A stretch of 64,000 bases of DNA from a virus. Below are positions 1 through 64,000 of this stretch, piece by piece (positions within the stretch are counted from its first letter, which is position 1; the number at the start of each line of letters is the position of its first letter). The position numbers were made by a program, and so were the translations under genes. The stretch is from positions 114,944 to 178,943 of IMG/VR virus record IMGVR_UViG_3300007512_000001, one strand, 5' to 3'. The notes beneath the pieces were generated by a model that saw only the letters and a list, made by a program, of their open reading frames with translations, searched no databases and was not told the DNA's origin.

Positions 1-1
1 A

Positions 2-694
2 TTAAGCGAAGAGATTGTTGAATTCAACGAAGACAAGAAAGACGTAGTTGAAACAAAAGTTAAGTTAGTTGCTGAAGCAAAAACAAAACTAGCCGAACTT
101 AAGAAAACATTTATCGAGCGTAGTGCTAAGATGGTTGAAGAGACTGTCACTAAAACTATTAAGGGTGAGATGTCACAACTTAAAGAAGATATTCAAAGTG
201 CTCGTGAGAATAACTTTGGACGTCAATTATTTGAAGCTTTTGCCGCAGAGTATGCACATTCATATTTGAATGAGAATACTGAAGTTGCAAAACTCAACAA
301 GCAACTTTCAGAAATGGAAGGTGTATTGGCAGAAGCCAATAAAACAATTGAAGAAAAGGATGCACTCGTAGAGACAAAAATGAGTGAAATCAACGTTATT
401 AATGACCAAGCAAACCGTAAAGAAACACTCTCTCAACTTCTTTCACCATTGGCGAAAGAGAAGAAAGAGGTTATGGAAAGTTTACTTGAGTCAGTACAAA
501 CTGATAAACTTAAAGCATCTTTTGACAAATACCTGCCAGCAGTTATTAATGGCGATGGCACTGGTATTAAACGCAAACTTACTGAGTCAGTAAAGAAAGA
601 AGTAACTGGTGATCGCCAACCTGTTGAAAAGCAAGTTGAAGAAACACCAAACACTTCCAACATTGTTGATATCAAGAAGTTAGCAGGATTATAA
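2..694 (+). CDS. 22: Prohead core scaffold protein gp22, C-terminal part (5' end outside window)
   Basis: The frame is open from base 2, so the gene starts upstream; 230 residues are visible. In T4 gp22 forms the prohead core on which gp23 assembles, and the gp21 protease then degrades it. What is seen is a long, charged, coiled-coil-rich helical protein (Glu/Lys heptads over the first ~120 residues) with an acidic-basic tail ending KKLAGL. Several LxE tripeptides (LTE, LLE) are possible gp21 cleavage sites. It lies 31 bases upstream of the major capsid gene, as gene 22 does in T4. The ATG at 131 is internal, because helical sequence continues in frame before it. The call rests on composition plus synteny. 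Confidence 0.85.
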   Translation, partial: LSEEIVEFNEDKKDVVETKVKLVAEAKTKLAELKKTFIERSAKMVEETVTKTIKGEMSQLKEDIQSARENNFGRQLFEAFAAEYAHSYLNENTEVAKLNKQLSEMEGVLAEANKTIEEKDALVETKMSEINVINDQANRKETLSQLLSPLAKEKKEVMESLLESVQTDKLKASFDKYLPAVINGDGTGIKRKLTESVKKEVTGDRQPVEKQVEETPNTSNIVDIKKLAGL

Positions 695-703
695 ATTTAT
701 AAT
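688..703. repeat. 16-bp perfect palindrome at gp22 stop, with late-promoter-like TATAAATT
   Basis: ATTATAAATTTATAAT is a perfect inverted repeat overlapping the gp22 stop codon. It contains TATAAATT at 690-697, one base from the T4 late octamer. It could be the late promoter for gp23 (predicted start near 703), a small hairpin, or chance in AT-rich DNA. Confidence 0.4.
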
Positions 704-725
704 TAAGGAGTTTAGGAGACTAAAA

Positions 726-1898
726 ATGTCAGAACTATTAAATGAAAACTGGAGTGAAACTAAAGACGCACTATTAGAAGGTCTTTCAGGTTCAACTCGT
801 AGTACAATGGCAGTAACTCTAGAGAATACAAAAGGCTATTTGACAGAGGCTGCTACAGCCGGCGCATCAACATCAGGTAATGTTGCTACACTTAACCGCG
901 TAATTTTACCAGTAATCCGCCGCGTAATGCCATCAGTAATTGCTAACGAAATCGTTGGTGTTCAACCAATGGCAGGTCCAGTAGGACAAATTCACACATT
1001 GAGAGTACGTTACGCTGATGCATTCACAGGTAACGCAGGTGGTAACACAACAGCAGGCGAAGAAGCATTAAGCCCATTCAAAGTTGCTGAAGGTTACTCA
1101 GGTAACGTTGCATCTGCTGATACAGCAGGTTCAACATCTGCTAACGAAGGCACAGGCGGTAACCGTCTAAGCATCCAAATCTTGAAGCAACCAGTTGAAG
1201 CAAAGACACGTAAGCTATCAGCACGTTGGACTTTCGAAGCTGCTCAAGATGCTAACTCAATGCACGGTATTGACATGGAAGCAGAAATCATGTCAGCACT
1301 AGCACAAGAAATTACTGCAGAAATTGATCAAGAGATCCTACGTTCACTACGTAGTATCGCAACAGCAGGTGATCCATATGATCAAAACGCAGTATCAGGT
1401 ACAGCAACATACGTTGGTGACGAGCACGCCGCTCTAGCAGTTCTAATGAACCGCGCAGCCAACACAATTGCACAACGCACACGTCGTGGTGCAGGTAACT
1501 GGGCAGTCGTTTCACCACAAGCACTAACAGTTATCCAATCCGCTTCAACAAGTGCATTTGCACGTACAACAGAAGGTTCATTCGAAGCACCAGTTAACCA
1601 AAAGATGGTTGGCACACTAAATGGTACAATGAAGATCTATGTTGATACATACGCAGCTGATGATACAGCAGTACTAGTAGGCTACAAGGGTTCAAGCGAA
1701 GCAGACGCAGCTGCTTTCTACTGCCCATACATTCCTCTAATGTCATCTGGTACAGTACTAGATCCAGATACATTCGAGCCAGTCGTAGGCTTCATGACAC
1801 GTTATGGTTATGTTGCACTAACAAACACAGCATCATCACTAGGTAATGCTGGCGACTACCTACAAACAATTGCAGTATCAAACCTATCATTTGCATAA
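726..1898 (+). CDS. 23: Major capsid protein gp23
   Basis: This is the main shell protein of the T4-type head (HK97-like fold). The 390-residue product is short compared with T4 gp23 (521 aa). Hallmarks include RVILPVIRRVMPSVIANEIV and VGVQPMAGPVGQIHTLRVRY (residues ~58-95) and a C-terminal region with SPQALTVIQSAS and FMTRYGYV. The N-terminal ~41 residues look like the scaffold-binding delta domain, ending in YLTE before AATAG. This fits a gp21-type (L/I)xE cleavage after Glu41, by analogy with T4. Two GGAG-like sites precede the ATG (707-718). A 16-bp palindrome spanning the gp22 stop (688-703) contains TATAAATT, a possible late promoter. A strong terminator follows. Confidence 0.97.
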   Translation: MSELLNENWSETKDALLEGLSGSTRSTMAVTLENTKGYLTEAATAGASTSGNVATLNRVILPVIRRVMPSVIANEIVGVQPMAGPVGQIHTLRVRYADAFTGNAGGNTTAGEEALSPFKVAEGYSGNVASADTAGSTSANEGTGGNRLSIQILKQPVEAKTRKLSARWTFEAAQDANSMHGIDMEAEIMSALAQEITAEIDQEILRSLRSIATAGDPYDQNAVSGTATYVGDEHAALAVLMNRAANTIAQRTRRGAGNWAVVSPQALTVIQSASTSAFARTTEGSFEAPVNQKMVGTLNGTMKIYVDTYAADDTAVLVGYKGSSEADAAAFYCPYIPLMSSGTVLDPDTFEPVVGFMTRYGYVALTNTASSLGNAGDYLQTIAVSNLSFA

Positions 1899-1921
1899 GG
1901 TTTAGAATTTTTTGTAAAGAT

Positions 1922-1950
1922 AACCCCCCATTATTTGGGGGGTTTTTCTT
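1922..1950 (+). terminator. Rho-independent terminator after gp23
   Basis: The stem AACCCCCC/GGGGGGTT (1922-1929 with 1937-1944) has a 7-base loop and runs into a T-rich tract. It stands 23 bases past the gp23 stop and is strong for such an AT-rich genome. Confidence 0.9.
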
Positions 1951-1952
1951 GA

Positions 1953-1959
1953 CTAAATA
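1953..1959 (+). promoter_or_regulatory. Late promoter CTAAATA, followed by 5' hairpin 1966-1984
   Basis: CTAAATA directly follows the gp23 terminator. By the T4 spacing rule transcription would start near 1965. A 7-bp hairpin CTTACTA/TAGTAAG (1966-1984, 5-base loop) would then sit at the very 5' end of the message for the gene at 2051. Confidence 0.5.
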
Positions 1960-2050
1960 GTAATGCTTACTAATGGGTAGTAAGTTTATGGGGATTAACC
2001 TTCCTCGTAGCGGTTAAAACCCGCAACGGACTTCTAAAAGGAGAAATAAA

Positions 2051-2512
2051 ATGGGTAGACCACTTAATAAAAGATACTTCGGTGTCGCGGGCGTAGGCCC
2101 AACAGCCGGCGGTAACGAAATCAAAGTTAACTTTAACAGCGGCGGCGGTGTTAAAGAAGGTTATATTGTTAAACAAAAAGCAAGTAAACGTTTTGTTGTT
2201 GAAGAAATCGAAACAGCAGGATTACATACTTGTACTTTAACTTGGGATGATTTACCAGCAAACCTAGCATCAGGTGAGATGTCAATTTCATTTAAAATGG
2301 ATGATGGTGAAACATACCTAGCAAGTAAAATTTCTGGCCGTACAGCAACATTAGCAGCTCCGACTGCTACAGGTTCAAACGCATATGATGGCAGTAAAGT
2401 TCCATGGAACTTCACAGTAGATCTAACAGACGGTGCGGCACAAGTCGAGGAAGCAGGCGACGACAATACACTAGTCGGTGTAGACGACGACGATTGGACA
2501 GAAGACGCTTAA
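2051..2512 (+). CDS. Conserved marine T4-like structural protein, unknown function
   Basis: This 153-residue acidic protein was not matched to a T4 gene. The N-terminus MGRPLNKRYFG and the Gly/Asn-rich stretch AGGNEIKVNFN suggest a compact beta-strand module (residues ~20-75). A second part, TYLASKISGRTATLA, is followed by a very acidic tail rich in Asp (last ~20 residues). AAAAGGAG lies just before the ATG, about 86 bases into the predicted late transcript, and a terminator follows. The position right after the capsid gene and at the head of the fibre region suggests a virion protein, perhaps a head decoration or fibre-attachment protein. That role is inference. Confidence 0.75.
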   Translation: MGRPLNKRYFGVAGVGPTAGGNEIKVNFNSGGGVKEGYIVKQKASKRFVVEEIETAGLHTCTLTWDDLPANLASGEMSISFKMDDGETYLASKISGRTATLAAPTATGSNAYDGSKVPWNFTVDLTDGAAQVEEAGDDNTLVGVDDDDWTEDA

Positions 2513-2537
2513 TTGATATTCTTACGATCAATACAGG

Positions 2538-2560
2538 AAAGGGGCCATCGGCCCCTTTTC
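2538..2560 (+). terminator. Rho-independent terminator
   Basis: AAAGGGGCC/GGCCCCTTT stem with an ATC loop, followed by TTTTC. It closes the 2051 gene, and the next late promoter starts 15 bases further on. Confidence 0.9.
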
Positions 2561-2574
2561 TATTCTAAAATTTG

Positions 2575-2582
2575 TATAAATA
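2575..2582 (+). promoter_or_regulatory. T4-type late promoter TATAAATA
   Basis: Exact TATAAATA, 24 bases before the ATG at 2607 and just after a terminator. The predicted start of transcription is near 2588. Confidence 0.8.
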
Positions 2583-2606
2583 ATATAACATTGGAAATCA
2601 CGAAAT

Positions 2607-3488
2607 ATGGCAAAGGAATTAAGAGTTAACAGCGATTATAATATCAACGTTGGTTCAAATGATGTTAATATTACAGCAGATGCATTTCAAGTAACAGGCA
2701 ATTTAGTTGTTACTGGAACTACTACCACGGTTAATACAACAGATTTAGACATTCAAGATAATACAATTGTATTAAACAAGAATGAATCAGGAGCAGGTGT
2801 TACGCTTGGAACAGCAGGTGTTGTAATTGAAAGAGGCACTTCTGACGATACATCATTGATTTGGAATGAAACTACAGACAAATGGAGTTTTAAACTCGGC
2901 TCGGGATTAGCAGACTTAGAAGCACTTTCTGTTACAACAACAGGTGATTTAACTGTTAATGGTGTTACTATTAGCGACATATTAGATGAAGATAATATGG
3001 CAAGTGATAGTGCTACTGCTTTAGCAACACAACAATCTATCAAAGCATATGTAGATACTGCGGCAGGGTCACCAACCCCAGGTGGTGCTAATACTAATAT
3101 TCAATATAATAATAGTGGAACTCTTGCTGGTAGTTCAAACATTGTATTTGATAATGGAACAAATGCTGTTACTATAACAGGTGAACTTAGTGTAGATAAT
3201 ATTAATATTAATGCAAATGATATTATTTCATCTAACACAAATGGTAATATTACTCTTACGCCAAATGGAACGGGTAATATTGTATTATCCAAAGCGGCCA
3301 GCGTTTCAGTACAGTTAGATTTTACTGATCAAGGCGGTGATCCAGGTGCTACAGTATCTGTTAATAAAATTTATTCCAAAACACCAAGCGGTGGTGGCAC
3401 AGGACTATATTTCGTAAATAACACAACAAGTGGAGAAATGATAAGTAAGAGTAAAGCAATTGCTTATGCTTTAGTATTTGGTGGATAA
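2607..3488 (+). CDS. Fibre/structural protein with repeated beta modules
   Basis: This 293-residue protein is low in Cys, rich in Thr/Asn/Gly and built from fibre-type modules. VTGNLVVTGTTTTVNTTDL (residues ~30-48) introduces a stretch that ends VVIERGTSDDTSLIWNE. A linker with DSATALATQQSIKAYVDT (~131-148) follows, then NGNITLTPNGTGNIVLS. The same modules recur in the 1652-aa fibre at 11152 and in the 4379 gene, so they are mobile building blocks of this phage's fibres. It is probably a short fibre or adaptor protein. The gene starts an apparent co-transcribed set (2607-4326) with 3-4-base spacings. Confidence 0.75.
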   Translation: MAKELRVNSDYNINVGSNDVNITADAFQVTGNLVVTGTTTTVNTTDLDIQDNTIVLNKNESGAGVTLGTAGVVIERGTSDDTSLIWNETTDKWSFKLGSGLADLEALSVTTTGDLTVNGVTISDILDEDNMASDSATALATQQSIKAYVDTAAGSPTPGGANTNIQYNNSGTLAGSSNIVFDNGTNAVTITGELSVDNININANDIISSNTNGNITLTPNGTGNIVLSKAASVSVQLDFTDQGGDPGATVSVNKIYSKTPSGGGTGLYFVNNTTSGEMISKSKAIAYALVFGG

Positions 3489-3491
3489 TTT

Positions 3492-3890
3492 ATGGCAGTC
3501 ACAATAACAAATGTAACAAACAATTCTTCAACAGCAATTTTTACTGCATCAGGCAATGTTGCTGTTACAGATATAATTATTTTTAATACGGATAGTCACG
3601 CCGACTCATTTTTTAATTGGGCATTGAATTTAGTTCCCAGCGGTGACTCTGTAACAGTTAATAATTTATTATATGATTCATCCAAAGCGGGAGGTTTTGC
3701 AGTTCCTATCTCTACTGGATCAAATTTACATGTAAACACTATAACAGGATTTACTGCCAATAAGTGGCTATTAACAAATGGTGATAAATTTTATATTGAT
3801 TTAGATGATGCAAGTAACTCATCTACCAATTGGTCTGGTTCGCCGGCGACAGTACCTGTAAATGTTTTTGTTAACTATATGAGTTTATAA
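3492..3890 (+). CDS. Small beta-rich structural protein, unknown
   Basis: A 132-residue Thr/Ser/Asn-rich protein with alternating hydrophobic residues (ITNVTNNSSTAIFTASGN) and no recognised motif. It starts 4 bases after the previous stop and ends 4 bases before the next start, so all three genes probably share one late transcript. Composition and context suggest a fibre-associated or trimer-cap protein. No enzymatic motif is visible. Confidence 0.65.
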   Translation: MAVTITNVTNNSSTAIFTASGNVAVTDIIIFNTDSHADSFFNWALNLVPSGDSVTVNNLLYDSSKAGGFAVPISTGSNLHVNTITGFTANKWLLTNGDKFYIDLDDASNSSTNWSGSPATVPVNVFVNYMSL

Positions 3891-3894
3891 TATT

Positions 3895-4326
3895 ATGCCA
3901 TTTGATCGTACAAATCCAGAATACTTTACTCAGGAATTATTCAATCTTGGTGGAACAAATGCCATACGAATTCCTATAGGAACTACGAATCAACGACCAG
4001 GATCTGCTATAGCAGACTCTGGGATGGTTAGATTTAATGTCACAACAGGTGGATTAGAAACATATCATTTAGGCACTTGGAATCAAATAAGAATTAACGG
4101 CACTACGACTATTACTAAAGATACAGACACTGGCGATGGCTCAACAACGGCATTTAATATGTTATCCTCTGCGCCTGCTGACGAAAACAATATTCTTATT
4201 TTTATTAATAACATTTTCCAAGAACCAGATTCTGCTTACACAGTATCAGGAACAACTATTACATTTACATCTGCCCCGCCTAACAGTCATGTTATTGTAG
4301 CATTAAGCGGATTCGACACAGTTTAA
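3895..4326 (+). CDS. Small fibre-like protein with RPGS module
   Basis: A 143-residue protein. Its core NQRPGSAIADSGMVRFN, followed by LETYHLGTWNQI, is a diverged copy of the QRPGSP-RYN-YYNG-SW module seen in the 425-aa and 1652-aa fibre proteins of this window. The C-terminal half (TGDGSTTAFNMLSS, AYTVSGTTITFTSAPP) is the second repeated module, also shared with those proteins. It probably caps or extends a fibre. It lies at the end of the 2607-4326 set. Confidence 0.7.
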   Translation: MPFDRTNPEYFTQELFNLGGTNAIRIPIGTTNQRPGSAIADSGMVRFNVTTGGLETYHLGTWNQIRINGTTTITKDTDTGDGSTTAFNMLSSAPADENNILIFINNIFQEPDSAYTVSGTTITFTSAPPNSHVIVALSGFDTV

Positions 4327-4339
4327 TAATTAAACTCTA

Positions 4340-4347
4340 TATAAATA
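4340..4347 (+). promoter_or_regulatory. T4-type late promoter TATAAATA
   Basis: Exact TATAAATA, 31 bases before the ATG at 4379. The predicted start is near 4353, giving a leader with an AACGGAG ribosome site. Confidence 0.8.
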
Positions 4348-4378
4348 CGGTATAAAGTATTTTTAAACGGAGAATAAT

Positions 4379-7300
4379 ATGGCTATAGGTCGCGTCTCGG
4401 GACCAATGTTACAACCAAATCTAGTCAGACAAGGCACTGACTTGGCATTTGAAACAGACTTATTATATCTAGATGTAACTAACTCACGTATTGGTATTAA
4501 CGAAGCTGCCCCGGGGTACTCGTTGGATATTGCCGGCGATCTACAAGTTGGTAACATTGAAATTGATACCAATACAATCACTACAACAAATACAAATGGT
4601 AATTTAATACTAAATGCTAACGGCACGGGTATTATTTCTGTTTCTAGTAAAGTAGTTGAAGATGTAGCAACTCCGGTAGCAGGTACAGATGCGGCAAACA
4701 AAGCATATGTAGATACTCAAATAGCAGGCCTAGGCGGTGGCACACTTACATTAGGTACACCAACAGATGGCAGCTTAACAACGTGCAGTGCGTATTTAGA
4801 TTGGACATCGTCTACATTAGTTGTAGATGCTATTGATGATTTAAACGAAGTTGTTGAAAACATTCGTAATAGTACTTTTGTTAAGGAAGTAGACTTTACT
4901 GCTGACCAAACAGTAGGTGGTGCAGGACTTGTTGTAACACTAACTATTACTGCCACAGGAAACGCAAATAGATACACTATTGATTGGGGCGATGGTAACA
5001 CAACAACAGGAACAACAGACAGTACTCCAACACATACATATAGTTCTAACGTAGGATCACCATTTGATGTAGAGGTCACTGCATATAACAATAGTGGCTG
5101 TGGAACAGGAAGCACCGCAACTAAATTAAGAGCGGGATATATTATTATCTATACTGCTAACCCGGTTGTTAGTTTTGCCGCATATGCCGCTTCATCAGGC
5201 GGTAGTCCAATTACATATTGGGATGACGGTGACCAAGTTTACTTTGATAATAATACAACAAACATTGGCGGTGCTACAATTCAATACACTTGGGATTGGG
5301 ACGATGGTAGTAGCGACAATGTTATTTCAAGTGATAGTGCCGCAGGTGGTTCTGCCGGCGCAAGACTTGACCATACGTTTACGGAAATTTCAGAACAAGA
5401 AATAACAAGAACAGTTATACTAACACTAGACAGTCATAATACTGCTGATCCATCAGTAATACCAACTAGTGACAATGTCGCATATAAAATTTATGACACA
5501 CATACTCCTGAAGTATCATTAAGTGCGACAACAGGTATTAACGAAGAAAGTACTAGTGGATTACCGATTACCTTTACTAATAATACTGAAGCAACAATTG
5601 GCAGTTATGCAACATATGGTATTCAATATGAATACCAATGGGGCGATGGAACTTCAGATACAACAGTAAATGTTGGTACAGGCGGAAGTGGTGACACTGG
5701 TAACACTATTAGTCACACGTTTGCGTTGAGTCCAAGCGACCAAGCATCAGGAACAGCAAGAAATTATACTGGTAACTTGAGAGTTATTAGTAATCATACA
5801 AGTAGTCCATTTATTAGTTCTAACTTTACAGTTCACGTTGAACCAGATGTTAGAGCAAACATTGCGGCCACAGCAGTAACAACAAGTGATAGATCTGGTG
5901 ACAATCAATATGACATTTATGATTACACAGACTACAATGGAAATAATAGAGCATTAGTAAGAGCAACAAACACATCACAAAACGCAGATGATTATGTATA
6001 TAATTGGGGTGATGGTAGTACAAACGACACTCCTACTGAAGATGGTGTAAGTGCTGGTTCTATAGGCGCAACATTAGATCATGATTATGCAGGTGAATCA
6101 GCAGGCAATTACACATTAGCCTTTACAGCAAACGGAACTCCTGATTTAACATTACAGTCAGATTCAGATTCAAGTATTGTGTTCCAAATGAATGCAACGC
6201 CATCTGCACCAGCGAATTTGAGTACTAAATCGCTAACGTTGAGTGATTCATACCAAGGCTCAAGTCCAAAACTTTGTGCTGGATTTGCAGATAACAGTAC
6301 GAGTAATCCATTGGTTGCGGGCGCGGCGTTGACTACAACTACAGCAAGACGATATACAAGTGGCACAATTGACACAAATGTTATTGCTAATGCTTACAAT
6401 GGTTTGAGTGGAACACTAACTGCAACTGTTAACGGCGTTGATAAAGGTAATAAAACATTTACAACAGCATTGAACGAGAATGGAACATTTACCTCGCTTG
6501 TTGTAAGTGACCAACGTGATGCTAACGACACAATTAGTTCAGCAACTTATCCAACAGGATTTTATCAAACGTTTGATGCCAAAATTACGCAAGCACTTGC
6601 AAGTTATACAGTAGGTGTAAATGACGAAAGATTAGAACACAGTGCAACAGGTAATACAAACTATGTTTCTGTTGTATATGATGATATAACAGCAACGCCT
6701 ACTATAGATGATTCTGGCACATTGTCTGAAGGAACTGGCGGCACAAAAAGATATGTTTCTGGTATACCATATTATAACACAGGAAGTCCAACACTTACTT
6801 TAACTGGTGTACAGGTTAGTGATTTAACAGGACAAGCCTACCGAGATACGTCATCAGTCGTTGAAGTAGATAACGGAACAAACCAAGAAAGTACAAGTAG
6901 CGCGGCAACTACTAATTCAAACTATACTTACGCACAAATTGATGGTGCAAGTTCAATGCTAACAGGCGGTATACCAAATGCTGATACTGGCGTTGCGTCT
7001 GCATACACGATAGGATCTCTTTCAGTACCTATTACAACAAGTAGCGTAAGAACAGTTGACAGAGTAAAAGTAAGAGCATCCAACTGTAACGGAACAAGTA
7101 GTTATGTTGAAAACACAACTAATATTCAAGTACACAGATCATCACAGAGTGGTATTGTTGAACAGACCATTGCTGTAGCAGATAGTTTAGGCAACGGCAC
7201 GTATACAGATGATGGCAAACGTGTATTTGATTTTAATGCCGACACAACAAACACACCTAGTTTTAACGGTGCAACAAATTTTTATACTAACGATTTATAT

Positions 7301-7825
7301 TCTGAAAATAGTGATCCAGGTGTTAGTGGAACAAAAGAAGCAACAATTAGACTTGGTGTTTTAAAATACGATGTAACAGATTATAGTTCAGGCTTCCTAC
7401 CAGTAGGACCTGATCGTAGTGCTGATACGGGAACACAATACTTTACATTTGCTTTCCGTAGACAAGTTGTTGCTAACTTTGATATTAACATTACATCAAG
7501 TTCAGGCATAAGTGGATTATGGATTGCCGCACCAGGCACTGCAATTGATAGTGCTAGTGGACTAAATGGATGGATAGATTCAAGTACAACATATGGTGGT
7601 AGTGGTGTTCCGGGCAGTGATACAGGCAATGGCGGTAACGGCAGTAATGGCTGTGCGTTTACATCAGGTGACAGAATTGCAACAGGCACATCACTAAGTG
7701 GTGGCTATACAATGACACTTGGCTCAGAGAATATGTCCAATGCTACAGGCAATGTCGTATTGGTAAGAATAGCACTAGCAAGCGGTGAATCAGTGACTGC
7801 GATAAGCATAGGGGAGGCTTCATAA
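4379..7825 (+). CDS. Large tail-fibre protein with PKD-like repeats
   Basis: A 1148-residue structural protein. The first ~110 residues carry the fibre-type motif NGNLILNANGTGIISVS and an NKAYVDTQI linker. At least four PKD-like immunoglobulin-fold domains follow, each with W(G/D)DG near the start and H(T/D)(Y/F) further on: WGDG at ~202, DWDDG at ~304, WGDG at ~419 and WGDG at ~541. The rest is Thr/Ser-rich beta sequence with a Gly-rich tip (GGSGVPGSDTGNGGNGSNG, ~1082-1100). Glycine-rich tips of this kind can contact receptors. PKD domains usually mediate adhesion to polysaccharide or protein. The stop overlaps the next ATG by one base (TAATG). Confidence 0.8.
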   Translation: MAIGRVSGPMLQPNLVRQGTDLAFETDLLYLDVTNSRIGINEAAPGYSLDIAGDLQVGNIEIDTNTITTTNTNGNLILNANGTGIISVSSKVVEDVATPVAGTDAANKAYVDTQIAGLGGGTLTLGTPTDGSLTTCSAYLDWTSSTLVVDAIDDLNEVVENIRNSTFVKEVDFTADQTVGGAGLVVTLTITATGNANRYTIDWGDGNTTTGTTDSTPTHTYSSNVGSPFDVEVTAYNNSGCGTGSTATKLRAGYIIIYTANPVVSFAAYAASSGGSPITYWDDGDQVYFDNNTTNIGGATIQYTWDWDDGSSDNVISSDSAAGGSAGARLDHTFTEISEQEITRTVILTLDSHNTADPSVIPTSDNVAYKIYDTHTPEVSLSATTGINEESTSGLPITFTNNTEATIGSYATYGIQYEYQWGDGTSDTTVNVGTGGSGDTGNTISHTFALSPSDQASGTARNYTGNLRVISNHTSSPFISSNFTVHVEPDVRANIAATAVTTSDRSGDNQYDIYDYTDYNGNNRALVRATNTSQNADDYVYNWGDGSTNDTPTEDGVSAGSIGATLDHDYAGESAGNYTLAFTANGTPDLTLQSDSDSSIVFQMNATPSAPANLSTKSLTLSDSYQGSSPKLCAGFADNSTSNPLVAGAALTTTTARRYTSGTIDTNVIANAYNGLSGTLTATVNGVDKGNKTFTTALNENGTFTSLVVSDQRDANDTISSATYPTGFYQTFDAKITQALASYTVGVNDERLEHSATGNTNYVSVVYDDITATPTIDDSGTLSEGTGGTKRYVSGIPYYNTGSPTLTLTGVQVSDLTGQAYRDTSSVVEVDNGTNQESTSSAATTNSNYTYAQIDGASSMLTGGIPNADTGVASAYTIGSLSVPITTSSVRTVDRVKVRASNCNGTSSYVENTTNIQVHRSSQSGIVEQTIAVADSLGNGTYTDDGKRVFDFNADTTNTPSFNGATNFYTNDLYSENSDPGVSGTKEATIRLGVLKYDVTDYSSGFLPVGPDRSADTGTQYFTFAFRRQVVANFDINITSSSGISGLWIAAPGTAIDSASGLNGWIDSSTTYGGSGVPGSDTGNGGNGSNGCAFTSGDRIATGTSLSGGYTMTLGSENMSNATGNVVLVRIALASGESVTAISIGEAS

Positions 7826-9102
7826 TGGCCATTTCAGATAGCCAAAAAATTGACTACCTATGGAAAAAACTAGGTTACGGTGCTACCAAAACAGATACAA
7901 ACGCACTTAAAAAGGCGCCTAACGAAGCGATTTCAAGTTCGTTGTTGCTACGTGGCGACAAAGTTTGGAAGGAGGCTTCAAGTATTCCTAGCACAATACC
8001 AGGATCAAGCTCCGAGGTTGTAACTGTATACACGACAAGTGCCCCACAAGAATGCACAGAAGATATTACATCAACAGCGAATAGAACTTGGAAAACAGGA
8101 CTAACAGATTGGATATCACCTGAAATTGGTTCAACATACCAAGTAAAAGCTTATATACACACTAGCAGTAGTGCTGGATCTGCCGCGTCTGGAGGCACAC
8201 AGGTATTTGCTACAGGTTCTGGTAATAACGACGAATGGTTTTTTGATTATCAAAGTGGCGTATTACACTTTATTAGTACAAACTTGCCTAATGGCGTAAG
8301 TTTTACAGGCAAGAGTGTTTATATTAGTGGTGCGAGATACACAGGTGACTTTGGCGTAGGCGGTGACTTGGGAGATTTTACATTCTCAACAAATGTAATG
8401 TCAACAAGCACAACAAACGGTAATATACAAATTGATCCAGATGGAACAGGACAATTACAAATTGTAGGCACAAATTCTATAGCAATGCCAAATGGCACCA
8501 CAGCACAACGACCAGGATCACCATCAGCGGGCGATTTTCGTTATAACAGCACTAGTAATAAAATGGAATACTATAATGGTACTTCTTGGGTTGATTTAGA
8601 AGCAAGTAATTATGCATTAGTATCAAGTGACTCATTTACTGGCGACGGTACAACAACTGCATTTACACTGAGTTCGTCAGCAACAACAAACGGTACTATC
8701 GTTAATATTAACGGTGCTTTACAACAACCTACATCAGCATATAGTGTAAGTGGCACAACGCTTACAATGGTAGAAGCACCACACACTGATGACATTGTAG
8801 AAGTAAGAATTTTTAGTACTTCATTAATTAGTACACAAAATTTAATTGCGGATGCTGATAATGATACAAGAATAAGAGTAGAAGCAAGTACTGACGAAGA
8901 TACAATTCGTTTTGCGACAGCCGGTACCGAAGTTGCTACGATGACTACTGGTGCAACAGTTTTTGCTAATGCGGTACAATTAGCAAGCATGACAACAACA
9001 CAAAGAAACTCATTATCGGCTGCCAACGGTATGATTATTTACAATACTACAGATAACAAATTCCAAGGCTATGAAAATGGATCTTGGGCAGACTTAATAT
9101 AA
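7825..9102 (+). CDS. Fibre/structural protein, conserved in marine T4-like phages
   Basis: A 425-residue protein. The N-terminus MAISDSQKIDYLWKKLGYG followed by an ALKKAPNEAI segment is a domain I associate with marine T4-like structural proteins and may attach the protein to the baseplate or neighbouring fibre. The middle has beta sequence with DEWFFDYQSGVLHFIS. The C-terminal half contains the recurrent modules NGNIQIDPDGTGQLQIVG, QRPGSPSAGDFRYNS...YYNGTSW, then TGDGTTTAFTLSS. It is translationally coupled to the PKD fibre through TAATG, so the two probably form one fibre assembly. Confidence 0.75.
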   Translation: MAISDSQKIDYLWKKLGYGATKTDTNALKKAPNEAISSSLLLRGDKVWKEASSIPSTIPGSSSEVVTVYTTSAPQECTEDITSTANRTWKTGLTDWISPEIGSTYQVKAYIHTSSSAGSAASGGTQVFATGSGNNDEWFFDYQSGVLHFISTNLPNGVSFTGKSVYISGARYTGDFGVGGDLGDFTFSTNVMSTSTTNGNIQIDPDGTGQLQIVGTNSIAMPNGTTAQRPGSPSAGDFRYNSTSNKMEYYNGTSWVDLEASNYALVSSDSFTGDGTTTAFTLSSSATTNGTIVNINGALQQPTSAYSVSGTTLTMVEAPHTDDIVEVRIFSTSLISTQNLIADADNDTRIRVEASTDEDTIRFATAGTEVATMTTGATVFANAVQLASMTTTQRNSLSAANGMIIYNTTDNKFQGYENGSWADLI

Positions 9103-9127
9103 GTTAATAAAAATATTTAAATGTTCT

Positions 9128-9811
9128 ATGATAAAAGAATTCTACTTACAAAATAAAGACAAAGTATGGAATTACGAACCGATTCCAAGTGACAAAGATC
9201 CTGTCAATTGGGTTAATTGGGAATGTAAATATCCATGGTTAAAACTACAAATAGATGCCCCGTTTAAAGAAATGCTTGAAGAAGCAAAGAACATAAAACA
9301 TATGTTTGTAGAACATCGCGATGATCAGTCACAAGGCTGGAAAAGTATTTGTTTACACGGAATTGATGATCACATAACTGGACCACCGCAAGATCATGGC
9401 TATAGCAACGACACTCTTAGAGTGTGGACAAACGCATCTAATCATTGTCCTATAACAACAAATTATTTTAAAAATACATTTCCTTTTAGTGCATATGATA
9501 GATTAAGAATTATGTTACTTGAGCCCGGCGGATATGTTGATGTGCATTATGACGGACTTAGAGAAGATAATCCTAGTAGAGCAGTTAACTTCAGCCTTAA
9601 TCACCCAAAAGACTGTCATCTAATTACAGAAAATGGAATAGTTCCATTTGAAAACACAGGCAGTATAATTCATTTTAACATTGCATATGACCATTGTGTT
9701 ATAAACAATAGTAGTGAAGATAGATATCATATTATTGTACATGGTGCAGAAACAGATCAATTTAATAATATTGTTTTAACCAGTTATGAAAGTCAAATTA
9801 ATATTGCTTAG
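9128..9811 (+). CDS. 2-oxoglutarate/Fe(II) oxygenase (Asp/Asn hydroxylase-like)
   Basis: A 227-residue double-stranded beta-helix enzyme. The Fe(II) ligands are H140 and D142 in VDVHYDG and the distal His189 in DHCVINNSSEDRYHIIVHG. Arg199, ten residues further on, fits the 2-oxoglutarate-binding Arg of the aspartyl/asparaginyl hydroxylase family (H-x-V-x-N...R-x-H). The complete triad argues for an active hydroxylase. It sits among the fibre genes, so fibre Asp/Asn/Pro residues are possible substrates; this is inference. The stop overlaps the next gene by 26 bases. TTTAAAT 5 bases before the ATG resembles the late octamer. Confidence 0.8.
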   Translation: MIKEFYLQNKDKVWNYEPIPSDKDPVNWVNWECKYPWLKLQIDAPFKEMLEEAKNIKHMFVEHRDDQSQGWKSICLHGIDDHITGPPQDHGYSNDTLRVWTNASNHCPITTNYFKNTFPFSAYDRLRIMLLEPGGYVDVHYDGLREDNPSRAVNFSLNHPKDCHLITENGIVPFENTGSIIHFNIAYDHCVINNSSEDRYHIIVHGAETDQFNNIVLTSYESQINIA

Positions 9812-10853
9812 AATTACAGATAAAAATTGTAAAAATATAGCAGACAGATTATGTGATTTTACAGAATTTTGTGTTCAGCAGAGATATCCTATACACTTGC
9901 AAAATGATACAGACCCTATTGTTAAAGCAGATGAAGATTATATTTTTGTTATAAAAGCAGGGCATGTGTTTTGGGATAGATCAATTTTTGACCAATGCAT
10001 TGACGAATCAAACGAAGCAGTAATAGGAAATGAAAATTGGTTTTTAATTAATTGTAAACTACTCGAAACTGATAAAGAAGCGTATATACCAACAAAAACA
10101 TTTTCTAATAAAATAGAAATATTAAAAGCATATTGCTACCCAGAAAACTACTACAGTGATATAAAAAGGTTAATGGAAAATTTAGATAATCCAATGCCTC
10201 AAGAAGTAGAACCATTCGCATTTGAATTACGTGAAGCTGTGAGAAATTTAACAGATGGATACTACATTATAAACACAGAAGAAGTTAATATATCACATAA
10301 GTTTGCATATAAGTTTGACAATTATATAGGCGTATGTGGTGGATTAAAAACTTATATTTTGTTAGGACAGGATTATTTTACAGACAACACAAATGTTTTA
10401 ATGTTTGATATTAGTCCTGCCGCAATAAAGTGGCAACAATATCTAAAAAATAACTGGGATGGTGAAATAGAATCCTTTAAACTTTTAACAAATAAATTCG
10501 TAAAGGCAAATCCAAATTTAGTAGGAATTCAAGACGGCGATCGCACAATTGAAAAATATATTAGTGAAAACAATATTACATCATTAGAACTAAAACAATA
10601 CTGGAATAAGTTTTTAAAGTTAAATGTAGTATATAAACAATTAGATCTTTTTAATAATGAACACATTGAGGAACTTTTGGAACATACAAAAAACAAACAT
10701 AATACATATTTTTGGCTTAGTAATTGTTTTCAAATGGAACGGTTAATATTTCAATACGGTTCACATATTAATTTACAATCTGAGTTTATAAAGAGTTTTA
10801 GAAATCGTTCTAGTTCAACATGCGCCTTCGATATATCATCTGATTTATATTAA
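9786..10853 (+). CDS. Two-domain protein, possible glycosyltransferase/methyltransferase
   Basis: A 355-residue protein I cannot place firmly. Residues 1-~110 (VKLILLRITDKN, then DEDYIFVIKAGHVFWDRSIF) read like a GT-A glycosyltransferase-type Rossmann segment, where DEDYI could be the acidic motif. Residues ~170-350 (YIGVCGGLKTYILLG, NVLMFDISPAAIKWQQYL, TYFWLSNCFQ) look like a Rossmann methyltransferase-type domain: glycine loop, acidic strand end at MFD and a later strand. It overlaps the 2OG oxygenase by 26 bases, implying co-expression and a common pathway. No exact catalytic assignment is possible from sequence alone. Confidence 0.55.
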   Translation: MKVKLILLRITDKNCKNIADRLCDFTEFCVQQRYPIHLQNDTDPIVKADEDYIFVIKAGHVFWDRSIFDQCIDESNEAVIGNENWFLINCKLLETDKEAYIPTKTFSNKIEILKAYCYPENYYSDIKRLMENLDNPMPQEVEPFAFELREAVRNLTDGYYIINTEEVNISHKFAYKFDNYIGVCGGLKTYILLGQDYFTDNTNVLMFDISPAAIKWQQYLKNNWDGEIESFKLLTNKFVKANPNLVGIQDGDRTIEKYISENNITSLELKQYWNKFLKLNVVYKQLDLFNNEHIEELLEHTKNKHNTYFWLSNCFQMERLIFQYGSHINLQSEFIKSFRNRSSSTCAFDISSDLY

Positions 10854-10998
10854 AATAACTCTAGTCTTGCACGTAAAATGAAAATAATATGCTACTATAA
10901 TAGTTATATGCTACTAAAATCGTTAATTTAAACGCCTTAGTTAGTATATATGTGCTAACACTATTTCTCCATAAATCCATTTAAATATAGGCATACTG

Positions 10999-11016
10999 TA
11001 TATGCTCGAGCATATA
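10999..11016. repeat. 18-bp perfect palindrome
   Basis: TATATGCTCGAGCATATA, perfectly self-complementary. It starts about 7 bases after the transcription start predicted from TTAAATA at 10981, so it would be a 5'-terminal RNA hairpin or a protein-binding operator. Confidence 0.75.
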
Positions 11017-11056
11017 GATGACCTTTATATCTCTCAATAACGTTAGATTTAAAGGA

Positions 11057-11078
11057 TCTGTCTGCAATTGCAGACAGA
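11057..11078. repeat. 22-bp perfect palindrome
   Basis: Perfect inverted repeat centred on CAATTG with arms TCTGTCTG/CAGACAGA. It is the longest perfect palindrome I found in the window. Confidence 0.8.
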
Positions 11079-11109
11079 ATCATTCCATAATATGTATATA
11101 TGGTATATT

Positions 11110-11131
11110 AAGTCTTATATAAGACTTTTTT
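11110..11131 (+). terminator. Palindrome plus T tract: attenuator-like hairpin in fibre leader
   Basis: AAGTCTTATATAAGACTT (11110-11127) is followed without a gap by a run of six Ts (11126-11131), 20 bases before the fibre ATG. It has the form of a weak intrinsic terminator inside the leader, or the end of an upstream transcript. Confidence 0.5.
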
Positions 11132-11151
11132 ATAGGAATGGAGAAAAATAA

Positions 11152-14100
11152 ATGGCTTTAACTAGAATAGATACAGATCAGATTACGGATGGTGCCGTTA
11201 GTAATGCCAAAATCGCAGCTTCTGCCGCTATCGCTGGTAGTAAGTTAGAAGATGACATGACTTACGGATCAAACCTAACTGTTTCTGGCAACCTTGTTGT
11301 TAATGGTACAACAACAACTGTTGACACTACAAATATGTCTATTGAAGATCCTCTATTAGTATTCAGTGCAAACGCTTCTGGCTCAGGCGCAGTTGACTCA
11401 GGTTTTGTTGTAGAACGTGGTGACGATACCAACGTAGGTTTAATTTGGGACGAATCCGCAGATAAATTTAACTTTATCACAACAACAGAAACTGGTAGTA
11501 CCGCAGGTAACATATCCGTTGCAGGTCAAGCAAACATTATTGCTGGCAATATTGAAGGTACTATTACAACAGCGGCTCAAAATACTATTTCATCTGCTAC
11601 ATCACTAGCATCTGTAGGTACAATTACCACAGGTGTTTGGTCAGCAACTGACGTTGCTGTGGCAGCTGGTGGTACAGGCGCATCAACAGCTTCTGACGCA
11701 CGTACAAACCTAGGCCTAGCAATTGGCTCAGATGTACAAGCCTATGACGCACAATTAGCAGATGTCGCAGGTCTTGCTGTAACAGACGGTGGCATTATTG
11801 TTGGCGACGGTTCTAATTTCGTATTAGAAACGGGTGCAACAGCAAGAGCATCATTAGGTTTAACAATTGGTACACATGTACAGGCATATGACGCACAATT
11901 AGCAGATGTCGCAGGTCTTGCAGTAACAGATGGCGGCATTATCGTTGGTGATGGTTCTAACTTCACATTAGAAACAGGTGCAACAGCACGAACATCACTA
12001 GGCCTAGCAATTGGTACAGACGTACAGGCATACGATGTAGAACTAGCAGCTCTTGCTGGTTTAGCATCAGCGGCCGACAAGGGTATCCAATTTACAGGCT
12101 CAGGTACAGCCGCTACTTACGACTTAACAGCCGCAGGTAAGGCGCTACTTGATGATGCTAACGCAGCCGCTCAATTAGTAACACTTGGCTTAACAGCAAC
12201 CGCAGCTGAACTTAATACTTTAGATGATATCACATCAACAACCGCAGAGTTGAATATCGTAGACGGCGACACAGCCGCAACAGCAACAACACTTGAATTG
12301 TTTGATCGTGTAGTTGTTAACGATGACGGTACTATGGTACAAGTTGCCCTAACAGATTTCGAAACATATTTCGAAAGCGCACTAGATACATTAAATAATG
12401 TAACTTCCGCTTCATCACTAGCCACAGTTGGTACAATTGGTACAGGCGTATGGAACGGCACAGCAATTGCTGATGCATACGTTGACAATGACCTAACTAT
12501 TAGTGGTGGAACAGTAAATGACTCAGTAATTGGTGGATCAACACCAGCAGCTGGTACGTTTACAACACTAACAGCCAACGATCAGTTGGTAGTAGCCGCC
12601 GGTGCAACAATCACTGGTGATACAACAGACGAGATTACACTAGCAGTTAAAGGTGTAGGCTCACAAACAGCAAACCTAATAACTGTTGAAATTTCCGACG
12701 GTACAGATAAATTTACTATCGCTTCCGACGGTTCAGTAGTAATTAGCGAAGACTTAACACTTGCTTCAGGTGCTACAGTGTCATCAATCTTAGATGAGGA
12801 CGCAATGGGTAGTGACAGTGCAACAGCACTTGCTACACAACAATCAATTAAAGCATATGTTGATTCACAAGTTGGTTCAGCCACATTAACAGTTGCCGCT
12901 GATTCAGGTTCAGATGATAGTGTAACAGTTGGTACAGATACACTAACCTTTACTGGTGGTAATAACATTACTACAACAGTATCTGATAATGATATTAGTG
13001 TCGCATTAGACGCAACAGTATCAGGCCTAACAGCACTAAGTTCAGGTCAGTTGAATGCTGATAACATCCGTATTGATGGAAACGTTATTAGTTCAACAGA
13101 CACAAATGGTAACATTACACTTACACCAGATGGTACAGGTGACGTTGTTATTTCCGGTGACTTAACAGTTAACGGTACAACAACAACTGTAAACTCCACA
13201 GTTACAACACTAGATGATCCAATTATGACATTAGGTGGTGATACTGCTCCTGGTTCAGATGATGACAAGGACCGTGGTATTGAGTTTAGATGGCACAATG
13301 GTTCAACCGCTAAAGTTGGTTTCTTCGGTTACGACGATTCCGTAAGCAAGTTTACATTTATCCCTGACGCAACAATCTCAGGCGAGGTTGCTTCTGGTAC
13401 AGTAGGTAATGTAATCTTTGGTAACGTCGAAGGTACAATTACAACAGCCGCACAAAACAGTATTACATCTGCAACAAGTCTAGCATCCGTTGGTACAATT
13501 GGTACAGGTACATGGGAAGGCACAGACGTAGGTGTAGCACACGGTGGTACAGGTGCTTCAACAGCATCCGACGCACGTACAAACCTAGGTGTTGCTATTG
13601 GTTCTGATGTACAGGCATATGATGCAGAACTAGCTGCTATTGCTGGTTTAACATCAGCCGCTGATAAAGGTATTCAGTTCACAGGTAGTGGTACAGCCGC
13701 AGTATATGACTTGACTTCCGCAGGTAAAGCGTTGTTGGATGACGCTGACGCCGCGGCTCAACGTACAACATTGGGTCTAGTAATTGGTACAGATGTACAA
13801 GCATATGACGCTGAATTGGCGGCCATTGCTGGTTTAACATCTGCAGCCGATAAAGGTATCCAATTTACTGGTTCAGGCACTGCTTCAACATATGACCTAA
13901 CATCAGCTGGTAAAGCATTGTTAGACGATGCTGATGCCGCCGCCCAACGTACAACCATGGGCGTAGCAATTGGTTCAGATGTACAAGCATATGACGCAGG
14001 TCTTGCAGACATTGCTGGCTTGGCTGTAACAGACGGTAACATCATCGTAGGTGATGGCTCCAATTGGACAGCAGAAACAGGCGCAACTGCTCGTGCTTCA

Positions 14101-16110
14101 CTAGGCTTAACAATTGGTACACATGTACAGGCATATGACGCACAACTAGCAGATGTCGCAGGTCTTGCAGTAACAGATGGCGGTATTATTGTTGGTGATG
14201 GTTCTAATTTCGTATTAGAAACAGGCTCAACTGCTCGTGCTTCACTAGGTTTAACAATTGGTACACATGTACAGGCATATGACGCAGAACTAGCCGCAAT
14301 CGCAGGTCTAACTTCCGCAGCTGATAAAGGTATCCAGTTTACTGGTTCCGGCACAGCCGCAGTATATGACCTAACAGCAGCTGGTAAAGCATTGTTGGAT
14401 GACGCCAATGCAGCCGCACAATTAGTAACATTAGGTGTAACACCTACAGCCGCTGAACTTACAGCGGCCGCTGATGGTGACACAGCTGCAACTTCTACAA
14501 CATTAGCAGACGCAGACCGTGTAGTTGTCAATGACGGTGGCACAATGGTTCAAGTAGCACTAACAGATTTCGAGACATACTTCGAAACAGCACTTGACAC
14601 ATTGAACAACGTTACATCAGCAAGTTCACTAGCAACTGTTGGTACAATTACTTCAGGTACATGGGAAGGTACTACTGTAGCAGTAGACCAAGGTGGTACA
14701 GGCGCAACATCCTTAACCGCTAACAGCCTACTAACAGGTAATGGTACTTCAGCAGTACAAGCAGAAGCAAACATTACTTATGATGGCACAACATTTGGTG
14801 TTGACGATGCCGCTGTCTTTAACGAGAGTGGTGGTGACAACGACTTCCGTATTGAATCATCAGGCAATGCTAACATGTTCTATCTTGACGCTGGTAACGA
14901 CGCAATTGGCTTGTTAACAGCAACACCTAACGCAGGTTCAGTACTTGATATGAGTTCTTCAACAGAATCAATGGTACTACCTTCAGGTACAACTGCACAG
15001 CGTCCAGGCTCACCAGCCGCTGGTATGTTCCGTTATAATTCAACAAACAGTAATTTTGAATATTATAATGGTTCTTCATGGAAAGGTGCTACAACTGAAT
15101 TTACAGTCGTAAGAAGTGAAACCAAAACTGGTGACGGCACAACAACAGATTTTACAGGTCTAAACTCAGATCTTACAACTGCTGGTTGTATTGTTACTGT
15201 TAATGGTGTTGTACAATTACCAACAACAGCTTATGGTATTAGCGGAACAACAATTACATTTACAGAAGCACCTGCTAATGGTGATGCAATTGAAATTCGT
15301 GAAATCACTACAACAACATCTGTTAACGCATTAGAAGATGCTGACGGTGATACTAAGGTCCAAGTAGAAGAGTCTTCAGACGAAGATATCATCCGCTTTG
15401 ACGTAGGTGGCACAGAGATCATGACTTTAACAAGTTCTGCTCTACTACCTAGTGTTGACTCTAATGGAACAACAGGGTTTGACCTAGGTGGCTCAAGCGA
15501 CAAGTGGCGTGACCTTTATCTTTCGGGAGATTCAATATACTTTGGTGACTTAGTACTTAAAGATAGCGGTTCAAACACTCTACAAGTTTTCCAGAGTGAT
15601 GGGACAACACCAGCTGCTAATGAGATTAAAAGTATTACTAAGAGTGGTACAAACGGTGTAGGTGATGTCGGTCAGTCTGATAATAAGTTTGCAACAGTTT
15701 ATGCAACAACCTTCAACGGTATTTCAACATCAGCACAATACGCTGACTTGGCAGAACGTTACACAAGTGACGTAATCTACGAGCCAGGTACTGTTGTTTC
15801 CTTCGGCGGCGACGCAGAAGTAACAATGACATCTGATTCAATGGATTCACGTATTGCTGGTGTAGTAAGTACAAACCCAGGCTTCCTAATGAACGAAGGT
15901 TTGGAAGGCACAAACGTAGCAGTAGCACTAACAGGTCGTGTACCTGTTAAGGTAACAGGCACAATCCGTAAGGGTGACATGCTAGTTTCCGCAGGCGAAG
16001 GCTATGCTAAAGCTGAAGCAAACCCACGTTTAGGTTCAGTCATTGGTAAGGCACTAGAAGACTTCAACGGTACTTCAGGTATCATCGAAGTTGTTGTAGG
16101 CAGACTATAA
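11152..16110 (+). CDS. Giant repeat-rich tail-fibre protein (1652 aa)
   Basis: This is the longest gene in the window. The N-terminus MALTRIDTDQITDGAVSNAK is typical of marine phage fibres. Two clusters of ~44-55-residue repeats beginning (S/T)(D/H)VQAYDA(Q/E)LA follow: three copies in ~11720-12190 and five in ~13590-14440. They alternate between an A type (AVTDGGIIVGDGSN) and a B type (SAADKGIQFTGSGTA). Between and after them are GNLVVNGTTTTV, ALATQQSIKAYVDS and QRPGSPAAGMFRYN modules. The C-terminus (SAQYADLAERYTSDV, then EPGTVVSFGG and GRVPVKVTG, ~1530-1652) resembles fibre-tip or intramolecular-chaperone-type domains, but I cannot identify catalytic residues. It is bounded by the palindrome leader and a strong terminator, so it is its own late unit. 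Confidence 0.85.
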   Translation: MALTRIDTDQITDGAVSNAKIAASAAIAGSKLEDDMTYGSNLTVSGNLVVNGTTTTVDTTNMSIEDPLLVFSANASGSGAVDSGFVVERGDDTNVGLIWDESADKFNFITTTETGSTAGNISVAGQANIIAGNIEGTITTAAQNTISSATSLASVGTITTGVWSATDVAVAAGGTGASTASDARTNLGLAIGSDVQAYDAQLADVAGLAVTDGGIIVGDGSNFVLETGATARASLGLTIGTHVQAYDAQLADVAGLAVTDGGIIVGDGSNFTLETGATARTSLGLAIGTDVQAYDVELAALAGLASAADKGIQFTGSGTAATYDLTAAGKALLDDANAAAQLVTLGLTATAAELNTLDDITSTTAELNIVDGDTAATATTLELFDRVVVNDDGTMVQVALTDFETYFESALDTLNNVTSASSLATVGTIGTGVWNGTAIADAYVDNDLTISGGTVNDSVIGGSTPAAGTFTTLTANDQLVVAAGATITGDTTDEITLAVKGVGSQTANLITVEISDGTDKFTIASDGSVVISEDLTLASGATVSSILDEDAMGSDSATALATQQSIKAYVDSQVGSATLTVAADSGSDDSVTVGTDTLTFTGGNNITTTVSDNDISVALDATVSGLTALSSGQLNADNIRIDGNVISSTDTNGNITLTPDGTGDVVISGDLTVNGTTTTVNSTVTTLDDPIMTLGGDTAPGSDDDKDRGIEFRWHNGSTAKVGFFGYDDSVSKFTFIPDATISGEVASGTVGNVIFGNVEGTITTAAQNSITSATSLASVGTIGTGTWEGTDVGVAHGGTGASTASDARTNLGVAIGSDVQAYDAELAAIAGLTSAADKGIQFTGSGTAAVYDLTSAGKALLDDADAAAQRTTLGLVIGTDVQAYDAELAAIAGLTSAADKGIQFTGSGTASTYDLTSAGKALLDDADAAAQRTTMGVAIGSDVQAYDAGLADIAGLAVTDGNIIVGDGSNWTAETGATARASLGLTIGTHVQAYDAQLADVAGLAVTDGGIIVGDGSNFVLETGSTARASLGLTIGTHVQAYDAELAAIAGLTSAADKGIQFTGSGTAAVYDLTAAGKALLDDANAAAQLVTLGVTPTAAELTAAADGDTAATSTTLADADRVVVNDGGTMVQVALTDFETYFETALDTLNNVTSASSLATVGTITSGTWEGTTVAVDQGGTGATSLTANSLLTGNGTSAVQAEANITYDGTTFGVDDAAVFNESGGDNDFRIESSGNANMFYLDAGNDAIGLLTATPNAGSVLDMSSSTESMVLPSGTTAQRPGSPAAGMFRYNSTNSNFEYYNGSSWKGATTEFTVVRSETKTGDGTTTDFTGLNSDLTTAGCIVTVNGVVQLPTTAYGISGTTITFTEAPANGDAIEIREITTTTSVNALEDADGDTKVQVEESSDEDIIRFDVGGTEIMTLTSSALLPSVDSNGTTGFDLGGSSDKWRDLYLSGDSIYFGDLVLKDSGSNTLQVFQSDGTTPAANEIKSITKSGTNGVGDVGQSDNKFATVYATTFNGISTSAQYADLAERYTSDVIYEPGTVVSFGGDAEVTMTSDSMDSRIAGVVSTNPGFLMNEGLEGTNVAVALTGRVPVKVTGTIRKGDMLVSAGEGYAKAEANPRLGSVIGKALEDFNGTSGIIEVVVGRL

Positions 16111-16150
16111 GTTACATTATTAGTTTTAACTTACATTTTTAAGTTGTATG

Positions 16151-16182
16151 GTAAGGGGGGCGAAAGTCCCCCTTACTTTTTG
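16151..16182 (+). terminator. Rho-independent terminator after giant fibre gene
   Basis: Stem GTAAGGGGG/CCCCCTTAC (16151-16159 with 16168-16176), loop containing GAAAG, then TTTTT. Confidence 0.92.
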
Positions 16183-16186
16183 TAAA

Positions 16187-16193
16187 ATAAATA
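16187..16193 (+). promoter_or_regulatory. Late promoter ATAAATA
   Basis: ATAAATA, 21 bases before the ATG at 16215 and just after a terminator. The predicted start is near 16199, immediately before the ATAGGAG ribosome site. Confidence 0.65.
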
Positions 16194-16214
16194 ATATAAT
16201 ATAGGAGATTTAGC

Positions 16215-16961
16215 ATGTCGGTTGCTCGTTACATTGATGATTATGATGGTGAATATATTGTTTCTGGTGTTACAGTTAAAAATGGCAGAAAACACCAAGA
16301 TAGATTTTGGATTCCTAATACAATTCCTAATAGTGATCACAATAGTGTTGCTTATGTTGTAGGCAATGGAAAATCAAGAACATCAATGTCAACATTTAAG
16401 TTAAGCTATCTTTCAACAGCGGGCGGTGGACATTTGGGTAAAAATAAAGGGCAATGCTATGGTTGTAATAAAATATATCAAGATTGGTCTCCAGATTTTT
16501 TAGTAGCAACAAATTCTGATATCATTAATGACATAATTGATGAAGGCTATGCAGAAAACAATGTAGTGTTTGGCAGAGCATCCTGTTTGTTAAGACATCC
16601 TGAACATGTTTCTCTTATTCCACATGATCCTCGTATGAATTGTGGTGCAACCGCAGTATATCTTGCTTGTTTTCATGGCCACAAAAAAATATATATGTTA
16701 GGATTTGATAATCAATCTACGGATGCTACAATCAATAATAATGTATATGCTGGCACTCAGCATTATGGACCAACAGATGAAAATCCTGGCGATGCGGTTT
16801 GGATTAATAATATGTCTAGAGTTTTTAATACGTATACAGACGTAGATTTTATTAGAGTAACTGTTGCGGGTATGGAAGAAGTAATGCCAGATGAATGGAA
16901 ATGGCATCGAAATCTTAGACAAATACATTTAAAGCAATTTATTATCGAGGCTGATATCTAA
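16215..16961 (+). CDS. DUF115/MptE-like Rossmann protein, possible sugar transferase relative
   Basis: A 248-residue protein. NSVAYVVGNGKSR (residues ~43-55) is a nucleotide-binding-type loop, followed by GCNKIYQDWSPDFLVATNS and MNCGATAVYLACFHGHKKIYMLGFDN (pattern GCN-Y, S/CG-A, IYMLGFD). The same order appears in the 179-aa protein at 49867 (VVGNGESR, GCNALYREFIPDHLI, NSGLIALIIAM, IHMIGFD), so the window holds a paralogous pair. These patterns recall DUF115/6-hydroxymethylpterin pyrophosphokinase-like and sialyltransferase-like Rossmann proteins. The actual reaction is unknown. It ends 4 bases into the convergent Nudix gene. Confidence 0.6.
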   Translation: MSVARYIDDYDGEYIVSGVTVKNGRKHQDRFWIPNTIPNSDHNSVAYVVGNGKSRTSMSTFKLSYLSTAGGGHLGKNKGQCYGCNKIYQDWSPDFLVATNSDIINDIIDEGYAENNVVFGRASCLLRHPEHVSLIPHDPRMNCGATAVYLACFHGHKKIYMLGFDNQSTDATINNNVYAGTQHYGPTDENPGDAVWINNMSRVFNTYTDVDFIRVTVAGMEEVMPDEWKWHRNLRQIHLKQFIIEADI

Positions 16962-17380
16962 ATAGTTTCTACTATAACTTTAATTTTGTCTTTAATAGAG
17001 TCTAATTTTAATGTAGAGAAAACACCCGGATGCAATGGTGCTGGCCATCCTTCCATAGTTACCCAAGCATACCCACAGTGTTCATTATTTAAATTCGGTA
17101 TAAACTCGGTTTCAACAATTAGTATAAAAGTATGGTAGAAAAAGTGTCCGTCATCCGAAGTAAAAAATTCTATGGGAATAATTTTTTCTATAGCAGGTAC
17201 TATTCCTATTTCTTCAGTAAGTTCTCTTTGTAATCCATCAATGGTGCTCTCCCCTGCTTCTATTTTGCCACCTGGAAATCCCCATTTGTGTTTATATTTT
17301 GTGTCGTTTCGTAATAGAAATAAAAATTGTTTTGTATCGCGACAATAGAAAATACCGCCGGCCCCGGTAACTTGCTTCAT
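16958..17380 (-). CDS. Nudix hydrolase
   Basis: A 140-residue protein with a complete Nudix box: G at the start of GGKIEAGESTIDGLQ, then RELTEEIGI, fitting Gx5Ex7REUxEExGU. Nudix enzymes hydrolyse nucleoside diphosphates linked to another group; MutT-like cleaning of oxidised dNTPs is one possibility for a phage of this type. The start MKQVTGAGGIFYC leads straight into the fold, and the length is normal for the family. It is on the minus strand, the last gene of the gp14-gp15-Nudix block, and overlaps the 3' end of the plus-strand DUF115-like gene by 4 bases. Confidence 0.9.
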   Translation of the reverse strand: MKQVTGAGGIFYCRDTKQFLFLLRNDTKYKHKWGFPGGKIEAGESTIDGLQRELTEEIGIVPAIEKIIPIEFFTSDDGHFFYHTFILIVETEFIPNLNNEHCGYAWVTMEGWPAPLHPGVFSTLKLDSIKDKIKVIVETI

Positions 17381-17402
17381 AATAATAATTATTAGTTATA
17401 TA

Positions 17403-18821
17403 TTATGGTAACAGTAAAATAGACCACAATCCTGCGGTGTATTCACCTTCGTATGATTTAATCCATTCACCTGTATTTGTAGGAATATCCTCGTCAATAG
17501 CACCTGTCCACTTATACTGAATGCCTGTTTTAGTATTTGTTACATAGTGTATGCCTTTATTAGCACTAGCATCAAAACTTACAACCCAGTTTGTGCCATC
17601 ATATTGAATAATATCAAACTTACTTGCTACTAAATCGGCTGCGCCCTTCCAACCATCAGCACCGTCCGTATTAGCAGAGTCACCAATATCTTCTAATATT
17701 AGATAACGCTGACCTGTAGTTGCGGCAGGTAAACCACCACCAGGAACATTTTTAAGAGGATTAATAATTGCATTAATAGCAGTTTGTGTATTTGTTGGAA
17801 TAGTATCTGTGTCTACAGTAAATTTTAATATATAGTCATCATCTGAATCGTATTCTACAGTACCAACAATTTCTGAGAAATCATCAACTCCTCCGGTTGT
17901 GTTTTGAAAATTAGTTAATAATTTAACTTGGCTAATACCGTCTTTAAGATCACCAAATTGCGATATAACTTGTTTCCATGGAATATCGTCACCGTATTTT
18001 ATTGGAATATGATCAAACGTTACATCTTCTTTTGTGTCTCCGCTTATTGGTTCGCCAACACTTAATACTTTAAGTTCGCCGTTTAATAATAATACACCAT
18101 AATTGAGTGGTGTAAAATATTGTCTGCTACCCATTAGTTTTGTTTCATCAAGTACACTATCTGCTAAGTTTCCGCTACCATCAAATATACCCATAACAAC
18201 CTTAGAAATAACACCAAGGCGTTTAATAATAGCCGGAGGATTAACCCATACAGGAATTTCAAATGTTAGTGTAGCAATATCAATTTGATCTTCAGTACCT
18301 ACAGGAACAGTTCTATTACTAAAACTAATATCAGTAAGTTCAACATATGATATAGAAGTCCAGTCTACATAATTGTCTGTCGTTTGTATTTCTAGATTTG
18401 GATTAAACATGTAAAATAATTGCTCTGTAAGTTGCAGTTTTTGTTCCATGTTGCTTGTCCATATGTCAGCATTAACTGTTAATTTATATGGACTTGGCAT
18501 ACTACGTTCAATACTATAACTATCTCCAGGCCCAGCTGCATATTTGCCTGTGTCTTTGTTATAAAATCGTTCTTTAATGTGAATTTTATCTACATGAGAA
18601 GGAGCCATTATTCTATCACGATCATACTGTATACCAGTGATATAACAAGAAACACGCGGAACAGTATTAAGTGCGTTTTCACTATTTTTGCGAATAATGC
18701 TTGCTACCTGTCTTGAGATATCACCGTATGTAACAGGAACTCTTATTAACGCAGAGTTACCATCTGAGTCTTTTCCGGTTTCAACATAAAAGTGAGATAA
18801 GAGACGAATGAATTGGGCCAT
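17403..18821 (-). CDS. 15: Tail sheath stabiliser/terminator gp15, N-terminus probably extends upstream
   Basis: gp15 caps the T4 tail and stabilises the contracted sheath. The 472-residue product has the gp15 pattern: ALIRVPVTYGDISRQ (~24-38), TVPRVSCYITGIQYDRDR (~52-70), PSPYKLTVNADIWTSNMEQ (~109-127), then LTFEIPVWVNPPA (~190-205). The C-terminal ~260 residues exceed T4 gp15 (272 aa) and contain extra beta modules. The in-frame sequence before the ATG reads GFFYDGQIRRY, matching the T4 N-terminus GYFYNSSFRRY, but no normal start codon lies in that frame. A TTG with AAGGAGG 8 bases upstream (18856) is out of frame by one base across a 7-A tract at 18845-18851. The true start may therefore be 18856 with an indel or frameshift. 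Confidence 0.88.
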   Translation of the reverse strand: MAQFIRLLSHFYVETGKDSDGNSALIRVPVTYGDISRQVASIIRKNSENALNTVPRVSCYITGIQYDRDRIMAPSHVDKIHIKERFYNKDTGKYAAGPGDSYSIERSMPSPYKLTVNADIWTSNMEQKLQLTEQLFYMFNPNLEIQTTDNYVDWTSISYVELTDISFSNRTVPVGTEDQIDIATLTFEIPVWVNPPAIIKRLGVISKVVMGIFDGSGNLADSVLDETKLMGSRQYFTPLNYGVLLLNGELKVLSVGEPISGDTKEDVTFDHIPIKYGDDIPWKQVISQFGDLKDGISQVKLLTNFQNTTGGVDDFSEIVGTVEYDSDDDYILKFTVDTDTIPTNTQTAINAIINPLKNVPGGGLPAATTGQRYLILEDIGDSANTDGADGWKGAADLVASKFDIIQYDGTNWVVSFDASANKGIHYVTNTKTGIQYKWTGAIDEDIPTNTGEWIKSYEGEYTAGLWSILLLP

Positions 18822-18900
18822 GTATCGTCTTATTTGCCCATCGTAAAAAAATCCAACTACTTATCCTCCTTTTTAAACCATACTCTTTTATAGATATGCA

Positions 18901-20103
18901 TTATTCTTCATCCTCTCTTGCACGTAGTACATTAGATAAACTTTGGCGTGCTTTTACTTCGCTGCCGTCTGCTAAAGTAATAGAAGTCTTATCATTAAAC
19001 GTTTTAGTTCTATATGTATAACGATCTGTGTAGTTAGTAATTTGCATACGAACATTATCTTCAACGAATGCCCATTTTTTGCCATTAAAAATATACAATC
19101 TATTAGGCATATAATCTACACGTAATACGTATTCTCCCTTAACAGGAGTAGCAGGGAAACTTGTTAAAAGTGTCGCCGGCGCTCCATTTGGTGGCACCCC
19201 GTCGCCTGCCAAGTAATGACTAATTTTTTCTTCAGACATTCCATAAAATACGTCAGCACTTTCTTTCTCAGCATCAGAAGTAAGTGAACCATCATCTGCA
19301 GAAACTAATAATATAGATCCGTCGTCTTTCGATGGCGCAATCCAAAAACGTGTTGTGTCGTAACCACTTCTACCGTCTACTACATCTTGTACATATGGAG
19401 CCATTGCTTCTGCTTGCTTAACTACGGCATCATTAATTTCTAAGTTCTTACTATAATCACTTAAAATACTTTTTAGTGTATCATCCTCTCCATCGACGCC
19501 TGAAGTAATATCGCCAATAATATCTCTGTATTCTTGTGCATCAACAAGTGGTGTACATTTAACTCGCCATAAATGAGGATACCAAGTTTGGCTAAACCCT
19601 TCTGCGGCTCGGTTTCCATCTTGAACTACGTAGTATCGTTTTAAACTTTCGTATACTTTGTCAACTTCTTCATCTTCTAAGGCATGATCATCTTGAAGAT
19701 GCGGAAGTTCAATAACATCGCCACTAATTAACTTTCTGCCTAAAATATCAACCATATCATTAAGATGGAACGTAATGAATATAGTATCGTTTTGCAAAAA
19801 CAAGCCAAATTGAGATAAATCAAAATCTATATCTTGTACGTTATAGAGTCCCTTCATAAAATTAACGTCTTTTTCATATTTTCGATCTCTGTTTTCCATA
19901 AACAATAGATCTTGTATGTTAGATACGGATTGGTTTTCGTATAATGGTTGATCAGCCTTCTTTGTGTTGCCTTGGTTAACTGGACCTAGGTATTTGTGAA
20001 CATTAACTCCAGTGCCACCAATGATAAATTGCTCACGGATGCGATTATCCATGAACTTAAAATCGTTACCTTTGGTCGGTTTCCATAGCGATAATCTTGG
20101 CAT
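18901..20103 (-). CDS. 14: Neck protein gp14
   Basis: gp14 joins head and tail in T4-type phages. The 400-residue product (T4: 256) starts MPRLSLWKPTKGNDF and has YENQSVSNIQDLLFMENRDR, a region I associate with marine T4-like gp14. The stretch TIFITFHLNDMVDILGRKLISGDVIELP (residues ~108-134) parallels the T4 segment that ends in a GDLIYFP motif. The C-terminal ~170 residues are an extension with FWIAPSKDDGSILLVS and a fibre-type FNGKKWAFVEDN. It lies directly upstream of gp15 on the minus strand, the normal 14-15 order. Its start is 112 bases from the divergent sigma70-promoted gene. Confidence 0.85.
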   Translation of the reverse strand: MPRLSLWKPTKGNDFKFMDNRIREQFIIGGTGVNVHKYLGPVNQGNTKKADQPLYENQSVSNIQDLLFMENRDRKYEKDVNFMKGLYNVQDIDFDLSQFGLFLQNDTIFITFHLNDMVDILGRKLISGDVIELPHLQDDHALEDEEVDKVYESLKRYYVVQDGNRAAEGFSQTWYPHLWRVKCTPLVDAQEYRDIIGDITSGVDGEDDTLKSILSDYSKNLEINDAVVKQAEAMAPYVQDVVDGRSGYDTTRFWIAPSKDDGSILLVSADDGSLTSDAEKESADVFYGMSEEKISHYLAGDGVPPNGAPATLLTSFPATPVKGEYVLRVDYMPNRLYIFNGKKWAFVEDNVRMQITNYTDRYTYRTKTFNDKTSITLADGSEVKARQSLSNVLRAREDEE

Positions 20104-20147
20104 TATAAAAAACTCTTATTAATTAAACACTTATATAGTGTATTTTA

Positions 20148-20176
20148 TTGACTTTTTTCGGATTTGTCTATATAAT
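20148..20176 (+). promoter_or_regulatory. Host sigma70-type early promoter (TTGACT-17-TATAAT)
   Basis: TTGACT (20148-20153) and a perfect TATAAT (20171-20176) are separated by 17 bases. The start of transcription is expected near 20183, giving a ~33-base leader to the ATG at 20216 with a GGAG site. It is a near-consensus promoter in the middle of a late structural region. Confidence 0.85.
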
Positions 20177-20215
20177 ACTATTTAGCACTATATATTCATA
20201 TTATGGAGTAAAATT

Positions 20216-21448
20216 ATGGCCGCTAAAAAGAAAAAAGCAAAGAAACGAGTATCTAAAAAAGTTGACGGAGCATTTGCAGAGCCTACGTGGGATGATGTAA
20301 GTTTTACGTCTGAAGAAATACTAGATTTGGACGACGAAATAAAAACTGAAATTAACCTGCGTATTACGCAAGGCCTCAATTTTTATAATTATCACCACAC
20401 GTTCAAGGACAGTAAGCAACCGCTTATTGAATGGATGAAATCGCAAAAGGTTGTTGATAAAGTGGCAATTGCGGCAATAAAGGATGCGCCAGATTACCAA
20501 ATTGGTATTACTGCCGGCTCCGTTGCTCGTATGCTACTCAAAGGCGCTCCGCCAATGGATAATCTTCTCGCTGGACTTAAAAAGAGAATTCGCATAATTG
20601 TCGAGTCTATTGAAAATCCACAAGGCTGGGGAGAGGATACCGCAAAGCCAAAAGAGAAACCAAAAGCGGCTCAAGTTATCTCTATTCAGGATCGCATGAT
20701 AGAGAAAATAAACAATTTTGTTGGCGAGTACATTGAAGGTGCTGTTGACGACATGATTGCCAATGGCTTTAAGTCAGATTTCAAATTGTCCACTTTGCTA
20801 CAAACACATAACATATCTGGCAAAGCGGCCGGACTTATTCCTAGGATGTTTGAGAATGAGATTGCGGATCTTACACTATTAATTAATGGTGTAGATAAAG
20901 AAGATGAGATGGAAGCACAATTATTAGAAGGCTATCCATATAAAAAGTCAGAGTTAAAGAAGTTACTTGCTTTTTACTCTGCTATTGTTGCAGACGCTGA
21001 GCATCATGCTAATCTACAAAAAGCAACTCGCAAGGTGCGTAAGAAGAAAGCACTAAGCAAAGAGAAGTTGATTGGCAAGATTAAGTATAAAATACAGGAC
21101 GAAAAACTAAAACTTGTCTCGATAGATCCAAAAGACATAATTGGTGCTAACGAACTTTGGGTTTACAACACAAAGAATCGCAAGATTGGCAAGTATGTTG
21201 CCTCTAACATTGATCCAAAGGGTATGGCTAGGGATGGCACAGGGTTAAGCATTAAAGGCACTACTATTATAGGTTTTGACGAGAAGTTAAGCAGACAAAA
21301 AACATTGCGTAAGCCAGAAGACTCGCTAAAAGAGTTTAAGAGTGCGGGCAAGGTTGCTTTACGCAAGTTCTTAGATGAATTGACCACCACAGACACGAAA
21401 CTTAACGGGAGGGTAAACTCTGATACTATATTACTTAAGGTAATCTAA
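20216..21448 (+). CDS. Conserved unknown protein under an early promoter
   Basis: A 410-residue protein not recognised as any T4 gene. It starts with a very basic segment (MAAKKKKAKKRVSKK), then an acidic stretch, then mixed helical sequence (residues ~75-300), with a second Lys-rich patch KATRKVRKKKALSKEK at ~262-277. The C-terminal ~110 residues (IIGANELWVYNTKNRKIG, ISIKG-like, GFDEKLSRQKTLRKPE) look like a compact beta domain. The basic clusters suggest nucleic-acid binding, but there is no catalytic motif I can name. The strong sigma70-type promoter marks it as an early gene between neck genes gp14 and gp13. Confidence 0.75.
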   Translation: MAAKKKKAKKRVSKKVDGAFAEPTWDDVSFTSEEILDLDDEIKTEINLRITQGLNFYNYHHTFKDSKQPLIEWMKSQKVVDKVAIAAIKDAPDYQIGITAGSVARMLLKGAPPMDNLLAGLKKRIRIIVESIENPQGWGEDTAKPKEKPKAAQVISIQDRMIEKINNFVGEYIEGAVDDMIANGFKSDFKLSTLLQTHNISGKAAGLIPRMFENEIADLTLLINGVDKEDEMEAQLLEGYPYKKSELKKLLAFYSAIVADAEHHANLQKATRKVRKKKALSKEKLIGKIKYKIQDEKLKLVSIDPKDIIGANELWVYNTKNRKIGKYVASNIDPKGMARDGTGLSIKGTTIIGFDEKLSRQKTLRKPEDSLKEFKSAGKVALRKFLDELTTTDTKLNGRVNSDTILLKVI

Positions 21449-21454
21449 TAAATA
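21448..21454 (+). promoter_or_regulatory. Late promoter ATAAATA 5 bases before gp13 ATG
   Basis: ATAAATA then five bases then the ATG at 21460. The T4 rule places +1 exactly on the A of the ATG, predicting a leaderless gp13 message. It overlaps the preceding stop codon. Confidence 0.5.
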
Positions 21455-21459
21455 TATGT

Positions 21460-22221
21460 ATGGCAACAAAAGAATTAACCAAACTTAAAAATGCGTTATT
21501 CACAAATGTTAGATTACGTTTAGGTGAGAGAATCATTGATATTGAACTAGACAACGAGCATTTGGAAGTAGCATTAAACAATGCTGTTAACAGATATCGT
21601 CAAATGAGTGCTAACAGTGTTGAAGAGTCTTATGGCTTTTTAACATTAGAGAAAAATAAACAAGAGTATTTTTTAGACGATAATATTTTAGAAGTTAGAC
21701 AAATATTTAGAAGAACTATTGGTAGCACAAGTGGTGAAGGTGCTTCAAACTTTGAGCCATTCGAAGCAGGTTACATGAATATGTATATGCTACAGGCAGG
21801 TAGAGTAGGTGGTTTAGCAACATATGAATTATTTGCTGGATATCAAGAAACAGCATCAAGAATGTTTGGTGGATTTATTAATTATACATGGGATTCAGTA
21901 ACTAAAAAACTTACAATCGTTCGTAAAGTTGACGGTGACACTGAAAGCGTATTACTTTGGTTATATAACCAAAAACCACTTGAAAATATAATTCAACACC
22001 ATATGACAAAGAAATGGATAGAAGATTATACACTCGCAATGTGCAAGCAAATACTCGGCGAAGCACGTTCCAAATTTGCTACAATCGCTGGACCACAAGG
22101 TGGTACAACGATGAATGGTAGTGAATTAAAAGCAGAAGGCCAACAAGAGATGGTTGATCTAGCATTACAATTACAAAACTTTGAAGATGGTGGCACACCG
22201 ATGTCATTCGTCATTGGATAA
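21460..22221 (+). CDS. 13: Neck protein gp13
   Basis: gp13 forms the neck ring with gp14 in T4-type phages. The 253-residue product (T4: 309) has the characteristic C-terminal block: GEARSKFATIAGPQGGTTMN followed by GSELKAEGQQEMVDL and a final TPMSFVIG, the pattern shared by gp13 proteins of this group. The N-terminal half (NALFTNVRLRLGERIIDIEL, then QYRQM-type helix) is an adaptor-like helical region. No Shine-Dalgarno site is well placed: AAGG lies ~21 bases upstream, while the late octamer is 5 bases upstream. It is on the plus strand, opposite to gp14 and gp15. Confidence 0.88.
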   Translation: MATKELTKLKNALFTNVRLRLGERIIDIELDNEHLEVALNNAVNRYRQMSANSVEESYGFLTLEKNKQEYFLDDNILEVRQIFRRTIGSTSGEGASNFEPFEAGYMNMYMLQAGRVGGLATYELFAGYQETASRMFGGFINYTWDSVTKKLTIVRKVDGDTESVLLWLYNQKPLENIIQHHMTKKWIEDYTLAMCKQILGEARSKFATIAGPQGGTTMNGSELKAEGQQEMVDLALQLQNFEDGGTPMSFVIG

Positions 22222-22248
22222 TATTACACACACACAGGAGAACCACAG

Positions 22249-22326
22249 ATGGGAACCGTGATTTTTATCATGGTAGTAGTCGCACTCGTAGCGGCAACAC
22301 TCTACATTCACAATAAAACACAATAA
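22249..22326 (+). CDS. 25-aa single-pass membrane peptide
   Basis: A very short gene between gp13 and gp1, supported by AGGAG at 22236-22240, 8 bases before the ATG. It reads MGTVIFIMVVVALVAATLYI then HNKTQ and a stop: one hydrophobic helix of ~17 residues with a short polar C-terminus. Such peptides in phages can be lysis-timing, superinfection or membrane-anchoring factors; I cannot choose. It is likely co-transcribed with gp13 and gp1. Confidence 0.65.
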   Translation: MGTVIFIMVVVALVAATLYIHNKTQ

Positions 22327-22337
22327 CATTTAAACAT

Positions 22338-22982
22338 ATGATTATAGGACTAGTAGGATTCAAAGGCTGTGGTAAAGACACTGTCGCAAATTATCTTATC
22401 GATAATAGTAGAGAAACATGGATTAGAGGAAGTTTTGCTGACTCATTAAAAGATTCACTTGCCTCTGTATTCCAATGGGATCGTGCCATGCTAGAAGGCG
22501 ACACGAAAGAAAGCAGAGAATGGCGCGAAACAGTAGACGAATGGTGGGCAAATAAACTAGACATGCCTGACTTTACTCCACGACTTGCTCTACAAGTATG
22601 CGGCACAGATTTATGGCGTAATAAGTTTCACGACGATATATGGTTGTTAAGTTTAGAAAAGAAACTAACTACTGCTGAACACAACGTTATTATTACTGAT
22701 ACACGCTTTCCCAATGAGATTGATCTAATAAAAAGACTAGATGGAAAGATAATACGTGTAAAACGCGGTACAGAGCCCGAATGGTGGAGTACAGCAGTTG
22801 CAGATAATGCAGAGCGTGATGAACCTATGCATGAGTTAATGATGCCATTAGTGTATCCAAAAGTACATGCATCAGAATATTCTTGGGTTGGGTGTGATTT
22901 GGATTATACTATTAAAAACAATAGCACTCTGCAATCGCTTGAAGAATCAGTTAAAGCATTGTGTTTAGAAATCAGGAATTAA
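22338..22982 (+). CDS. 1: Deoxynucleoside monophosphate kinase (T4 gp1-like)
   Basis: Phosphorylates dNMPs to dNDPs for phage DNA synthesis. The 214-residue product begins MIIGLVGFKGCGKDTVANYL with the P-loop GFKGCGKDT (residues 7-15). Then LALQVCGTDLWRNKFHDDIW (~90-110) parallels the T4 gp1 block QALGTDL-xx-NxFDxxxW, and VIITDTRFPNEIDLI followed by IIRVKRG (~118-140) is the second conserved block. The length is close to T4 gp1 (241). It follows the small membrane peptide by 11 bases, and its 3' end overlaps the antisense HNH gene by 18 bases. Confidence 0.88.
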   Translation: MIIGLVGFKGCGKDTVANYLIDNSRETWIRGSFADSLKDSLASVFQWDRAMLEGDTKESREWRETVDEWWANKLDMPDFTPRLALQVCGTDLWRNKFHDDIWLLSLEKKLTTAEHNVIITDTRFPNEIDLIKRLDGKIIRVKRGTEPEWWSTAVADNAERDEPMHELMMPLVYPKVHASEYSWVGCDLDYTIKNNSTLQSLEESVKALCLEIRN

Positions 22983-23366
22983 ATCACCCTGCTTCCATCC
23001 CTTACCAGTAGCGTATAATAATCTATGACAGTTAGCGCAAACTGTTTTTAAATTCTTCCAATTATTATTTTTCCTATCTCCGTCTTGGTGATAAACATCT
23101 AGTTGTACTGTGTGGTCTGCTTTAAAGCCACACTTTTCACAGTAGTTTTTTTTATTATATCCACTAGACTTCCAATTTGTCTTGGGTGTGGTTCGAAGTT
23201 TTTTTGCTTTTCGAGCGCACTTATCACACCTTGATCTGTAATGCGGGTTGCCTTTTTTATAATAATTTATTGCTACTGGTCGCATACCGCAACGACAGAG
23301 CGGTCTTTCGCTATGTTTCACGAGAGTATTTATTTTTATGAACCCTTTTCTTTGCCCTTTGGGCAC
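22965..23366 (-). CDS. HNH endonuclease (probable homing type)
   Basis: A 133-residue protein with four Cys pairs: CRCG, CDKC, CEKC and CANCH. The HNH core is LDVYHQDGDRKNNNWKNL then VCANCHRLL (residues ~92-118): His of YHQDGD, Asn of NNNWKNL and the final CH. Such proteins are usually free-standing homing nucleases or nicking enzymes. It starts with GTG at 23366; the next in-frame Met is 27 residues on. It lies antisense between gp1 and gp18, overlapping the gp1 end. This suggests a mobile gene inserted between two core genes. Confidence 0.85.
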   Translation of the reverse strand: MPKGQRKGFIKINTLVKHSERPLCRCGMRPVAINYYKKGNPHYRSRCDKCARKAKKLRTTPKTNWKSSGYNKKNYCEKCGFKADHTVQLDVYHQDGDRKNNNWKNLKTVCANCHRLLYATGKGWKQGDLIPDF

Positions 23367-23397
23367 CTTCGTATGGCACTAAATTCCGGAAATCTAA

Positions 23398-23404
23398 ATA
23401 AATA
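23398..23404 (+). promoter_or_regulatory. Late promoter ATAAATA (CTAAATA overlaps at 23394) for gp18
   Basis: TCTAAATAAATA gives two overlapping late octamers. The predicted start is near 23406-23410, ahead of a perfect 18-bp hairpin (23416-23433) and the sheath gene at 23470. Confidence 0.65.
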
Positions 23405-23415
23405 TTGGTAACAAA

Positions 23416-23433
23416 TACATCTATATAGATGTA
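23416..23433. repeat. 18-bp palindrome in gp18 leader (second palindrome at 23435-23450)
   Basis: TACATCTATATAGATGTA is a perfect inverted repeat starting ~7 bases after the predicted +1. A second 16-bp palindrome, AATTTTAATTAAAATT, follows at 23435-23450. The sheath ATG is 20 bases further on, after ACGAGG. The leader is probably an mRNA-stabilising structure for a highly expressed protein. Confidence 0.7.
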
Positions 23434-23469
23434 GAATTTTAATTAAAATTTTATACGAGGAAAAAGATT

Positions 23470-26400
23470 ATGGCTTTAGTATCTCCAGGTGTTGAAGTTA
23501 CTGTAACCAATGAATCCGCGTATGTTACATCAGATCCAGGTACAGTTCCACTAATATTAGTAGCAACTGCACAAAATAAGTTACAAGCTTCTGGATCAGG
23601 CACAGCATCCGGAACAACAGCGGCGAATGCCGGCAAGGTTCAGCTACTTACTTCACAACTAGAATTAGCTACAACATATGGTACTCCTACTTTTTATAGT
23701 AGTACTTCTGGAACAATGTTGCATGGCTATGAATTAAACGAATACGGCTTACATGCCGCGTATTCATATTTAGGTATTGCTAATAGAGCATACGTGTTAA
23801 GAGCAGATATTGATTTAAGCAAATTAACAGGCTCTGCAACGGCGCCAACAGGTACCCCAGTTAACGGCACACATTGGTTAAATTTAACAAATACAGTGTG
23901 GGGTTTACATGTATGGAATGCCACAACAGATACATTTACATATACAATACCTAAAATTTGTGCTACAGAGCACACAGGTAGTCCATCCTATATTCCAAAT
24001 GCTTCATTTGGTTCTATAGGTGATTACGCAATTGTTACAGCAACAACAAACAATGCTGTATATTATAAAAATAGCAGTAACACATGGGTAGCAGTTGGTT
24101 CAGGTACTGCAACTGACTCTCCACATTCTGAAGCAACAAGAAATGCATCATGGGCATCAAGTTTCCCAGCAATTTCAGTTACACCAAGTGCGGTGAACAT
24201 TGGTGACGCGTTTAGTATCAATGGTACAACTATTACATTTACTGGTACAGGCGTTGCTGATATTGTTAACAATATTAATACCACGTTTGACGGTCTTGCA
24301 ACTGCAAGAAAGGGTGTTCAGGCATATAACAATAGTGGTGTTTTAGAAATATATATTATTGGTTCATCAGCCGCAGGCGGATCCGCTGATAGATCTGCTA
24401 TTTTTGCAAACGTTTCAGGTACTGCACTTGCAGACATGGGCATAACTGCCGATACCTATTTTGGTCCGTTGATGAGCGAAGCATCATATACATCTCCGCC
24501 ACCTTGGACACCAGGCGCCGCAAACGAAGCACCGACTGGTAGTATGTGGGTTAAACTTGATGGCAATTTAGGCGGATCTAACGGTAATAATATTAAATTT
24601 AGAGTATATTCATCAACAACTGGGTTATGGGAAGCAAAAGCCCCAAGCGTTTATGATAGTATAACAGTCGCTACAACAAGTTTAGGTGGTACTGATCCAA
24701 GAACTATAACAGTAGGCTCGATAATGGTTGATACTGATGTTGATTCAGTGGATGAAGTAACATTTAAACCATATCGACGCAAGTCGGCCGGCGAGCTTGT
24801 TGTTACTGGTACTAACACATCACCAACATTCACATCTACAGAAACATTCACTATTAATGGTACAACTGTAACTTTGACTGGCACTACTGCAACAGCTTTT
24901 GTAACAGCAGTCAGCGCCGCAGGTATTACAGATGTTTCGGCTAAAATTGAAACATCAGGTGCAGTGTCACTAATTCATGCTAAAGGTGGTGACTTAGTAC
25001 TACGCGATACATCAGGCACACCACTAACGGGTGTGGCAGATGCTAGTATTTCTGCTTCATTATCTAATGTATATACGCTGCCAAATGGTGACCTAATTGG
25101 TACAAACTGGGAAGAGTTAACATATGAAGCATCATTAACAACACCTACAACAGATCCTGCTGAAGGTGATTTATGGTATGACACAACACTTGTTGCTGAC
25201 ATCATGGTTCATGATGGTACAACATGGAAAGGTTACCAAAATGTTTCAACAGATTATCGTGGATATGATCTAAGTGTAACAGATCCAGCTGGCCCAATTT
25301 TTGCAGCCGCTGAACCACTAACACAATCTGATGAAACAGCACTTGTAAATGGTGATATTTGGGTCAACACATCTGACTTAGATAATTATCCTAAGATTTA
25401 TCGTAGACAAGGTGGTGAATGGATTCTAATTGATACAACAGATCAAACATCATCAAATGGTGTTTTATTTGCTGATGCAAGATGGCAAACAGCGGCCGCC
25501 GCTAAAGTAAGTGGCACTGGCGCTGGTACTGCATCAAGTATTGCAGATTTATTAAGCGATGATTTCCTAGATCCGGATGCTCCAGATCCTGCGTCATATC
25601 CACGTGGTATGTTGCTATGGAATACAAGACGCAGTGGTTATACAGTAAAAGAATATAAGAAAGATTTTGTTACAACATCAAAATATTCTTCAGGTAACCC
25701 ACGTATGTCAAGCGAATCTGTTGCTACTTATTATCCAGATCGTTGGACAAACAAGTCAGGCACAAAATCTAATGGAACACTATACGCAGGTCGCAAGGCC
25801 CAACGTGCAGTCGTTGTTGCCGCAATGAAATCAGCGGTTGATGCAAATACAGATATTCGTGAAGAGCAACGTCAATTTAACTTACTTGCCGCCCCTGGAT
25901 ATCCAGAATTGCTATCAAATATGACTACATTGAACGTAGATAGAAAAGAAACTGCTCACGTTATTGGTGATACTCCGTTCCGTTTAGCAGATAATTCTGC
26001 GAAAATTCAAGTATGGAGTAAAAACTCTAATGCAGCCGAAGATAACGGTGAAGATGGCCTAGTAACTAATAATGAATATATGTCAGTTTACTACCCATCA
26101 GGGTTATCAAATGACCTAGCAGGTAACAAAATTGTTGTTCCGGCAAGTCATATGGTATTACGCACATTTGCTTATAATGATAGTGTCGGTTATCCATGGT
26201 TTGCGGCCGCAGGCACAAACAGAGGAAAAATTTCCAATGCTACAGCAATTGGTTATATTGATGGATCAGGAGAGTTTAACAGCATTGCAGTTAGAGAAGG
26301 ACTACGTGACGTATTATATACTGATAACATTAATCCATTAACATTTATTAATGGCAGTGGTTTGATGAACTTTGGTAATAAGACCCGCTCTTCTACATCT

Positions 26401-26727
26401 TCCGCAATTGATAGAGTTAACGTTTCAAGACTCGTGTCTTACATGAGACGTCAACTAGATCTTATCGCAAAACCATTTATTTTCGAACCCAATGATGAAT
26501 TAACCCGTAACGAAATTAAGGGTGTAATTGATTCATTTTGTAATGAACTATTGGCTAAGCGAGCAATTGGTGATTACTTGGTAGTATGTGATGAAACTAA
26601 TAACACCCCGGCTAGAATTGATCGTAACGAATTATACGTTGACGTAGCAATTGAGCCAATTAAGGCGTTAGAGTTCATTTATATTCCAGTAAGATTGAAG
26701 AATACAGGAGAAATCGCGGCTCTATAG
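23470..26727 (+). CDS. 18: Tail sheath protein gp18, enlarged
   Basis: The contractile sheath subunit. At 1085 residues it is much longer than T4 gp18 (659). The N-terminus MALVSPGVEVTVTNESAYV and the C-terminal ~330 residues (AQRAVVVAAMKSAVDANTDI, LAAPGYPELLSNM, FFAAAG-like FAAAGTNRGKI, INPLTFINGSGLMNFGNKT, PFIFEPNDELTRNEIKGVID, ALEFIYIPVRL) are the sheath core. Residues ~110-690 are an insertion with four fibre-like modules (HWLNLTN ~135, GSMWVKLDG ~356, GDLWYDTT ~565, GDIWVNTS ~628) and two INGTT(I/V)T(F/L)TGT domains. The insert would decorate the outside of the sheath. Confidence 0.95.
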   Translation: MALVSPGVEVTVTNESAYVTSDPGTVPLILVATAQNKLQASGSGTASGTTAANAGKVQLLTSQLELATTYGTPTFYSSTSGTMLHGYELNEYGLHAAYSYLGIANRAYVLRADIDLSKLTGSATAPTGTPVNGTHWLNLTNTVWGLHVWNATTDTFTYTIPKICATEHTGSPSYIPNASFGSIGDYAIVTATTNNAVYYKNSSNTWVAVGSGTATDSPHSEATRNASWASSFPAISVTPSAVNIGDAFSINGTTITFTGTGVADIVNNINTTFDGLATARKGVQAYNNSGVLEIYIIGSSAAGGSADRSAIFANVSGTALADMGITADTYFGPLMSEASYTSPPPWTPGAANEAPTGSMWVKLDGNLGGSNGNNIKFRVYSSTTGLWEAKAPSVYDSITVATTSLGGTDPRTITVGSIMVDTDVDSVDEVTFKPYRRKSAGELVVTGTNTSPTFTSTETFTINGTTVTLTGTTATAFVTAVSAAGITDVSAKIETSGAVSLIHAKGGDLVLRDTSGTPLTGVADASISASLSNVYTLPNGDLIGTNWEELTYEASLTTPTTDPAEGDLWYDTTLVADIMVHDGTTWKGYQNVSTDYRGYDLSVTDPAGPIFAAAEPLTQSDETALVNGDIWVNTSDLDNYPKIYRRQGGEWILIDTTDQTSSNGVLFADARWQTAAAAKVSGTGAGTASSIADLLSDDFLDPDAPDPASYPRGMLLWNTRRSGYTVKEYKKDFVTTSKYSSGNPRMSSESVATYYPDRWTNKSGTKSNGTLYAGRKAQRAVVVAAMKSAVDANTDIREEQRQFNLLAAPGYPELLSNMTTLNVDRKETAHVIGDTPFRLADNSAKIQVWSKNSNAAEDNGEDGLVTNNEYMSVYYPSGLSNDLAGNKIVVPASHMVLRTFAYNDSVGYPWFAAAGTNRGKISNATAIGYIDGSGEFNSIAVREGLRDVLYTDNINPLTFINGSGLMNFGNKTRSSTSSAIDRVNVSRLVSYMRRQLDLIAKPFIFEPNDELTRNEIKGVIDSFCNELLAKRAIGDYLVVCDETNNTPARIDRNELYVDVAIEPIKALEFIYIPVRLKNTGEIAAL

Positions 26728-26740
26728 AGTTTAAACAATG

Positions 26741-26768
26741 ATTAGGGGTGGCAAAAACCACCCCTAAT
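26741..26768 (+). terminator. Strong hairpin after gp18
   Basis: 11-bp stem ATTAGGGGTGG/CCACCCCTAAT with a CAAAAA loop, 14 bases past the gp18 stop. No T tract follows, so it may act as a partial terminator or 3'-end stabiliser. Confidence 0.75.
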
Positions 26769-26774
26769 ACATAG

Positions 26775-26781
26775 ATAAATA
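26775..26781 (+). promoter_or_regulatory. Late promoter ATAAATA for gp19
   Basis: ATAAATA within AGATAAATA, 19 bases before the gp19 ATG. The predicted start (~26787) leaves ATAGGAG as the ribosome site. Confidence 0.65.
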
Positions 26782-26800
26782 AAAGAAATAGGAGAATAAT

Positions 26801-27409
26801 ATGTCCGTAGCGTCATTAACAAAATTCACAGTTCCAATTAGTGGAGCCGGATCTCAAGGTACTTTGATGCCGAAATTGAAATATCGCTTTAGAGCGATAA
26901 TGGAAAACTTTGGCGTTACTACTCCGAGATCAGAAATCACAAAGAATGTAATGGATATTACTCGACCAACAGCATCCTTTGAGAATCAAATTATAGATGT
27001 TTACAACTCAAGAATTAATGTTCTTGGTAAACATACATGGGAACCAGTTACAATTAATCTACGTGATGATGTAAACGGTGAGATGACTCGCCGAGTAGGT
27101 GAACAAATGCAGAAGCAGTTCGACTTCTTCGAGCAAATGAGTTCAGTATCTGGTATTGATTACAAGTTTACACTAAAGTACGAAGTACTTGACGGTGGTA
27201 ACGGTGCGACAGCCCCGGGTGTTCTAGAAACATGGGAATTGTACGGTTGCTATATTGAAAACGTAAACTATAATGACTTGACTTATACAGCAAGTGACCC
27301 AGCAACAATTACAATGTCAATTAGATATGATAACGCATTGAACACACCGATTGGTAATGGTGTTGGTGCGCCCGTATCAAGAGGAGCAGGTTCAGTAGCG
27401 ACAGGCTAA
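26801..27409 (+). CDS. 19: Tail tube protein gp19
   Basis: The 202-residue major tube subunit lies directly after the sheath gene, as in T4. Tube-type features are MLKLKYRFRA-like PKLKYRFRAIMENFG (~25-40), DITRPTASFENQIIDVYNSR (~52-71), HTWEPVTINLRDDVNGEMTR (~76-95) and TWELYGCYIENVNYNDLTYTA (~143-163). The size is close to T4 gp19 (163 aa) with a short Gly/Ala-rich tail. It is expected to form the hexameric inner tube for DNA passage. Confidence 0.93.
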   Translation: MSVASLTKFTVPISGAGSQGTLMPKLKYRFRAIMENFGVTTPRSEITKNVMDITRPTASFENQIIDVYNSRINVLGKHTWEPVTINLRDDVNGEMTRRVGEQMQKQFDFFEQMSSVSGIDYKFTLKYEVLDGGNGATAPGVLETWELYGCYIENVNYNDLTYTASDPATITMSIRYDNALNTPIGNGVGAPVSRGAGSVATG

Positions 27410-27413
27410 TTTA

Positions 27414-28424
27414 ATGGCATCGTATCTTAACAATTATTTGCGTGGTATTGGGGCCGGCGGTTTTATGAAGGACTACCGCCACGCAAGTAACCTTTACACA
27501 CATTCTAATTACAGACTTTCACCTAAGTTTAGATTTTTATATCATTGTGTTTTTATTTTAGATAGTTCTGCAAAGACATTAAATTATCAAGACAATGAAG
27601 TAGGCTTTATGGTAAAGTCTGTTGATCTACCAGGTGTTAGTTTTGATGTAGAGGAACTTAAACAATACAATAGAAAGTCTTTTAATTATACAGGTGTTGC
27701 GTATAACGGTGTAAACATCGTATTTCATGATGATAACGCAAATAATGTTAGAAACTTTCTTTCAAATGTTTATAACCACTACACTTCTGACGGGAATAAG
27801 GCCGATGGTGAATATGGTATTAGAACATCAGGATTAAAAGACACCTATCAGGAAGCAAGTTCAAGTGCATTATTGAGTTGGGGTTTAGATTCTAACTTTA
27901 CTTTGCAAGGAACAAATTTAATTAAAGAAATACAAATATATTCTTTATCAAAAGGAATAGGAAGTAGATATAGTTTAAAAAATCCTATCGTAACCCAATT
28001 CTCTCATGGGTCCCATGATCAATCAGACGGCTCTGGTCCCAAGGAAAGTAATATTGCTATAAGTTATGATGCGTATACATATGCAGATATCCCCGTGGCA
28101 CAGATTCCAAATTTTGGGGCTGCTGGTTATGACAGACTTCCAGGATCCACTGCAGACGGACTTGGAGCAAGCAGTGAATCAATAATATCAGGGTTGCGTG
28201 GAGTATTAGATTCTATTCCTGATAAAAATCCATATGATATATTAAATACAGCAGTACAAACCGCGGCACAAATTGAAGCATTTGATAGTCAGAATTTAAT
28301 ACAATCTGCATTTGGGTCTTCTTTGCCGTCTACAATAGAGCAGGTTGTTAAAAACGCATCACACGCATTTCCTACTGCCACCGTTAGAAAAGCACAGGAA
28401 ATAATTAAAGGAATTAAAGGTTAA
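27414..28424 (+). CDS. Second tail-tube-fold protein (gp19/gp54-like)
   Basis: A 336-residue protein starting 4 bases after gp19. The segment FLYHCVFILD then VGFMVKSVDLPGVSFDVEEL and YNGVNIVFHDDNANNVRNFL (residues ~40-110) follows the tube-fold pattern (strand, V-x-DLPG, then I-F-DD) seen in gp19 and in baseplate tube initiators such as gp48/gp54. The rest is longer and ends in a hydrophobic helical tail (ILNTAVQTAAQIEAFDSQNL). It is likely a baseplate-hub tube initiator or distal tube component. I cannot decide which T4 protein it equals. Confidence 0.65.
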   Translation: MASYLNNYLRGIGAGGFMKDYRHASNLYTHSNYRLSPKFRFLYHCVFILDSSAKTLNYQDNEVGFMVKSVDLPGVSFDVEELKQYNRKSFNYTGVAYNGVNIVFHDDNANNVRNFLSNVYNHYTSDGNKADGEYGIRTSGLKDTYQEASSSALLSWGLDSNFTLQGTNLIKEIQIYSLSKGIGSRYSLKNPIVTQFSHGSHDQSDGSGPKESNIAISYDAYTYADIPVAQIPNFGAAGYDRLPGSTADGLGASSESIISGLRGVLDSIPDKNPYDILNTAVQTAAQIEAFDSQNLIQSAFGSSLPSTIEQVVKNASHAFPTATVRKAQEIIKGIKG

Positions 28425-28429
28425 TAACA

Positions 28430-28837
28430 ATGCCTAATTATACAAATTATTATAAAAATACAGCACAACCTATAAATGAAACTAGTTCAGGCAAATTAAG
28501 TGTTGACGACAAAAGGCAAAAGTTCTTTAATAATTATTATACAAAAGTTCAATCAGTTGATCCGGCCCAATATGATATTGTTATCGGTTTTTTAAAGGGA
28601 AGAGGTTATGAAGAATCTGTTCAAAGAAATTTATCAATTACATTAATGGAAATCGCTGTAGAACAGGATGTAAATATAGTAGATTTAATAAATCAACTTG
28701 AAGAAGTAAAAGATTCTATAAAATTAAATACTCTTCTATGCATATTATGTAATACTACAAGAAATAGAACAAGTGTGTTAGGTTTTAAAAAAGATGGCTC
28801 AATAAATAGTACAGTAAAAAGAACAATACTGGCTTAA
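28430..28837 (+). CDS. Small helical protein, unknown
   Basis: A 135-residue protein. The N-terminal Tyr/Asn-rich tail (MPNYTNYYKNTAQP) leads to helices with FNNYYTKVQSVDPAQYDIVI and NLSITLMEIAVEQDVNIVDL, ending with LGFKKDGSINSTVKRTILA. It is co-directional and only 5 bases after the second tube-like gene and 3 bases before gp4. The context suggests a small tail or head-completion protein. No motif gives a function. Confidence 0.6.
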   Translation: MPNYTNYYKNTAQPINETSSGKLSVDDKRQKFFNNYYTKVQSVDPAQYDIVIGFLKGRGYEESVQRNLSITLMEIAVEQDVNIVDLINQLEEVKDSIKLNTLLCILCNTTRNRTSVLGFKKDGSINSTVKRTILA

Positions 28838-28840
28838 ATT

Positions 28841-29275
28841 ATGGCAAAATATGCCCAAGGGAAATTCATTCCCAAAAATAATAAAAAATATGTAGGAAAA
28901 GGTTCACCAACTTATAGAAGTGGTTGGGAGTTTGCCTTTATGAAATTCTGTGACAACCACCCGTCAGTAACTGAATGGGCAAGCGAACCAATGAAGATTC
29001 CATATCGTAATCCTTTAACAGGCAGACAAACTGTTTATGTTCCAGATTTTTTAATCATATACGAAGGCAAAAGCGGAAGACGCGCAGAATTAATAGAAAT
29101 AAAACCCAAAAGCCAAACATTGAAAGAACGCGCCGGCCGTAGTAAATATAATCAAGCAAGTGTCGCAGTTAACCATGCAAAATGGGAAGCAGCCTATAAA
29201 TGGTGTCAACGACAAGGCATACAATTTCGTATCGTAACAGAGGATGATATTTTTCATCAAGGCCGCAAACGCTAA
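28841..29275 (+). CDS. 4: Head completion protein gp4 (nuclease-fold)
   Basis: A 144-residue protein. MAKYAQGKFIPKNNKKYVGK then PTYRSGWEFAFMKFCDNHPS, EWASEPMKIPYRNP, YVPDFLIIYEG and ELIEIKPKSQ follow the gp4/gp50 head-completion pattern. They also fit a TnsA/PD-(D/E)XK nuclease core: E at ~29 (GWEFA), D in VPDF (~67) and E-x-K in IEIKP (~85). In T4 this protein acts at the portal after packaging, before tail joining. The length is close to T4 gp4 (150). Confidence 0.9.
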   Translation: MAKYAQGKFIPKNNKKYVGKGSPTYRSGWEFAFMKFCDNHPSVTEWASEPMKIPYRNPLTGRQTVYVPDFLIIYEGKSGRRAELIEIKPKSQTLKERAGRSKYNQASVAVNHAKWEAAYKWCQRQGIQFRIVTEDDIFHQGRKR

Positions 29276-29286
29276 TAAGTAATAGT

Positions 29287-30015
29287 GTGTCCTTCAATAG
29301 TTTTAAATATATTTTTGTCTGCTATCCACACGGCGGCGGCGGCGAATTTTTATCATACATTATAAGCAAAGCAGAAGAATGTAATACATTAGTGCGACGA
29401 AAAGTTGGCAATCGTACAAAAGTACATGACATTTTTAATCAGCATATGCTTAGAATGGATTTTAGTATTGATCGTTGTTTTAATGATTACGGTGATAATG
29501 GCGATTTGACTGGAATAGATGACAGCAAGTATGTTGTAGTTCCTACACATTACAGGGAAGATGCCGTAGGACAATATTTTAAGAATTATAAGTTTGTAAA
29601 CATTTTATATCCGAGAACAGAAGAAGGCCACAAAAGAGTTTTGTGTAATATTAAAGATAAAGTTTGGATGCAGCCCCAACCTACTCAGTTGGAATTCTTT
29701 GGTATGCTTCAGCAATTGGAAAAGGATGTAGGCAATAGAGATTGGTTTGTTAATACACACTTTTCAATGAACACAATTGACATACTTCTAGCATCTCAAG
29801 GAAAAGAACTAACTGATGAGAATAGAGAACAACTTGAAAATGATTGGAATAATGATTTACAAACAAAGCATAAGAAAAAAGATAACAACTTGTGTATTGA
29901 ATATGAAAATATTATTAATAGTTTAGAACAAATTGGAAAATACTTAGACATTACTATTACAGAAAAAATGCAAATAGAATTACAAGAAAAAATACAAAAT
30001 GATGAAAAAATATGA
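29287..30015 (+). CDS. Sulfotransferase-like P-loop protein
   Basis: A 242-residue protein starting at GTG 29287; the next Met is 53 residues on. FVCYPHGGGGEFLSYII (residues ~9-25) has the place of a 5'-phosphosulfate-binding loop. KFVNILYPRTEEGHKRVL (~100) and CIEYENIINSLEQIGKYLDI (~205-225) are the later elements found in sulfotransferase-type folds. The canonical SGT/TT residues of the PAPS loop are replaced by glycines, so substrate use is uncertain. It heads a four-gene overlapping cassette with two radical SAM genes and an SGNH-like gene. Confidence 0.5.
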   Translation: MSFNSFKYIFVCYPHGGGGEFLSYIISKAEECNTLVRRKVGNRTKVHDIFNQHMLRMDFSIDRCFNDYGDNGDLTGIDDSKYVVVPTHYREDAVGQYFKNYKFVNILYPRTEEGHKRVLCNIKDKVWMQPQPTQLEFFGMLQQLEKDVGNRDWFVNTHFSMNTIDILLASQGKELTDENREQLENDWNNDLQTKHKKKDNNLCIEYENIINSLEQIGKYLDITITEKMQIELQEKIQNDEKI

Positions 30016-30886
30016 TCTAAATTATATTGATATAATGGTACAGTATGCATGTAGTTTATCTTGCAAGGGTTGTATTACGTTGTCTAATTATGATCGTAAA
30101 GGACATGTTTCTTGGAAGGAGGGCGAACAATGGTTAAGGGAGTGGAGTCTACGCATTAAACCAAAAGAAATCAATCTAATGGGAGGTGAACCACTACTAA
30201 ACAAAGATTTCCAACAATGGTTATATGGCGTAAGGGAGTACTTTCCAAAATCTCGTATTAAGTTTATTACCAATGGATTCCATTATAAGTCTCGTCCGGC
30301 GTTATACCAATGGTGTAAAGAAGTTAATAATGTATTAATACAAACTAGTTTACACTATCGCCCTCCTCCTGAGAAATATATAGATAGTATTAAATTCTTT
30401 TTAAGTCAAACTGATTGGAAAATAGATGGCATACCGTTTGATCCGCCTGATAAACTTATTAAATTAATTGATAAGAATACTAATATTAAATGGCATATGA
30501 ACTTGTTTGGAGAATTTAGGCGTCCGTTCATGGGAGAAGGTGCGAATATATATCCAGCAAATAACGACAATTATATAGGAGCACATAGAGTATGTGGATC
30601 ACCAAATTCTCCAACAATATATAAAAATAAATTATATAAATGCCCTGCAATTGCTAACCTAGAAGATACATTAAGAGTTTTTGGTAAAGAGAACGAAGAA
30701 CAATGGGCACCATACTTAAATACTGGATTAGACTATAATAGCGATTTAGATAAGTTTATAGGAAATATATATAAACCAGATCCAGTAGCATGTAGAGCAT
30801 GTAGCAGTAATTCGCAAGAGATTGAATATGATCATTATGCACTCGGAAATGTTATTACAAGGAAAGAATATAATAAAATAAAATGA
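29999..30886 (+). CDS. Radical SAM enzyme with C-terminal cysteine cluster
   Basis: A 295-residue protein. The [4Fe-4S]/SAM motif CSLSCKGC has C18, C22 and C25; NLMGGEPLLNKDFQQWL (~59-75) is the GGE motif, and FITNGFHY follows. C-terminal cysteines (RVCGSPNSP, YKCPAIANL, VACRACSSN) could bind an auxiliary cluster as in SPASM or twitch proteins, which often modify peptides. It overlaps the sulfotransferase-like gene by 17 bases and the SGNH-like gene by 4 (ATGA). The substrate is unknown. Confidence 0.85.
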   Translation: MMKKYDLNYIDIMVQYACSLSCKGCITLSNYDRKGHVSWKEGEQWLREWSLRIKPKEINLMGGEPLLNKDFQQWLYGVREYFPKSRIKFITNGFHYKSRPALYQWCKEVNNVLIQTSLHYRPPPEKYIDSIKFFLSQTDWKIDGIPFDPPDKLIKLIDKNTNIKWHMNLFGEFRRPFMGEGANIYPANNDNYIGAHRVCGSPNSPTIYKNKLYKCPAIANLEDTLRVFGKENEEQWAPYLNTGLDYNSDLDKFIGNIYKPDPVACRACSSNSQEIEYDHYALGNVITRKEYNKIK

Positions 30887-31686
30887 GTAAATTAATCACA
30901 GCCGGCTGTGGTATTAGCCAGCGAGACTTTAAACATTATCCAATTTGGGTACACTTTCCCACACTTACGCACAAATTAAAACACATTTCTATTGGCGGCC
31001 CAGCAGTGGGCAATGAGTATATTGGCCGCACTTGCAAAAAACATATATTAGAAAACTTAGATGTTGAAGCAGTTATTATACAATGGACTAGTATTGGTAA
31101 ACTTGATTTATTTGTAGAGAACGAAGAAATACTTTCTCAAATAAAAGACTTTAATTTACGAAATTTTATTGTCGATATGGATGCTAATGTCGTCGATGGA
31201 AGAGGTTTTTGGGCGAGCAGTAGCAGTGATGATAACGTAATTAAAGAAGTTTACAACGATGTTTTTAAATCTAATATATATGAGCACATGAAAGATCTAG
31301 AGCAAATATTAGATATACAAACATTGTGTGAGTTGCATGGAATTCCATATTATTTTTTCTTTGGCTATGCTTTTAATTTTGATTTTATAAAAGAGACACC
31401 TGAATTACAGCATTTATATTATAATATAAATTGGAATAAGTTTATAACGCCAAAACCAATATATGAAATTTATAAAGAAAGTGAAGAGTTTGAATTAGAC
31501 GTATTTGATAAAGATGCAAGATATATGTCACCCAACAGTGCGTTTCAAATTGATTTTTATGTTAAATATATAATACCAATATTAAATGACTATTTTACTA
31601 CTATAAATTTTGATATCGAACGATTACAAAAACATAGCATTAAATTGGCACAAAATTTAAGAAAATTATATGGAAATATGGAATAA
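30883..31686 (+). CDS. SGNH/GDSL-hydrolase-like protein
   Basis: A 267-residue protein. LITAGCGISQRDF (residues ~4-16) is a block-I type Ser motif. HISIGGPAVGNEYIGR (~34-49) supplies the Gly/Asn elements (block II), and AVIIQWTSIGKLDLF (~63-77) resembles block III of phage SGNH-like proteins. I see no convincing D-x-x-H near the end: the candidate region is DARYMSPNSAFQ. The protein may therefore lack esterase activity or use another base. It is sandwiched between two radical SAM genes with 4- and 17-base overlaps. Confidence 0.6.
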   Translation: MSKLITAGCGISQRDFKHYPIWVHFPTLTHKLKHISIGGPAVGNEYIGRTCKKHILENLDVEAVIIQWTSIGKLDLFVENEEILSQIKDFNLRNFIVDMDANVVDGRGFWASSSSDDNVIKEVYNDVFKSNIYEHMKDLEQILDIQTLCELHGIPYYFFFGYAFNFDFIKETPELQHLYYNINWNKFITPKPIYEIYKESEEFELDVFDKDARYMSPNSAFQIDFYVKYIIPILNDYFTTINFDIERLQKHSIKLAQNLRKLYGNME

Positions 31687-32623
31687 AATAACAATTGTTC
31701 ATGTAGAGCCAACAACCAAATGTAATGCTAGTTGCCCAGGATGTCCGCGCAATAATAATGGATATGGACTTAAAGACAATTTTGAATTAATTGATCTTGA
31801 TCTAGATTTTTTTATTGATTTTGTTAATAAATGTAATATATTAAAAAATATTCATTTATGTGGAAATCGAGGAGACCCTGCAGCCTATAAGCATCTTAAA
31901 GATCTTTTAAGATTGGTATCATTCGATAACAGAGAATTTTTTGTTTCAATGCACACAAGCGGTAGTTTAAGATCTACGACTTGGTGGGCCGATTTAGGAA
32001 GTTATAAAAGCAATCAACTTGAAGTTACTTTCTCAATTGATGGACTAGAGGATACAAATCATATCTATAGACAAGGCACAAATTTTAATAAAATAATAGA
32101 TAATGCAAAGGCATATATCGACGCCGGCGGCCACGCGGTGTGGAAATTTTTAACGTTTAAACATAACCAGCACCAAGTTGAAGAGGCAAGGGAATTGTCT
32201 CATAAATTAGGGTTTTCAGAATTTTATACAGAATTGCCCTATGTGCCAGAGGCATTTCATTGGAAAACTAATGAAAGATATTTATTAGAGTTTCCTGATG
32301 AAGATAATAATTCATATGACTCAGTAAAGACTCAAGTATTCGAAAACACAGCAATTTCAAATGAAGTAGATAAAAAAGCCTATTTAGATAAGATTATTTC
32401 CAATAATTATGTCGATCCAAATGTTTGTGATCATTTACAGTGCTCTGACGATGATGAGCATTATCAACTTTTTATAAGCGCAGATGGCGTAATTCATCCT
32501 TGCTGTTTTTGGGAAGATGAAAGAAAAGAAGTTTATGATATTGAAACTTTAAACATAGCAAAAGAATTTTCCCAAGGATTGTATCGAAAGACATGTTTAG
32601 AAGTATGCGGAGTGATTAAATAA
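31670..32623 (+). CDS. Radical SAM/SPASM enzyme
   Basis: A 317-residue protein. HVEPTTKCNASCPGCPRN carries C18, C22 and C25, the same positions as in the 29999 enzyme. NIHLCGNRGDPAAYKHLKDL replaces the usual GGEP with GNRGDP, as in several SPASM-type proteins. SIDGLEDTNHIYRQGTNFNK and FISADGVIHPCCFWEDE then YRKTCLEVCGV give a SPASM-like cysteine cluster. This architecture commonly serves peptide or protein modification. It is the last gene of the cassette, ending 4 bases before terminase gp16. Confidence 0.88.
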   Translation: MEIWNKITIVHVEPTTKCNASCPGCPRNNNGYGLKDNFELIDLDLDFFIDFVNKCNILKNIHLCGNRGDPAAYKHLKDLLRLVSFDNREFFVSMHTSGSLRSTTWWADLGSYKSNQLEVTFSIDGLEDTNHIYRQGTNFNKIIDNAKAYIDAGGHAVWKFLTFKHNQHQVEEARELSHKLGFSEFYTELPYVPEAFHWKTNERYLLEFPDEDNNSYDSVKTQVFENTAISNEVDKKAYLDKIISNNYVDPNVCDHLQCSDDDEHYQLFISADGVIHPCCFWEDERKEVYDIETLNIAKEFSQGLYRKTCLEVCGVIK

Positions 32624-32627
32624 CGTT

Positions 32628-33119
32628 ATGACAAAAAAACTAGAAGAACTTTTTGATTTAGCACAATCAGAGCAAGAAGAAGAGAAGCCCTCGGACTTTA
32701 AACCCGAAGAAGCAACAAAACTACAGTCAGTATTAAGCGATGTAGATAAAATTGATAGTGCATTACCACTAGTTAGAGATTTAGAATCTAATGATAAAGA
32801 AATGGACAACATTGCTGAAAAGTCCATAACAACATTTAATGATCTAATGGATTTGGGCATGAATGTAGAAGCACGATACGCAGGTAAGATATTTGAAGTA
32901 GCAGGCACTATGATGAAGAACGCCATTGATGCTAAAGCCGCAAAAATTGATAAGAAATTGCGTATGGTTGAATTGCAAATTAAGAAGCAACGTGTAGATC
33001 AACAAGAAAGGGATGTTGGCGGACTAGAAATAGAAGCAGAAGCAACTATTGTAGCAGATCGCAACGAACTAATTAAGCAAATCCTAGATCAAAATAAAGA
33101 CAGCAAAGATAAAAAATAG
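32628..33119 (+). CDS. 16: Small terminase subunit gp16
   Basis: The DNA-recognition subunit of the packaging motor, 163 residues (T4: 164). The acidic N-terminus (LFDLAQSEQEEEKPSDF) is followed by SALPLVRDLESNDKEMDNIA and TTFNDLMDLGMNVEARYAGK, then IFEVAGTMMKNAIDAKAAKI and a coiled-coil KKLRMVELQIKKQRVDQQ. This is the gp16 pattern. It is separated from gp17 by three small genes, whereas in T4 the two are adjacent. Confidence 0.92.
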   Translation: MTKKLEELFDLAQSEQEEEKPSDFKPEEATKLQSVLSDVDKIDSALPLVRDLESNDKEMDNIAEKSITTFNDLMDLGMNVEARYAGKIFEVAGTMMKNAIDAKAAKIDKKLRMVELQIKKQRVDQQERDVGGLEIEAEATIVADRNELIKQILDQNKDSKDKK

Positions 33120-33129
33120 TGTGATTTAA

Positions 33130-33136
33130 ATAAATA
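33130..33136 (+). promoter_or_regulatory. Late promoter ATAAATA
   Basis: ATAAATA within TTTAAATAAATA, 29 bases before the ATG at 33166. The predicted start is near 33142. Confidence 0.5.
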
Positions 33137-33165
33137 AGTAATATAAAACTTAAAAGAGTACCCTT

Positions 33166-33768
33166 ATGAAAAGTTTAAAACAATACATTACAGAAGCAAA
33201 AACAGATTATCCTTTTAGATTGAAGTTTGCTGTAGATATTACAGACGAACACTTAGATCGCCTAGAAGGATGTTTGAATAGATACGGCGTTAAAAGCGTA
33301 TCTAAAGCAAACAAAACAATTATGCAAAAACATCCAATGGATTTTGGTAATTTAGGAGCTGGTGAAATTTATATTGTAGATATTGTATTAGAATATCCTA
33401 CTACTCCCAACGTATTACAAAATTATATTCATAGCATGTTAGGAATTCCTGAAAGTCATATTGTTGTTCGTAGTCCAGATCATCCAGAAGAAGTTCAAAA
33501 TGACAAAGACCAAAAGGAACTAGACGAAAAGGATCCAGATGCTAAACCAGAATCACTATTAGATAGTGATTATCCAGAATCAGAAGGCGACTTACCTGCT
33601 GGACAAGAACACACAGATAAGATGCTTGCAGATGAAGATGAAAAACGCAAAGGTAGATTGTTTGATATGGTTAATTTTGCAAAAGATCCAAGTAGTGAAA
33701 TTGAGCACGAGCCGGACGAATTTTTGAAAGCACCGATGGGTACTACATCACCAGTAGGAACTAATTAA
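33166..33768 (+). CDS. Putative internal head protein with capsid-targeting N-terminus
   Basis: A 200-residue acidic protein. The first residues MKSLKQYITEA closely parallel the T4 internal-protein targeting peptide MKTYQEFIAEA, with a predicted prohead-protease cut after Glu10 (ITE/A). After that, FRLKFAVDITDEHLDRLEGC to ~105 (YIHSMLGIPESHIVVRSPDH) looks like a small alpha/beta domain. The rest is acidic and probably disordered (DKDQKELDEKDPDAKPES...). It lies between the terminase subunits with a late promoter upstream. Inference: packaged into the head and perhaps ejected with the DNA; otherwise a scaffold component. Confidence 0.7.
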   Translation: MKSLKQYITEAKTDYPFRLKFAVDITDEHLDRLEGCLNRYGVKSVSKANKTIMQKHPMDFGNLGAGEIYIVDIVLEYPTTPNVLQNYIHSMLGIPESHIVVRSPDHPEEVQNDKDQKELDEKDPDAKPESLLDSDYPESEGDLPAGQEHTDKMLADEDEKRKGRLFDMVNFAKDPSSEIEHEPDEFLKAPMGTTSPVGTN

Positions 33769-33769
33769 A

Positions 33770-34564
33770 ATGGAAACAAAATATAACCTAAATATTACAA
33801 CATCTGGAGAGAACGGTGATAACGCAACAACATCAATTTCTACTACAGATGCAAACAAACTAGCAGAGTTGCTAAATTTAGCAGGCATGAGCCAATCTCA
33901 TCCTGTAGCATTAAATGTAAGTCCTGAAGAAGAGTATGATGCTCCATGCCCAGACTGTGGTGATTCACCATGTGGTTGCGGTATGACAGAAGGCGAAAGT
34001 TGGGATAATGAGCCAGAAGCAACAGTTCATTCACCAGAAGAAGTTTTTAAAGTAGGTGACGACTTGCATAGGGTAAAGAAAAGTTATCCTCCAGTAGCAG
34101 GCGGTGACAATCCAATGGCATTGGAATCTGCAGAAAATAAATTACGCAATGCGTATGACGAGTTTATTGCTGAAAGTGAAGAAGAAGTAGAAGAAGTTCA
34201 TGAAACACCCGCTGGATGGGCCAAAAGTAAAGAAATAGATAACATGGAGTTTCCTACTAAAGGTGTAAAACCGGGTTGGAAAGAAGATGCAATCAAAGCC
34301 GCAATAAAAGTAGTACACGATATGGCAGGCGATTACGATGGTGCGTGGGCTGCAATTAAAGATGCTTATGGTGAAGATGTTTTAAATGATGATGCTGTAC
34401 AAGATGCATTATATAAAGCAAATGTAGAAGAAGATGTTAATCGTATTAGACAACTAGCAGGTTTGGATGAAGCCGCAGGAAAACGGAAAAAGCCTGAAGA
34501 GGCAAAAAAAGCACCAGAAAAGAAAGACGACGGTAAAGGAAAAACCTGGGGTGTAGTAGCCTAA
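33770..34564 (+). CDS. Conserved unknown protein with Cys-rich CPDCGDSPCGCG motif
   Basis: A 264-residue acidic protein. A likely metal-binding knuckle, APCPDCGDSPCGCG, lies at residues ~58-71. A helical region EDAIKAAIKVVHDMAGDYDG then AWAAIKDAYGEDVL follows (~178-215), and then DVNRIRQLAGLDEA, an ending I associate with marine T4-like head-associated proteins. The C-terminus is Lys-rich. It starts one base after the previous stop, and its stop directly abuts the frameshifted small gene. The role is unknown; the location argues for a structural or packaging function. Confidence 0.65.
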   Translation: METKYNLNITTSGENGDNATTSISTTDANKLAELLNLAGMSQSHPVALNVSPEEEYDAPCPDCGDSPCGCGMTEGESWDNEPEATVHSPEEVFKVGDDLHRVKKSYPPVAGGDNPMALESAENKLRNAYDEFIAESEEEVEEVHETPAGWAKSKEIDNMEFPTKGVKPGWKEDAIKAAIKVVHDMAGDYDGAWAAIKDAYGEDVLNDDAVQDALYKANVEEDVNRIRQLAGLDEAAGKRKKPEEAKKAPEKKDDGKGKTWGVVA

Positions 34565-34718
34565 GTGCGTATTTCCGAACTACTTCTCGAAAAAGCACCT
34601 CCGAGGTAGAGAGAAGCAAGTTAAGAAGTTAAAGAAAAAGATGTGCGGCGGGGATGACGATTGTCCCGCCGCATACGCCATTGCTTGGTCACAGCATAAC
34701 AAAAAGAAAAAGAAATAA
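34565..34718 (+). pseudogene. Small gene split by a +1 frameshift, capsid-targeting-like N-terminus
   Basis: GTG at 34565 directly follows the previous stop and encodes MRISELLLEKAPPR, then TAG at 34607. The first nine residues end in LLE, like a capsid-targeting peptide. In the frame one base further, the DNA stays open through REKQVKKLKKKMCGGDDDC, then PAAYAIAWSQHNKKKKK and a stop at 34716-34718. Similar basic tails with an AYAIAW-SQH motif occur in small T4-like marine phage proteins. A single +1 shift around CCGAGGTAG joins both halves into a ~50-aa protein. It may be programmed frameshifting, a real mutation or a sequence error. Confidence 0.55.
34644..34673 (+). repeat. GC-rich hairpin upstream of gp17
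   Basis: TGCGGCGGG/CCCGCCGCA, nine perfect pairs with a 12-base loop, inside the 3' part of the split small gene. It is unusually GC-rich for this genome. It is not followed by a T tract. Confidence 0.6.
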
Positions 34719-34733
34719 CCCCCTTAAAAACTG

Positions 34734-34740
34734 TTAAATA
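34734..34740 (+). promoter_or_regulatory. Late promoter TTAAATA 5 bases before gp17 ATG
   Basis: TTAAATA-CAGTT-ATG. The predicted +1 falls on the A of the start codon (34746). The sequence AAATACAGTTATG is shared exactly with the start of the minus-strand 541-aa gene. There is no Shine-Dalgarno site. Confidence 0.5.
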
Positions 34741-34745
34741 CAGTT

Positions 34746-36329
34746 ATGTCCAATAAATCACTTGACGGCAATTTAGTCAAAAAAGCACACACTAGAGAAT
34801 CATACACAGATGAACAGTTATTGGAACTGGCAAAATGTGCTGATCCTGACACCGGCCCTGCTTATTTTTTAGAGAACTATTTTTGGATACAACATCCACG
34901 CAGAGGTAGAATAAAATACCATGCGTATGAATATCAAACACGTTTGTTGGACAGTTATCACAAACATAGATTTAGTGTTAATCTAATGCCTAGGCAAACT
35001 GGTAAAACTACCACCGCGGCAGGATATTTGTTATGGCATGCTATGTTTATTCCAGATAGCACAATACTTGTTGCGGCGCACAAGTATGCTGGCTCACAAG
35101 AGATTATGCAACGCATACGATATTCATATGAAGACGTTCCTGATTTTATTCGTCCGGGTGTTTATTCATATAATAAAGGTAGTATAGACTTTGATAACAG
35201 TAGTAGAATTGTTAGCACAACTACTACAGAAAACACAGGACGTGGTTTGTCCATCTCACTACTATACTTAGACGAGTTTGCGTTTGTAAAGCCTAGCATT
35301 GCGAAAGAATTCTGGACGTCCATATCTCCAACACTAGCAACAGGCGGTGGTGCTATTATTACCTCAACGCCAAACAGTGATGAAGACCAGTTTGCTATGA
35401 TTTGGAGAGACGCAAATAAAACTATTGATGATTACGGTAATGAAACAGACGTAGGACGCAATGGCTTTTTTGCGTTTAGAGCATATTGGAACGAACATCC
35501 AGAGCGTGATGAGAAGTGGCGACAGGAAGAACTAGGACGCATTGGTGCAGAACGCTTTGCTCGCGAACATGATTGCGAGTTTGTTATTAACGACGAGACA
35601 TTAATTGACTCTCGCGTATTGGCATCATTACGTCCAATACATGTATTGGAAAAACACGGTCAAGTTAAATGGTACACCAAGCCACAAAAAGGACACAATT
35701 ACTTAATAGCATTGGATCCAAGTTTAGGCACAGGTGGAGACAATGCCGCTATACAGGTATTTGAAATACCTACAATGAAACAAGTAGCAGAGTGGATGCA
35801 TAATAAAACACCAGTACAAGGACAAATAAAAATATTAAGAGATATTACATATTATATTGCAGAAGAAATAGGTGCAAAGAATTTAGATACACCACAAATA
35901 TGGTTTAGTATAGAAAATAATACACTAGGCGAAGCGGCATTAGTCGTTATAGATGATCTAGGTGAAGAACAGTTTAAAGGTATATTTTTATCTGAGACTA
36001 AAAAGCACGGCAATTCGCGTAGATTTAGAAAAGGTTTTAATACTACGCATAAATCAAAGTTATTAGCATGTAGTAGATTAAAAAACCTAATTGAAACAGA
36101 TAAAATTGAAATAAAAAGTAAAAATTTAATCTCTGAACTAAAAACATATATAGCAAGAGGGCAAAGTTATGCCGCAAAAGACGGCGAAACAGATGATTTA
36201 GTATCTGCTACATTGTTGATAGTTCGAATGAGTTATGAAGTAAGGCAATGGGATACTGGATTATTTGATAGATTAAAGGATGATATTGATTCTGAACAAG
36301 ATATGCCAATGCCGTTTATTGTGGTTTAA
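34746..36329 (+). CDS. 17: Large terminase subunit gp17
   Basis: The ATPase-nuclease of the DNA packaging motor, 527 residues (T4: 610). ENYFWIQHPRRGRIKYHAYE leads to Walker A MPRQTGKTT (~81-89), an AAHKYAGSQEIMQRIRY block, and Walker B LLYLDEFAFV (~170-179) followed by a TSTPN coupling motif. The nuclease domain has LIALDPSLGTGGDN (first Asp ~321) and DGETDDLVSATLL near ~480. All key residues are present. It probably starts a leaderless late transcript. Confidence 0.97.
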   Translation: MSNKSLDGNLVKKAHTRESYTDEQLLELAKCADPDTGPAYFLENYFWIQHPRRGRIKYHAYEYQTRLLDSYHKHRFSVNLMPRQTGKTTTAAGYLLWHAMFIPDSTILVAAHKYAGSQEIMQRIRYSYEDVPDFIRPGVYSYNKGSIDFDNSSRIVSTTTTENTGRGLSISLLYLDEFAFVKPSIAKEFWTSISPTLATGGGAIITSTPNSDEDQFAMIWRDANKTIDDYGNETDVGRNGFFAFRAYWNEHPERDEKWRQEELGRIGAERFAREHDCEFVINDETLIDSRVLASLRPIHVLEKHGQVKWYTKPQKGHNYLIALDPSLGTGGDNAAIQVFEIPTMKQVAEWMHNKTPVQGQIKILRDITYYIAEEIGAKNLDTPQIWFSIENNTLGEAALVVIDDLGEEQFKGIFLSETKKHGNSRRFRKGFNTTHKSKLLACSRLKNLIETDKIEIKSKNLISELKTYIARGQSYAAKDGETDDLVSATLLIVRMSYEVRQWDTGLFDRLKDDIDSEQDMPMPFIVV

Positions 36330-36330
36330 G

Positions 36331-36338
36331 CATAAATA
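36331..36338 (+). promoter_or_regulatory. Late promoter CATAAATA 6 bases before ATG
   Basis: CATAAATA-CTAACA-ATG, starting one base after the gp17 stop. The predicted +1 is one base before the start codon at 36345. Confidence 0.55.
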
Positions 36339-36344
36339 CTAACA

Positions 36345-37712
36345 ATGGAAAATATTGAAAAAATTGCTGAAGATCTTTTTAATAAATTAAGATCAGTTTA
36401 TCCAACACTAACAATTGGTGATGCAAGTGCAATGAAAACACTTGAGCCAAGAGAAGCCCGCTTCTTTGATTTTGTATTTGAAGACAATGGTACAGACGTT
36501 GGCACAGTTACTATTAGTTTAGTAGACGACAAATTTAAAGTTTACTATGGTAATGATTTAGTAGAAAGTTTGGGTGATAGTAAACAGCAATGGTATAATT
36601 TTTTAAAAGAAATGCGTCAATTTGCAAAACGCAGAATGTTGACGTTTGATGTAAGAGATATTAATAAGTCCAATTTGGAAAGAAAAGATTTTGAATTTTT
36701 ACGCAATCAGCAAGCAGAATTTAAGGATAGTGATATGAACGAGTCAAAAATGTATGGTAGCATTAAAAGTAGTTACCAAGATTTAGGTGAGACTGCAAGA
36801 ATTATTGTCAGACATAGACGCCCAGTAGATGAAGAAGTTAGAGGATCACGCAGTAGAAATATTAGCAAAATTTTTGTTGAAACTACAAGCGGTGAAAGAA
36901 CACTACTTCCATTTACTAACTTACTAGGTGCAAGAGCAGTTGCAAGGCACATTAGTGAAGGTGGCAACTTGCATGATGACATTGGCACACACATTGTTAA
37001 CAATGTTAACCAATTAGGCCAATTAAAGAACTTTGTAGCATACAGCAGACGCAATAGCTTAGTAAATGAAGATACAGCAGACATTGTAGAAAGTGTACGT
37101 GATGCTTACAATGGTATTAGGAGCAGTTTAGCACGTATCTCAACAGCACGTGGATACACCTCATTTGCAGAAAGTTTTGAAGCACAAGAAGAAACACTAT
37201 CCGAAGATAACTTAGATGAAATGAAAGACTTCTTTACAGTTAAGAAGTTTGATGAAAGCGTATTTGAGTCCCTACCATTAATTAATAGCATTTACAAAAC
37301 TGCTATGGAAAATAAAGCAAACAAACTAAACCAAATCAGAGAGTTTATTGAAAGCGGTGATCTAGTATTAGAGAGTTCAGTTGATACAGATCAATTTGCT
37401 CGTTCAGTTCAGCACGATGATGTAAGAAGTTTAGTGAGCACTGCTCTAGAAGATATCAGCAATCGTATTGTTGACAATGACATTGTTAGAGAGTTTGCAC
37501 ATAAGTTTGTTGGTGCAGAACTTTCCGAATCAGAGGAAGGTGCATTAGCAGTACAACTAGCAAAGAAATATGTAAGCGACTTGGGCCGTATTAACGAAGA
37601 TGAAGAATATACTCAACGTGTAAGATATACTCACGCAGTAGAAAGCAAGTCATTTAAAGATGAAGCAGATCTAGTAGAAGAATGGGCAGACGAAATTACA
37701 CAAGGTTACTAA
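36345..37712 (+). CDS. Conserved unknown structural-type protein
   Basis: A 455-residue acidic, mainly helical protein. The first ~100 residues form a small alpha/beta domain (FDFVFEDNGTDVGTVTISLV). KMYGSIKSSYQDLG then ARIIVRHRRPVDEEVRGSRS follows (~132-165), with SKIFVETTSGERTLLPFTN and AVARHISEGG. The C-terminal ~250 residues are long helices. This pattern is familiar from marine T4-like phages next to terminase, but I know no function. It may be head-associated. It is 2 bases upstream of the next gene and likely co-transcribed with it. Confidence 0.7.
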   Translation: MENIEKIAEDLFNKLRSVYPTLTIGDASAMKTLEPREARFFDFVFEDNGTDVGTVTISLVDDKFKVYYGNDLVESLGDSKQQWYNFLKEMRQFAKRRMLTFDVRDINKSNLERKDFEFLRNQQAEFKDSDMNESKMYGSIKSSYQDLGETARIIVRHRRPVDEEVRGSRSRNISKIFVETTSGERTLLPFTNLLGARAVARHISEGGNLHDDIGTHIVNNVNQLGQLKNFVAYSRRNSLVNEDTADIVESVRDAYNGIRSSLARISTARGYTSFAESFEAQEETLSEDNLDEMKDFFTVKKFDESVFESLPLINSIYKTAMENKANKLNQIREFIESGDLVLESSVDTDQFARSVQHDDVRSLVSTALEDISNRIVDNDIVREFAHKFVGAELSESEEGALAVQLAKKYVSDLGRINEDEEYTQRVRYTHAVESKSFKDEADLVEEWADEITQGY

Positions 37713-37713
37713 A

Positions 37714-38514
37714 ATGCTTTTAGAAGAACTTTTTAATGATAATGATACAAAAATGTTAGAAGTTCTTAATAAACTCACGCCTGAAGATATAGGCGATTAT
37801 GTTTTTGAATCATTCATATTAGTAGAAACAAATCCATTTCATCTTCACCCAGAAAAAAGGTCAGGAGAAGGAGAAGGAGAAGATGAGTCAGGCATCCTTG
37901 CCAATGTGCCAGGGGGCATGCCGGCGGCCACTAGTGCCGTGTTGGCTTATAGAGCTGCAAATAAAATGCGCCGAGCAGCGGGCCATGCATTGAATCAGAA
38001 AAGAGCCCAATTGGTAAACAAAACGACTCCGAGAACCAAGCGCGGGGTATTAAAAAAAGCAAAACTTAATGCAAAAGCCATAGGATCTGAAGTTGGACAG
38101 AATGCTAAATCAAACAAGCTACGAACAAGAGGCAGTATAACTGCCGCCCAGGCCGATGCTGCGAAGCGAGCCCAAGCCAACGTTGATGATAACGTTAAAG
38201 ACTGGAACAAGAAATATCCTGACAATAAATTCGATCCTGAAAAGGTCAAACCAGCAAAAAAGAAAGCAGCCAATATCGCATCAAAAATAGCCGCAAGGCA
38301 CGCGGCCGCAACATTACTTGGTGGCGGATTTCTCTCCTGGGCAACTAACGCGGCTGCATTAGGTTGGGATGTTTGGGATATCTATAATTGGTATCAAGAT
38401 AAAAACAACTCAGGCAGTGACTCCACTAGTACAAAAAGTAAAAGAAAATCCGAAGTAGAAAAAGCCAAAGAACTCCTTGCGAATCCGAATGATGCCCTGG
38501 GACTATCAGGTTAA
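37714..38514 (+). CDS. Basic, Ala/Lys-rich unknown protein
   Basis: A 266-residue protein. An acidic N-terminal ~60 residues (EELFNDNDTKMLEVLNKL, EGEGEDESG) is followed by a strongly basic, Ala-rich central part (KRAQLVNKTTPRTKRGVLKK, ARHAAATLLGG) and a hydrophobic stretch FLSWATNAAALGWDVWDIYN (~216-235). The C-terminus is Lys/Ser-rich. The central part could bind DNA and the hydrophobic stretch a membrane or another protein. It resembles phage internal proteins in composition, but lacks a clear capsid-targeting start. Unknown. Confidence 0.55.
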   Translation: MLLEELFNDNDTKMLEVLNKLTPEDIGDYVFESFILVETNPFHLHPEKRSGEGEGEDESGILANVPGGMPAATSAVLAYRAANKMRRAAGHALNQKRAQLVNKTTPRTKRGVLKKAKLNAKAIGSEVGQNAKSNKLRTRGSITAAQADAAKRAQANVDDNVKDWNKKYPDNKFDPEKVKPAKKKAANIASKIAARHAAATLLGGGFLSWATNAAALGWDVWDIYNWYQDKNNSGSDSTSTKSKRKSEVEKAKELLANPNDALGLSG

Positions 38515-38536
38515 CCATAAAATCCCTCTTTTTTAC

Positions 38537-38565
38537 TTGACAAACTAAATACTTTATCATATACT
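38537..38565 (+). promoter_or_regulatory. Host sigma70-type early promoter (TTGACA-17-TATACT) for gp32
   Basis: A consensus TTGACA (38537-38542), 17-base spacer and TATACT (38560-38565). The start is expected near 38572, 48 bases before the gp32 ATG, with an AAGAGG ribosome site. Confidence 0.88.
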
Positions 38566-38619
38566 ATATAGTATGTGTTTTAGGCACAAATTTAGGCAAA
38601 CAACAAGAGGCAAATTATT

Positions 38620-39564
38620 ATGGCATCATTAGCAGATATACGAGCTAAGCTACAGGCTCAAGAAAACAAAGGTAGCGGTTCTTCATTTATTGGCGACAAC
38701 GCCATTTATCCTTTCTGGAATATTCCAGAACAATCCACAGCAGTACTAAGGTTTTTACCCGACGGTAATGAAAGTAATCCGTTTTTCTGGGTAGAAAGAC
38801 TTATGATTAGACTTCCATTTAGCGGAATTAAAGGCGATAGTGATTCTAAGAATACTTTCGTACAGGTTCCGTGTATGGAAATGTGGAACGAAACTTGTCC
38901 AGTTTTGACCGAGGTTCGCACTTGGTTTAAGGACCCAGCACTAGAAGATATGGGTCGTAAGTACTGGAAAAAGCGTTCTTACATTTTCCAAGGATTTGTA
39001 TTGGATAGTCCACTTGCTGAGGATACTGTTCCGGAAAATCCAATTCGTCGTTTTATTATTGGACCACAAATTTTCCAATTACTTAAAGCGGCATTGATGG
39101 ATCCTGAACTGGAGGAACTTCCAACTGATTATACAAATGGATTGGACTTCCGTTTGACAAAAACAACTAAAGGTGGATATGCTGATTATTCAACATCTAC
39201 TTGGGCAAGACGCGAACGTGCTCTTGACAAAGAAGAAATGGATGCAATCTCACAATATGGCTTGTTTGATCTTAGCAGTTTCCTTCCTAACAAACCGGAT
39301 GAAACGGCGGTCAATGTTATTAAAGATATGTTTGAAGCATCTGTAGACGGAAAGCAGTATGATCCAGATCTTTATGGACAATATTTCCGTCCAGCAGGTA
39401 TGTACAAACCAGAAACAACTTCCAACGATTCAAAAGCAACCACTACCGCTTCTGAACCTAAGGAAGAAAAACAAGAATCGGTAGTCTCCGAAACTCCGCA
39501 GAGTAGTGGTGGTTCCAAAGCAGAGGATATTTTAGCAACTATCCGTGCTAGACAGGGCCAGTAA
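38620..39564 (+). CDS. 32: Single-stranded DNA-binding protein gp32
   Basis: Coats ssDNA in replication and recombination, together with uvsX/uvsY and gp41/gp61. The 314-residue product (T4: 301) has an N-terminal self-association region (MASLADIRAKLQAQE), an OB-fold core (FWNIPEQSTAVLRFLPDGNE, FFWVERLMIRLPFSGIKG) and an acidic Ser/Glu-rich C-terminal tail that ends in a short helix. In T4 four ligands bind zinc. Here the matching region PCMEMWNETCPVL has only C85 and C93, so the zinc site seems incomplete. It is driven by its own early promoter and followed by a terminator. Confidence 0.93.
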   Translation: MASLADIRAKLQAQENKGSGSSFIGDNAIYPFWNIPEQSTAVLRFLPDGNESNPFFWVERLMIRLPFSGIKGDSDSKNTFVQVPCMEMWNETCPVLTEVRTWFKDPALEDMGRKYWKKRSYIFQGFVLDSPLAEDTVPENPIRRFIIGPQIFQLLKAALMDPELEELPTDYTNGLDFRLTKTTKGGYADYSTSTWARRERALDKEEMDAISQYGLFDLSSFLPNKPDETAVNVIKDMFEASVDGKQYDPDLYGQYFRPAGMYKPETTSNDSKATTTASEPKEEKQESVVSETPQSSGGSKAEDILATIRARQGQ

Positions 39565-39576
39565 TATAAAGTAATA

Positions 39577-39606
39577 GGGGCGGGTTAACGCTCGCCCCGT
39601 CTTTAT
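39577..39606 (+). terminator. Hairpin terminator after gp32
   Basis: GGGGCG/CGCCCC (39577-39582 with 39593-39598), loop containing GTTAAC, followed by GTCTTTATT. Confidence 0.75.
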
Positions 39607-39660
39607 TCTATTAGAGGAAAATTATAAGGATGGAAACATACTAATGAAACAAAAGAAAAG

Positions 39661-39777
39661 ATGCGAGGCCCAAGGGGACCCATGCCTGAATGGCGTAAAG
39701 AAATACAAAGAAAAAATGCATCAAAAGGTTGGGAGACACGTAGAAAAAGATATGGCGAAAACGGGAGGAAGAAATGA
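39661..39777 (+). CDS. 38-aa basic peptide, possible remnant of a NUMOD3-type protein
   Basis: ATG 39661 to TGA 39777, overlapping the uvsX ATG as ATGA. It reads MRGPRGPMPEWRKEIQRKN then ASKGWETRRKRYGENGRKK. The frame is open further back to 39628 and encodes KHTNETKEKMRG, which resembles the H-S-x-E-T-K-x-K-(I/M) core of NUMOD3 DNA-binding repeats in homing nucleases. No start codon lies in that upstream part. An ATG at 39630 with an upstream AGAGG is one frame off and stops after four codons. It is either a shortened real gene or a frameshifted remnant. Confidence 0.5.
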   Translation: MRGPRGPMPEWRKEIQRKNASKGWETRRKRYGENGRKK

Positions 39778-40844
39778 GACCGTTTGACGTGGCAAAATTT
39801 AGAAAAGATATTACAAAGTCTATTGACGGCTTGTCAGTAGGCTTTAGCGATCCTACCGATTGGATTTCTGTAGGTAATTATTGTTTAAACTATCTTGTCA
39901 GTGGAGACTTTTACAAAGGCATTCCATTAGGAAGAGTCACTGTATTAGCAGGAGAATCAGGCTCAGGCAAATCTTATATTGCTTCTGGGAATATCGTTAA
40001 AGAAGCACAAAAACAAGATATTTTTGTAGTTTTGATCGACTCTGAATCTGCTCTAGATAAGGAGTGGTTAGAAAGACTAGGTGTTGATACTAGCGAAGAA
40101 AAACTACTTCGCTTGTCTATGAGTATGATTGATGACGTTGCTAAAACTATCAGCGTCTTTATGAAAGACTACAAGACAATGGAAGAGGAAGAACGCCCTA
40201 AAGTTCTTTTTGTTATTGACTCTTTAGGTATGTTACTTACTCCCACAGACGTAGATCAATTTGATAAAGGTGATCTAAAAGGTGATATGGGCCGCAAACC
40301 TAAAGCATTAACCGCACTTGTTCGCAATTGCGTTAATATGTTTGGCGGACACAATGTAGGATTAGTAGCAACAAACCACACTTATGCATCTCAAGATATG
40401 TTTGATCCAGATGATAAGATTTCAGGGGGTCAAGGCTTTATCTACGCAAGTTCTATCGTTATTGCTATGAAAAAGTTAAAACTTAAAGAAGATGCAGATG
40501 GCAACAAAACATCACAAGTCTATGGTATTAGGGCAGGTTGTAAGGTAATGAAAACACGCTATGCCAAACCATTTGAAGGTGTTCAAGTTAAAATTCCTTA
40601 TGAAACAGGCATGGATCCTTATAGTGGCTTGATAGAAATGTTTGAAGCACAAGGCTGGGTTAAGAAAACCGGCAATAGACTTGGTTATACATGTAAAGAT
40701 GGTACTGAAATTCTAGAGTTTAGAAAAGGATGGACTGGCGAGAAATTAGATCGCGTTATGCGTGATGTAATGTCAGGTGGTATTGGCGAAAATGTAGAAT
40801 CAGACCCCGATGTAGAATTTGAAGAAACTGAAACAGAAGCATAA
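39774..40844 (+). CDS. uvsX: RecA-like recombinase UvsX
   Basis: Strand-exchange protein of T4-type recombination-dependent replication, 356 residues (T4: 391). Walker A AGESGSGKSY is at ~59-68 and LFVIDSLGML is the Walker B region (~141-150). Then VGLVATNHTYASQDMFDPDD and ISGGQGFIYASSIVI (loop L2 region) follow, with KTRYAKPFEGVQVKIPYETG. It is translationally coupled to the 38-aa peptide upstream (ATGA). It is followed by a small acidic gene and uvsY, so the recombination set is intact. Confidence 0.96.
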   Translation: MRPFDVAKFRKDITKSIDGLSVGFSDPTDWISVGNYCLNYLVSGDFYKGIPLGRVTVLAGESGSGKSYIASGNIVKEAQKQDIFVVLIDSESALDKEWLERLGVDTSEEKLLRLSMSMIDDVAKTISVFMKDYKTMEEEERPKVLFVIDSLGMLLTPTDVDQFDKGDLKGDMGRKPKALTALVRNCVNMFGGHNVGLVATNHTYASQDMFDPDDKISGGQGFIYASSIVIAMKKLKLKEDADGNKTSQVYGIRAGCKVMKTRYAKPFEGVQVKIPYETGMDPYSGLIEMFEAQGWVKKTGNRLGYTCKDGTEILEFRKGWTGEKLDRVMRDVMSGGIGENVESDPDVEFEETETEA

Positions 40845-40847
40845 ATA
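40840..40847 (+). promoter_or_regulatory. Late-type promoter CATAAATA at uvsX stop
   Basis: Overlaps the uvsX stop codon and lies 27 bases before the GTG at 40875. The predicted start is near 40853, ahead of a TGAGGA site. Confidence 0.5.
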
Positions 40848-40874
40848 TCCTTAACTTTAACTTGAGGAATATTT

Positions 40875-41102
40875 GTGGATAAAATTGTTTTAGTTCATAC
40901 ATGGGAAATGTTGAAAGCATACATTCCGAAAAAAGAGTTACCACTTGCCGCAGAACAACTAGTAAACTATCTAACTGATGAAGATATGTCTGAAGTAATA
41001 GATGAATTAGCAAACAACTGTCCAACTATTGCACAACTTTTAAATGATTTAGATGAAGAAGATTACGAAGATGAAGATTATGACGAGGACACAGAGTGGT
41101 GA
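40875..41102 (+). CDS. Small acidic protein between uvsX and uvsY
   Basis: 75 residues from a GTG start, with TTGAGGA 5-11 bases upstream. The first ~50 residues are helical (DKIVLVHTWEMLKAYIPKKE). The last ~20 are almost entirely Asp/Glu (EEDYEDEDYDEDTEW), a DNA-mimic-like tail. The position suggests a regulator of the recombination machinery, but no family is recognised. Confidence 0.6.
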   Translation: MDKIVLVHTWEMLKAYIPKKELPLAAEQLVNYLTDEDMSEVIDELANNCPTIAQLLNDLDEEDYEDEDYDEDTEW

Positions 41103-41108
41103 CTTATA

Positions 41109-41561
41109 GTGTGGTATAATAAAATTGTCCAAGACATGGGTAATATACCGGATGCTCTAGAATATTTCGAGAACGAATTAACTGGTGCTAAAAAAGACGT
41201 CAAAATTTCTGGCGTCTTAGAAAAAAATGCAACAGCGTTACCAGGTATTGTAGAGCATCGCTTTAATCAACTTCAAGAGTTAGAAGCAATCCTGCAACAT
41301 CTTAATATTCAACTACGCAAACTTAGACGTAAACACTTTAAAAAATACTTAGAAAGTTATAATAGAGCCTTGAGTGCTCGTGACGCTGAAAAATATGTAG
41401 ACGGCGAAGATGAAGTGGTTGATCTAGAAACTGTTATTAATGAAGTTGCATTGGTTCGCAACAAATGGTTAGGAGTTATTAAAGGACTTGATGTTAAGCA
41501 ATTTCAGGTAAGTAATGTAATAAGACTTCGCACAGCAGGTATGGAGGATGTTACAGTATAA
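41109..41561 (+). CDS. uvsY: Recombination mediator UvsY
   Basis: Loads UvsX on gp32-coated ssDNA. The 150-residue product (T4: 137) starts with GTG 41109 and reads MWYNKIVQDMGNIPDALEYF. The central helical block (HRFNQLQELEAILQHLNIQL then RKLRRKHFKKYLESYNR) and the DAEKYVDGEDEVVDL segment match UvsY. It lies after uvsX and the small acidic gene, 6 bases from that stop. TAATG couples it to the next gene. Confidence 0.88.
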   Translation: MWYNKIVQDMGNIPDALEYFENELTGAKKDVKISGVLEKNATALPGIVEHRFNQLQELEAILQHLNIQLRKLRRKHFKKYLESYNRALSARDAEKYVDGEDEVVDLETVINEVALVRNKWLGVIKGLDVKQFQVSNVIRLRTAGMEDVTV

Positions 41562-42316
41562 TGAATAAAACACTTATATATGGTGATTTAGTCGAACAAA
41601 GAAAATCAGCCCAAGAAGTTTTCAAAGTAGTTTCTAAACAATTGTTTGAGAACATGTTGCATGTATGTGATTTTGGCTGTGGGGATGGATCTAATACAGA
41701 ATGGTGGTGTAACCAAGCATCATATGAAGAATCTGCACCATACGCTAATCACACAAAAGTTTCTGGTATTGATTTAATTGATAGGGAAACTGATAAATTT
41801 GACTTTACTTGTGGCGATATTTTAAATATGCCATACAAAGACGATGAATTTAATATTGGTTGGTGTCACTATACATTACAACAATTGAAAGACCCTATAC
41901 AAGGGTTATTAGAAATGCGTAGAGTACTTACTCCTTTTTCATTACTGTTTATAACTGTTCCACAAACATTAGATACAGAGTTTGGTAGACTAAAAACTAA
42001 ATTTGGAAGATATGATAGAAACTTTTATACCTTACCTACATTTATAAATCAGTTAGCAATAACAGGCTGGGATTGTAGAAAGGGATATTTTCTTAAAAAT
42101 TTTAATGATCGTAATATTTACGGTATTGTTAAACCCAAACAAGATTGGGAAGAACTAGATGATCCAATGGATTTAGGACCAGTAGATCTTATGGAAAGAG
42201 AAGTCTTGCCTGAAAGTACGGATGATATGATAAAAGCAAAAGGTTATTTTGACGAGTCTGCGTTAATGCTAACGTGGATGAATGGCTCAATTACTGATTA
42301 TGGAAGTAGAGTGTAA
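41561..42316 (+). CDS. SAM-dependent methyltransferase (class I)
   Basis: A 251-residue protein. The SAM loop is VCDFGCGDGSNTEWW (motif I, ~32-46). Then VSGIDLIDR (acidic residue at the end of strand 2), FTCGDILNMPYKDDEFNIGW (motif of adenine contacts, ~87-106), HYTLQQLKDPIQGLLEMRRV and SLLFITVPQ follow. It is typical of UbiE/Methyltransf_11-type enzymes. The target is unknown. TAATG overlaps couple it to both uvsY and the FkbM gene, so the methyltransferases form an operon with recombination genes. Confidence 0.85.
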   Translation: MNKTLIYGDLVEQRKSAQEVFKVVSKQLFENMLHVCDFGCGDGSNTEWWCNQASYEESAPYANHTKVSGIDLIDRETDKFDFTCGDILNMPYKDDEFNIGWCHYTLQQLKDPIQGLLEMRRVLTPFSLLFITVPQTLDTEFGRLKTKFGRYDRNFYTLPTFINQLAITGWDCRKGYFLKNFNDRNIYGIVKPKQDWEELDDPMDLGPVDLMEREVLPESTDDMIKAKGYFDESALMLTWMNGSITDYGSRV

Positions 42317-43185
42317 TGGGTTTTCCTATACTACAATGTGAAAATGTTAGAGTTAAGCCGTGTAAGCACGGAGATTTTGCATATAATATCAAAGACACAA
42401 TTGTCGGTCGTAGTTTAGATTTATACGGTGAATATGCAGAGGCAGAACTAGCATTGGCATCACAATTATTACGACCAGGTGCTAAAGTTATTGATGTAGG
42501 GGCTAATATAGGATTACATTCTGTGTTTTATTCTAGAATAGTAGGCAAGGAAGGAGAAGTATATGCTTTTGAACCAAGCCATTTAAATTATTTTTTCTTA
42601 ATGACTAATCTGACTATTAATAGTGCATTTAACGTAACGCCAGTCAAAGGAGCAGTGGGAACAAAACGGCCATTATACTTGCCATTGAATAGAGTAGATG
42701 ACGAAATGAATCATGGCGCATTAAAAACATCTGACAATGATACAGGCAATGATGTAGAACGTTGCGCGGTGTTTAATTTAGATGATATTGGTCTCGATTA
42801 TTGTAATTTGGTTAAAGTAGATGTAGAAGGTAATGAATCAGATGTTCTACATACTGGTACAAGGCTATTCTCAACTCATAGACCATTTGTTATTGCAGAA
42901 TGCCAAGAAAACCAAAAAGAATTGCTACAAACTTTTAAAGATATGGATTATGACTGTTATTGGCTTCCCTCTCCGGATTTTAATCCAGATAATTACTTTG
43001 AAAATTCTGAGTGTATTTTTGTAGATCCCACAGGTGCTGTAATCAACGTTTTTGCCCACCCTAAAGAAATTGACATCAAAATAGATAATTTGACTAAAAT
43101 CCGCAAAGTTACAGATAAGTGGAAATCTCCAAAAACCACTAAAAAATCCAAGAAAAAGACTACTAAGAAAACTAAGAAAAAGTAG
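42316..43185 (+). CDS. FkbM-family methyltransferase with lysine-rich tail
   Basis: A 289-residue protein. AKVIDVGANIGLHSVFYSRI (~56-75) is the SAM loop, EVYAFEPSHLNYFFLMTNLT the strand-2/FEP motif of FkbM enzymes, and NLVKVDVEGNESDVLHTG (~160-177) the VDVEG motif. FkbM proteins O-methylate sugars or small molecules. The last ~25 residues are mostly Lys/Thr (KTTKKSKKKTTKKTKKK), an unusual basic extension that could bind nucleic acid or an acidic surface. It starts on the stop of the previous methyltransferase. Confidence 0.9.
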   Translation: MGFPILQCENVRVKPCKHGDFAYNIKDTIVGRSLDLYGEYAEAELALASQLLRPGAKVIDVGANIGLHSVFYSRIVGKEGEVYAFEPSHLNYFFLMTNLTINSAFNVTPVKGAVGTKRPLYLPLNRVDDEMNHGALKTSDNDTGNDVERCAVFNLDDIGLDYCNLVKVDVEGNESDVLHTGTRLFSTHRPFVIAECQENQKELLQTFKDMDYDCYWLPSPDFNPDNYFENSECIFVDPTGAVINVFAHPKEIDIKIDNLTKIRKVTDKWKSPKTTKKSKKKTTKKTKKK

Positions 43186-43219
43186 CAATTAGTAAGTCAT
43201 TGATTTTATTGGCTTTTTT

Positions 43220-43287
43220 CTTCAATGATTTCAAACACTTACCAAAATATCAAAAATAGTTGATTCTTCAATAAAATCAAGCACTTA
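43220..43287 (+). repeat. Pair of 22-bp direct repeats upstream of early promoter
   Basis: Copies at 43220-43241 and 43266-43287 share CTTCAAT-N4-TCAA-N-CACTTA (18 of 22 positions identical), with starts 46 bases apart. They lie 15-82 bases before the -35 box at 43302, a natural place for a repressor or activator. Confidence 0.5.
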
Positions 43288-43301
43288 GAGTACAAAAAAA
43301 A

Positions 43302-43329
43302 GTGACAGATCTGACAAAATCAGTATAAT
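43302..43329 (+). promoter_or_regulatory. Host sigma70-type early promoter (GTGACA-16-TATAAT)
   Basis: GTGACA (43302-43307) and a perfect TATAAT (43324-43329) with 16 bases between. The start is expected near 43336, 28 bases before the ATG at 43364. The in-frame ATG at 43328 lies within the -10 box and is not the start. Confidence 0.8.
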
Positions 43330-43363
43330 GTATATATACGCTAAAGAAACAAGGAGAAACGTG

Positions 43364-43540
43364 ATGACTAGAACAGAAATTGTAAACAAACTTCTTGAGT
43401 CTTACAATGATGAAGAAATAAAGTCAGTAGGAAATGCTATCGGCATAGGATATACTAGTCTTTGGAGACAAGAAGTAATGAATATGTTTGTCGAAGCGAT
43501 AAATGATTTCTTGTCAGACCCAACTAACAAGGAGCGATAG
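43364..43540 (+). CDS. 58-aa protein, first gene of early cassette
   Basis: AAGGAG (43351-43356) is 7 bases before the ATG. The protein reads MTRTEIVNKLLESYNDEEIK, then a GIGYTSLWRQEVMNMFVEAI helix. The first part resembles a small helix-turn-helix or arm motif, but this is weak. It is probably an early regulator. It is AT-rich like the bulk of the genome, unlike the next two genes. The AAGGAGCGA site for the next gene overlaps its last codons. Confidence 0.7.
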   Translation: MTRTEIVNKLLESYNDEEIKSVGNAIGIGYTSLWRQEVMNMFVEAINDFLSDPTNKER

Positions 43541-43786
43541 ATGCGTAATACTTTTGTAATCAACTTTCGAAACATTGCTGGATCTCAGCGTGAGACTTGT
43601 GTTTACGACGACACGCTGGTGGGTGCTGTTGGGCAGTTTAATGCCAATCCCAAAACCAGTGGCTTCGATACTCCGTTGAGAGTGCAGGCGTTCAAGGGCG
43701 AAGTACATTGGCCCGCAACTGGCAATGCCACGCGCCTCGGCACCTTCACCATGCAGGGACGATATGACGTCCCCCGCCAAGTTTAA
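43541..43786 (+). CDS. 81-aa unknown protein, GC-rich
   Basis: Begins right after the previous stop with AAGGAGCGA upstream. MRNTFVINFRNIAGSQRETC, FDTPLRVQAFKGEVHWP and a final RYDVPRQV suggest a small beta-sandwich-like protein. The base composition is clearly different from surrounding phage DNA: 38 of 60 bases at 43681-43740 are G or C. That points to recent acquisition. No function is known. Its 3' end is followed 26 bases later by the ATPase start with the same AAGGAGCGA ribosome site. Confidence 0.65.
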   Translation: MRNTFVINFRNIAGSQRETCVYDDTLVGAVGQFNANPKTSGFDTPLRVQAFKGEVHWPATGNATRLGTFTMQGRYDVPRQV

Positions 43787-43811
43787 TCCACTGACATATA
43801 AGGAGCGAATT

Positions 43812-44876
43812 ATGTCACACATTAAAGTCCTCAAAGGCATCATCAACCGTAAAGACTCTCCCACTAAGGATGTGGAAAATGTCATTTTCCCACTGGTCAA
43901 AAATTATCGTCCGTCTACTAAAGGCGGCGGCAAGATTACCGTAGACGGAACTGATATGCTGGGATTCCCGCAGTATACATTCGCAATCCAGGTTGAGTCT
44001 CCACTACATATTGAAATGGTGGGCGAGAGTGAAGCCGAGGAATATGCAAAGAAAATGGCTGCAGGAAATACCTCGTCTAAAAGTCCCGTTGTAGAGAAGG
44101 TCGAAGAAACTGACGAAGAGGTCATGAACCGCATTGAAGAGCGTTTCAGCATCCTCAACGAAATGACTGAAGCGACTATCAATGGTGATGTCCGTGCAAT
44201 GATTGTCACAGGCCCTCCTGGAGTTGGTAAGTCCTACGGTGTAGAGACCACCCTGGAAAAGGCCTCACTGTTCGACAAAATCAAAGGCACTCGTACACGA
44301 TACGATGTTGTAAAAGGTGCGATGACTGCTCTTGGACTGTACGCGAAACTGTATGAGTACAGCGATCCAGGCAACGTGTTGGTGTTTGATGACTGCGACA
44401 CTGTATTGTTTGATGACTTGTCACTCAACATACTGAAAGCGGCATTGGACTCGGGTAAGAGACGCCGAATCCATTGGAATGCTGACAGTGTCAAACTCCG
44501 TGCAGAAGGCATTCCTAATTCGTTTGACTTCCGCGGGTCAGCAATCTTCATCACTAACGTGAAGTTTGAGAATATACGCTCTAAGAAAGTACAGGACCAC
44601 TTGGAAGCACTCCAGTCACGTTGCCACTACTTGGACCTTACGTTGGACACAATGCGTGACAAGATCCTGCGTATCAAACAGATTGCCAAAAGCGGTGAAT
44701 TGTTCAACGGATACAAGTTTAATAAACAAACGCAAGACGAGGTTCTTGACTACATGGAAAAGAACAAAGACCGAGTTCGAGAAATGTCACTTCGTACTGC
44801 TCTCAAGATTGGTGACTTGCGTAAAATCTCCAAAGATAATTGGAGACGTATGGCGGAGGTTAGCATACTTCGTTAA
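43812..44876 (+). CDS. AAA+ ATPase of GC-rich early cassette
   Basis: A 354-residue protein starting at ATG 43812 behind AAGGAGCG; an in-frame upstream ATG at 43725 lacks a site and overlaps the previous gene. Walker A is GPPGVGKS (~136-143), Walker B NVLVFDDCD (~195-203), and a sensor-like IFITNVKF is at ~243-250. The N-terminal ~115 residues carry an HIEMVGESEAEEYAKKM domain and an acidic linker. The family is hard to fix: it resembles MoxR/CbbQ-type or replication-helper AAA proteins. It shares the GC-rich composition of the previous gene. A double hairpin follows. Confidence 0.8.
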   Translation: MSHIKVLKGIINRKDSPTKDVENVIFPLVKNYRPSTKGGGKITVDGTDMLGFPQYTFAIQVESPLHIEMVGESEAEEYAKKMAAGNTSSKSPVVEKVEETDEEVMNRIEERFSILNEMTEATINGDVRAMIVTGPPGVGKSYGVETTLEKASLFDKIKGTRTRYDVVKGAMTALGLYAKLYEYSDPGNVLVFDDCDTVLFDDLSLNILKAALDSGKRRRIHWNADSVKLRAEGIPNSFDFRGSAIFITNVKFENIRSKKVQDHLEALQSRCHYLDLTLDTMRDKILRIKQIAKSGELFNGYKFNKQTQDEVLDYMEKNKDRVREMSLRTALKIGDLRKISKDNWRRMAEVSILR

Positions 44877-44889
44877 CACCCGCCAAAAT

Positions 44890-44924
44890 AGATACTTATT
44901 GCCTCGCTCCGGCGATAAGTATCT
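44890..44924 (+). repeat. Long hairpin after ATPase gene
   Basis: AGATACTTATTGCC pairs with GGCGATAAGTATCT over 14 positions (one T-G pair), with a 7-base loop. There is no T tract. It stands 10 bases before a second, terminator-type hairpin. Confidence 0.75.
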
Positions 44925-44933
44925 AATACACTT

Positions 44934-44963
44934 GGGGAGGCCTAGTGTCTCCCCTTTCTTTTT
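44934..44963 (+). terminator. Rho-independent terminator closing early cassette
   Basis: GGGGAG/CTCCCC (44934-44939 with 44949-44954), followed by TTTCTTTTT. It ends 3 bases before the next ATG at 44967. Confidence 0.85.
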
Positions 44964-44966
44964 ATT

Positions 44967-46001
44967 ATGAATAAACCTGTCAAAGTTTATATAGACGACA
45001 AAAAGATTTATCTAAAACTTCCGTTTTCAATGACGGGATTAGACATTACTGAAAGATTTAGCACTTCAGATATACCACGCAGACTATTCGCACACGGTAA
45101 GCAAAGCAATACAGACTTGACTTGGGATGTAGAGCGTAAAGCTTGGGCTTTTAGTTTAGCAGAGATTAATTTTACTTTTATACAAGACTTTTTACAAAGC
45201 CTTGAGATTACCGAAGTAGAATACAGCAACGAAATACAAGAATATTTAGATACTATAAACGAAATAAAGCAGTCTGAAGATGAATACAGAGTTGAACTTT
45301 GTGTTGATAATAGTTTTAAACCGTATATTAAAAACGCATCACAGGCATTGTTAGATTATTTAGAAAAAAAAGAAATAATTGATCTTTGGGATTTAATAGA
45401 CAAGTCTGCAGAACTTGGTTATGGTTTAAGTAATAAAATAAAACTATTGCTTAACGATTCTGTAGAGCATATTATGGCATCCAATACTCGTGTGTCGTTA
45501 ACAGGCTCAGTAAAAGACAAGGAAAAGAAACTAAAGCATATGATTTTGTATGCTTTGAAATACAATAGACTTCCAATAGTATTTTATTCACCAGAGCGTT
45601 TATTATTTGGTCCAAAGGTAGACGCAGGCATTGCTAAACAAAACAGTGAAGTGAGGGCCGTAACTAAACAACAAGTAATGATAGATACACAGTTTGAACC
45701 GATGGTGGTTAAAGTAATAAAGCAGTTTATTAAGGATGATGCTATAGGCAAAGCAGAAAGAGTGTGTAAAAAAGACTGCTTAGTTTATTACGCTCATAAC
45801 GTTCAAGAATTAATAGAAAGCGAAGTAAACCCGCAGTTAATATTTGTTACAAGAATGGTTAATGAAAAAACATTCAACATTTATCTTGACCAAATACCTA
45901 AGGTATGTTATTATAATACTGTAAACTCGCCGCTGAGCGATGAGGATAAAAAGATATTAAAACAGTTAGGTCCTGGCCCAGCATATTATGCCAAAGTGTA
46001 A
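44967..46001 (+). CDS. Unknown protein upstream of uvsW
   Basis: A 344-residue protein I do not recognise. PVKVYIDDKKIYLKLPF, then LTWDVERKAWAFSLAEINF and FIQDFLQSLEITEVEYSNEI (residues ~1-95), looks like the DNA-binding N-terminal part of some SNF2/UvsW-type helicases. No Walker motif follows. Later parts include NRLPIVFYSPERLLFGP and LIFVTRMVNEKTFNIYLDQI, suggesting RecA-fold-like strands without catalytic residues. Its last 14 bases overlap uvsW. It may be a degenerate or regulatory helicase partner. Confidence 0.6.
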   Translation: MNKPVKVYIDDKKIYLKLPFSMTGLDITERFSTSDIPRRLFAHGKQSNTDLTWDVERKAWAFSLAEINFTFIQDFLQSLEITEVEYSNEIQEYLDTINEIKQSEDEYRVELCVDNSFKPYIKNASQALLDYLEKKEIIDLWDLIDKSAELGYGLSNKIKLLLNDSVEHIMASNTRVSLTGSVKDKEKKLKHMILYALKYNRLPIVFYSPERLLFGPKVDAGIAKQNSEVRAVTKQQVMIDTQFEPMVVKVIKQFIKDDAIGKAERVCKKDCLVYYAHNVQELIESEVNPQLIFVTRMVNEKTFNIYLDQIPKVCYYNTVNSPLSDEDKKILKQLGPGPAYYAKV

Positions 46002-47439
46002 GTTATATTTAAAAGACGAAGTAAATTGTAAATTTGAAGGATTAGATTTAACAGACAGACGAAAGTTAGTCGATAAATTTAAATTTGATATCCCCCACGC
46101 AAGATTTATGCCAGCAGTTCGTTTAGGACGCTGGGATGGTAAAGCGTCTTTCTTTAATCTTGGTGGTAGTACATATACAAACTTGTTGGGCGATATATTA
46201 CCATTACTCGACAATTACAAAATAGAATTAATTGATTATAGGAATCCTGTTGAACTAACTTTTGATAAAGTAAATGTAAACAGTTATAATCACGTCAAAT
46301 GGCCTAGCGGACATACGCATGAAGGACAGTCTATTGTATTACGAGATTATCAAGTTGAAGTAATTAATCGCTTTTTAGAAAATCCACAGTCCATACAAGA
46401 GGTCGCGACTGGCGCAGGCAAAACACTTATTACTGCCGCACTTAGTAATATATGCGAGAAATATGGGCGCACTATAGTTATTGTGCCAAACAAAAGTCTT
46501 GTGACTCAAACCGAAGAGGACTACATAAACTTAGGACTTGATGTGGGTGTCTTTTATGGTGACAGAAAAGAATACGGCAGAACGCATACCATTTGCACTT
46601 GGCAAAGTTTAAACATACTTACAAAGAAAACACGTAATGCAGAAGTAGATGTTACTATAGAAGACTTCATAGAGGGCGTGGCGTGTATTATGGTAGACGA
46701 AGTCCATATGAGTAAGGCAGATGTGCTGAAGCAATTGCTAACGCAACAGTTTGCTAATGTGCCTATACGTTGGGGTTTAACAGGCACAATACCAAAAGAA
46801 AAGTATGAATGGATGTCACTAAAAGTTAGTATTGGTGATGTAGTTAATAGAATAGCCGCCGCTGACCTGCAAGACAAGGGCGTCTTAGCAAATTGCCACG
46901 TTAATATAGTACAACTTAATGATTATGGCGAATATAATAATTATCAGAGTGAATTGAAGTATCTTTTAAGCAACGAAGATAGAATAGATTACATAGGCAA
47001 TTTTATTGATGATGTTAAAGATAGTGGAAACACTTTGATATTAGTTGATAGAATAAGCGCCGGCAAACTGCTTGAACAAAGGTTAGATGGAAGTGTATTT
47101 GTGAGCGGTGCTACTAAGGCAGATGAAAGAAAAGAACATTATGATGATGTTAGAACAGCAGACGCAAAAATAATTATTGCAACATATGGCGTTGCGGCAG
47201 TTGGCATTAACATACCACGTATATTTAATTTGGTATTAATTGAACCAGGCAAAAGTTTTGTTAGAGTAATACAAAGTATTGGCCGTGGTATTAGAAAAGC
47301 AGAAGATAAAGACTTTGTACAAATTTGGGATATAACTAGCACTTGCAAGTATGCTAAACGACATTTAACTAAAAGAAAAAGTTATTACAGGGAAGCAGAA
47401 TATCCATTTACTGTAGAAAAAGTGAATTGGCAAGGATAA
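45988..47439 (+). CDS. uvsW: DNA/RNA helicase UvsW
   Basis: Superfamily-2 helicase for branch migration and R-loop removal, 483 residues (T4: 503). The N-terminal domain (CKLYLKDEVNCKFEGLDLTD) precedes Walker A ATGAGKTLITAAL (~138-150), motif Ia IVIVPNKSLV, the DEVH box MVDEVHMSKAD (~234-244), motif III WGLTGTIPKEK, motif IV TLILVDRISAGK and motif VI VIQSIGRGIRKAEDK (~430-444). All helicase motifs are present. It overlaps the upstream gene by 14 bases. Confidence 0.96.
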   Translation: MPKCKLYLKDEVNCKFEGLDLTDRRKLVDKFKFDIPHARFMPAVRLGRWDGKASFFNLGGSTYTNLLGDILPLLDNYKIELIDYRNPVELTFDKVNVNSYNHVKWPSGHTHEGQSIVLRDYQVEVINRFLENPQSIQEVATGAGKTLITAALSNICEKYGRTIVIVPNKSLVTQTEEDYINLGLDVGVFYGDRKEYGRTHTICTWQSLNILTKKTRNAEVDVTIEDFIEGVACIMVDEVHMSKADVLKQLLTQQFANVPIRWGLTGTIPKEKYEWMSLKVSIGDVVNRIAAADLQDKGVLANCHVNIVQLNDYGEYNNYQSELKYLLSNEDRIDYIGNFIDDVKDSGNTLILVDRISAGKLLEQRLDGSVFVSGATKADERKEHYDDVRTADAKIIIATYGVAAVGINIPRIFNLVLIEPGKSFVRVIQSIGRGIRKAEDKDFVQIWDITSTCKYAKRHLTKRKSYYREAEYPFTVEKVNWQG

Positions 47440-47445
47440 TAAATA
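47439..47445 (+). promoter_or_regulatory. Late promoter ATAAATA 7 bases before ATG
   Basis: It begins on the last base of uvsW. The predicted +1 (~47451) leaves a 2-base leader before the ATG at 47453, and there is no Shine-Dalgarno site. Confidence 0.5.
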
Positions 47446-47452
47446 ATAAGCA

Positions 47453-47875
47453 ATGAGTTCACAAGTTAGCGATCTTTATAAAAAGTACCACGACTTAATC
47501 AAAGAATTAGACGATATTAAATTAGAACACAAAAGTCTAATAGACAAAATTGATAAGGTTAAACTTGAAAATAAAGATTTACAATCCGAAATTATATTAT
47601 TAGTAAAGCAGATGGCTTCACTGGAAAAACTCGTTCATACAAAATATATGAATACAGGTCCGGGCTCTCCATCTACTCCGGATTATGATGATGCTGGTAA
47701 TCCTACACGCCCTACAATTAAAGGTAACCCAATTCCGGCTAGATCAAAAGACAGAACACACCAATATTATATAATTAACCCACGAACAAAACAAATAGTT
47801 AAAAATCCAGATTACAAACCCAAACCAGCAGATGATCAAATTAGTGATCCTACTGATGATGATCCACCATTTTAA
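47453..47875 (+). CDS. Coiled-coil protein, unknown
   Basis: A 140-residue protein. Residues ~3-62 form a coiled coil with regular heptads (LYKKYHDLIKELDDIKLEHK then LENKDLQSEIILLVKQMASL). The C-terminal half is Pro/Asp-rich and probably disordered, with THQYYIINPRTKQIVKNPDY in the middle. It may be a multimerising adaptor. Nothing more specific is visible. Confidence 0.6.
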   Translation: MSSQVSDLYKKYHDLIKELDDIKLEHKSLIDKIDKVKLENKDLQSEIILLVKQMASLEKLVHTKYMNTGPGSPSTPDYDDAGNPTRPTIKGNPIPARSKDRTHQYYIINPRTKQIVKNPDYKPKPADDQISDPTDDDPPF

Positions 47876-47893
47876 ATTATAAGAGAAAACTCA

Positions 47894-48394
47894 ATGAGAA
47901 TATTAACGTTAGATGACGTTTCATACCCAATGAACGCTATGCCTGAAAAGGTAGATGATGTAAGATTTTGTATATTAGATAATAGTAATCCTGCCGATCC
48001 GGATTACTTTTTTATACCACTTATCTTTTTGGAATCTTTTAACGCACCGGCAGTAGTACTACAACTTGGTAAGTATAAAATTCCAATGCCTGTAGATTGG
48101 CATATCGTGGTAGGTAGTCCTGAAGTAGGTGATTTAGAAGTGTTGCCTCTTACTAGTGTAAATGATAGAGGGTTTGAAGCCTTTTTATACAATCCACTAA
48201 GTGGCTATATGCACAATTATGCGGAAATTGACATTGTAGATATCTATACAGAAGTTAAATGGTACTTTCCTAAACTTAAAACAGGACAATTACTGGCAGT
48301 TCCTTTACATGATGGTCCTAAGCCACAATGTGCTTATTTTATTAGTGAAATTAATAAACAATCGGAAGTTATTGATGTCACTCAAGTTATGTAA
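47894..48394 (+). CDS. Conserved marine T4-like unknown protein
   Basis: A 166-residue protein. MRILTLDDVSYPMNAMPEKV, then RFCILDNSNPADPDYFFIPL, APAVVLQLGKYKIPMPVDWH and VKWYFPKLKTGQLLAVPL make a well-ordered beta-rich domain. I associate this pattern with a conserved protein near uvsW and the late sigma factor in marine T4-like phages. It does not contain sigma motifs, so I do not call it gp55. SD-like AGAGAA precedes the ATG. Confidence 0.65.
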   Translation: MRILTLDDVSYPMNAMPEKVDDVRFCILDNSNPADPDYFFIPLIFLESFNAPAVVLQLGKYKIPMPVDWHIVVGSPEVGDLEVLPLTSVNDRGFEAFLYNPLSGYMHNYAEIDIVDIYTEVKWYFPKLKTGQLLAVPLHDGPKPQCAYFISEINKQSEVIDVTQVM

Positions 48395-48401
48395 AAAAAC
48401 T

Positions 48402-48445
48402 AAACAACTAAATATTCATATGAAAACAACTAAATATTCATATGA
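48402..48445 (+). repeat. Perfect 22-bp tandem duplication carrying late promoter and start codon
   Basis: Two identical 22-base units, 48402-48423 and 48424-48445. Each holds CTAAATA (48408-48414 and 48430-48436), five bases, then ATG (48420 and 48442). Only the second ATG is in frame with the 386-aa gene. An 18-bp palindrome (48433-48450) covers the second start codon. Confidence 0.85.
48430..48436 (+). promoter_or_regulatory. Late promoter CTAAATA 5 bases before ATG (duplicated at 48408)
   Basis: The predicted +1 of the proximal copy is the A of ATG 48442. The distal copy would start a transcript at 48420 with a 22-base leader. Confidence 0.5.
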
Positions 48446-49602
48446 ATATTCGACGAATTATTTGGCCCACGCTACTAGTAATATATCTTTCTTGTTTAAG
48501 CATAGTAGGTATAAGTGTAAGCCAAGCATACGATAAAACATATTCACTTCACGGCGTAAGATCATCGTTTCTATTAGGCAAGATAGGCCCACACACTGGC
48601 GATCAGTCAAAGAAGTTTAACACAACCTTAATGTATTTGTCTAACACTTGGACAGATGCAGAACGAGCAAACTTTAGACAACGACTAGTCAACACCGGTG
48701 ATACACATATTGATATGTATGTCCGTGCCTCTAGAGGTCATTTGCCAGGTGGTATAGTAGACCCCAATGATAACTTTAGGCAAAGACTTATAGAACTAAA
48801 TCAAGCAGGACTCAAACCTGTATTGTGGATGACACCCGAATCTGCACACAGGGATTGGAAAGGTAATGCCGCCCACCACAAGGTATTCATGGAGAAAATC
48901 ATCCGACTCTATGATGACCAAGCATCTGCCTATGTTGCTTGTCTAGAATGTGATGAGTATTGGTCACCCGAACAAGTGAATGATTATGTTGCTTTCATAA
49001 AGTCAAAGACAGACAAACCTGTTGCGGTACATTTGTCAGATGGTGTTGGTGGATACAAACACGATACACGATACTACACCAATGCAGATTACATCTATCT
49101 ACAAATAGGTAGACATACTACAGGTGATTACATATCAGATGTAGAGACAGCAAAAAGAATGTTGACTGAGGCATTGAAACTGGGCAAACCAGTAGTAGTT
49201 TCTGAGTATTCGTTATTCAGTGAGTCGGCACAAGCAAAAGCATTAGGTGATCTAATGTGCTCTATGGGTGCCGTAGGTACAGGCAATGGTAGAAACATAA
49301 CATACTGTGGCCATGAAGATGCACCTAAGAAGAAAAATAGTGATTCTGATACTGCTCTAGCAGTCATAGGTATAGCCGCCATTGCTATAGGCGCCTATTA
49401 CCTACACACTAGTTATGATTTTGAATTAAAGTTTGACTTGACGGACAACTATCAAATGTATGGAACTAAAAAAACATTCAATTTGTTTGAGAAAGATGAT
49501 AACTCATTAAACTTTGAGATGGATTTTTCTCATATAGTTACAGATGACTTTAATAGAAATAGAATTTTCTTTGGCTTTTCTGGCACATTTGGCAATGGGT
49601 AA
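48442..49602 (+). CDS. Secreted TIM-barrel-like protein, possible glycosidase/lysis enzyme
   Basis: A 386-residue protein. Residues ~4-26 are a signal peptide or signal anchor (RRIIWPTLLVIYLSCLSIVG). Strands with AGLKPVLWMTPES (~125-137), YVACLECDEYWSPEQV (~160-175, Glu/Asp at a strand end), KPVAVHLSDGVGG, YIYLQIGRHTTGD and KPVVVSEYSLFSES (~249-262, second Glu) follow a TIM-barrel glycoside-hydrolase layout. A hydrophobic helix (DTALAVIGIAAIAIGAYYL, ~310-328) and Phe-rich amphipathic strands follow. Substrate not deducible. It overlaps the next membrane gene by 8 bases. Confidence 0.55.
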   Translation: MNIRRIIWPTLLVIYLSCLSIVGISVSQAYDKTYSLHGVRSSFLLGKIGPHTGDQSKKFNTTLMYLSNTWTDAERANFRQRLVNTGDTHIDMYVRASRGHLPGGIVDPNDNFRQRLIELNQAGLKPVLWMTPESAHRDWKGNAAHHKVFMEKIIRLYDDQASAYVACLECDEYWSPEQVNDYVAFIKSKTDKPVAVHLSDGVGGYKHDTRYYTNADYIYLQIGRHTTGDYISDVETAKRMLTEALKLGKPVVVSEYSLFSESAQAKALGDLMCSMGAVGTGNGRNITYCGHEDAPKKKNSDSDTALAVIGIAAIAIGAYYLHTSYDFELKFDLTDNYQMYGTKKTFNLFEKDDNSLNFEMDFSHIVTDDFNRNRIFFGFSGTFGNG

Positions 49603-49876
49603 AATTTTAAAATTTTGGGAAGAGTCTTACTACAGTGACAAGGTAGCATTTTATTTTGAATTAGTAAGTTTTATTTTTACTGTAGCCGCGAGTTTAAATT
49701 TGGCATTAACAGCAGACGATCCTAATATGTTAATAGTATATCCGGCCTTTTTAATAGGATCAATAACAGGAATTTATGCATATTACAGACGTAAACTTGC
49801 TTGGCCGGTATTACTAACAGGTTATTTTGCCGTTGTAAATGTAATAGGAATAGTTGTAGCGGCAGGATGGTGGTGA
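49595..49876 (+). CDS. Small three-helix membrane protein (holin candidate)
   Basis: 93 residues from ATG 49595; the in-frame ATG at 49544 lies deep in the previous gene. Three hydrophobic segments are seen: ~18-36 (VAFYFELVSFIFTVAASLNL), ~44-60 (MLIVYPAFLIGSITGIYAYY) and ~68-92 (AWPVLLTGYFAVVNVIGIVV). A basic YYRRK loop separates the last two. Its size and topology match class I holins, but also other small membrane proteins. It overlaps the secreted TIM-barrel-like gene (8 bases) and the DUF115-like gene (10 bases). Confidence 0.6.
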   Translation: MGKILKFWEESYYSDKVAFYFELVSFIFTVAASLNLALTADDPNMLIVYPAFLIGSITGIYAYYRRKLAWPVLLTGYFAVVNVIGIVVAAGWW

Positions 49877-50406
49877 AAGCATTAGTAGTAGGCAATGGCG
49901 AAAGCCGTAGGCAAATAGATTTAAACTTGTTTAAAAGAAACGAGTGGGAAATTTATGGATGCAATGCTTTATATAGAGAGTTTATTCCAGATCACTTAAT
50001 AATACTTGATTCACCAATGCGTGAGGAGTTTGAACAAAGTGGCGTTAATGTAGCAAATGTGCATTATTTAGAAGATATTCCTGAATATGAACCAATGATG
50101 AATTCAGGATTAATTGCATTAATAATAGCAATGCGAACACATAACGAAATACATATGATTGGTTTTGATTTAGAAAGTACAAGTGGAAAGGTAAATAATA
50201 TATATAACGACACAGAAAACTATTATAGCGGTAATAAAGAATCAGGCGGTTTTATTATCGAACAATATAACATTAAAGCAGTATGTAACAGATACAGAGG
50301 AAAAGGCAGAATTGTTAGAATTGCTAATAATTGCCCATTTGAACTTGACAAATACTTAGAAAATGTTACAATAAAAGAGTATATAAAAGGACTCGAGAAT
50401 GCCTAA
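49867..50406 (+). CDS. DUF115/MptE-like Rossmann protein (paralogue of 16215)
   Basis: 179 residues from ATG 49867, which overlaps the membrane gene stop; the longer frame from 49801 lacks support. KALVVGNGESRRQIDLNLF (~4-22), EIYGCNALYREFIPDHLIIL (~28-47), NSGLIALIIAMRTHNEIHMI then GFDLES (~80-105) and ESGGFIIEQYNI match the order of motifs in the 248-aa protein at 16215. It is possibly a nucleotide-sugar or pterin-type transferase relative. No catalytic assignment is possible. Confidence 0.6.
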   Translation: MVVKALVVGNGESRRQIDLNLFKRNEWEIYGCNALYREFIPDHLIILDSPMREEFEQSGVNVANVHYLEDIPEYEPMMNSGLIALIIAMRTHNEIHMIGFDLESTSGKVNNIYNDTENYYSGNKESGGFIIEQYNIKAVCNRYRGKGRIVRIANNCPFELDKYLENVTIKEYIKGLENA

Positions 50407-50866
50407 GCCAGCAGTATTACCATTAAGCGAAATATTTAACGCAATAGATAAAAAGGATTACAACTGGTACAAGAATTTAAGCGCAGAAAAAAAGAAAGCG
50501 TTTAGCCCATATTTACAACTTAAATATTCCGCAAGTGCAACAGGCTCCAATGATCTACAGGAGTATATGATTCGCGCAACCAATAATGAACTAAACATTA
50601 ACTTTTGGGAGGTAAGTAAGCATCCCGACTTAACTTACAAAATACTGTGTGCTATCAATCCAAGCATTGGCACATTTAAACGCAAGTATTTGCCAATGAA
50701 AAAAGAAACAAAAGATAATAAGAAAACTAGGTTTCTCAAAGAAATATATACGTCGTGGAAACTTAGTGACATAGAAGCATATGCAGAAGTATGCGATAAA
50801 AAGGAACTCAAACAATTAGCAATAGAACATGGATACGACGATAAGTCAATCAAACAGTGGCTATGA
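50399..50866 (+). CDS. Unknown helical protein (weak clamp-loader gp62 resemblance)
   Basis: 155 residues overlapping the previous gene by 8 bases. KPAVLPLSEIFNAIDKKDYN, a LQLKYSASATGSNDLQEYMI stretch, NINFWEVSKHPDLTYKILCA, then a Lys-rich segment and LKQLAIEHGYDDKSIKQWL. The position of a hydrophobic N-terminal half and a basic C-terminal half recalls T4 clamp-loader gp62. The gp62 signature of an RKRF-x-KW stretch is not present, and no gp44 gene is in the window. I therefore leave it unnamed. Confidence 0.55.
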   Translation: MPKPAVLPLSEIFNAIDKKDYNWYKNLSAEKKKAFSPYLQLKYSASATGSNDLQEYMIRATNNELNINFWEVSKHPDLTYKILCAINPSIGTFKRKYLPMKKETKDNKKTRFLKEIYTSWKLSDIEAYAEVCDKKELKQLAIEHGYDDKSIKQWL

Positions 50867-51530
50867 ATGTAAATTTTGTAACAGGAGTTTTGCTAGAGAA
50901 AAAACACTAGCGGCTCATGTATGTGAACAAAAACGTAGACACGGACAGAAAGACGAAAAGCATGTACAGATAGGATACATTGCTTATAAACGTTTTTATG
51001 AACTAACACAAGGTTCTGCTAACTTTAAAGACTACCAGCACTTTGCTAGTAGCCAATATTATAATGCGTTTGTAAAGTTTGGCAAACATATTATAAACAT
51101 CAACGTAATCAATCCGGATTACTTTATTGATTATGTTATTAAAAGTAACATTAAGTTAGATAATTGGTGTAAGGATTCTGTGTATGAAGAATATTTACTT
51201 CCATATATTAAAACAGAAAATGCTAGAGATGCATTAGAGCGTAGCATATTAAGTATGGAGGATTGGGCAAATAATAACAATTCTTCGTTCAATCATTTTT
51301 TTAAATTTGTAAGTTTTAATAAAGCAGTAGCACTAATAAGAAATGGGAAAATAAGTCCATGGGTTATATACCATAGCGATACAGGAATGGATATGCTCGA
51401 TAAAATGACAGACGAGCAGTTAGGATTAATAAATGACTTCATAGATCCGGTATACTGGAGTAAACGCTTCGAAGCGTTTCCGGCGGACGTAGAATGGGCA
51501 AAGCACATTTTAAGTGAAGCAACCATGTAG
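50829..51530 (+). CDS. C2H2 zinc-finger protein, conserved in marine T4-like phages
   Basis: A 233-residue protein whose start overlaps the previous gene by 38 bases. One C2H2-type finger spans YECKFCNRSFAREKTLAAHV (C14 and C17, His30) with a later Cys/His (VCEQKRRH). The remainder is helical: FYELTQGSANFKDYQHFASS, DNWCKDSVYEEYLLPYIKTE, ISPWVIYHSDTGMDML and DFIDPVYWSKRFEAFPADVE. Fingers in phages usually bind DNA. This domain pairing is familiar from marine T4-like genomes with no known function. Confidence 0.7.
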   Translation: MDTTISQSNSGYECKFCNRSFAREKTLAAHVCEQKRRHGQKDEKHVQIGYIAYKRFYELTQGSANFKDYQHFASSQYYNAFVKFGKHIININVINPDYFIDYVIKSNIKLDNWCKDSVYEEYLLPYIKTENARDALERSILSMEDWANNNNSSFNHFFKFVSFNKAVALIRNGKISPWVIYHSDTGMDMLDKMTDEQLGLINDFIDPVYWSKRFEAFPADVEWAKHILSEATM

Positions 51531-51539
51531 GAGAAAACG

Positions 51540-51725
51540 ATGACAGATAATATAGTAGATTTTGATTTAAAATTGTTAAAGAAACGGCATAAAGAATTAG
51601 ATAACATAATTTGGAAACTAGAGAATAATGACATAGGCGAAACTCACTCAAAGTTAACTGAACTCAAGAAAGAAAAGTTACACCTCAAAGATAAAATAGC
51701 ATGGATGGAAAGTAAATTTGGATGA
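51540..51725 (+). CDS. DUF465/YdcH-like small helical protein
   Basis: 61 residues with AGGAG 6 bases before the ATG. LKKRHKELDNIIWKLENN, then LTELKKEKLHLKDKI, fits the DUF465 (YdcH) pattern R-H-x-x-L-D...L-K-x-x-K-L-x-L-K-D. The family is common in Alphaproteobacteria, usually 60-80 residues, of unknown role. Its presence here suggests capture from a host of that class. The next gene starts 8 bases before this stop. Confidence 0.7.
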   Translation: MTDNIVDFDLKLLKKRHKELDNIIWKLENNDIGETHSKLTELKKEKLHLKDKIAWMESKFG

Positions 51726-51912
51726 TTCGGAAGCCTATAAAAAATACCCACACCACCATAAATGGTTTAATAAGTTATGGTTAAGTGAAAAATTAGGATA
51801 TAAATGTGGTCCTGGTGGCGTAAATGTATCACGTAATGATGAATACATTGTTCGTCCAATTATGAATTTAGTTAGCATTACCAATTGTACCAAGAGCAAG
51901 AAACCAATATGA
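51718..51912 (+). CDS. Small conserved unknown protein
   Basis: 64 residues with a TTG start at 51718 overlapping the DUF465 stop. EAYKKYPHHHKWFNKLWLSE then KLGYKCGPGGVNV and EYIVRPIMNL is a pattern I recall from longer proteins of marine T4-like phages. The present version stops soon after RPIMNL, so it may be a shortened form. It is coupled to the next gene by ATGA. Confidence 0.55.
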   Translation: MDDSEAYKKYPHHHKWFNKLWLSEKLGYKCGPGGVNVSRNDEYIVRPIMNLVSITNCTKSKKPI

Positions 51913-52478
51913 GCCTTAAATTTGACATTGATATAGACTTCGCGAATAGAAACGAAGTACTTGAAAAGTTACAAAACCATACTCCTGCGACTATTATACG
52001 CAATAATGAACTAATAAAACATAATACTGGAGTTTATTTTACTGATGTTCCAACAGACCCAGTAAAAGGTATTTGCTCACTCGATCATAAGGACGCAGAA
52101 GAGCGAGGATACTTTAAATTAGATTTACTTAATGTTAATATATACAACCAAGTACAAAGCGAAGAACATTTAATAGATTTAATGTTTACAGAGCCACCGT
52201 GGGAAAGACTTGCTGAAAGAGAATATACTGAACAGATTATACATATCAGCAATCATTATGATTTAATAAAGAAGATGATGCCTGACAGTATTCCTAGAAT
52301 GGCAATGTTTTTAGCAGTAATACGCCCTGCTAAACGCTATCTAGCAAATAGAACGTGGAAGGAAATAGGGCAAGAAGTTTGGAAAGTACCAACTGATCCT
52401 AATTCGTATTATTTTAAAAAGAGTCACTCAGTAGGTTATGCACATTTAGTGGTTGTGCATATGAATTTATTAAAGTAA
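51909..52478 (+). CDS. Miniature DNA polymerase III alpha-like protein
   Basis: 189 residues from ATG 51909 (ATGA overlap). FDIDIDFANRNEVLEKL, HNTGVYFTDVPTDP, DAEERGYFKLDLLNVNIYNQ, MPDSIPRMAMFLAVIRPAKR and FKKSHSVGYAHLVVVHMNLL parallel, in order, segments of bacterial Pol III alpha (DFDIDF, the GLVKFDFLG region, and FNKSHAAAYALISYQ). The palm catalytic triad is not obviously complete and the length is under a fifth of a true alpha subunit. It is more likely a binding or decoy module than a polymerase. Confidence 0.6.
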   Translation: MSLKFDIDIDFANRNEVLEKLQNHTPATIIRNNELIKHNTGVYFTDVPTDPVKGICSLDHKDAEERGYFKLDLLNVNIYNQVQSEEHLIDLMFTEPPWERLAEREYTEQIIHISNHYDLIKKMMPDSIPRMAMFLAVIRPAKRYLANRTWKEIGQEVWKVPTDPNSYYFKKSHSVGYAHLVVVHMNLLK

Positions 52479-52486
52479 TATATACC

Positions 52487-54112
52487 TTACTTATTACGTT
52501 TGTGACTCACATTAGTAACTTTCTTCAGTAGAGGTCCCTTTTTTACAGCCAGTTTATATGTGGATTGCCCTGCTCTCGGCTGAAAATATAAAGACACCAA
52601 TACATCTTTTGGATTATTGATATCATAAACTTTAAATCCTACGTTACCCGCGTTTGTCTTATATTCCCCGACATCAAAATCTATATCTTTAAGTAGTTTA
52701 TATAAGTTTTTAAAAGAATGGACACTATAATCGCCGGTTGCCTTAAAATCAACTAACTCTACATTATCTTCTCTGGCTGCATGATATTCAACAAAGTTTA
52801 CCAGTGCTTGTATAAAATCGTATTCTGATTGTGAATCATCGTTTTTAAGCCAAATTTGTTTAATATTGTTCGCAACTGCGCTGAACATTTTTTGTATACC
52901 GGGCCGAACCTTTTTCTGGCTAGCTTGTAATTGGCTGTTTATTGCCTTTTCGATTTGATTAGAATCCATATCACTAGTGATACCAATGGAATTTAAATAC
53001 TCTTCTTTTGAAAGTATATTTTCAACATTGATATAGTTTGTACCATCGTCAAACCCTTTCCATAAAGTTATCAAATTGTTCCACAAATGATCTTTTAGTT
53101 TTTCTGCTGTTAGGTTTCCTTGTGGTTTACCAACAAGTGCTTGTTGTCCAATATCTGGATTAGTGGCTTTTAATGAAAGATTTGCATATCTAAGTTTTTT
53201 TCCGTTAGCAACTATAAATAGGTCTGCTTTAGTACCTCCTCCAGACTGCAAGGAAGCGGCACCACCTATACCGTCGGTATCTACTATAATCTCATCAACT
53301 TTGAGATTCGTTGCAAAAAATCTAGAGTATTGCGTCATTAATCGAGAATTAGCATAATTTGCAACTGCCCCAAGCAAGCCTAATAGTTTTGGATTATCTA
53401 AATGCTTCCCTTCTCCAATCGCTACTAGTTCCCTAAAAGCCTGTTCTTGAGTTTTAATTCTCCAAACAATTTTATCTTGTAAATTACTTTTATATTCTGC
53501 AGAAGCATACACCACGTCTTCTTTGTGTAATTCTTTTGAATTAATTTTTACTTCTTGACTACTACTATTATCTACTGTTAATTTTGAAATTATTTTAAGA
53601 ATGTCTTTAACTTCGATAGGCTGGACTCCGCCTTGTACACGTTTAGTAAATTTTGCTGTTAAACCTGCACCTGCCAAGGATTCTGTTAAATTACCAAAAT
53701 TTGCGATTTGATCTTTACTTTTAATACGATGTGGTTCGGCAAATTGATGATCTTTAAAGAGATTTGAAATTCTATAATTGTCTAATTGTGTATTAGTTTT
53801 AGGATCATAAACCGGTACTACCCAAGATTTACCGTCTAGATAGCCATAGAAGGATCCTGATTGAATTGACTTTAAAAGTTTACTTTGGCTGGTGGCATTT
53901 GCGTATCCAATGTATATATTATAAGGATACGTTCCGGATCTTGCTTTGGGATAATCATATTCTTGCCCACCCAAAGTAGGTGCAATTGTGCCGTCCCATG
54001 GAATCTTTCCTTTGACGCGATTTAAAAAAACATCCCATCGTTCTTCAGCAGCTTGATGGAAATCACCAAACGATAAATTTGCTTCAAATAATTTAAATTC
54101 ATTAAAACGCAT
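52487..54112 (-). CDS. Putative head-packaged protein with PD-(D/E)XK-like motif
   Basis: A 541-residue protein. The N-terminus MRFNEFKLFEA matches a capsid-targeting peptide, with a predicted cut after Glu10 (LFE/A). TLGGQEYDYPKARSGTYPYN follows. In the middle, GGGTKADLFIVANGKKLRYA then NLSLKA places D297 and S313-L-K315 as in PD-(D/E)XK-type nucleases (D-x15-SxK). The C-terminal ~200 residues are helical, ending with strands SLYFQPRAGQSTYKLAVKKG. The gene is alone on the minus strand beside two radical SAM genes. ATAAATA lies 5 bases before the ATG. Nuclease activity and packaging are inference. Confidence 0.6.
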   Translation of the reverse strand: MRFNEFKLFEANLSFGDFHQAAEERWDVFLNRVKGKIPWDGTIAPTLGGQEYDYPKARSGTYPYNIYIGYANATSQSKLLKSIQSGSFYGYLDGKSWVVPVYDPKTNTQLDNYRISNLFKDHQFAEPHRIKSKDQIANFGNLTESLAGAGLTAKFTKRVQGGVQPIEVKDILKIISKLTVDNSSSQEVKINSKELHKEDVVYASAEYKSNLQDKIVWRIKTQEQAFRELVAIGEGKHLDNPKLLGLLGAVANYANSRLMTQYSRFFATNLKVDEIIVDTDGIGGAASLQSGGGTKADLFIVANGKKLRYANLSLKATNPDIGQQALVGKPQGNLTAEKLKDHLWNNLITLWKGFDDGTNYINVENILSKEEYLNSIGITSDMDSNQIEKAINSQLQASQKKVRPGIQKMFSAVANNIKQIWLKNDDSQSEYDFIQALVNFVEYHAAREDNVELVDFKATGDYSVHSFKNLYKLLKDIDFDVGEYKTNAGNVGFKVYDINNPKDVLVSLYFQPRAGQSTYKLAVKKGPLLKKVTNVSHKRNK

Positions 54113-54117
54113 AACTG

Positions 54118-54124
54118 TATTTAT
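54118..54124 (-). promoter_or_regulatory. Late promoter ATAAATA 5 bases before 541-aa gene (minus strand)
   Basis: On the minus strand the sequence is ATAAATA-CAGTT-ATG, identical in the last 13 bases to the gp17 start region. The predicted +1 is the A of ATG 54112. Confidence 0.55.
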
Positions 54125-54127
54125 GTT

Positions 54128-55441
54128 TTATTGCTTATGAATCTCTTCGTAGATTATAGGGAAAAGTTCTCTATAATCTGTTCCACGCCTGCGATCCAGT
54201 TCTGTTAGATATCTATGTAATTCCTGTTGTGCTTTTTTATTAGGAATATCCGACTCAATTGCTTTTTTTATTCCTTCAAGATATTCAATGACAGATTCCC
54301 TGGTTGTGCTTTCAGAATTTTCGTTTGCAATATTTATTAACATGTCAATTGATTGGTTGTATCCCCAATCTAAAATTTTCGGACCAAATATTGAAGGGTG
54401 CATCCAGTCTTTACCAGAGGCTTGCATTAAACTAATATTCATACCCCATTCCTTCCCTCTCGTAATATGTCGTTGATTCCATTCTTGATATTTTTCAATA
54501 AGATCAGGCATAGTAAAAGTAGATATAGGAGACCAACATATGTTTATTGTAGTGTCAAGTCCGGCGTCGATTATATATTTCATGTTTTTATCAAATAATT
54601 CTATATCTAGTCCATATCTTACATACTCTGCTTCCTTACCCCAACAATCAATACTGCCGACAATATGAGCATTGTGTAATCTACCCTCTTCTAGAAGTTG
54701 CTTTAATTTAATAATTTTTGGTTCTATATTATCACTTGATAGATTACTAAAAAAGAATAAATCTAAATTTTTAAATTTATCACCATTTCCTGCAATGAAA
54801 TCTAACAAACGATCAGACTGTGGTTGTATAAAGGGTTCTCCCCCTAAAATGTATAATGATCTTAGGTGCTGGCCATTTTTATCTAACCAGTCAAATACTT
54901 TATCTAAATATTTAAGTTCTTGATAATTAGGCCGGCCGGCCTTGTGGTCATCAGGATACATGAAATCATGTATGTCACCATATTTTTTGTCTTCTGCCTC
55001 CCATGTACTACTAAAATACGAACCACAATATGTACAGGATAATTGGCAAAGATTACTGAAATATATTTCAAGTTGCGTTGGAGTAACATGAACTGCATTT
55101 GGATTATCAAATAATTCAGGCGGAGATGACGGGGCAAATCCCATGTCGTCATGTAAGAGTCTATCACTCATTCCTCCTGCCTGCTCAATAACTCTACAGT
55201 GTTCGCATCCTAACTCTGGCCACTCATCGCGCAACATCTGCAATCGAGCATGTACCTTTTGATGAGTATTATGAAAATTAAAATCTTCCGTAATTGGATT
55301 ATGATCACATCTATGGCAACTTGCAGTCGTATTTGTAGTTAAAAATATGGTGCTAAGTGACCATTTTAATCTACATTGTAATTTAGACTGTTTAGTGTTA
55401 ATAATTGATCTATTGTGTACTTGATGTGCATTATCACTCAT
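54128..55441 (-). CDS. Twitch-type radical SAM protein
   Basis: A 437-residue protein. An N-terminal Cys-rich region (SCHRCDHNPIT at ~42-52, GCEHCRVIEQAGGMSDRLLH at ~77-97) precedes the SAM core. There YFSNLCQLSCTYCGSYFSST carries C132, C136 and C139, and LYILGGEPFIQPQ (~193-205) is the GGE motif. This architecture, a radical SAM with an N-terminal Cys cluster, is the twitch type that I associate with marine phages. The substrate is unknown, perhaps a peptide. Both neighbours on the minus strand (541-aa and 124-aa genes) are 5-16 bases away. Confidence 0.85.
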   Translation of the reverse strand: MSDNAHQVHNRSIINTKQSKLQCRLKWSLSTIFLTTNTTASCHRCDHNPITEDFNFHNTHQKVHARLQMLRDEWPELGCEHCRVIEQAGGMSDRLLHDDMGFAPSSPPELFDNPNAVHVTPTQLEIYFSNLCQLSCTYCGSYFSSTWEAEDKKYGDIHDFMYPDDHKAGRPNYQELKYLDKVFDWLDKNGQHLRSLYILGGEPFIQPQSDRLLDFIAGNGDKFKNLDLFFFSNLSSDNIEPKIIKLKQLLEEGRLHNAHIVGSIDCWGKEAEYVRYGLDIELFDKNMKYIIDAGLDTTINICWSPISTFTMPDLIEKYQEWNQRHITRGKEWGMNISLMQASGKDWMHPSIFGPKILDWGYNQSIDMLINIANENSESTTRESVIEYLEGIKKAIESDIPNKKAQQELHRYLTELDRRRGTDYRELFPIIYEEIHKQ

Positions 55442-55446
55442 TTTAC

Positions 55447-55821
55447 CTATTTTACCTTTTGGACTAATTGAATATTTCTACGTTTTGTTCTGCGTTGAGC
55501 AAGTTCATTCATACTAACATATGGGCCATGGACTATTTCTACATCTTTCGCCATAAATGTTTTAATATAAGGTTTGAAAGGTACAAATTCTTTTTTAAGA
55601 AAAACGTTAATAGGAAATAATCTATTGGATTCCCACCACCAGACATCTCCCAATTCTAAAAATTTTTGCTTTACTTTAATGCTAGGAAGCGCATTATAGT
55701 CATATATACTAATAATTGATGCATCTTTATTTAAAATAATGCCAATAAACTCTTTATCAACATACTTGATATAACTTATAAACGGGTATTTCTCGGTTAG
55801 TTCTTGATAAATGTTAGACAT
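55447..55821 (-). CDS. Small conserved unknown protein beside radical SAM gene
   Basis: 124 residues. SNIYQELTEKYPFISYIKYV then EFIGIILNKDASIISIYDYN, VWWWESNRLFPINVFLKKEF and EIVHGPYVSMNELAQRRTKR form an alpha/beta domain with a basic C-terminal end. I know similar proteins in marine T4-like phages with no role assigned. It precedes the radical SAM gene by 5 bases on the same strand, so it could be its partner or substrate. Confidence 0.65.
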   Translation of the reverse strand: MSNIYQELTEKYPFISYIKYVDKEFIGIILNKDASIISIYDYNALPSIKVKQKFLELGDVWWWESNRLFPINVFLKKEFVPFKPYIKTFMAKDVEIVHGPYVSMNELAQRRTKRRNIQLVQKVK

Positions 55822-55823
55822 AA

Positions 55824-55831
55824 AATAAATA
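55824..55831 (+). promoter_or_regulatory. Late promoter AATAAATA
   Basis: 19 bases before the ATG at 55851, in the divergent gap. The predicted start is near 55837. Confidence 0.5.
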
Positions 55832-55850
55832 TAGTAAAGGATTTTATAAA

Positions 55851-56621
55851 ATGCTAGTTACTACTGTCTATTTATATGACCAAATTATTAATTTGAAAAT
55901 TAAGGTTGACACTGACAAACAACATTGGGGGTATGAAATGTATAATCATCCGATTAAATTATACAAAGGTATTGATAACACAATACAAATACAATTGAAA
56001 AACGATAACCAAAAAACTTTAACCATTACAGACAAGACGATTACGTTTAGTATACTAAACTCGTCGGACGGAACAAGTGTGCTTTTAAATAAAACAGCAA
56101 CGATTGTAGATGGTATTAATGGCAAGGCAAAGGTTACTATTACAGAAGGTGATTTGTTAAATTTAGATAGCCAATATCTAAATTATTCAGTGAAGGTTGT
56201 AGACGGTGAAGAAAATCAAATGATTGGGTACGTAGACGGCGCATATGATGTTATTGGCCAATTACAAATCTTAGATGGAGTGTTCCCAGACATAAAAGAA
56301 AGTCTAGAATTAAAATTAGCAGACTTCCAGGAAGCAGGCGGTACATATACCAGTGATCCTTTAGTGGCAGAGTCAAAATTAAACCAAAATACAGGATTAC
56401 ATACTGCCGCATTTTATGTAAATGGTTACAGTGGTGATATCAAAGTACAAGCAACATTAAATGATAATGTGGCGCCTGCCGATTATTTTGACATTAAAAC
56501 TGTAACTTTGGCATCAAAAACCGGCATTGCATATACTAACTGGAATGGAGTTTATAACAGAGTACGATTTGTACACACACCAACTGCAGGTAGTATGGAA
56601 AAAATTCTTTACCGCTCATAA
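55851..56621 (+). CDS. Baseplate/structural beta-domain protein (BppU-N-like)
   Basis: 256 residues. NHPIKLYKGIDNTIQIQLKN then TLTITDKTITFSILNSSDGT and TATIVDGINGKAKVTITEGD (residues ~28-105) resemble the N-terminal domain of upper baseplate (BppU-type) proteins. The C-terminal half is a second beta domain with NTGLHTAAFYVNGYSGDIKV and ends RFVHTPTAGSMEKILYRS. It is likely a virion protein anchoring fibres. It is placed between the small minus-strand gene and the B12-type radical SAM. Confidence 0.65.
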   Translation: MLVTTVYLYDQIINLKIKVDTDKQHWGYEMYNHPIKLYKGIDNTIQIQLKNDNQKTLTITDKTITFSILNSSDGTSVLLNKTATIVDGINGKAKVTITEGDLLNLDSQYLNYSVKVVDGEENQMIGYVDGAYDVIGQLQILDGVFPDIKESLELKLADFQEAGGTYTSDPLVAESKLNQNTGLHTAAFYVNGYSGDIKVQATLNDNVAPADYFDIKTVTLASKTGIAYTNWNGVYNRVRFVHTPTAGSMEKILYRS

Positions 56622-56626
56622 CATTG

Positions 56627-56633
56627 TTAAATA
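56627..56633 (+). promoter_or_regulatory. Late promoter TTAAATA
   Basis: 22 bases before the ATG at 56656. The predicted start is near 56639. Confidence 0.45.
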
Positions 56634-56655
56634 ATAATGTAATATATAATACGTT

Positions 56656-58398
56656 ATGAAAGTGCAGTTTATTAATTTACATACAGGCACGGATCAGTCG
56701 AGATACACCGGCCCCATAATCAGTTTAGTTTCTTATAGTTTAAGATCTTTTTATAAAAAGACAGGAAAACATTATAAAAATTATACCTGGTTACCGAATG
56801 AGAATGGGTTCAGCCCCAACACAAAAGGTAACCAAGTTAATAAAGCGTTTAACGTAATCAAAGAAAAAAAACCTGATATTGTTTGTCTTACCCTCTATCT
56901 TTGGAATTCTAATAATTCGATTCGATTAGCAAAGAAAATTAAAAAGGTCTTTCCTAATTGTATTATAATAGCAGGTGGTCCTGAAGTTGAACATGTTTTG
57001 GGCACAGAATACGCAAAAAAGAATCCTTATTTTGACTATGTTTGTTATGGAGATGGTGAAGAAACATTCCAAATGCTATTAGATAGTTTTATTACTCCAA
57101 TAAACGAGCAGACTATTCCTAATTTAATAACTAAAGAGTTTAAAACCCGGTATAAGATTTTTAAATTTAAAGATCATCTAGCATATAATCCTTACTTGGA
57201 TTTAAAACAAGATCTACTACAAGAGTATGAAGTTGCAAAAAAGAATAGAGTAAAATGGTTAGAGGCGAAAGGCCTGGATGCAAAACAAAATGACAGTAAT
57301 TCGGATTCGTTTATATTTATTCCATGGGAAAGAGTCCGAGGATGTCCGTATGCTTGTACTTTTTGCGACTGGTCTTCTGGGTTACATCATAAAGTTAATG
57401 TAGCTACATTGGATTGGAGGGAAGAAATAAAATTTTTATCAAAACTTAAATATGTAGTTCTTATGATTACGGATGCAAATGTGGGAATACTTAAAGATGA
57501 CGTAGATGTAGTTAAGTTTGGCCATGATAATTTTAGTAATGATTACCATTATTTTGAAAATCCTAGTAATGCAAAATTACATAAAGATCGTGTATTAGAA
57601 CTTGAGTTATATAAAGCCAAAAATTCAAAAACACCCAAAGGCAGCATATCTAAAGTTTCTTTGCAACACATAGATAAAGAAGTTTTGGATAATATTAATA
57701 GACCAAGTATTACTTGGGAAGAAAATAAAGAACTTATAAAAACATTAAAAAAAGCAGGACAATATATAAAAGCAGAGGTTATAAATGGCTTACCAGGCGC
57801 CACCTTAGAAAAAAATATATATATGTTTAAAGAATTTTCTCTCGTTAATATAGACTTGGTATTACTTCATCCCTGGATAATACTTCCAAATTCACCAGCC
57901 TATGATATTAATTATCAAAAAAAACACAATTTATCTAAGATAAGATTTATTAAATTTAGTAATTCAAGTTATTCGTTTGGCGAGGAAATTCCATTAAATG
58001 GCATTGATAGCACATATAAAAGTATTATAAACAAAGATGTAGATTTAGATTTGATAGATGTAAATTTAATAATGGATACAAATTACATACAAGATTATTT
58101 TTTATCTAGGAACATATCGGCACTGTATAACCATTACCAATTGCAGAGGCAACAAAATAGCTATGACTTGGCACCATTTTCGTATTATCTAGATAAGCAT
58201 TATTATTTTCTAAAGTTTATGGCAGACCAATTAGTAAAAAAGTTAAACTTTTTCAATGAAAAGTATGGATTTTTTATAGACGTCATTGAAATTAATAATA
58301 AATTATATAGTCATTCATTTGTTATTGAACAATATCTTTATCATTCTTTTTCCCAGGAAGGTATAGCAAATATTACTAATTCATTTGCTATTGAATAA
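56656..58398 (+). CDS. B12-binding-domain radical SAM enzyme
   Basis: A 580-residue protein. The N-terminal ~150 residues (KPDIVCLTLYLWNSNNSIRL, FPNCIIIAGGPEVEHVLG, FDYVCYGDGEETFQMLL) form a B12-binding-type Rossmann domain. I do not see the DxHxxG motif, so cobalamin may be bound without His. The radical SAM core has WERVRGCPYACTFCDWSSG with C230, C234 and C237, and later YIKAEVINGLPGATLEKNIY. This class often methylates or rearranges lipids, peptides or sugars. It ends 49 bases before the primase start, with an early promoter in between. Confidence 0.85.
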   Translation: MKVQFINLHTGTDQSRYTGPIISLVSYSLRSFYKKTGKHYKNYTWLPNENGFSPNTKGNQVNKAFNVIKEKKPDIVCLTLYLWNSNNSIRLAKKIKKVFPNCIIIAGGPEVEHVLGTEYAKKNPYFDYVCYGDGEETFQMLLDSFITPINEQTIPNLITKEFKTRYKIFKFKDHLAYNPYLDLKQDLLQEYEVAKKNRVKWLEAKGLDAKQNDSNSDSFIFIPWERVRGCPYACTFCDWSSGLHHKVNVATLDWREEIKFLSKLKYVVLMITDANVGILKDDVDVVKFGHDNFSNDYHYFENPSNAKLHKDRVLELELYKAKNSKTPKGSISKVSLQHIDKEVLDNINRPSITWEENKELIKTLKKAGQYIKAEVINGLPGATLEKNIYMFKEFSLVNIDLVLLHPWIILPNSPAYDINYQKKHNLSKIRFIKFSNSSYSFGEEIPLNGIDSTYKSIINKDVDLDLIDVNLIMDTNYIQDYFLSRNISALYNHYQLQRQQNSYDLAPFSYYLDKHYYFLKFMADQLVKKLNFFNEKYGFFIDVIEINNKLYSHSFVIEQYLYHSFSQEGIANITNSFAIE

Positions 58399-58412
58399 TA
58401 TCATTATGATTC

Positions 58413-58441
58413 TTGACATATAGCACATCAGGTTGTATAAT
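58413..58441 (+). promoter_or_regulatory. Host sigma70-type early promoter (TTGACA-17-TATAAT) for primase/helicase
   Basis: Both boxes are perfect consensus (58413-58418 and 58436-58441) with a 17-base spacer. The start is expected near 58448, at the ATG. It is the best host-type promoter in the window. Confidence 0.9.
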
Positions 58442-58447
58442 AGTACT

Positions 58448-59431
58448 ATGAACTTAGTACAGTCAGTTATTATGAACAATTTGCCTGGAAGGGTAAAGAA
58501 AAGTTCTAGTGGCTGGAATTCATTTAATGCGCCTTGTTGCATACATAACGGAGAAACACAAGATAAGCGTGGCCGAGGCGGTATTATAATCAACGGTGAG
58601 GCGATCTCATATAATTGTTTCAACTGTGGGTATAAAACAGGCTGGCAACCCGGAAGACATTTAAGCAGAAAAATGCGGCAGTTAATGTCGTGGCTAAGTG
58701 TTCCGGAAGGTGATATTAAGCGCCTTGTATTAACAGCAATACAGTTAAAAGAAACTGCTATTGAACACGATCTTATTGAAGAAGAAACAGAGTTTAACTT
58801 TGAACTTAAAGATTTTCCAAAAGAAAGCAACCTGCTAAAAAGCGATAATACCCAAATTGTAAAGTATTTGGCAAACAGAGGGCTAAGTATTAATGACTAC
58901 AATTTTTATTGGACGCCAATAACAGAAACAAAGTTTGACAGGCGTGTAATAATACCATTCTTTTGGAAAGGAGAAATTGTAGGATACACCGCACGTTTAA
59001 CTGTGCGTGGTAATCCAAAATATTTTACTAGCACACCACAGGGGTTTGTGTTTAATATGGATGGGCAAACAGAAGATCGCAAGTTTGTTATTGTGACAGA
59101 AGGCCCATTTGATGCTATTGCTGTAGAAGGCGTTGCTATACTAGGCAGTGATATAAGTGATGCACAGGTTGATTTGATTGAGAGTTTAAACAGGCAAGTT
59201 ATAATGGTACCTGATAACGATAGTGCCGGAAACAAACTTATACAGCAAGCACTAAAATATAACTGGGACGTAAGTTTTCCAACGTGGCACGACACTTGTA
59301 AGGATATAAACGAAGCAATAGTCCAATATGGTAGAATATTTACACTAAAAAATATAATAGATAATGTTGAGACATCGAGTCTCAAGATAAACTTAATGGC
59401 AAAGAAAAGACTAAATGAACAAAGAGTATAA
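58448..59431 (+). CDS. 61: DNA primase gp61
   Basis: 327 residues from ATG 58448; a longer reading from TTG 58433 begins inside the promoter -10 box. A second ATG at 58472 would give a 24-base leader and is an alternative start. A zinc ribbon (CCIHNGETQDKRGRGG, later NCFNCGYKTGW) is followed by a toprim domain: FVIVTEGPFDAIAVEG (Glu) and MVPDNDSAGNKL (D-x-D). It makes RNA primers for lagging-strand synthesis with gp41. It overlaps the helicase gene by 17 bases. Confidence 0.9.
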   Translation: MNLVQSVIMNNLPGRVKKSSSGWNSFNAPCCIHNGETQDKRGRGGIIINGEAISYNCFNCGYKTGWQPGRHLSRKMRQLMSWLSVPEGDIKRLVLTAIQLKETAIEHDLIEEETEFNFELKDFPKESNLLKSDNTQIVKYLANRGLSINDYNFYWTPITETKFDRRVIIPFFWKGEIVGYTARLTVRGNPKYFTSTPQGFVFNMDGQTEDRKFVIVTEGPFDAIAVEGVAILGSDISDAQVDLIESLNRQVIMVPDNDSAGNKLIQQALKYNWDVSFPTWHDTCKDINEAIVQYGRIFTLKNIIDNVETSSLKINLMAKKRLNEQRV

Positions 59432-60833
59432 CGTAGATCTACAAAAACTGTATCTTGAAATGCTTGTGGCAAATCCGGAAGCATACGTAAGAGTACAGAA
59501 CATTTTTAATCCGCAAAACTTTGATAGAAGTTTGCGTCCAGTAGCAAAGTTTATAAAAGAATATGTGAATGAATATAAATCTTTGCCCGAAATAAAACAA
59601 ATAAACAGTAAAACAGGTTCTAAATTAAATATTATAGAAGAAGTAGCAGAAGACCACACTAATTGGTTAATGGATGAGTTTGAAACTTTTAGTAGGCATA
59701 AAGAACTTGAGAGAGCAATTTTAGATAGTGCTGATCTATTAGAAAAGGGTGACTACAACCTAGTTGAGTCTAAAATTAAGAAAGCAGTACAGATTGGTCT
59801 TACAAAAGATATGGGTACAGACTATTGGGACAATCCAAGAGAAAGACTACTATCGCTAAAATCTAATAACGGACAGTTGAGCACAGGTTGGCCAACGTTT
59901 GACAAGAAACTGTTTGGTGGCTTTAACAAGGGCGAGTTAAATATTTTTGCAGGTGGCAGTGGTAGTGGTAAAAGTTTGTTTATGCAAAACGTAGCAGTTA
60001 ACTGGGTATTGGCCGGATTAAATGTTTTATATTTTACATTGGAATTAAGCGAAGAACTTACAGCAATGCGTATTGACAGTATGATATCTAACATTGCAAC
60101 AAAAGAAATTTTTAAAGATCTTGATACAGTTGAAATGAAAATTAAGTTAGTATCTAAGAAGGCGGGTAAATTACAAATTAAGTATATGCCAGCACAAAGT
60201 AACATTAATGATTTTCGCAGTTATGTAAAAGAATTAAGTGTGCAAAAGGGTATAAAGCCAGATGCGATTTTGATTGATTACTTAGATCTGTGTATGCCGG
60301 TAAGTGCTAAAGTAGCACCAAGTGATTTGTTTGTTAAAGACAAGTATGTAGCAGAAGAACTAAGAAACTTTGCTAAAGAACTAGACACTGTATTAGTTAC
60401 AGCATCGCAGTTAAACAGAGGTGCTGTGGATGAAATTGAGTTTGATCATTCACATATTGCAGGCGGTATTAGTAAAGTTAATACAGCAGACAATGTTATT
60501 GGTATTTTTACAAGTAGAGCAATGCGTGAGCGTGGAAGATATCAAATACAGTTTATGAAAACTAGAAGTAGTAGTGGTGTTGGCCAAAAACTTGATCTAG
60601 AATTTGATTTGGAAAGTTTACGTATTAGAGATCTGGGAGAAGATGCACAGTCATATCAAAATGATGAAAGCACAGAATATACACCAGCAGGATCCCAAAC
60701 AGACATATTCAACAAAATTAACAGAAGTGCAACAGTCAGTAGTGCAGGTGATGCTCCCAAAGTTACAGCAGAAGCAAGTGGTAGTAAAATTCGTTCTCTA
60801 CTCAGCAACATGCGAAACAACGAGGAATTATAA
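59415..60833 (+). CDS. 41: Replicative DNA helicase gp41
   Basis: 472 residues (T4: 475). DnaB-type hexameric helicase. The N-terminal helical domain (~1-150) is followed by NIFAGGSGSGKSLFMQNVAV with the P-loop at ~178-187, YFTLELSEELTAMRIDSM, ILIDYLDLCMP (Walker B, ~279-289), VLVTASQLNRGAVDEIEFDH and QIQFMKTRSSSGVGQKLDLE (arginine-finger region). It is coupled to primase gp61 by the 17-base overlap. Confidence 0.95.
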   Translation: MNKEYNVDLQKLYLEMLVANPEAYVRVQNIFNPQNFDRSLRPVAKFIKEYVNEYKSLPEIKQINSKTGSKLNIIEEVAEDHTNWLMDEFETFSRHKELERAILDSADLLEKGDYNLVESKIKKAVQIGLTKDMGTDYWDNPRERLLSLKSNNGQLSTGWPTFDKKLFGGFNKGELNIFAGGSGSGKSLFMQNVAVNWVLAGLNVLYFTLELSEELTAMRIDSMISNIATKEIFKDLDTVEMKIKLVSKKAGKLQIKYMPAQSNINDFRSYVKELSVQKGIKPDAILIDYLDLCMPVSAKVAPSDLFVKDKYVAEELRNFAKELDTVLVTASQLNRGAVDEIEFDHSHIAGGISKVNTADNVIGIFTSRAMRERGRYQIQFMKTRSSSGVGQKLDLEFDLESLRIRDLGEDAQSYQNDESTEYTPAGSQTDIFNKINRSATVSSAGDAPKVTAEASGSKIRSLLSNMRNNEEL

Positions 60834-60836
60834 ATA
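60829..60836 (+). promoter_or_regulatory. T4-type late promoter TATAAATA
   Basis: Exact TATAAATA overlapping the gp41 stop, 29 bases before the ATG at 60866. The predicted start is near 60842. AGTATAAA at 60836-60843 can also pair with TTTATACT at 60858-60865, with AGGA in the loop, on read-through transcripts. Confidence 0.75.
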
Positions 60837-60865
60837 GTATAAACAACCTAACAGGAATTTATACT

Positions 60866-61354
60866 ATGCGGTGGCATGATTATTTACAAGCAGATTTTCT
60901 TGGCCCGAGAGAATGGGTATTAACTGAGTCTCTTACATTTGAGATTGAAAAAAGTAGAGTTGCTGATATTGTTAATTCAATGTCAGTTTGGAAACTTACA
61001 GATGTAAAAATTAGAGAAACTGATGATCATATTATGATCACAGCTCCAGTTGGATATAAAACAGATTTAGCATCAATATCCAGAGCAATGTGGAGTATTA
61101 TTTCTCCGTGGGATGTTGCCCGTGGTGCAGTTATACATGATGCTCTTTACGGTGCTATTAGAAAACACAAAGACCAAGGCGCTTTAGACAAAACAAGTAT
61201 CAAAAGCCTTCGAAAACAAGCAGACAATATATTCAAATTGGGAATGGAATCAGCAGAACCTAAAATTCCAAGTTGGAAAGTTGTTTCTTGTTACTACTCT
61301 GTTAGAGGATTTGGTTGGACATCTATTAATAAGAAAGCAAAATTTAACAATTAA
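60866..61354 (+). CDS. DUF1353-family protein
   Basis: 162 residues. GYKTDLASISRAMWSIISPW then DVARGAVIHDALYGAI (residues ~68-102) is the DUF1353 signature (TDLASIPR-x-x-W...A-A-V-x-H-D-x-L-Y). The conserved Asp, Arg, His and Asp suggest a metal- or phosphate-handling fold, but no activity is established. DUF1353 genes are common in phage tails and morons. The gene is preceded by the exact late promoter at 60829. Confidence 0.8.
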   Translation: MRWHDYLQADFLGPREWVLTESLTFEIEKSRVADIVNSMSVWKLTDVKIRETDDHIMITAPVGYKTDLASISRAMWSIISPWDVARGAVIHDALYGAIRKHKDQGALDKTSIKSLRKQADNIFKLGMESAEPKIPSWKVVSCYYSVRGFGWTSINKKAKFNN

Positions 61355-61368
61355 TAGTGGAAATTTAA

Positions 61369-61375
61369 CTAAATA
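61369..61375 (+). promoter_or_regulatory. Late promoter CTAAATA
   Basis: 21 bases before ATG 61396 and 9 before GTG 61384. The predicted start is near 61381. Confidence 0.45.
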
Positions 61376-61395
61376 TATACAGAGTGTATATTAAT

Positions 61396-61650
61396 ATGAA
61401 ACGTAAAACTAGAACTATACTTGAAGAATTGAATTCTCTATATAGCGAGAAAAATAAGAGTGCGATTATTGAAAGTCGCGCTATACATATCATTGACAGT
61501 GCAGTAAATCTTATTAATAATATTTATGAAAACTATGACCATGCTACTGCTTCTGAACTAGAAAGACGACTTCTTAATAGTATACGCGGACAAGATAATA
61601 AAAAATTTGTGCGTAGTATTCGCAAGGCGGGCGACAGTGAAACTGAGTGA
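61396..61650 (+). CDS. 84-aa conserved unknown protein
   Basis: Starts at ATG 61396 (a GTG 12 bases upstream is in frame). MKRKTRTILEELNSLYSEKN, then SRAIHIIDSAVNLINNIYEN and ELERRLLNSIRGQDNKKFVR: a helical, basic protein with a pattern I have seen in marine T4-like phages. No function is known. It overlaps the next gene by 14 bases. Confidence 0.65.
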   Translation: MKRKTRTILEELNSLYSEKNKSAIIESRAIHIIDSAVNLINNIYENYDHATASELERRLLNSIRGQDNKKFVRSIRKAGDSETE

Positions 61651-61882
61651 AATATCGCCGTACGTAGACTCAAAAGTTTTAACTAGGCGGCCGCCCCCAC
61701 GTTATAAAAGATTCCCACCAGGTAAAACAAGTGGTATTGTAGATCAAATGTCCGGCGAATTAGAAAACGTTGTAGATGATTGGATTAAAATAGATTGGGA
61801 CGATGTTGATGAAGCAACTAAAAAACGTTTTAGTGATGCTATAACAGAATTATTGGATATTGTTAATAATGAAGATATCTGA
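61637..61882 (+). CDS. 81-aa unknown protein
   Basis: Starts with GTG 61637: MKLSEISPYVDSKVLTRRPP then RYKRFPPGKTSGIVDQMSGE and an acidic helical end (DWIKIDWDDVDEATKKRFSD). A longer reading from 61607 lies within the previous gene and looks unnatural. The N-terminus contains LSE at residues 3-5, too short to call a capsid-targeting peptide. It overlaps both neighbours by 14 bases. Confidence 0.6.
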   Translation: MKLSEISPYVDSKVLTRRPPPRYKRFPPGKTSGIVDQMSGELENVVDDWIKIDWDDVDEATKKRFSDAITELLDIVNNEDI

Positions 61883-63212
61883 TCTACACGAAGAACGACC
61901 AGCAAGAGCAAAACGTCGCAAGGACCGTGCACCACGCAAAGACCGCGAAGGAAATCTTATTAACGAATCTAAATGGCTTTTTGAAAAAGAAGACCGCACA
62001 CATATGACACACCTTGAAGACTTGGTATTTACGCAAGGATACAAAGGCGCTAAACAAGCATTAAACTATTTGGCCAACGTTGCTGGTATGCTTTCCGGAC
62101 ACGGAGGCAAACGTACCAAAATAACAACTAAGTGGGATGGTGCTCCTGCTATTGTTGCTGGCACTGATCCAAAGGACGGTAAGTTTTTTGTAGCAACAAA
62201 GCACGGCTTTTTTAATAAAAATCCTAAATTAAACAAAACACCTAAAGATATTGACAAGAACCATTCTGATGCTGGTTTAGAAAAAGGTAAGACAAGAGCA
62301 GGCCTGCGTAATAAGTTTAAGATGGCTTTAAAAGAATTGCCAAAATTAAACTTTGATGGCATACTGCATGGCGACTTTATGTTTGCTAAAGGTGATTTAA
62401 AAACAGTAACTATTGAAGGGGAAAAATATATTGCTTTTAGACCACAAGAAATTACATATGCTGTCCCTGTCGGCAGTGAATTAGCACAGCAATTACTGGC
62501 CGCAGACTTTGGTATAGTATGGCATACGCAATATACTGGCGGGCCTGAGATTAGTGACATGCAAACACAATATGGTGTAATAGCACCAGAAGGTAACAAA
62601 AAAGTTTGGATGGATGATGCTACGTATAAAGATTTAACAGGCGTTGCTACATTAACTGCAAGAGAAACAGATTCTGTAAGGCGCGGTGTTGAGAAGATGA
62701 GTGATATTTTATCTAAAACAAATGCCTCAAAATTCAACACAATGTTGAAAAATGAAGAGTTTATGAAATATATTCCCATCTTTATTAACGAAAAGATTCG
62801 CCAAGGAGAAGGACAAGTATCCAATGCTACAAATTTCTTGCAAGACTTTATTAACTATTATGATGATCGTATGCAAGCCGAAATTGATAAACTAAAAACT
62901 GGTATTGAAGGGCCTGCAGGACAGGCGCGTGTACAAAAAATAGAAGCAAACAAACAGTTTATCGAAGATAACAGTAATACATTATTAGCAATACTTGGCA
63001 TATATAAACAAATCGTACAGATTAAAATGATCTTAGTAAACAAATTAAACAAAGTAGAAGGTATTGGAACATTTTATAAAACAGATGGCGGCTACGAGGT
63101 AGCAGACCCCGAGGGTTTTGTAGCAATTGATAGAATAGGTAATGCCGTAAAATTAGTAGATAGAATGGAGTTTTCAAGAAGAAACTTTTTAAGTCAAAAG
63201 GAGTGGGGTTGA
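61869..63212 (+). CDS. Ligase/nucleotidyltransferase-like protein with capsid-targeting-like N-terminus
   Basis: 447 residues from ATG 61869. The first residues MKISDLHEE end in LHE, a possible prohead-protease site. A basic stretch (RPARAKRRKDRAPRKDREG) follows. ITTKWDGAPAIVAG has K88-W-D-G, like motif I K-x-D-G of DNA/RNA ligases. GILHGDFMF (~164-172) fits motif III (L-x-G-E/D), FRPQEITYAVPV (~190-201) motif IV-like, and NKKVWMD (~245) might be the motif V Lys region. The C-terminus is helical. If active it would form a covalent nucleotide at K88. Other explanations are a degenerate fold. Confidence 0.6.
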   Translation: MKISDLHEERPARAKRRKDRAPRKDREGNLINESKWLFEKEDRTHMTHLEDLVFTQGYKGAKQALNYLANVAGMLSGHGGKRTKITTKWDGAPAIVAGTDPKDGKFFVATKHGFFNKNPKLNKTPKDIDKNHSDAGLEKGKTRAGLRNKFKMALKELPKLNFDGILHGDFMFAKGDLKTVTIEGEKYIAFRPQEITYAVPVGSELAQQLLAADFGIVWHTQYTGGPEISDMQTQYGVIAPEGNKKVWMDDATYKDLTGVATLTARETDSVRRGVEKMSDILSKTNASKFNTMLKNEEFMKYIPIFINEKIRQGEGQVSNATNFLQDFINYYDDRMQAEIDKLKTGIEGPAGQARVQKIEANKQFIEDNSNTLLAILGIYKQIVQIKMILVNKLNKVEGIGTFYKTDGGYEVADPEGFVAIDRIGNAVKLVDRMEFSRRNFLSQKEWG

Positions 63213-63901
63213 TGGGTTTTATTAAAGATTTAACAGAAGCACGAGCACTACGCACCCAGCGTGGTTTGAATCTTAGTGCTGAACAAGTGGCAGAAAGTAT
63301 TTACTTGACGGTATTATCATTGCAGGCAATGCGATTTGATCCCAGCACAGCCGCGCAGGCATCAGAATATGCTAGAAAAACTTTGCAATATCAAGATTTC
63401 AGTAATATTAGATCAACAGCAACAGATTTACACAACTGGGTAGCTGTTTTTAGTAATCCAGAAAGATACGCAAATCAAATTGGCCCAGTTGGTAGGGCAA
63501 GTATGCCTTTATTACAATTTAAAAGGTATCTCAGAGATGTGGCACAAGGTAAGGCTAATCCGAACTTCGACAAACAATTTTTAATGAGTTTAGAGCGTAA
63601 TTTAGGTATTAGAAATGGGCAGTATAGTGCTGTAAGAAGATTGTTAAGTGATTGGAATAGATTATATGGTACTGAGCGCAAGCAAGGTACTACTAGATTG
63701 TTACAGGCATTGAGGGCCAAAACACCTAAAAGTGATTTACGCGGCCCATATGAAGGATTTATGCGTAAGGGTGGATATGAAGATAAAAGTGCTAAAGATC
63801 CAGAAAAAACAGGCATTAGTACACCAGCAAAAATTGCACTAGCGACAGCCGGTGGTTATGTGGTAGGCAAAGGAATAGGAAAGTGGCTAGCCAATAAATA
63901 A
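63212..63901 (+). CDS. Putative internal head protein with capsid-targeting N-terminus
   Basis: 229 residues from ATG 63212 (TGATG overlap). MGFIKDLTEARALRTQRG looks like a capsid-targeting peptide, with a cut after Glu9 (LTE/A). The rest is helical and basic: AEQVAESIYLTVLSLQAMRF, AQASEYARKTLQYQDFSNIR and DWNRLYGTERKQGTTRLLQA. A C-terminal ATAGGYVVGKGIGKWLANK helix could insert in a membrane. Basic composition plus targeting start fits an internal protein bound to DNA in the head. It is inferred from sequence pattern only. Confidence 0.65.
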   Translation: MGFIKDLTEARALRTQRGLNLSAEQVAESIYLTVLSLQAMRFDPSTAAQASEYARKTLQYQDFSNIRSTATDLHNWVAVFSNPERYANQIGPVGRASMPLLQFKRYLRDVAQGKANPNFDKQFLMSLERNLGIRNGQYSAVRRLLSDWNRLYGTERKQGTTRLLQALRAKTPKSDLRGPYEGFMRKGGYEDKSAKDPEKTGISTPAKIALATAGGYVVGKGIGKWLANK

Positions 63902-64000
63902 TATGCAATGAAATAGCGTAGTTTATTTTTTCTAATTAGATATAAATAATATTAACGGTATAGAGAAATCTATACATTACAAGATATAGGAGATTAGAAA
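63902..64000 (+). promoter_or_regulatory. Late leader at window end: TATAAATA, hairpin and ribosome site
   Basis: TATAAATA at 63941-63948 predicts a start near 63954. A 7-bp hairpin GTATAGA-GAAA-TCTATAC (63958-63975) with a GNRA tetraloop begins about 5 bases later, and ATAGGAG (63986-63992) is the ribosome site for a gene starting beyond the window. Confidence 0.75.

What the first reader, a model, noticed from the sequence alone, without database searches (positions are those of the whole stretch)
33166..63901. Five genes share a capsid-targeting-like N-terminus ending in (L/I)xE
Seen: MKSLKQYITE/A (33166), MRISELLLE/K (34565, split gene), MRFNEFKLFE/A (52487 gene, minus), MKISDLHE/E (61869), MGFIKDLTE/A (63212). 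T4 internal proteins begin MKTYQEFIAE/A and are cut there by gp21; two of the five put the cut at exactly residue 10. Otherwise the five proteins look unrelated. Inference: this phage packages a set of different proteins, several enzyme-like, into the head for possible ejection into the host.
Basis: partly seen in the sequence, partly recalled or inferred. Interest (0 to 1): 0.78.

Follow-up and report, generated by a model that had tools for sequence, protein, structure and literature searches.

The report
Capsid-loading tags on phage proteins
This marine T4-like phage carries, at the start of several unrelated proteins, what looks like the short removable address tag that phage T4 uses to load proteins into its head, and comparison with relatives suggests that many aquatic T4-like phages load enzyme-like proteins this way.

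Summary
The five N-termini are in the sequence as described; the gene at 34565 is out of frame here, and an intact copy exists elsewhere. In one genome the motif is only a modest excess (6 of 182 genes, about 1 expected), and a loose form is no commoner than in unrelated phages. Relatives give the strong evidence. The genome encodes a T4-type prohead protease, and its major capsid protein has LTE|A at T4's cut position. In DUF6267 proteins (gene 61869), 54 of 61 distinct short prefixes before the domain hold [LI]xE; shuffle mean 12.2. In the family of gene 52487, 12 of 13 short prefixes hold it and 0 of 5 members with almost no prefix do. So the tag is an optional module. A distant homologue of 33166 is in CBB virions; the cyanophage cytidylyltransferase GC190, MKxFxAFLxE|A in 80 of 80 fetched homologues, is in S-SM1 virions. 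Best reading: T4-type capsid-targeting propeptides on varied cargo. Loading is likely but not shown for this phage; ejection is untested. For 61869 the family puts the cut after E39, not E8.

The parts
33166..33768 (+). 200-aa protein, phrog_14802 (virion structural protein); tag MKSLKQYITE|A = 33166-33195
   Evidence: phrog_14802 E 5.3e-22; homologues in jumbo T4-like phages 31-35% identical start MNKLQKILTE|L or MKDLNTILTE|S; CBB_210 in virions, 13 peptides, 60.5% coverage
34565..34609 (+). Start of a small gene, (V)RISELLLE|K, frame closed after 14 codons in this record
   Evidence: intact in L016; related short genes MLINEVLLVE|K, MLIYEILLLE|E and, more distantly, MLLAELLTNE, MLIADLLINE in relatives
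52487..54112 (-). 541-aa protein of a family with invariant E144, TK-x-D297, S313-x-K315; tag MRFNEFKLFE|A = 54083-54112
   Evidence: Alignment A2; tag in front of the domain in 12 of 13 short-prefix members; relatives MRLKEFNLTE|K, MKYHEFFISE|S; model pLDDT 70.1
61869..63212 (+). 447-aa DUF6267 protein (KWDG at residues 88-91); N-terminus MKISDLHE|E (61869-61892); family-supported cut KWLFE39|K (61869-61985)
   Evidence: PF19782 315.9 bits; E39 invariant in A4; prefix statistics of the family
63212..63901 (+). 229-aa protein, no Pfam or PHROG family; tag MGFIKDLTE|A = 63212-63238
   Evidence: E9 invariant, residue 7 L/I, residue 10 A/S, residue 8 variable in 7 distinct homologues; distant homologues in Atu_ph07, Phosso and SCTP-2
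726..1898 (+). gp23 major capsid protein; cut site KGYLTE41|AATAG aligned with T4 E65
   Evidence: PF07068 E 1.2e-99; alignment
1..694 (+). 3' part of the scaffold (gp22-like) gene, G000:114537-115637, which starts before the window
   Evidence: Position between the protease and gp23 genes and composition; phrog_10922, unknown function; not tested further

Best explanation
The tags are T4-type capsid-targeting propeptides. As each protein is made, its 8-20 residue N-terminus (typically M-K/R-x-aromatic-x-x-aromatic-L/I-x-E) binds the scaffold core of the growing prohead. The phage's gp21-type serine protease then cuts after L/I-x-E, as it does in the major capsid protein, freeing the mature protein inside the head, where the DNA is packaged around it. 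The tag behaves as a module gained, lost or exchanged in front of unrelated domains, so a phage lineage can change its internal cargo. Here the cargo would include a conserved virion protein (33166), a DUF6267 protein with a KxDG motif, a possibly nuclease-like protein, a helical protein, and a methyltransferase encoded elsewhere in the genome. Shown here: motif, module behaviour, protease and shell-cut match. Shown by others: virion presence of one homologous and one analogous protein. Inferred: binding to the core, cleavage and loading in this phage. Guessed: ejection and action in the host.
For: Rules for T4: residues 4 and 7 matter for targeting, 8 and 10 for cutting; gp21 cuts after L/I-x-E (PMC9026906). 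Own gp21: PF03420. gp23 has L-x-E at the column of T4 E65 in 11 of the 12 genomes scanned; syn9 gave no gp23 hit. DUF6267: 54 of 61 distinct prefixes hold [LI]xE, shuffle mean 12.2, maximum 22; strict form 42 of 61, mean 1.2, maximum 6. 52487 family: 12 of 13 short-prefix members have it, 0 of 5 with 10 residues or fewer; L314 and L311 have the same domain with and without the tag. GC190: 80 of 80 keep F4, F7, L8, E10, A11, and residue 9, the x, is the most variable of the 45 listed; in S-SM1 virions. 33166: E10 kept at 31-35% identity; CBB_210 in virions. 63212: residue 8, the x, varies while L/I7 and E9 stay. Near DUF6267, other families: 17 of 412 N-termini canonical against 0 of 1123 internal methionines.
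Against: No peptide data for this phage. The loose motif is as common in stretches of unrelated phages (4 of 269) as in T4-like genomes (41 of 3732); the canonical form occurs in 2 of 269 control proteins, both T5. DUF6267 of P-HM2, P-SSM2, S-SM1 and syn9 has no such tag; 7 of 61 prefixes lack [LI]xE; the HTVC008M cytidylyltransferase-like protein starts MKTLKELLRKK, with no LxE. HTVC008M and DLP_6 have no canonical tag under my gene starts. In three of the window's N-termini residue 7 or its equivalent is K or D, unlike T4. Prefixes within a family share descent, so shuffle counts overstate independence. GC190 homologues are 74% identical or more, so many other positions are invariant too.
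Confidence: 0.75

Rival explanations
1. The N-termini are prohead-protease propeptides of structural or core proteins that help build the head and are trimmed in place; they are not cargo meant for the host.
For: 33166 and its homologues are annotated virion structural proteins and lie among head and tail genes. T4 gp24, a shell protein, also has a 10-20 residue N-terminal propeptide (PMC5694885, passages seen).
Against: Tagged relatives include a cytidylyltransferase-like protein, a P-loop kinase and a methyltransferase, and the tag is optional within families, which fits cargo better than essential structure.
Confidence: 0.25
2. Ordinary N-termini: short amphipathic helices that happen to contain L/I-x-E, kept as part of the fold, with no targeting or cutting.
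For: Loose pattern equally common in unrelated phages. In the 52487 model residues 2-11 are drawn as a helix (low confidence).
Against: The tag is absent as a unit from homologues whose domain starts at once; the x residue is the variable one; [LI]xE and strict-form counts far exceed shuffles; the residues match T4's and the phage's own shell cut.
Confidence: 0.1
3. A sorting signal of another kind: the N-terminus recruits the proteins to the tail, the membrane or the replication complex, and resemblance to T4 propeptides is convergent.
For: DUF6267 lies near recA/uvsX and primase-helicase genes in Melnitz and HTVC008M; cleavage was not seen.
Against: It needs a separate reason for matching the T4 rules, with free position -1 and A/S/G favoured at +1, and for GC190 being in virions.
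Confidence: 0.06

Closest known systems
T4 capsid-targeting sequences of internal proteins IPI, IPII, IPIII (and the Alt propeptide), cut by gp21
   Same: N-terminal, about 10 residues, aromatic/hydrophobic at -6 and -3, L/I-x-E cut, followed by A/S/G; on mutually unrelated proteins; phage encodes a Peptidase_S77
   Different: Cargo families differ (DUF6267, 52487 family, GC190, kinase, methyltransferases); in 61869 the conserved cut is at residue 39; packaging and cutting not demonstrated here
SPN3US and related giant-phage head propeptides
   Same: N-terminal propeptides of ejection/head proteins removed by a prohead protease (PMC5694885, passages seen)
   Different: Most are over 100 residues long in SPN3US; the tags here are short like T4's
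Cyanophage T4-GC190 cytidylyltransferase (S-SM1_190)
   Same: Tagged MKKFSAFLNE|A and detected in virions
   Different: Not reported as a capsid-targeted protein in the sections read; no homologue found among this genome's called genes (phmmer)
Phage P1 Dar proteins
   Same: Recalled as head-packaged counter-defence proteins; papers PMC9024508 and PMC12810830 seen only in search listings
   Different: Different phage type; tag rules not compared here

Membership tests
T4-type capsid-targeting sequence | Located at the very N-terminus, about 7-20 residues | tested here: met
   33166, 52487, 63212; for 61869 the family-supported cut is at residue 39, longer than usual
T4-type capsid-targeting sequence | Ends in L/I-x-E | tested here: met
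   All five named N-termini; conserved in relatives
T4-type capsid-targeting sequence | Hydrophobic or aromatic residues at positions 4 and 7 | tested here: inconclusive
   Met by 33166 (L4, Y7); not by 52487 (N4, K7), 63212 or the 61869 start (D at -3); met by 42 of 61 distinct DUF6267 prefixes in the strict form
T4-type capsid-targeting sequence | Same phage encodes a gp21-type prohead protease | tested here: met
   PF03420, 82.8 bits against cut-off 27
T4-type capsid-targeting sequence | Same cut motif in the phage's shell protein | tested here: met
   gp23 LTE|A at the column of T4 E65
T4-type capsid-targeting sequence | Carried by otherwise unrelated proteins | tested here: met
   No BLASTP match below E 0.66 between different proteins
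T4-type capsid-targeting sequence | Removed by cleavage in the virion | not testable with these tools
   No peptide data
T4-type capsid-targeting sequence | Sufficient to bring a protein into the head | not testable with these tools
   Needs an experiment
DUF6267 (PF19782), gene 61869 | Profile match above the curated cut-off | tested here: met
   315.9 bits against 27
phrog_14802 virion structural protein, gene 33166 | Profile match over most of the length | tested here: met
   E 5.3e-22, residues 1-159 of 200
PD-(D/E)XK nuclease, gene 52487 | Acidic residue two before the catalytic lysine (D/E-x-K; motif recalled) | tested here: not met
   The family has S313-x-K315 with E144 and D297 invariant; serine in place of D/E
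PD-(D/E)XK nuclease, gene 52487 | Fold | tested here: inconclusive
   Best re-aligned PDB chains are ACE1 (Cas4 family) and HhaI, both Z 4.2; no Foldseek PDB match with E 0.001 or less
Covalent nucleotidyltransferase (ligase-type), DUF6267 | KxDG motif and fold | tested here: inconclusive
   K88-W-D-G invariant in A4; no ligase among PDB sequence matches; fold not predicted

The most novel reading that the evidence does not exclude
The T4 head-loading tag is a general address code of aquatic T4-like phages. Besides DUF6267, GC190 and the 52487 family, 16 further BLAST-separable families next to DUF6267 carry the canonical tag, among them a P-loop kinase and HAD-like proteins. Reading N-termini in front of known domains would then list the enzymes these phages carry in the particle and may inject with their DNA: nuclease-like, ligase-like, kinase, nucleotidyltransferase and methyltransferase proteins acting in the first minutes of infection.
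Probability: 0.55. Interest if true: 0.85.

Novelty: new member of a known kind. Interest (0 to 1): 0.7.

Why it matters
What marine T4-like phages carry into the cell besides DNA is, to my knowledge, largely unknown, and many candidate proteins are annotated 'hypothetical'. If the tag is a reliable address, a simple comparison of N-termini across homologues predicts the internal cargo of uncultured phages, points to a role for families such as DUF6267, and gives a direct test (virion N-terminal peptides). It would also explain why a cyanophage cytidylyltransferase turned up in a virion proteome.

Tried and rejected
Single-genome statistics: loose regular expressions gave modest excesses and did not separate T4-like phages from unrelated controls; not used as proof. 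One search also prints a comparison against '0 of 269' controls; the true control count is 2 of 269, and the corrected test, 17 of 412 against 2 of 269, gives p = 0.008.

One search, a wider and looser tally (177 of 2989 distinct proteins against 36 of 11863 internal methionines), is dominated by the query families (GC190 65, DUF6267 43) and is not used as evidence.

AlphaFold2 of the 63212 protein: pLDDT 43.2, not used. Foldseek of the 52487 model: no PDB match at E 0.001 or less; in the viral library two matches, both uncharacterised cyanophage proteins (ACG-2014f and S-RIM8). PDB sequence searches with A2 and A4: nothing significant. PADLOC: no family for 7 proteins. NCBIfam: none at E 0.1 for the five window proteins given. 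Phage-collection search with the 52487 protein: no match. Whether DUF6267 (GC71) was seen in S-SM1 virions could not be read: that table is a supplement and none could be opened. ADP-ribosyltransferase reading of the Atu_ph07 array: a YRG motif seen by eye; Pfam gave nothing for three of its proteins; not claimed.

Search bias: the patterns that fetched 33166, 52487 and 63212 homologues included parts of the tag, so those sets lean towards it. The sets for GC190, the wide 52487 family and DUF6267 were found by patterns from outside the tag; they are the best 80 of 126, all 43, and the best 80 of 593 or more. Rows left out: of 80 DUF6267 loci, 9 without the domain motif or marker, 2 cut by contig ends and 5 with prefixes over 26 residues. 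One search used the 49 of 155 own genes with at least two distinct diverged homologues. Gene starts are from my own simple caller.

Literature: the combinations searched listed no title about capsid-targeting sequences in marine T4-like phages; 'DUF6267' gave 0 papers. Only open-licence PMC papers are held and only listings were seen for most. Papers seen: PMC9026906 (passages, sections 9 and 10), PMC5259590 (passages, section 24), PMC6102473 (passages, section 29), PMC3037559 (passages, section 26), PMC2984593 and PMC5694885 (passages).
Full report
What is there. The window is the last 64,000 bases of a 178,943-base viral record (G000). It is a T4-like phage: gp23 in the window (PF07068, E 1.2e-99) and, just outside it, a T4-type prohead protease (Peptidase_S77, PF03420, E 2.9e-23). 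The frame at 34565 starts with GTG and closes after 14 codons; contig L016, with an identical 33166 protein, has it intact. The four intact proteins are unrelated by BLASTP.

Is it more than chance in this genome? Only moderately. Of 182 called genes, 6 have M[KRG]...[LI]xE with E at 8-10 against about 1 expected. A loose pattern is not commoner at N-termini of T4-like genomes (41 of 3732) than of stretches of lambda, T7, T5, SPO1 and Mu (4 of 269). With the canonical T4 form (F/Y/L at -6, F/Y at -3) the 12 genomes give 17 of 3732 N-termini against 7 of 12,576 internal methionines, and the controls 2 of 269 against 0 of 1209. The motif in one genome is a lead, not proof.

The rule it should obey. 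In T4 the first ten residues of IPIII suffice for head loading; residues 4 and 7 matter for targeting, 8 and 10 for cutting; gp21 cuts after L/I-x-E (PMC9026906, sections 9 and 10 read). gp23 has L-x-E at the column aligned with T4 E65 in 11 of the 12 genomes scanned (T4 included; syn9 gave no gp23 hit); in this phage it is KGYLTE|A. My scan recovers the two T4 proteins that start MKTYQEFIAEA, presumably IPII and IPIII, whose propeptides the review calls identical.

DUF6267 (gene 61869). Eighty relatives were fetched with patterns from the domain only; 69 were usable, 64 had a prefix of 26 residues or fewer before the THLEHLED-like motif, and 61 prefixes were distinct. Of these 54 hold [LI]xE; shuffling each prefix gives a mean of 12.2 and at most 22 in 2000 rounds. 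The stricter form is met by 42 of 61 against a mean of 1.2 and at most 6. E is at residue 9 or 10 in 35 of the 54. Examples: MKKFSTYLAE|AKN, MQSFKQYLSE|ARN, MNDFNNYITE|ASAKN, MKFQEFLTE|AKEGKN. In P-HM2, P-SSM2, S-SM1 and syn9 the protein has no such tag, so the tag is optional. In the window protein the residue aligned with these cut sites is E39 (KWLFE|K), invariant in the six-row alignment A4; MKISDLHE|E belongs to an N-terminal extension whose start differs among close relatives (MKIFEFLPE, MKLFEVQGE, MKISDLNE) and may or may not be a second site.

The 52487 protein. It has no match in the named-phage collection, but profile searches link it to a family with invariant E144, T294-K295-x-D297, S313-x-K315 and Q323. 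Of 25 aligned members, 13 have an 18-28 residue prefix and 12 of these hold [LI]xE (the other VxE); 5 have 10 residues or fewer and none holds it; 7 have a longer N-terminal region, of which two (the window protein, E10, and L306, E8) have [LI]xE in the first 12 residues. The clearest pair is MKTFKTYLEE|AAPPKISANRGDVAEVILGAA (L314) and MTIDANRGNIAEVILGAA (L311): the same domain with and without the tag. The AlphaFold2 model is fair (pLDDT 70.1; the first 23 residues are low confidence). Re-aligned PDB chains put a Cas4-family protein and HhaI endonuclease first at Z 4.2, too weak to assign the fold, and the canonical acidic residue of the (D/E)xK motif is a serine. 'Nuclease-like' is an inference.

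The 33166 protein. Homologues in jumbo T4-like phages are 31-35% identical and start MNKLQKILTE|L (GAP32, CBB) or MKDLNTILTE|S (Vibrio phage 2.275.O). CBB_210 was detected in virions with 13 unique peptides and 60.5% coverage (PMC5259590 section 24 read).

The 63212 protein. Seven distinct homologues, 56-81% identical, keep L/I at 7, E at 9 and A/S at 10, while residue 8 is T, H, F or Y. A distant relative in Atu_ph07 (gp64, 29% identity, matched from residue 22 on) has QLNE|S in the stretch before it, as judged by eye. That gene lies in CDS 31-76, where 29 proteins were found in virions (PMC6102473 section 29 read); whether gp64 is one of them could not be read.

An independent tagged enzyme. 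The cyanophage cytidylyltransferase T4-GC190 (PF01467; GC number) starts MKxFxAFLxE|A in 80 of 80 homologues fetched without using the tag (best 80 of 126, 74% identical or more). Many other positions are invariant too, but residue 9, the free x of LxE, is the most variable of the 45 listed. It was detected in S-SM1 virions (PMC3037559 section 26 read). Against generality, the HTVC008M cytidylyltransferase-like protein has no LxE at its start.

Neighbouring genes. Near DUF6267, after removing DUF6267, GC190 and 52487 homologues (87 of 499 proteins dropped), 17 of 412 N-termini have the canonical tag against 0 of 1123 internal methionines; they fall into 16 families by BLAST, some of which may be distant relatives of each other. 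Examples are a P-loop kinase (PF06414, PF13671, above cut-off) and HAD-like proteins (PF00702, PF06941, PF03767, below cut-off). Against the unrelated-phage controls (2 of 269) the excess has p = 0.008.

Mechanism. Most likely these are capsid-targeting propeptides: they dock the protein on the scaffold core, gp21 cuts after L/I-x-E, and the mature protein stays in the head. Shown here: motif, module behaviour, protease and matching shell cut; shown by others: virion presence of one homologous and one analogous protein. Inferred: docking, cutting and loading in this phage. Untested: ejection and function in the host. My confidence is highest for 33166, then 52487, 61869 and 63212, and lowest for the broken 34565.

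Known or new. Capsid-targeting sequences are known, and the review already suggests that T4-like phages use them to load various proteins. My searches listed no paper recognising them on DUF6267, GC190 or in marine T4-like phages. I class the window proteins as new members of a known kind, and keep the broader reading in the section on the most novel reading.

Noticed in passing
G000:12896-13807 (outside the window; L001:12896-13807): 303-aa methyltransferase (PF13489, 34.3 bits) starting MKLKEYIKE|K; a relative in G001 starts MNLLEYIRE|R. A sixth tagged gene of this phage.
   Followed up: partly
T4 (NC_000866) 18966-19130, minus: A 54-residue T4 frame starts MKTFKEFIKE|D, a canonical tag on a small protein in T4 itself.
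   Followed up: no
Atu_ph07 (NC_042013) about 39,500-50,600; L066: Tandem array of proteins starting MRWHQLTE|A, MRWDQLTE|A, MKWEQLTE|S and similar, inside the CDS 31-76 virion-protein cluster; one is joined to a P-loop kinase-like domain.
   Followed up: partly
L042:16109-17158 and L042:15348-16106: Downstream of the 63212 homologue, past the end of this window's record, a relative has two more tagged genes: MRATEFINE|A with a ParB-like nuclease match (PF08857) and MKISEIITE|N.
   Followed up: partly
KVP40 39187-39834 (L143:1187-1834): 215-aa protein, phrog_14016, starting MKQFCNFLAE|V; looks methyltransferase-like by eye.
   Followed up: no
phrog_455 (764 positions): DUF6267 (61869) matches positions 26-340 and GC190 matches 343-724 of the same PHROG profile, so the two tagged proteins seem fused in some phages.
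   Followed up: no
window 33770-34564 and GAP32_207, CBB_213: The window's 33770 protein has no tag, while possibly homologous GAP32_207 and CBB_213 start MKKQINE|A and the Vibrio phage 2.275.O protein MTKQINE|A; CBB_213 is in virions. Homology judged by eye only.
   Followed up: no
L367:758-1558: Tagged protein MTVRFKSFITE|S next to DUF6267 with GDIE...FNIEIK, which reads by eye like a D...ExK nuclease motif; Pfam gave nothing.
   Followed up: no
window 29999-32623 and 54128-58398: Several proteins with CxxxCxxC-like motifs that look like radical-SAM enzymes by eye.
   Followed up: no
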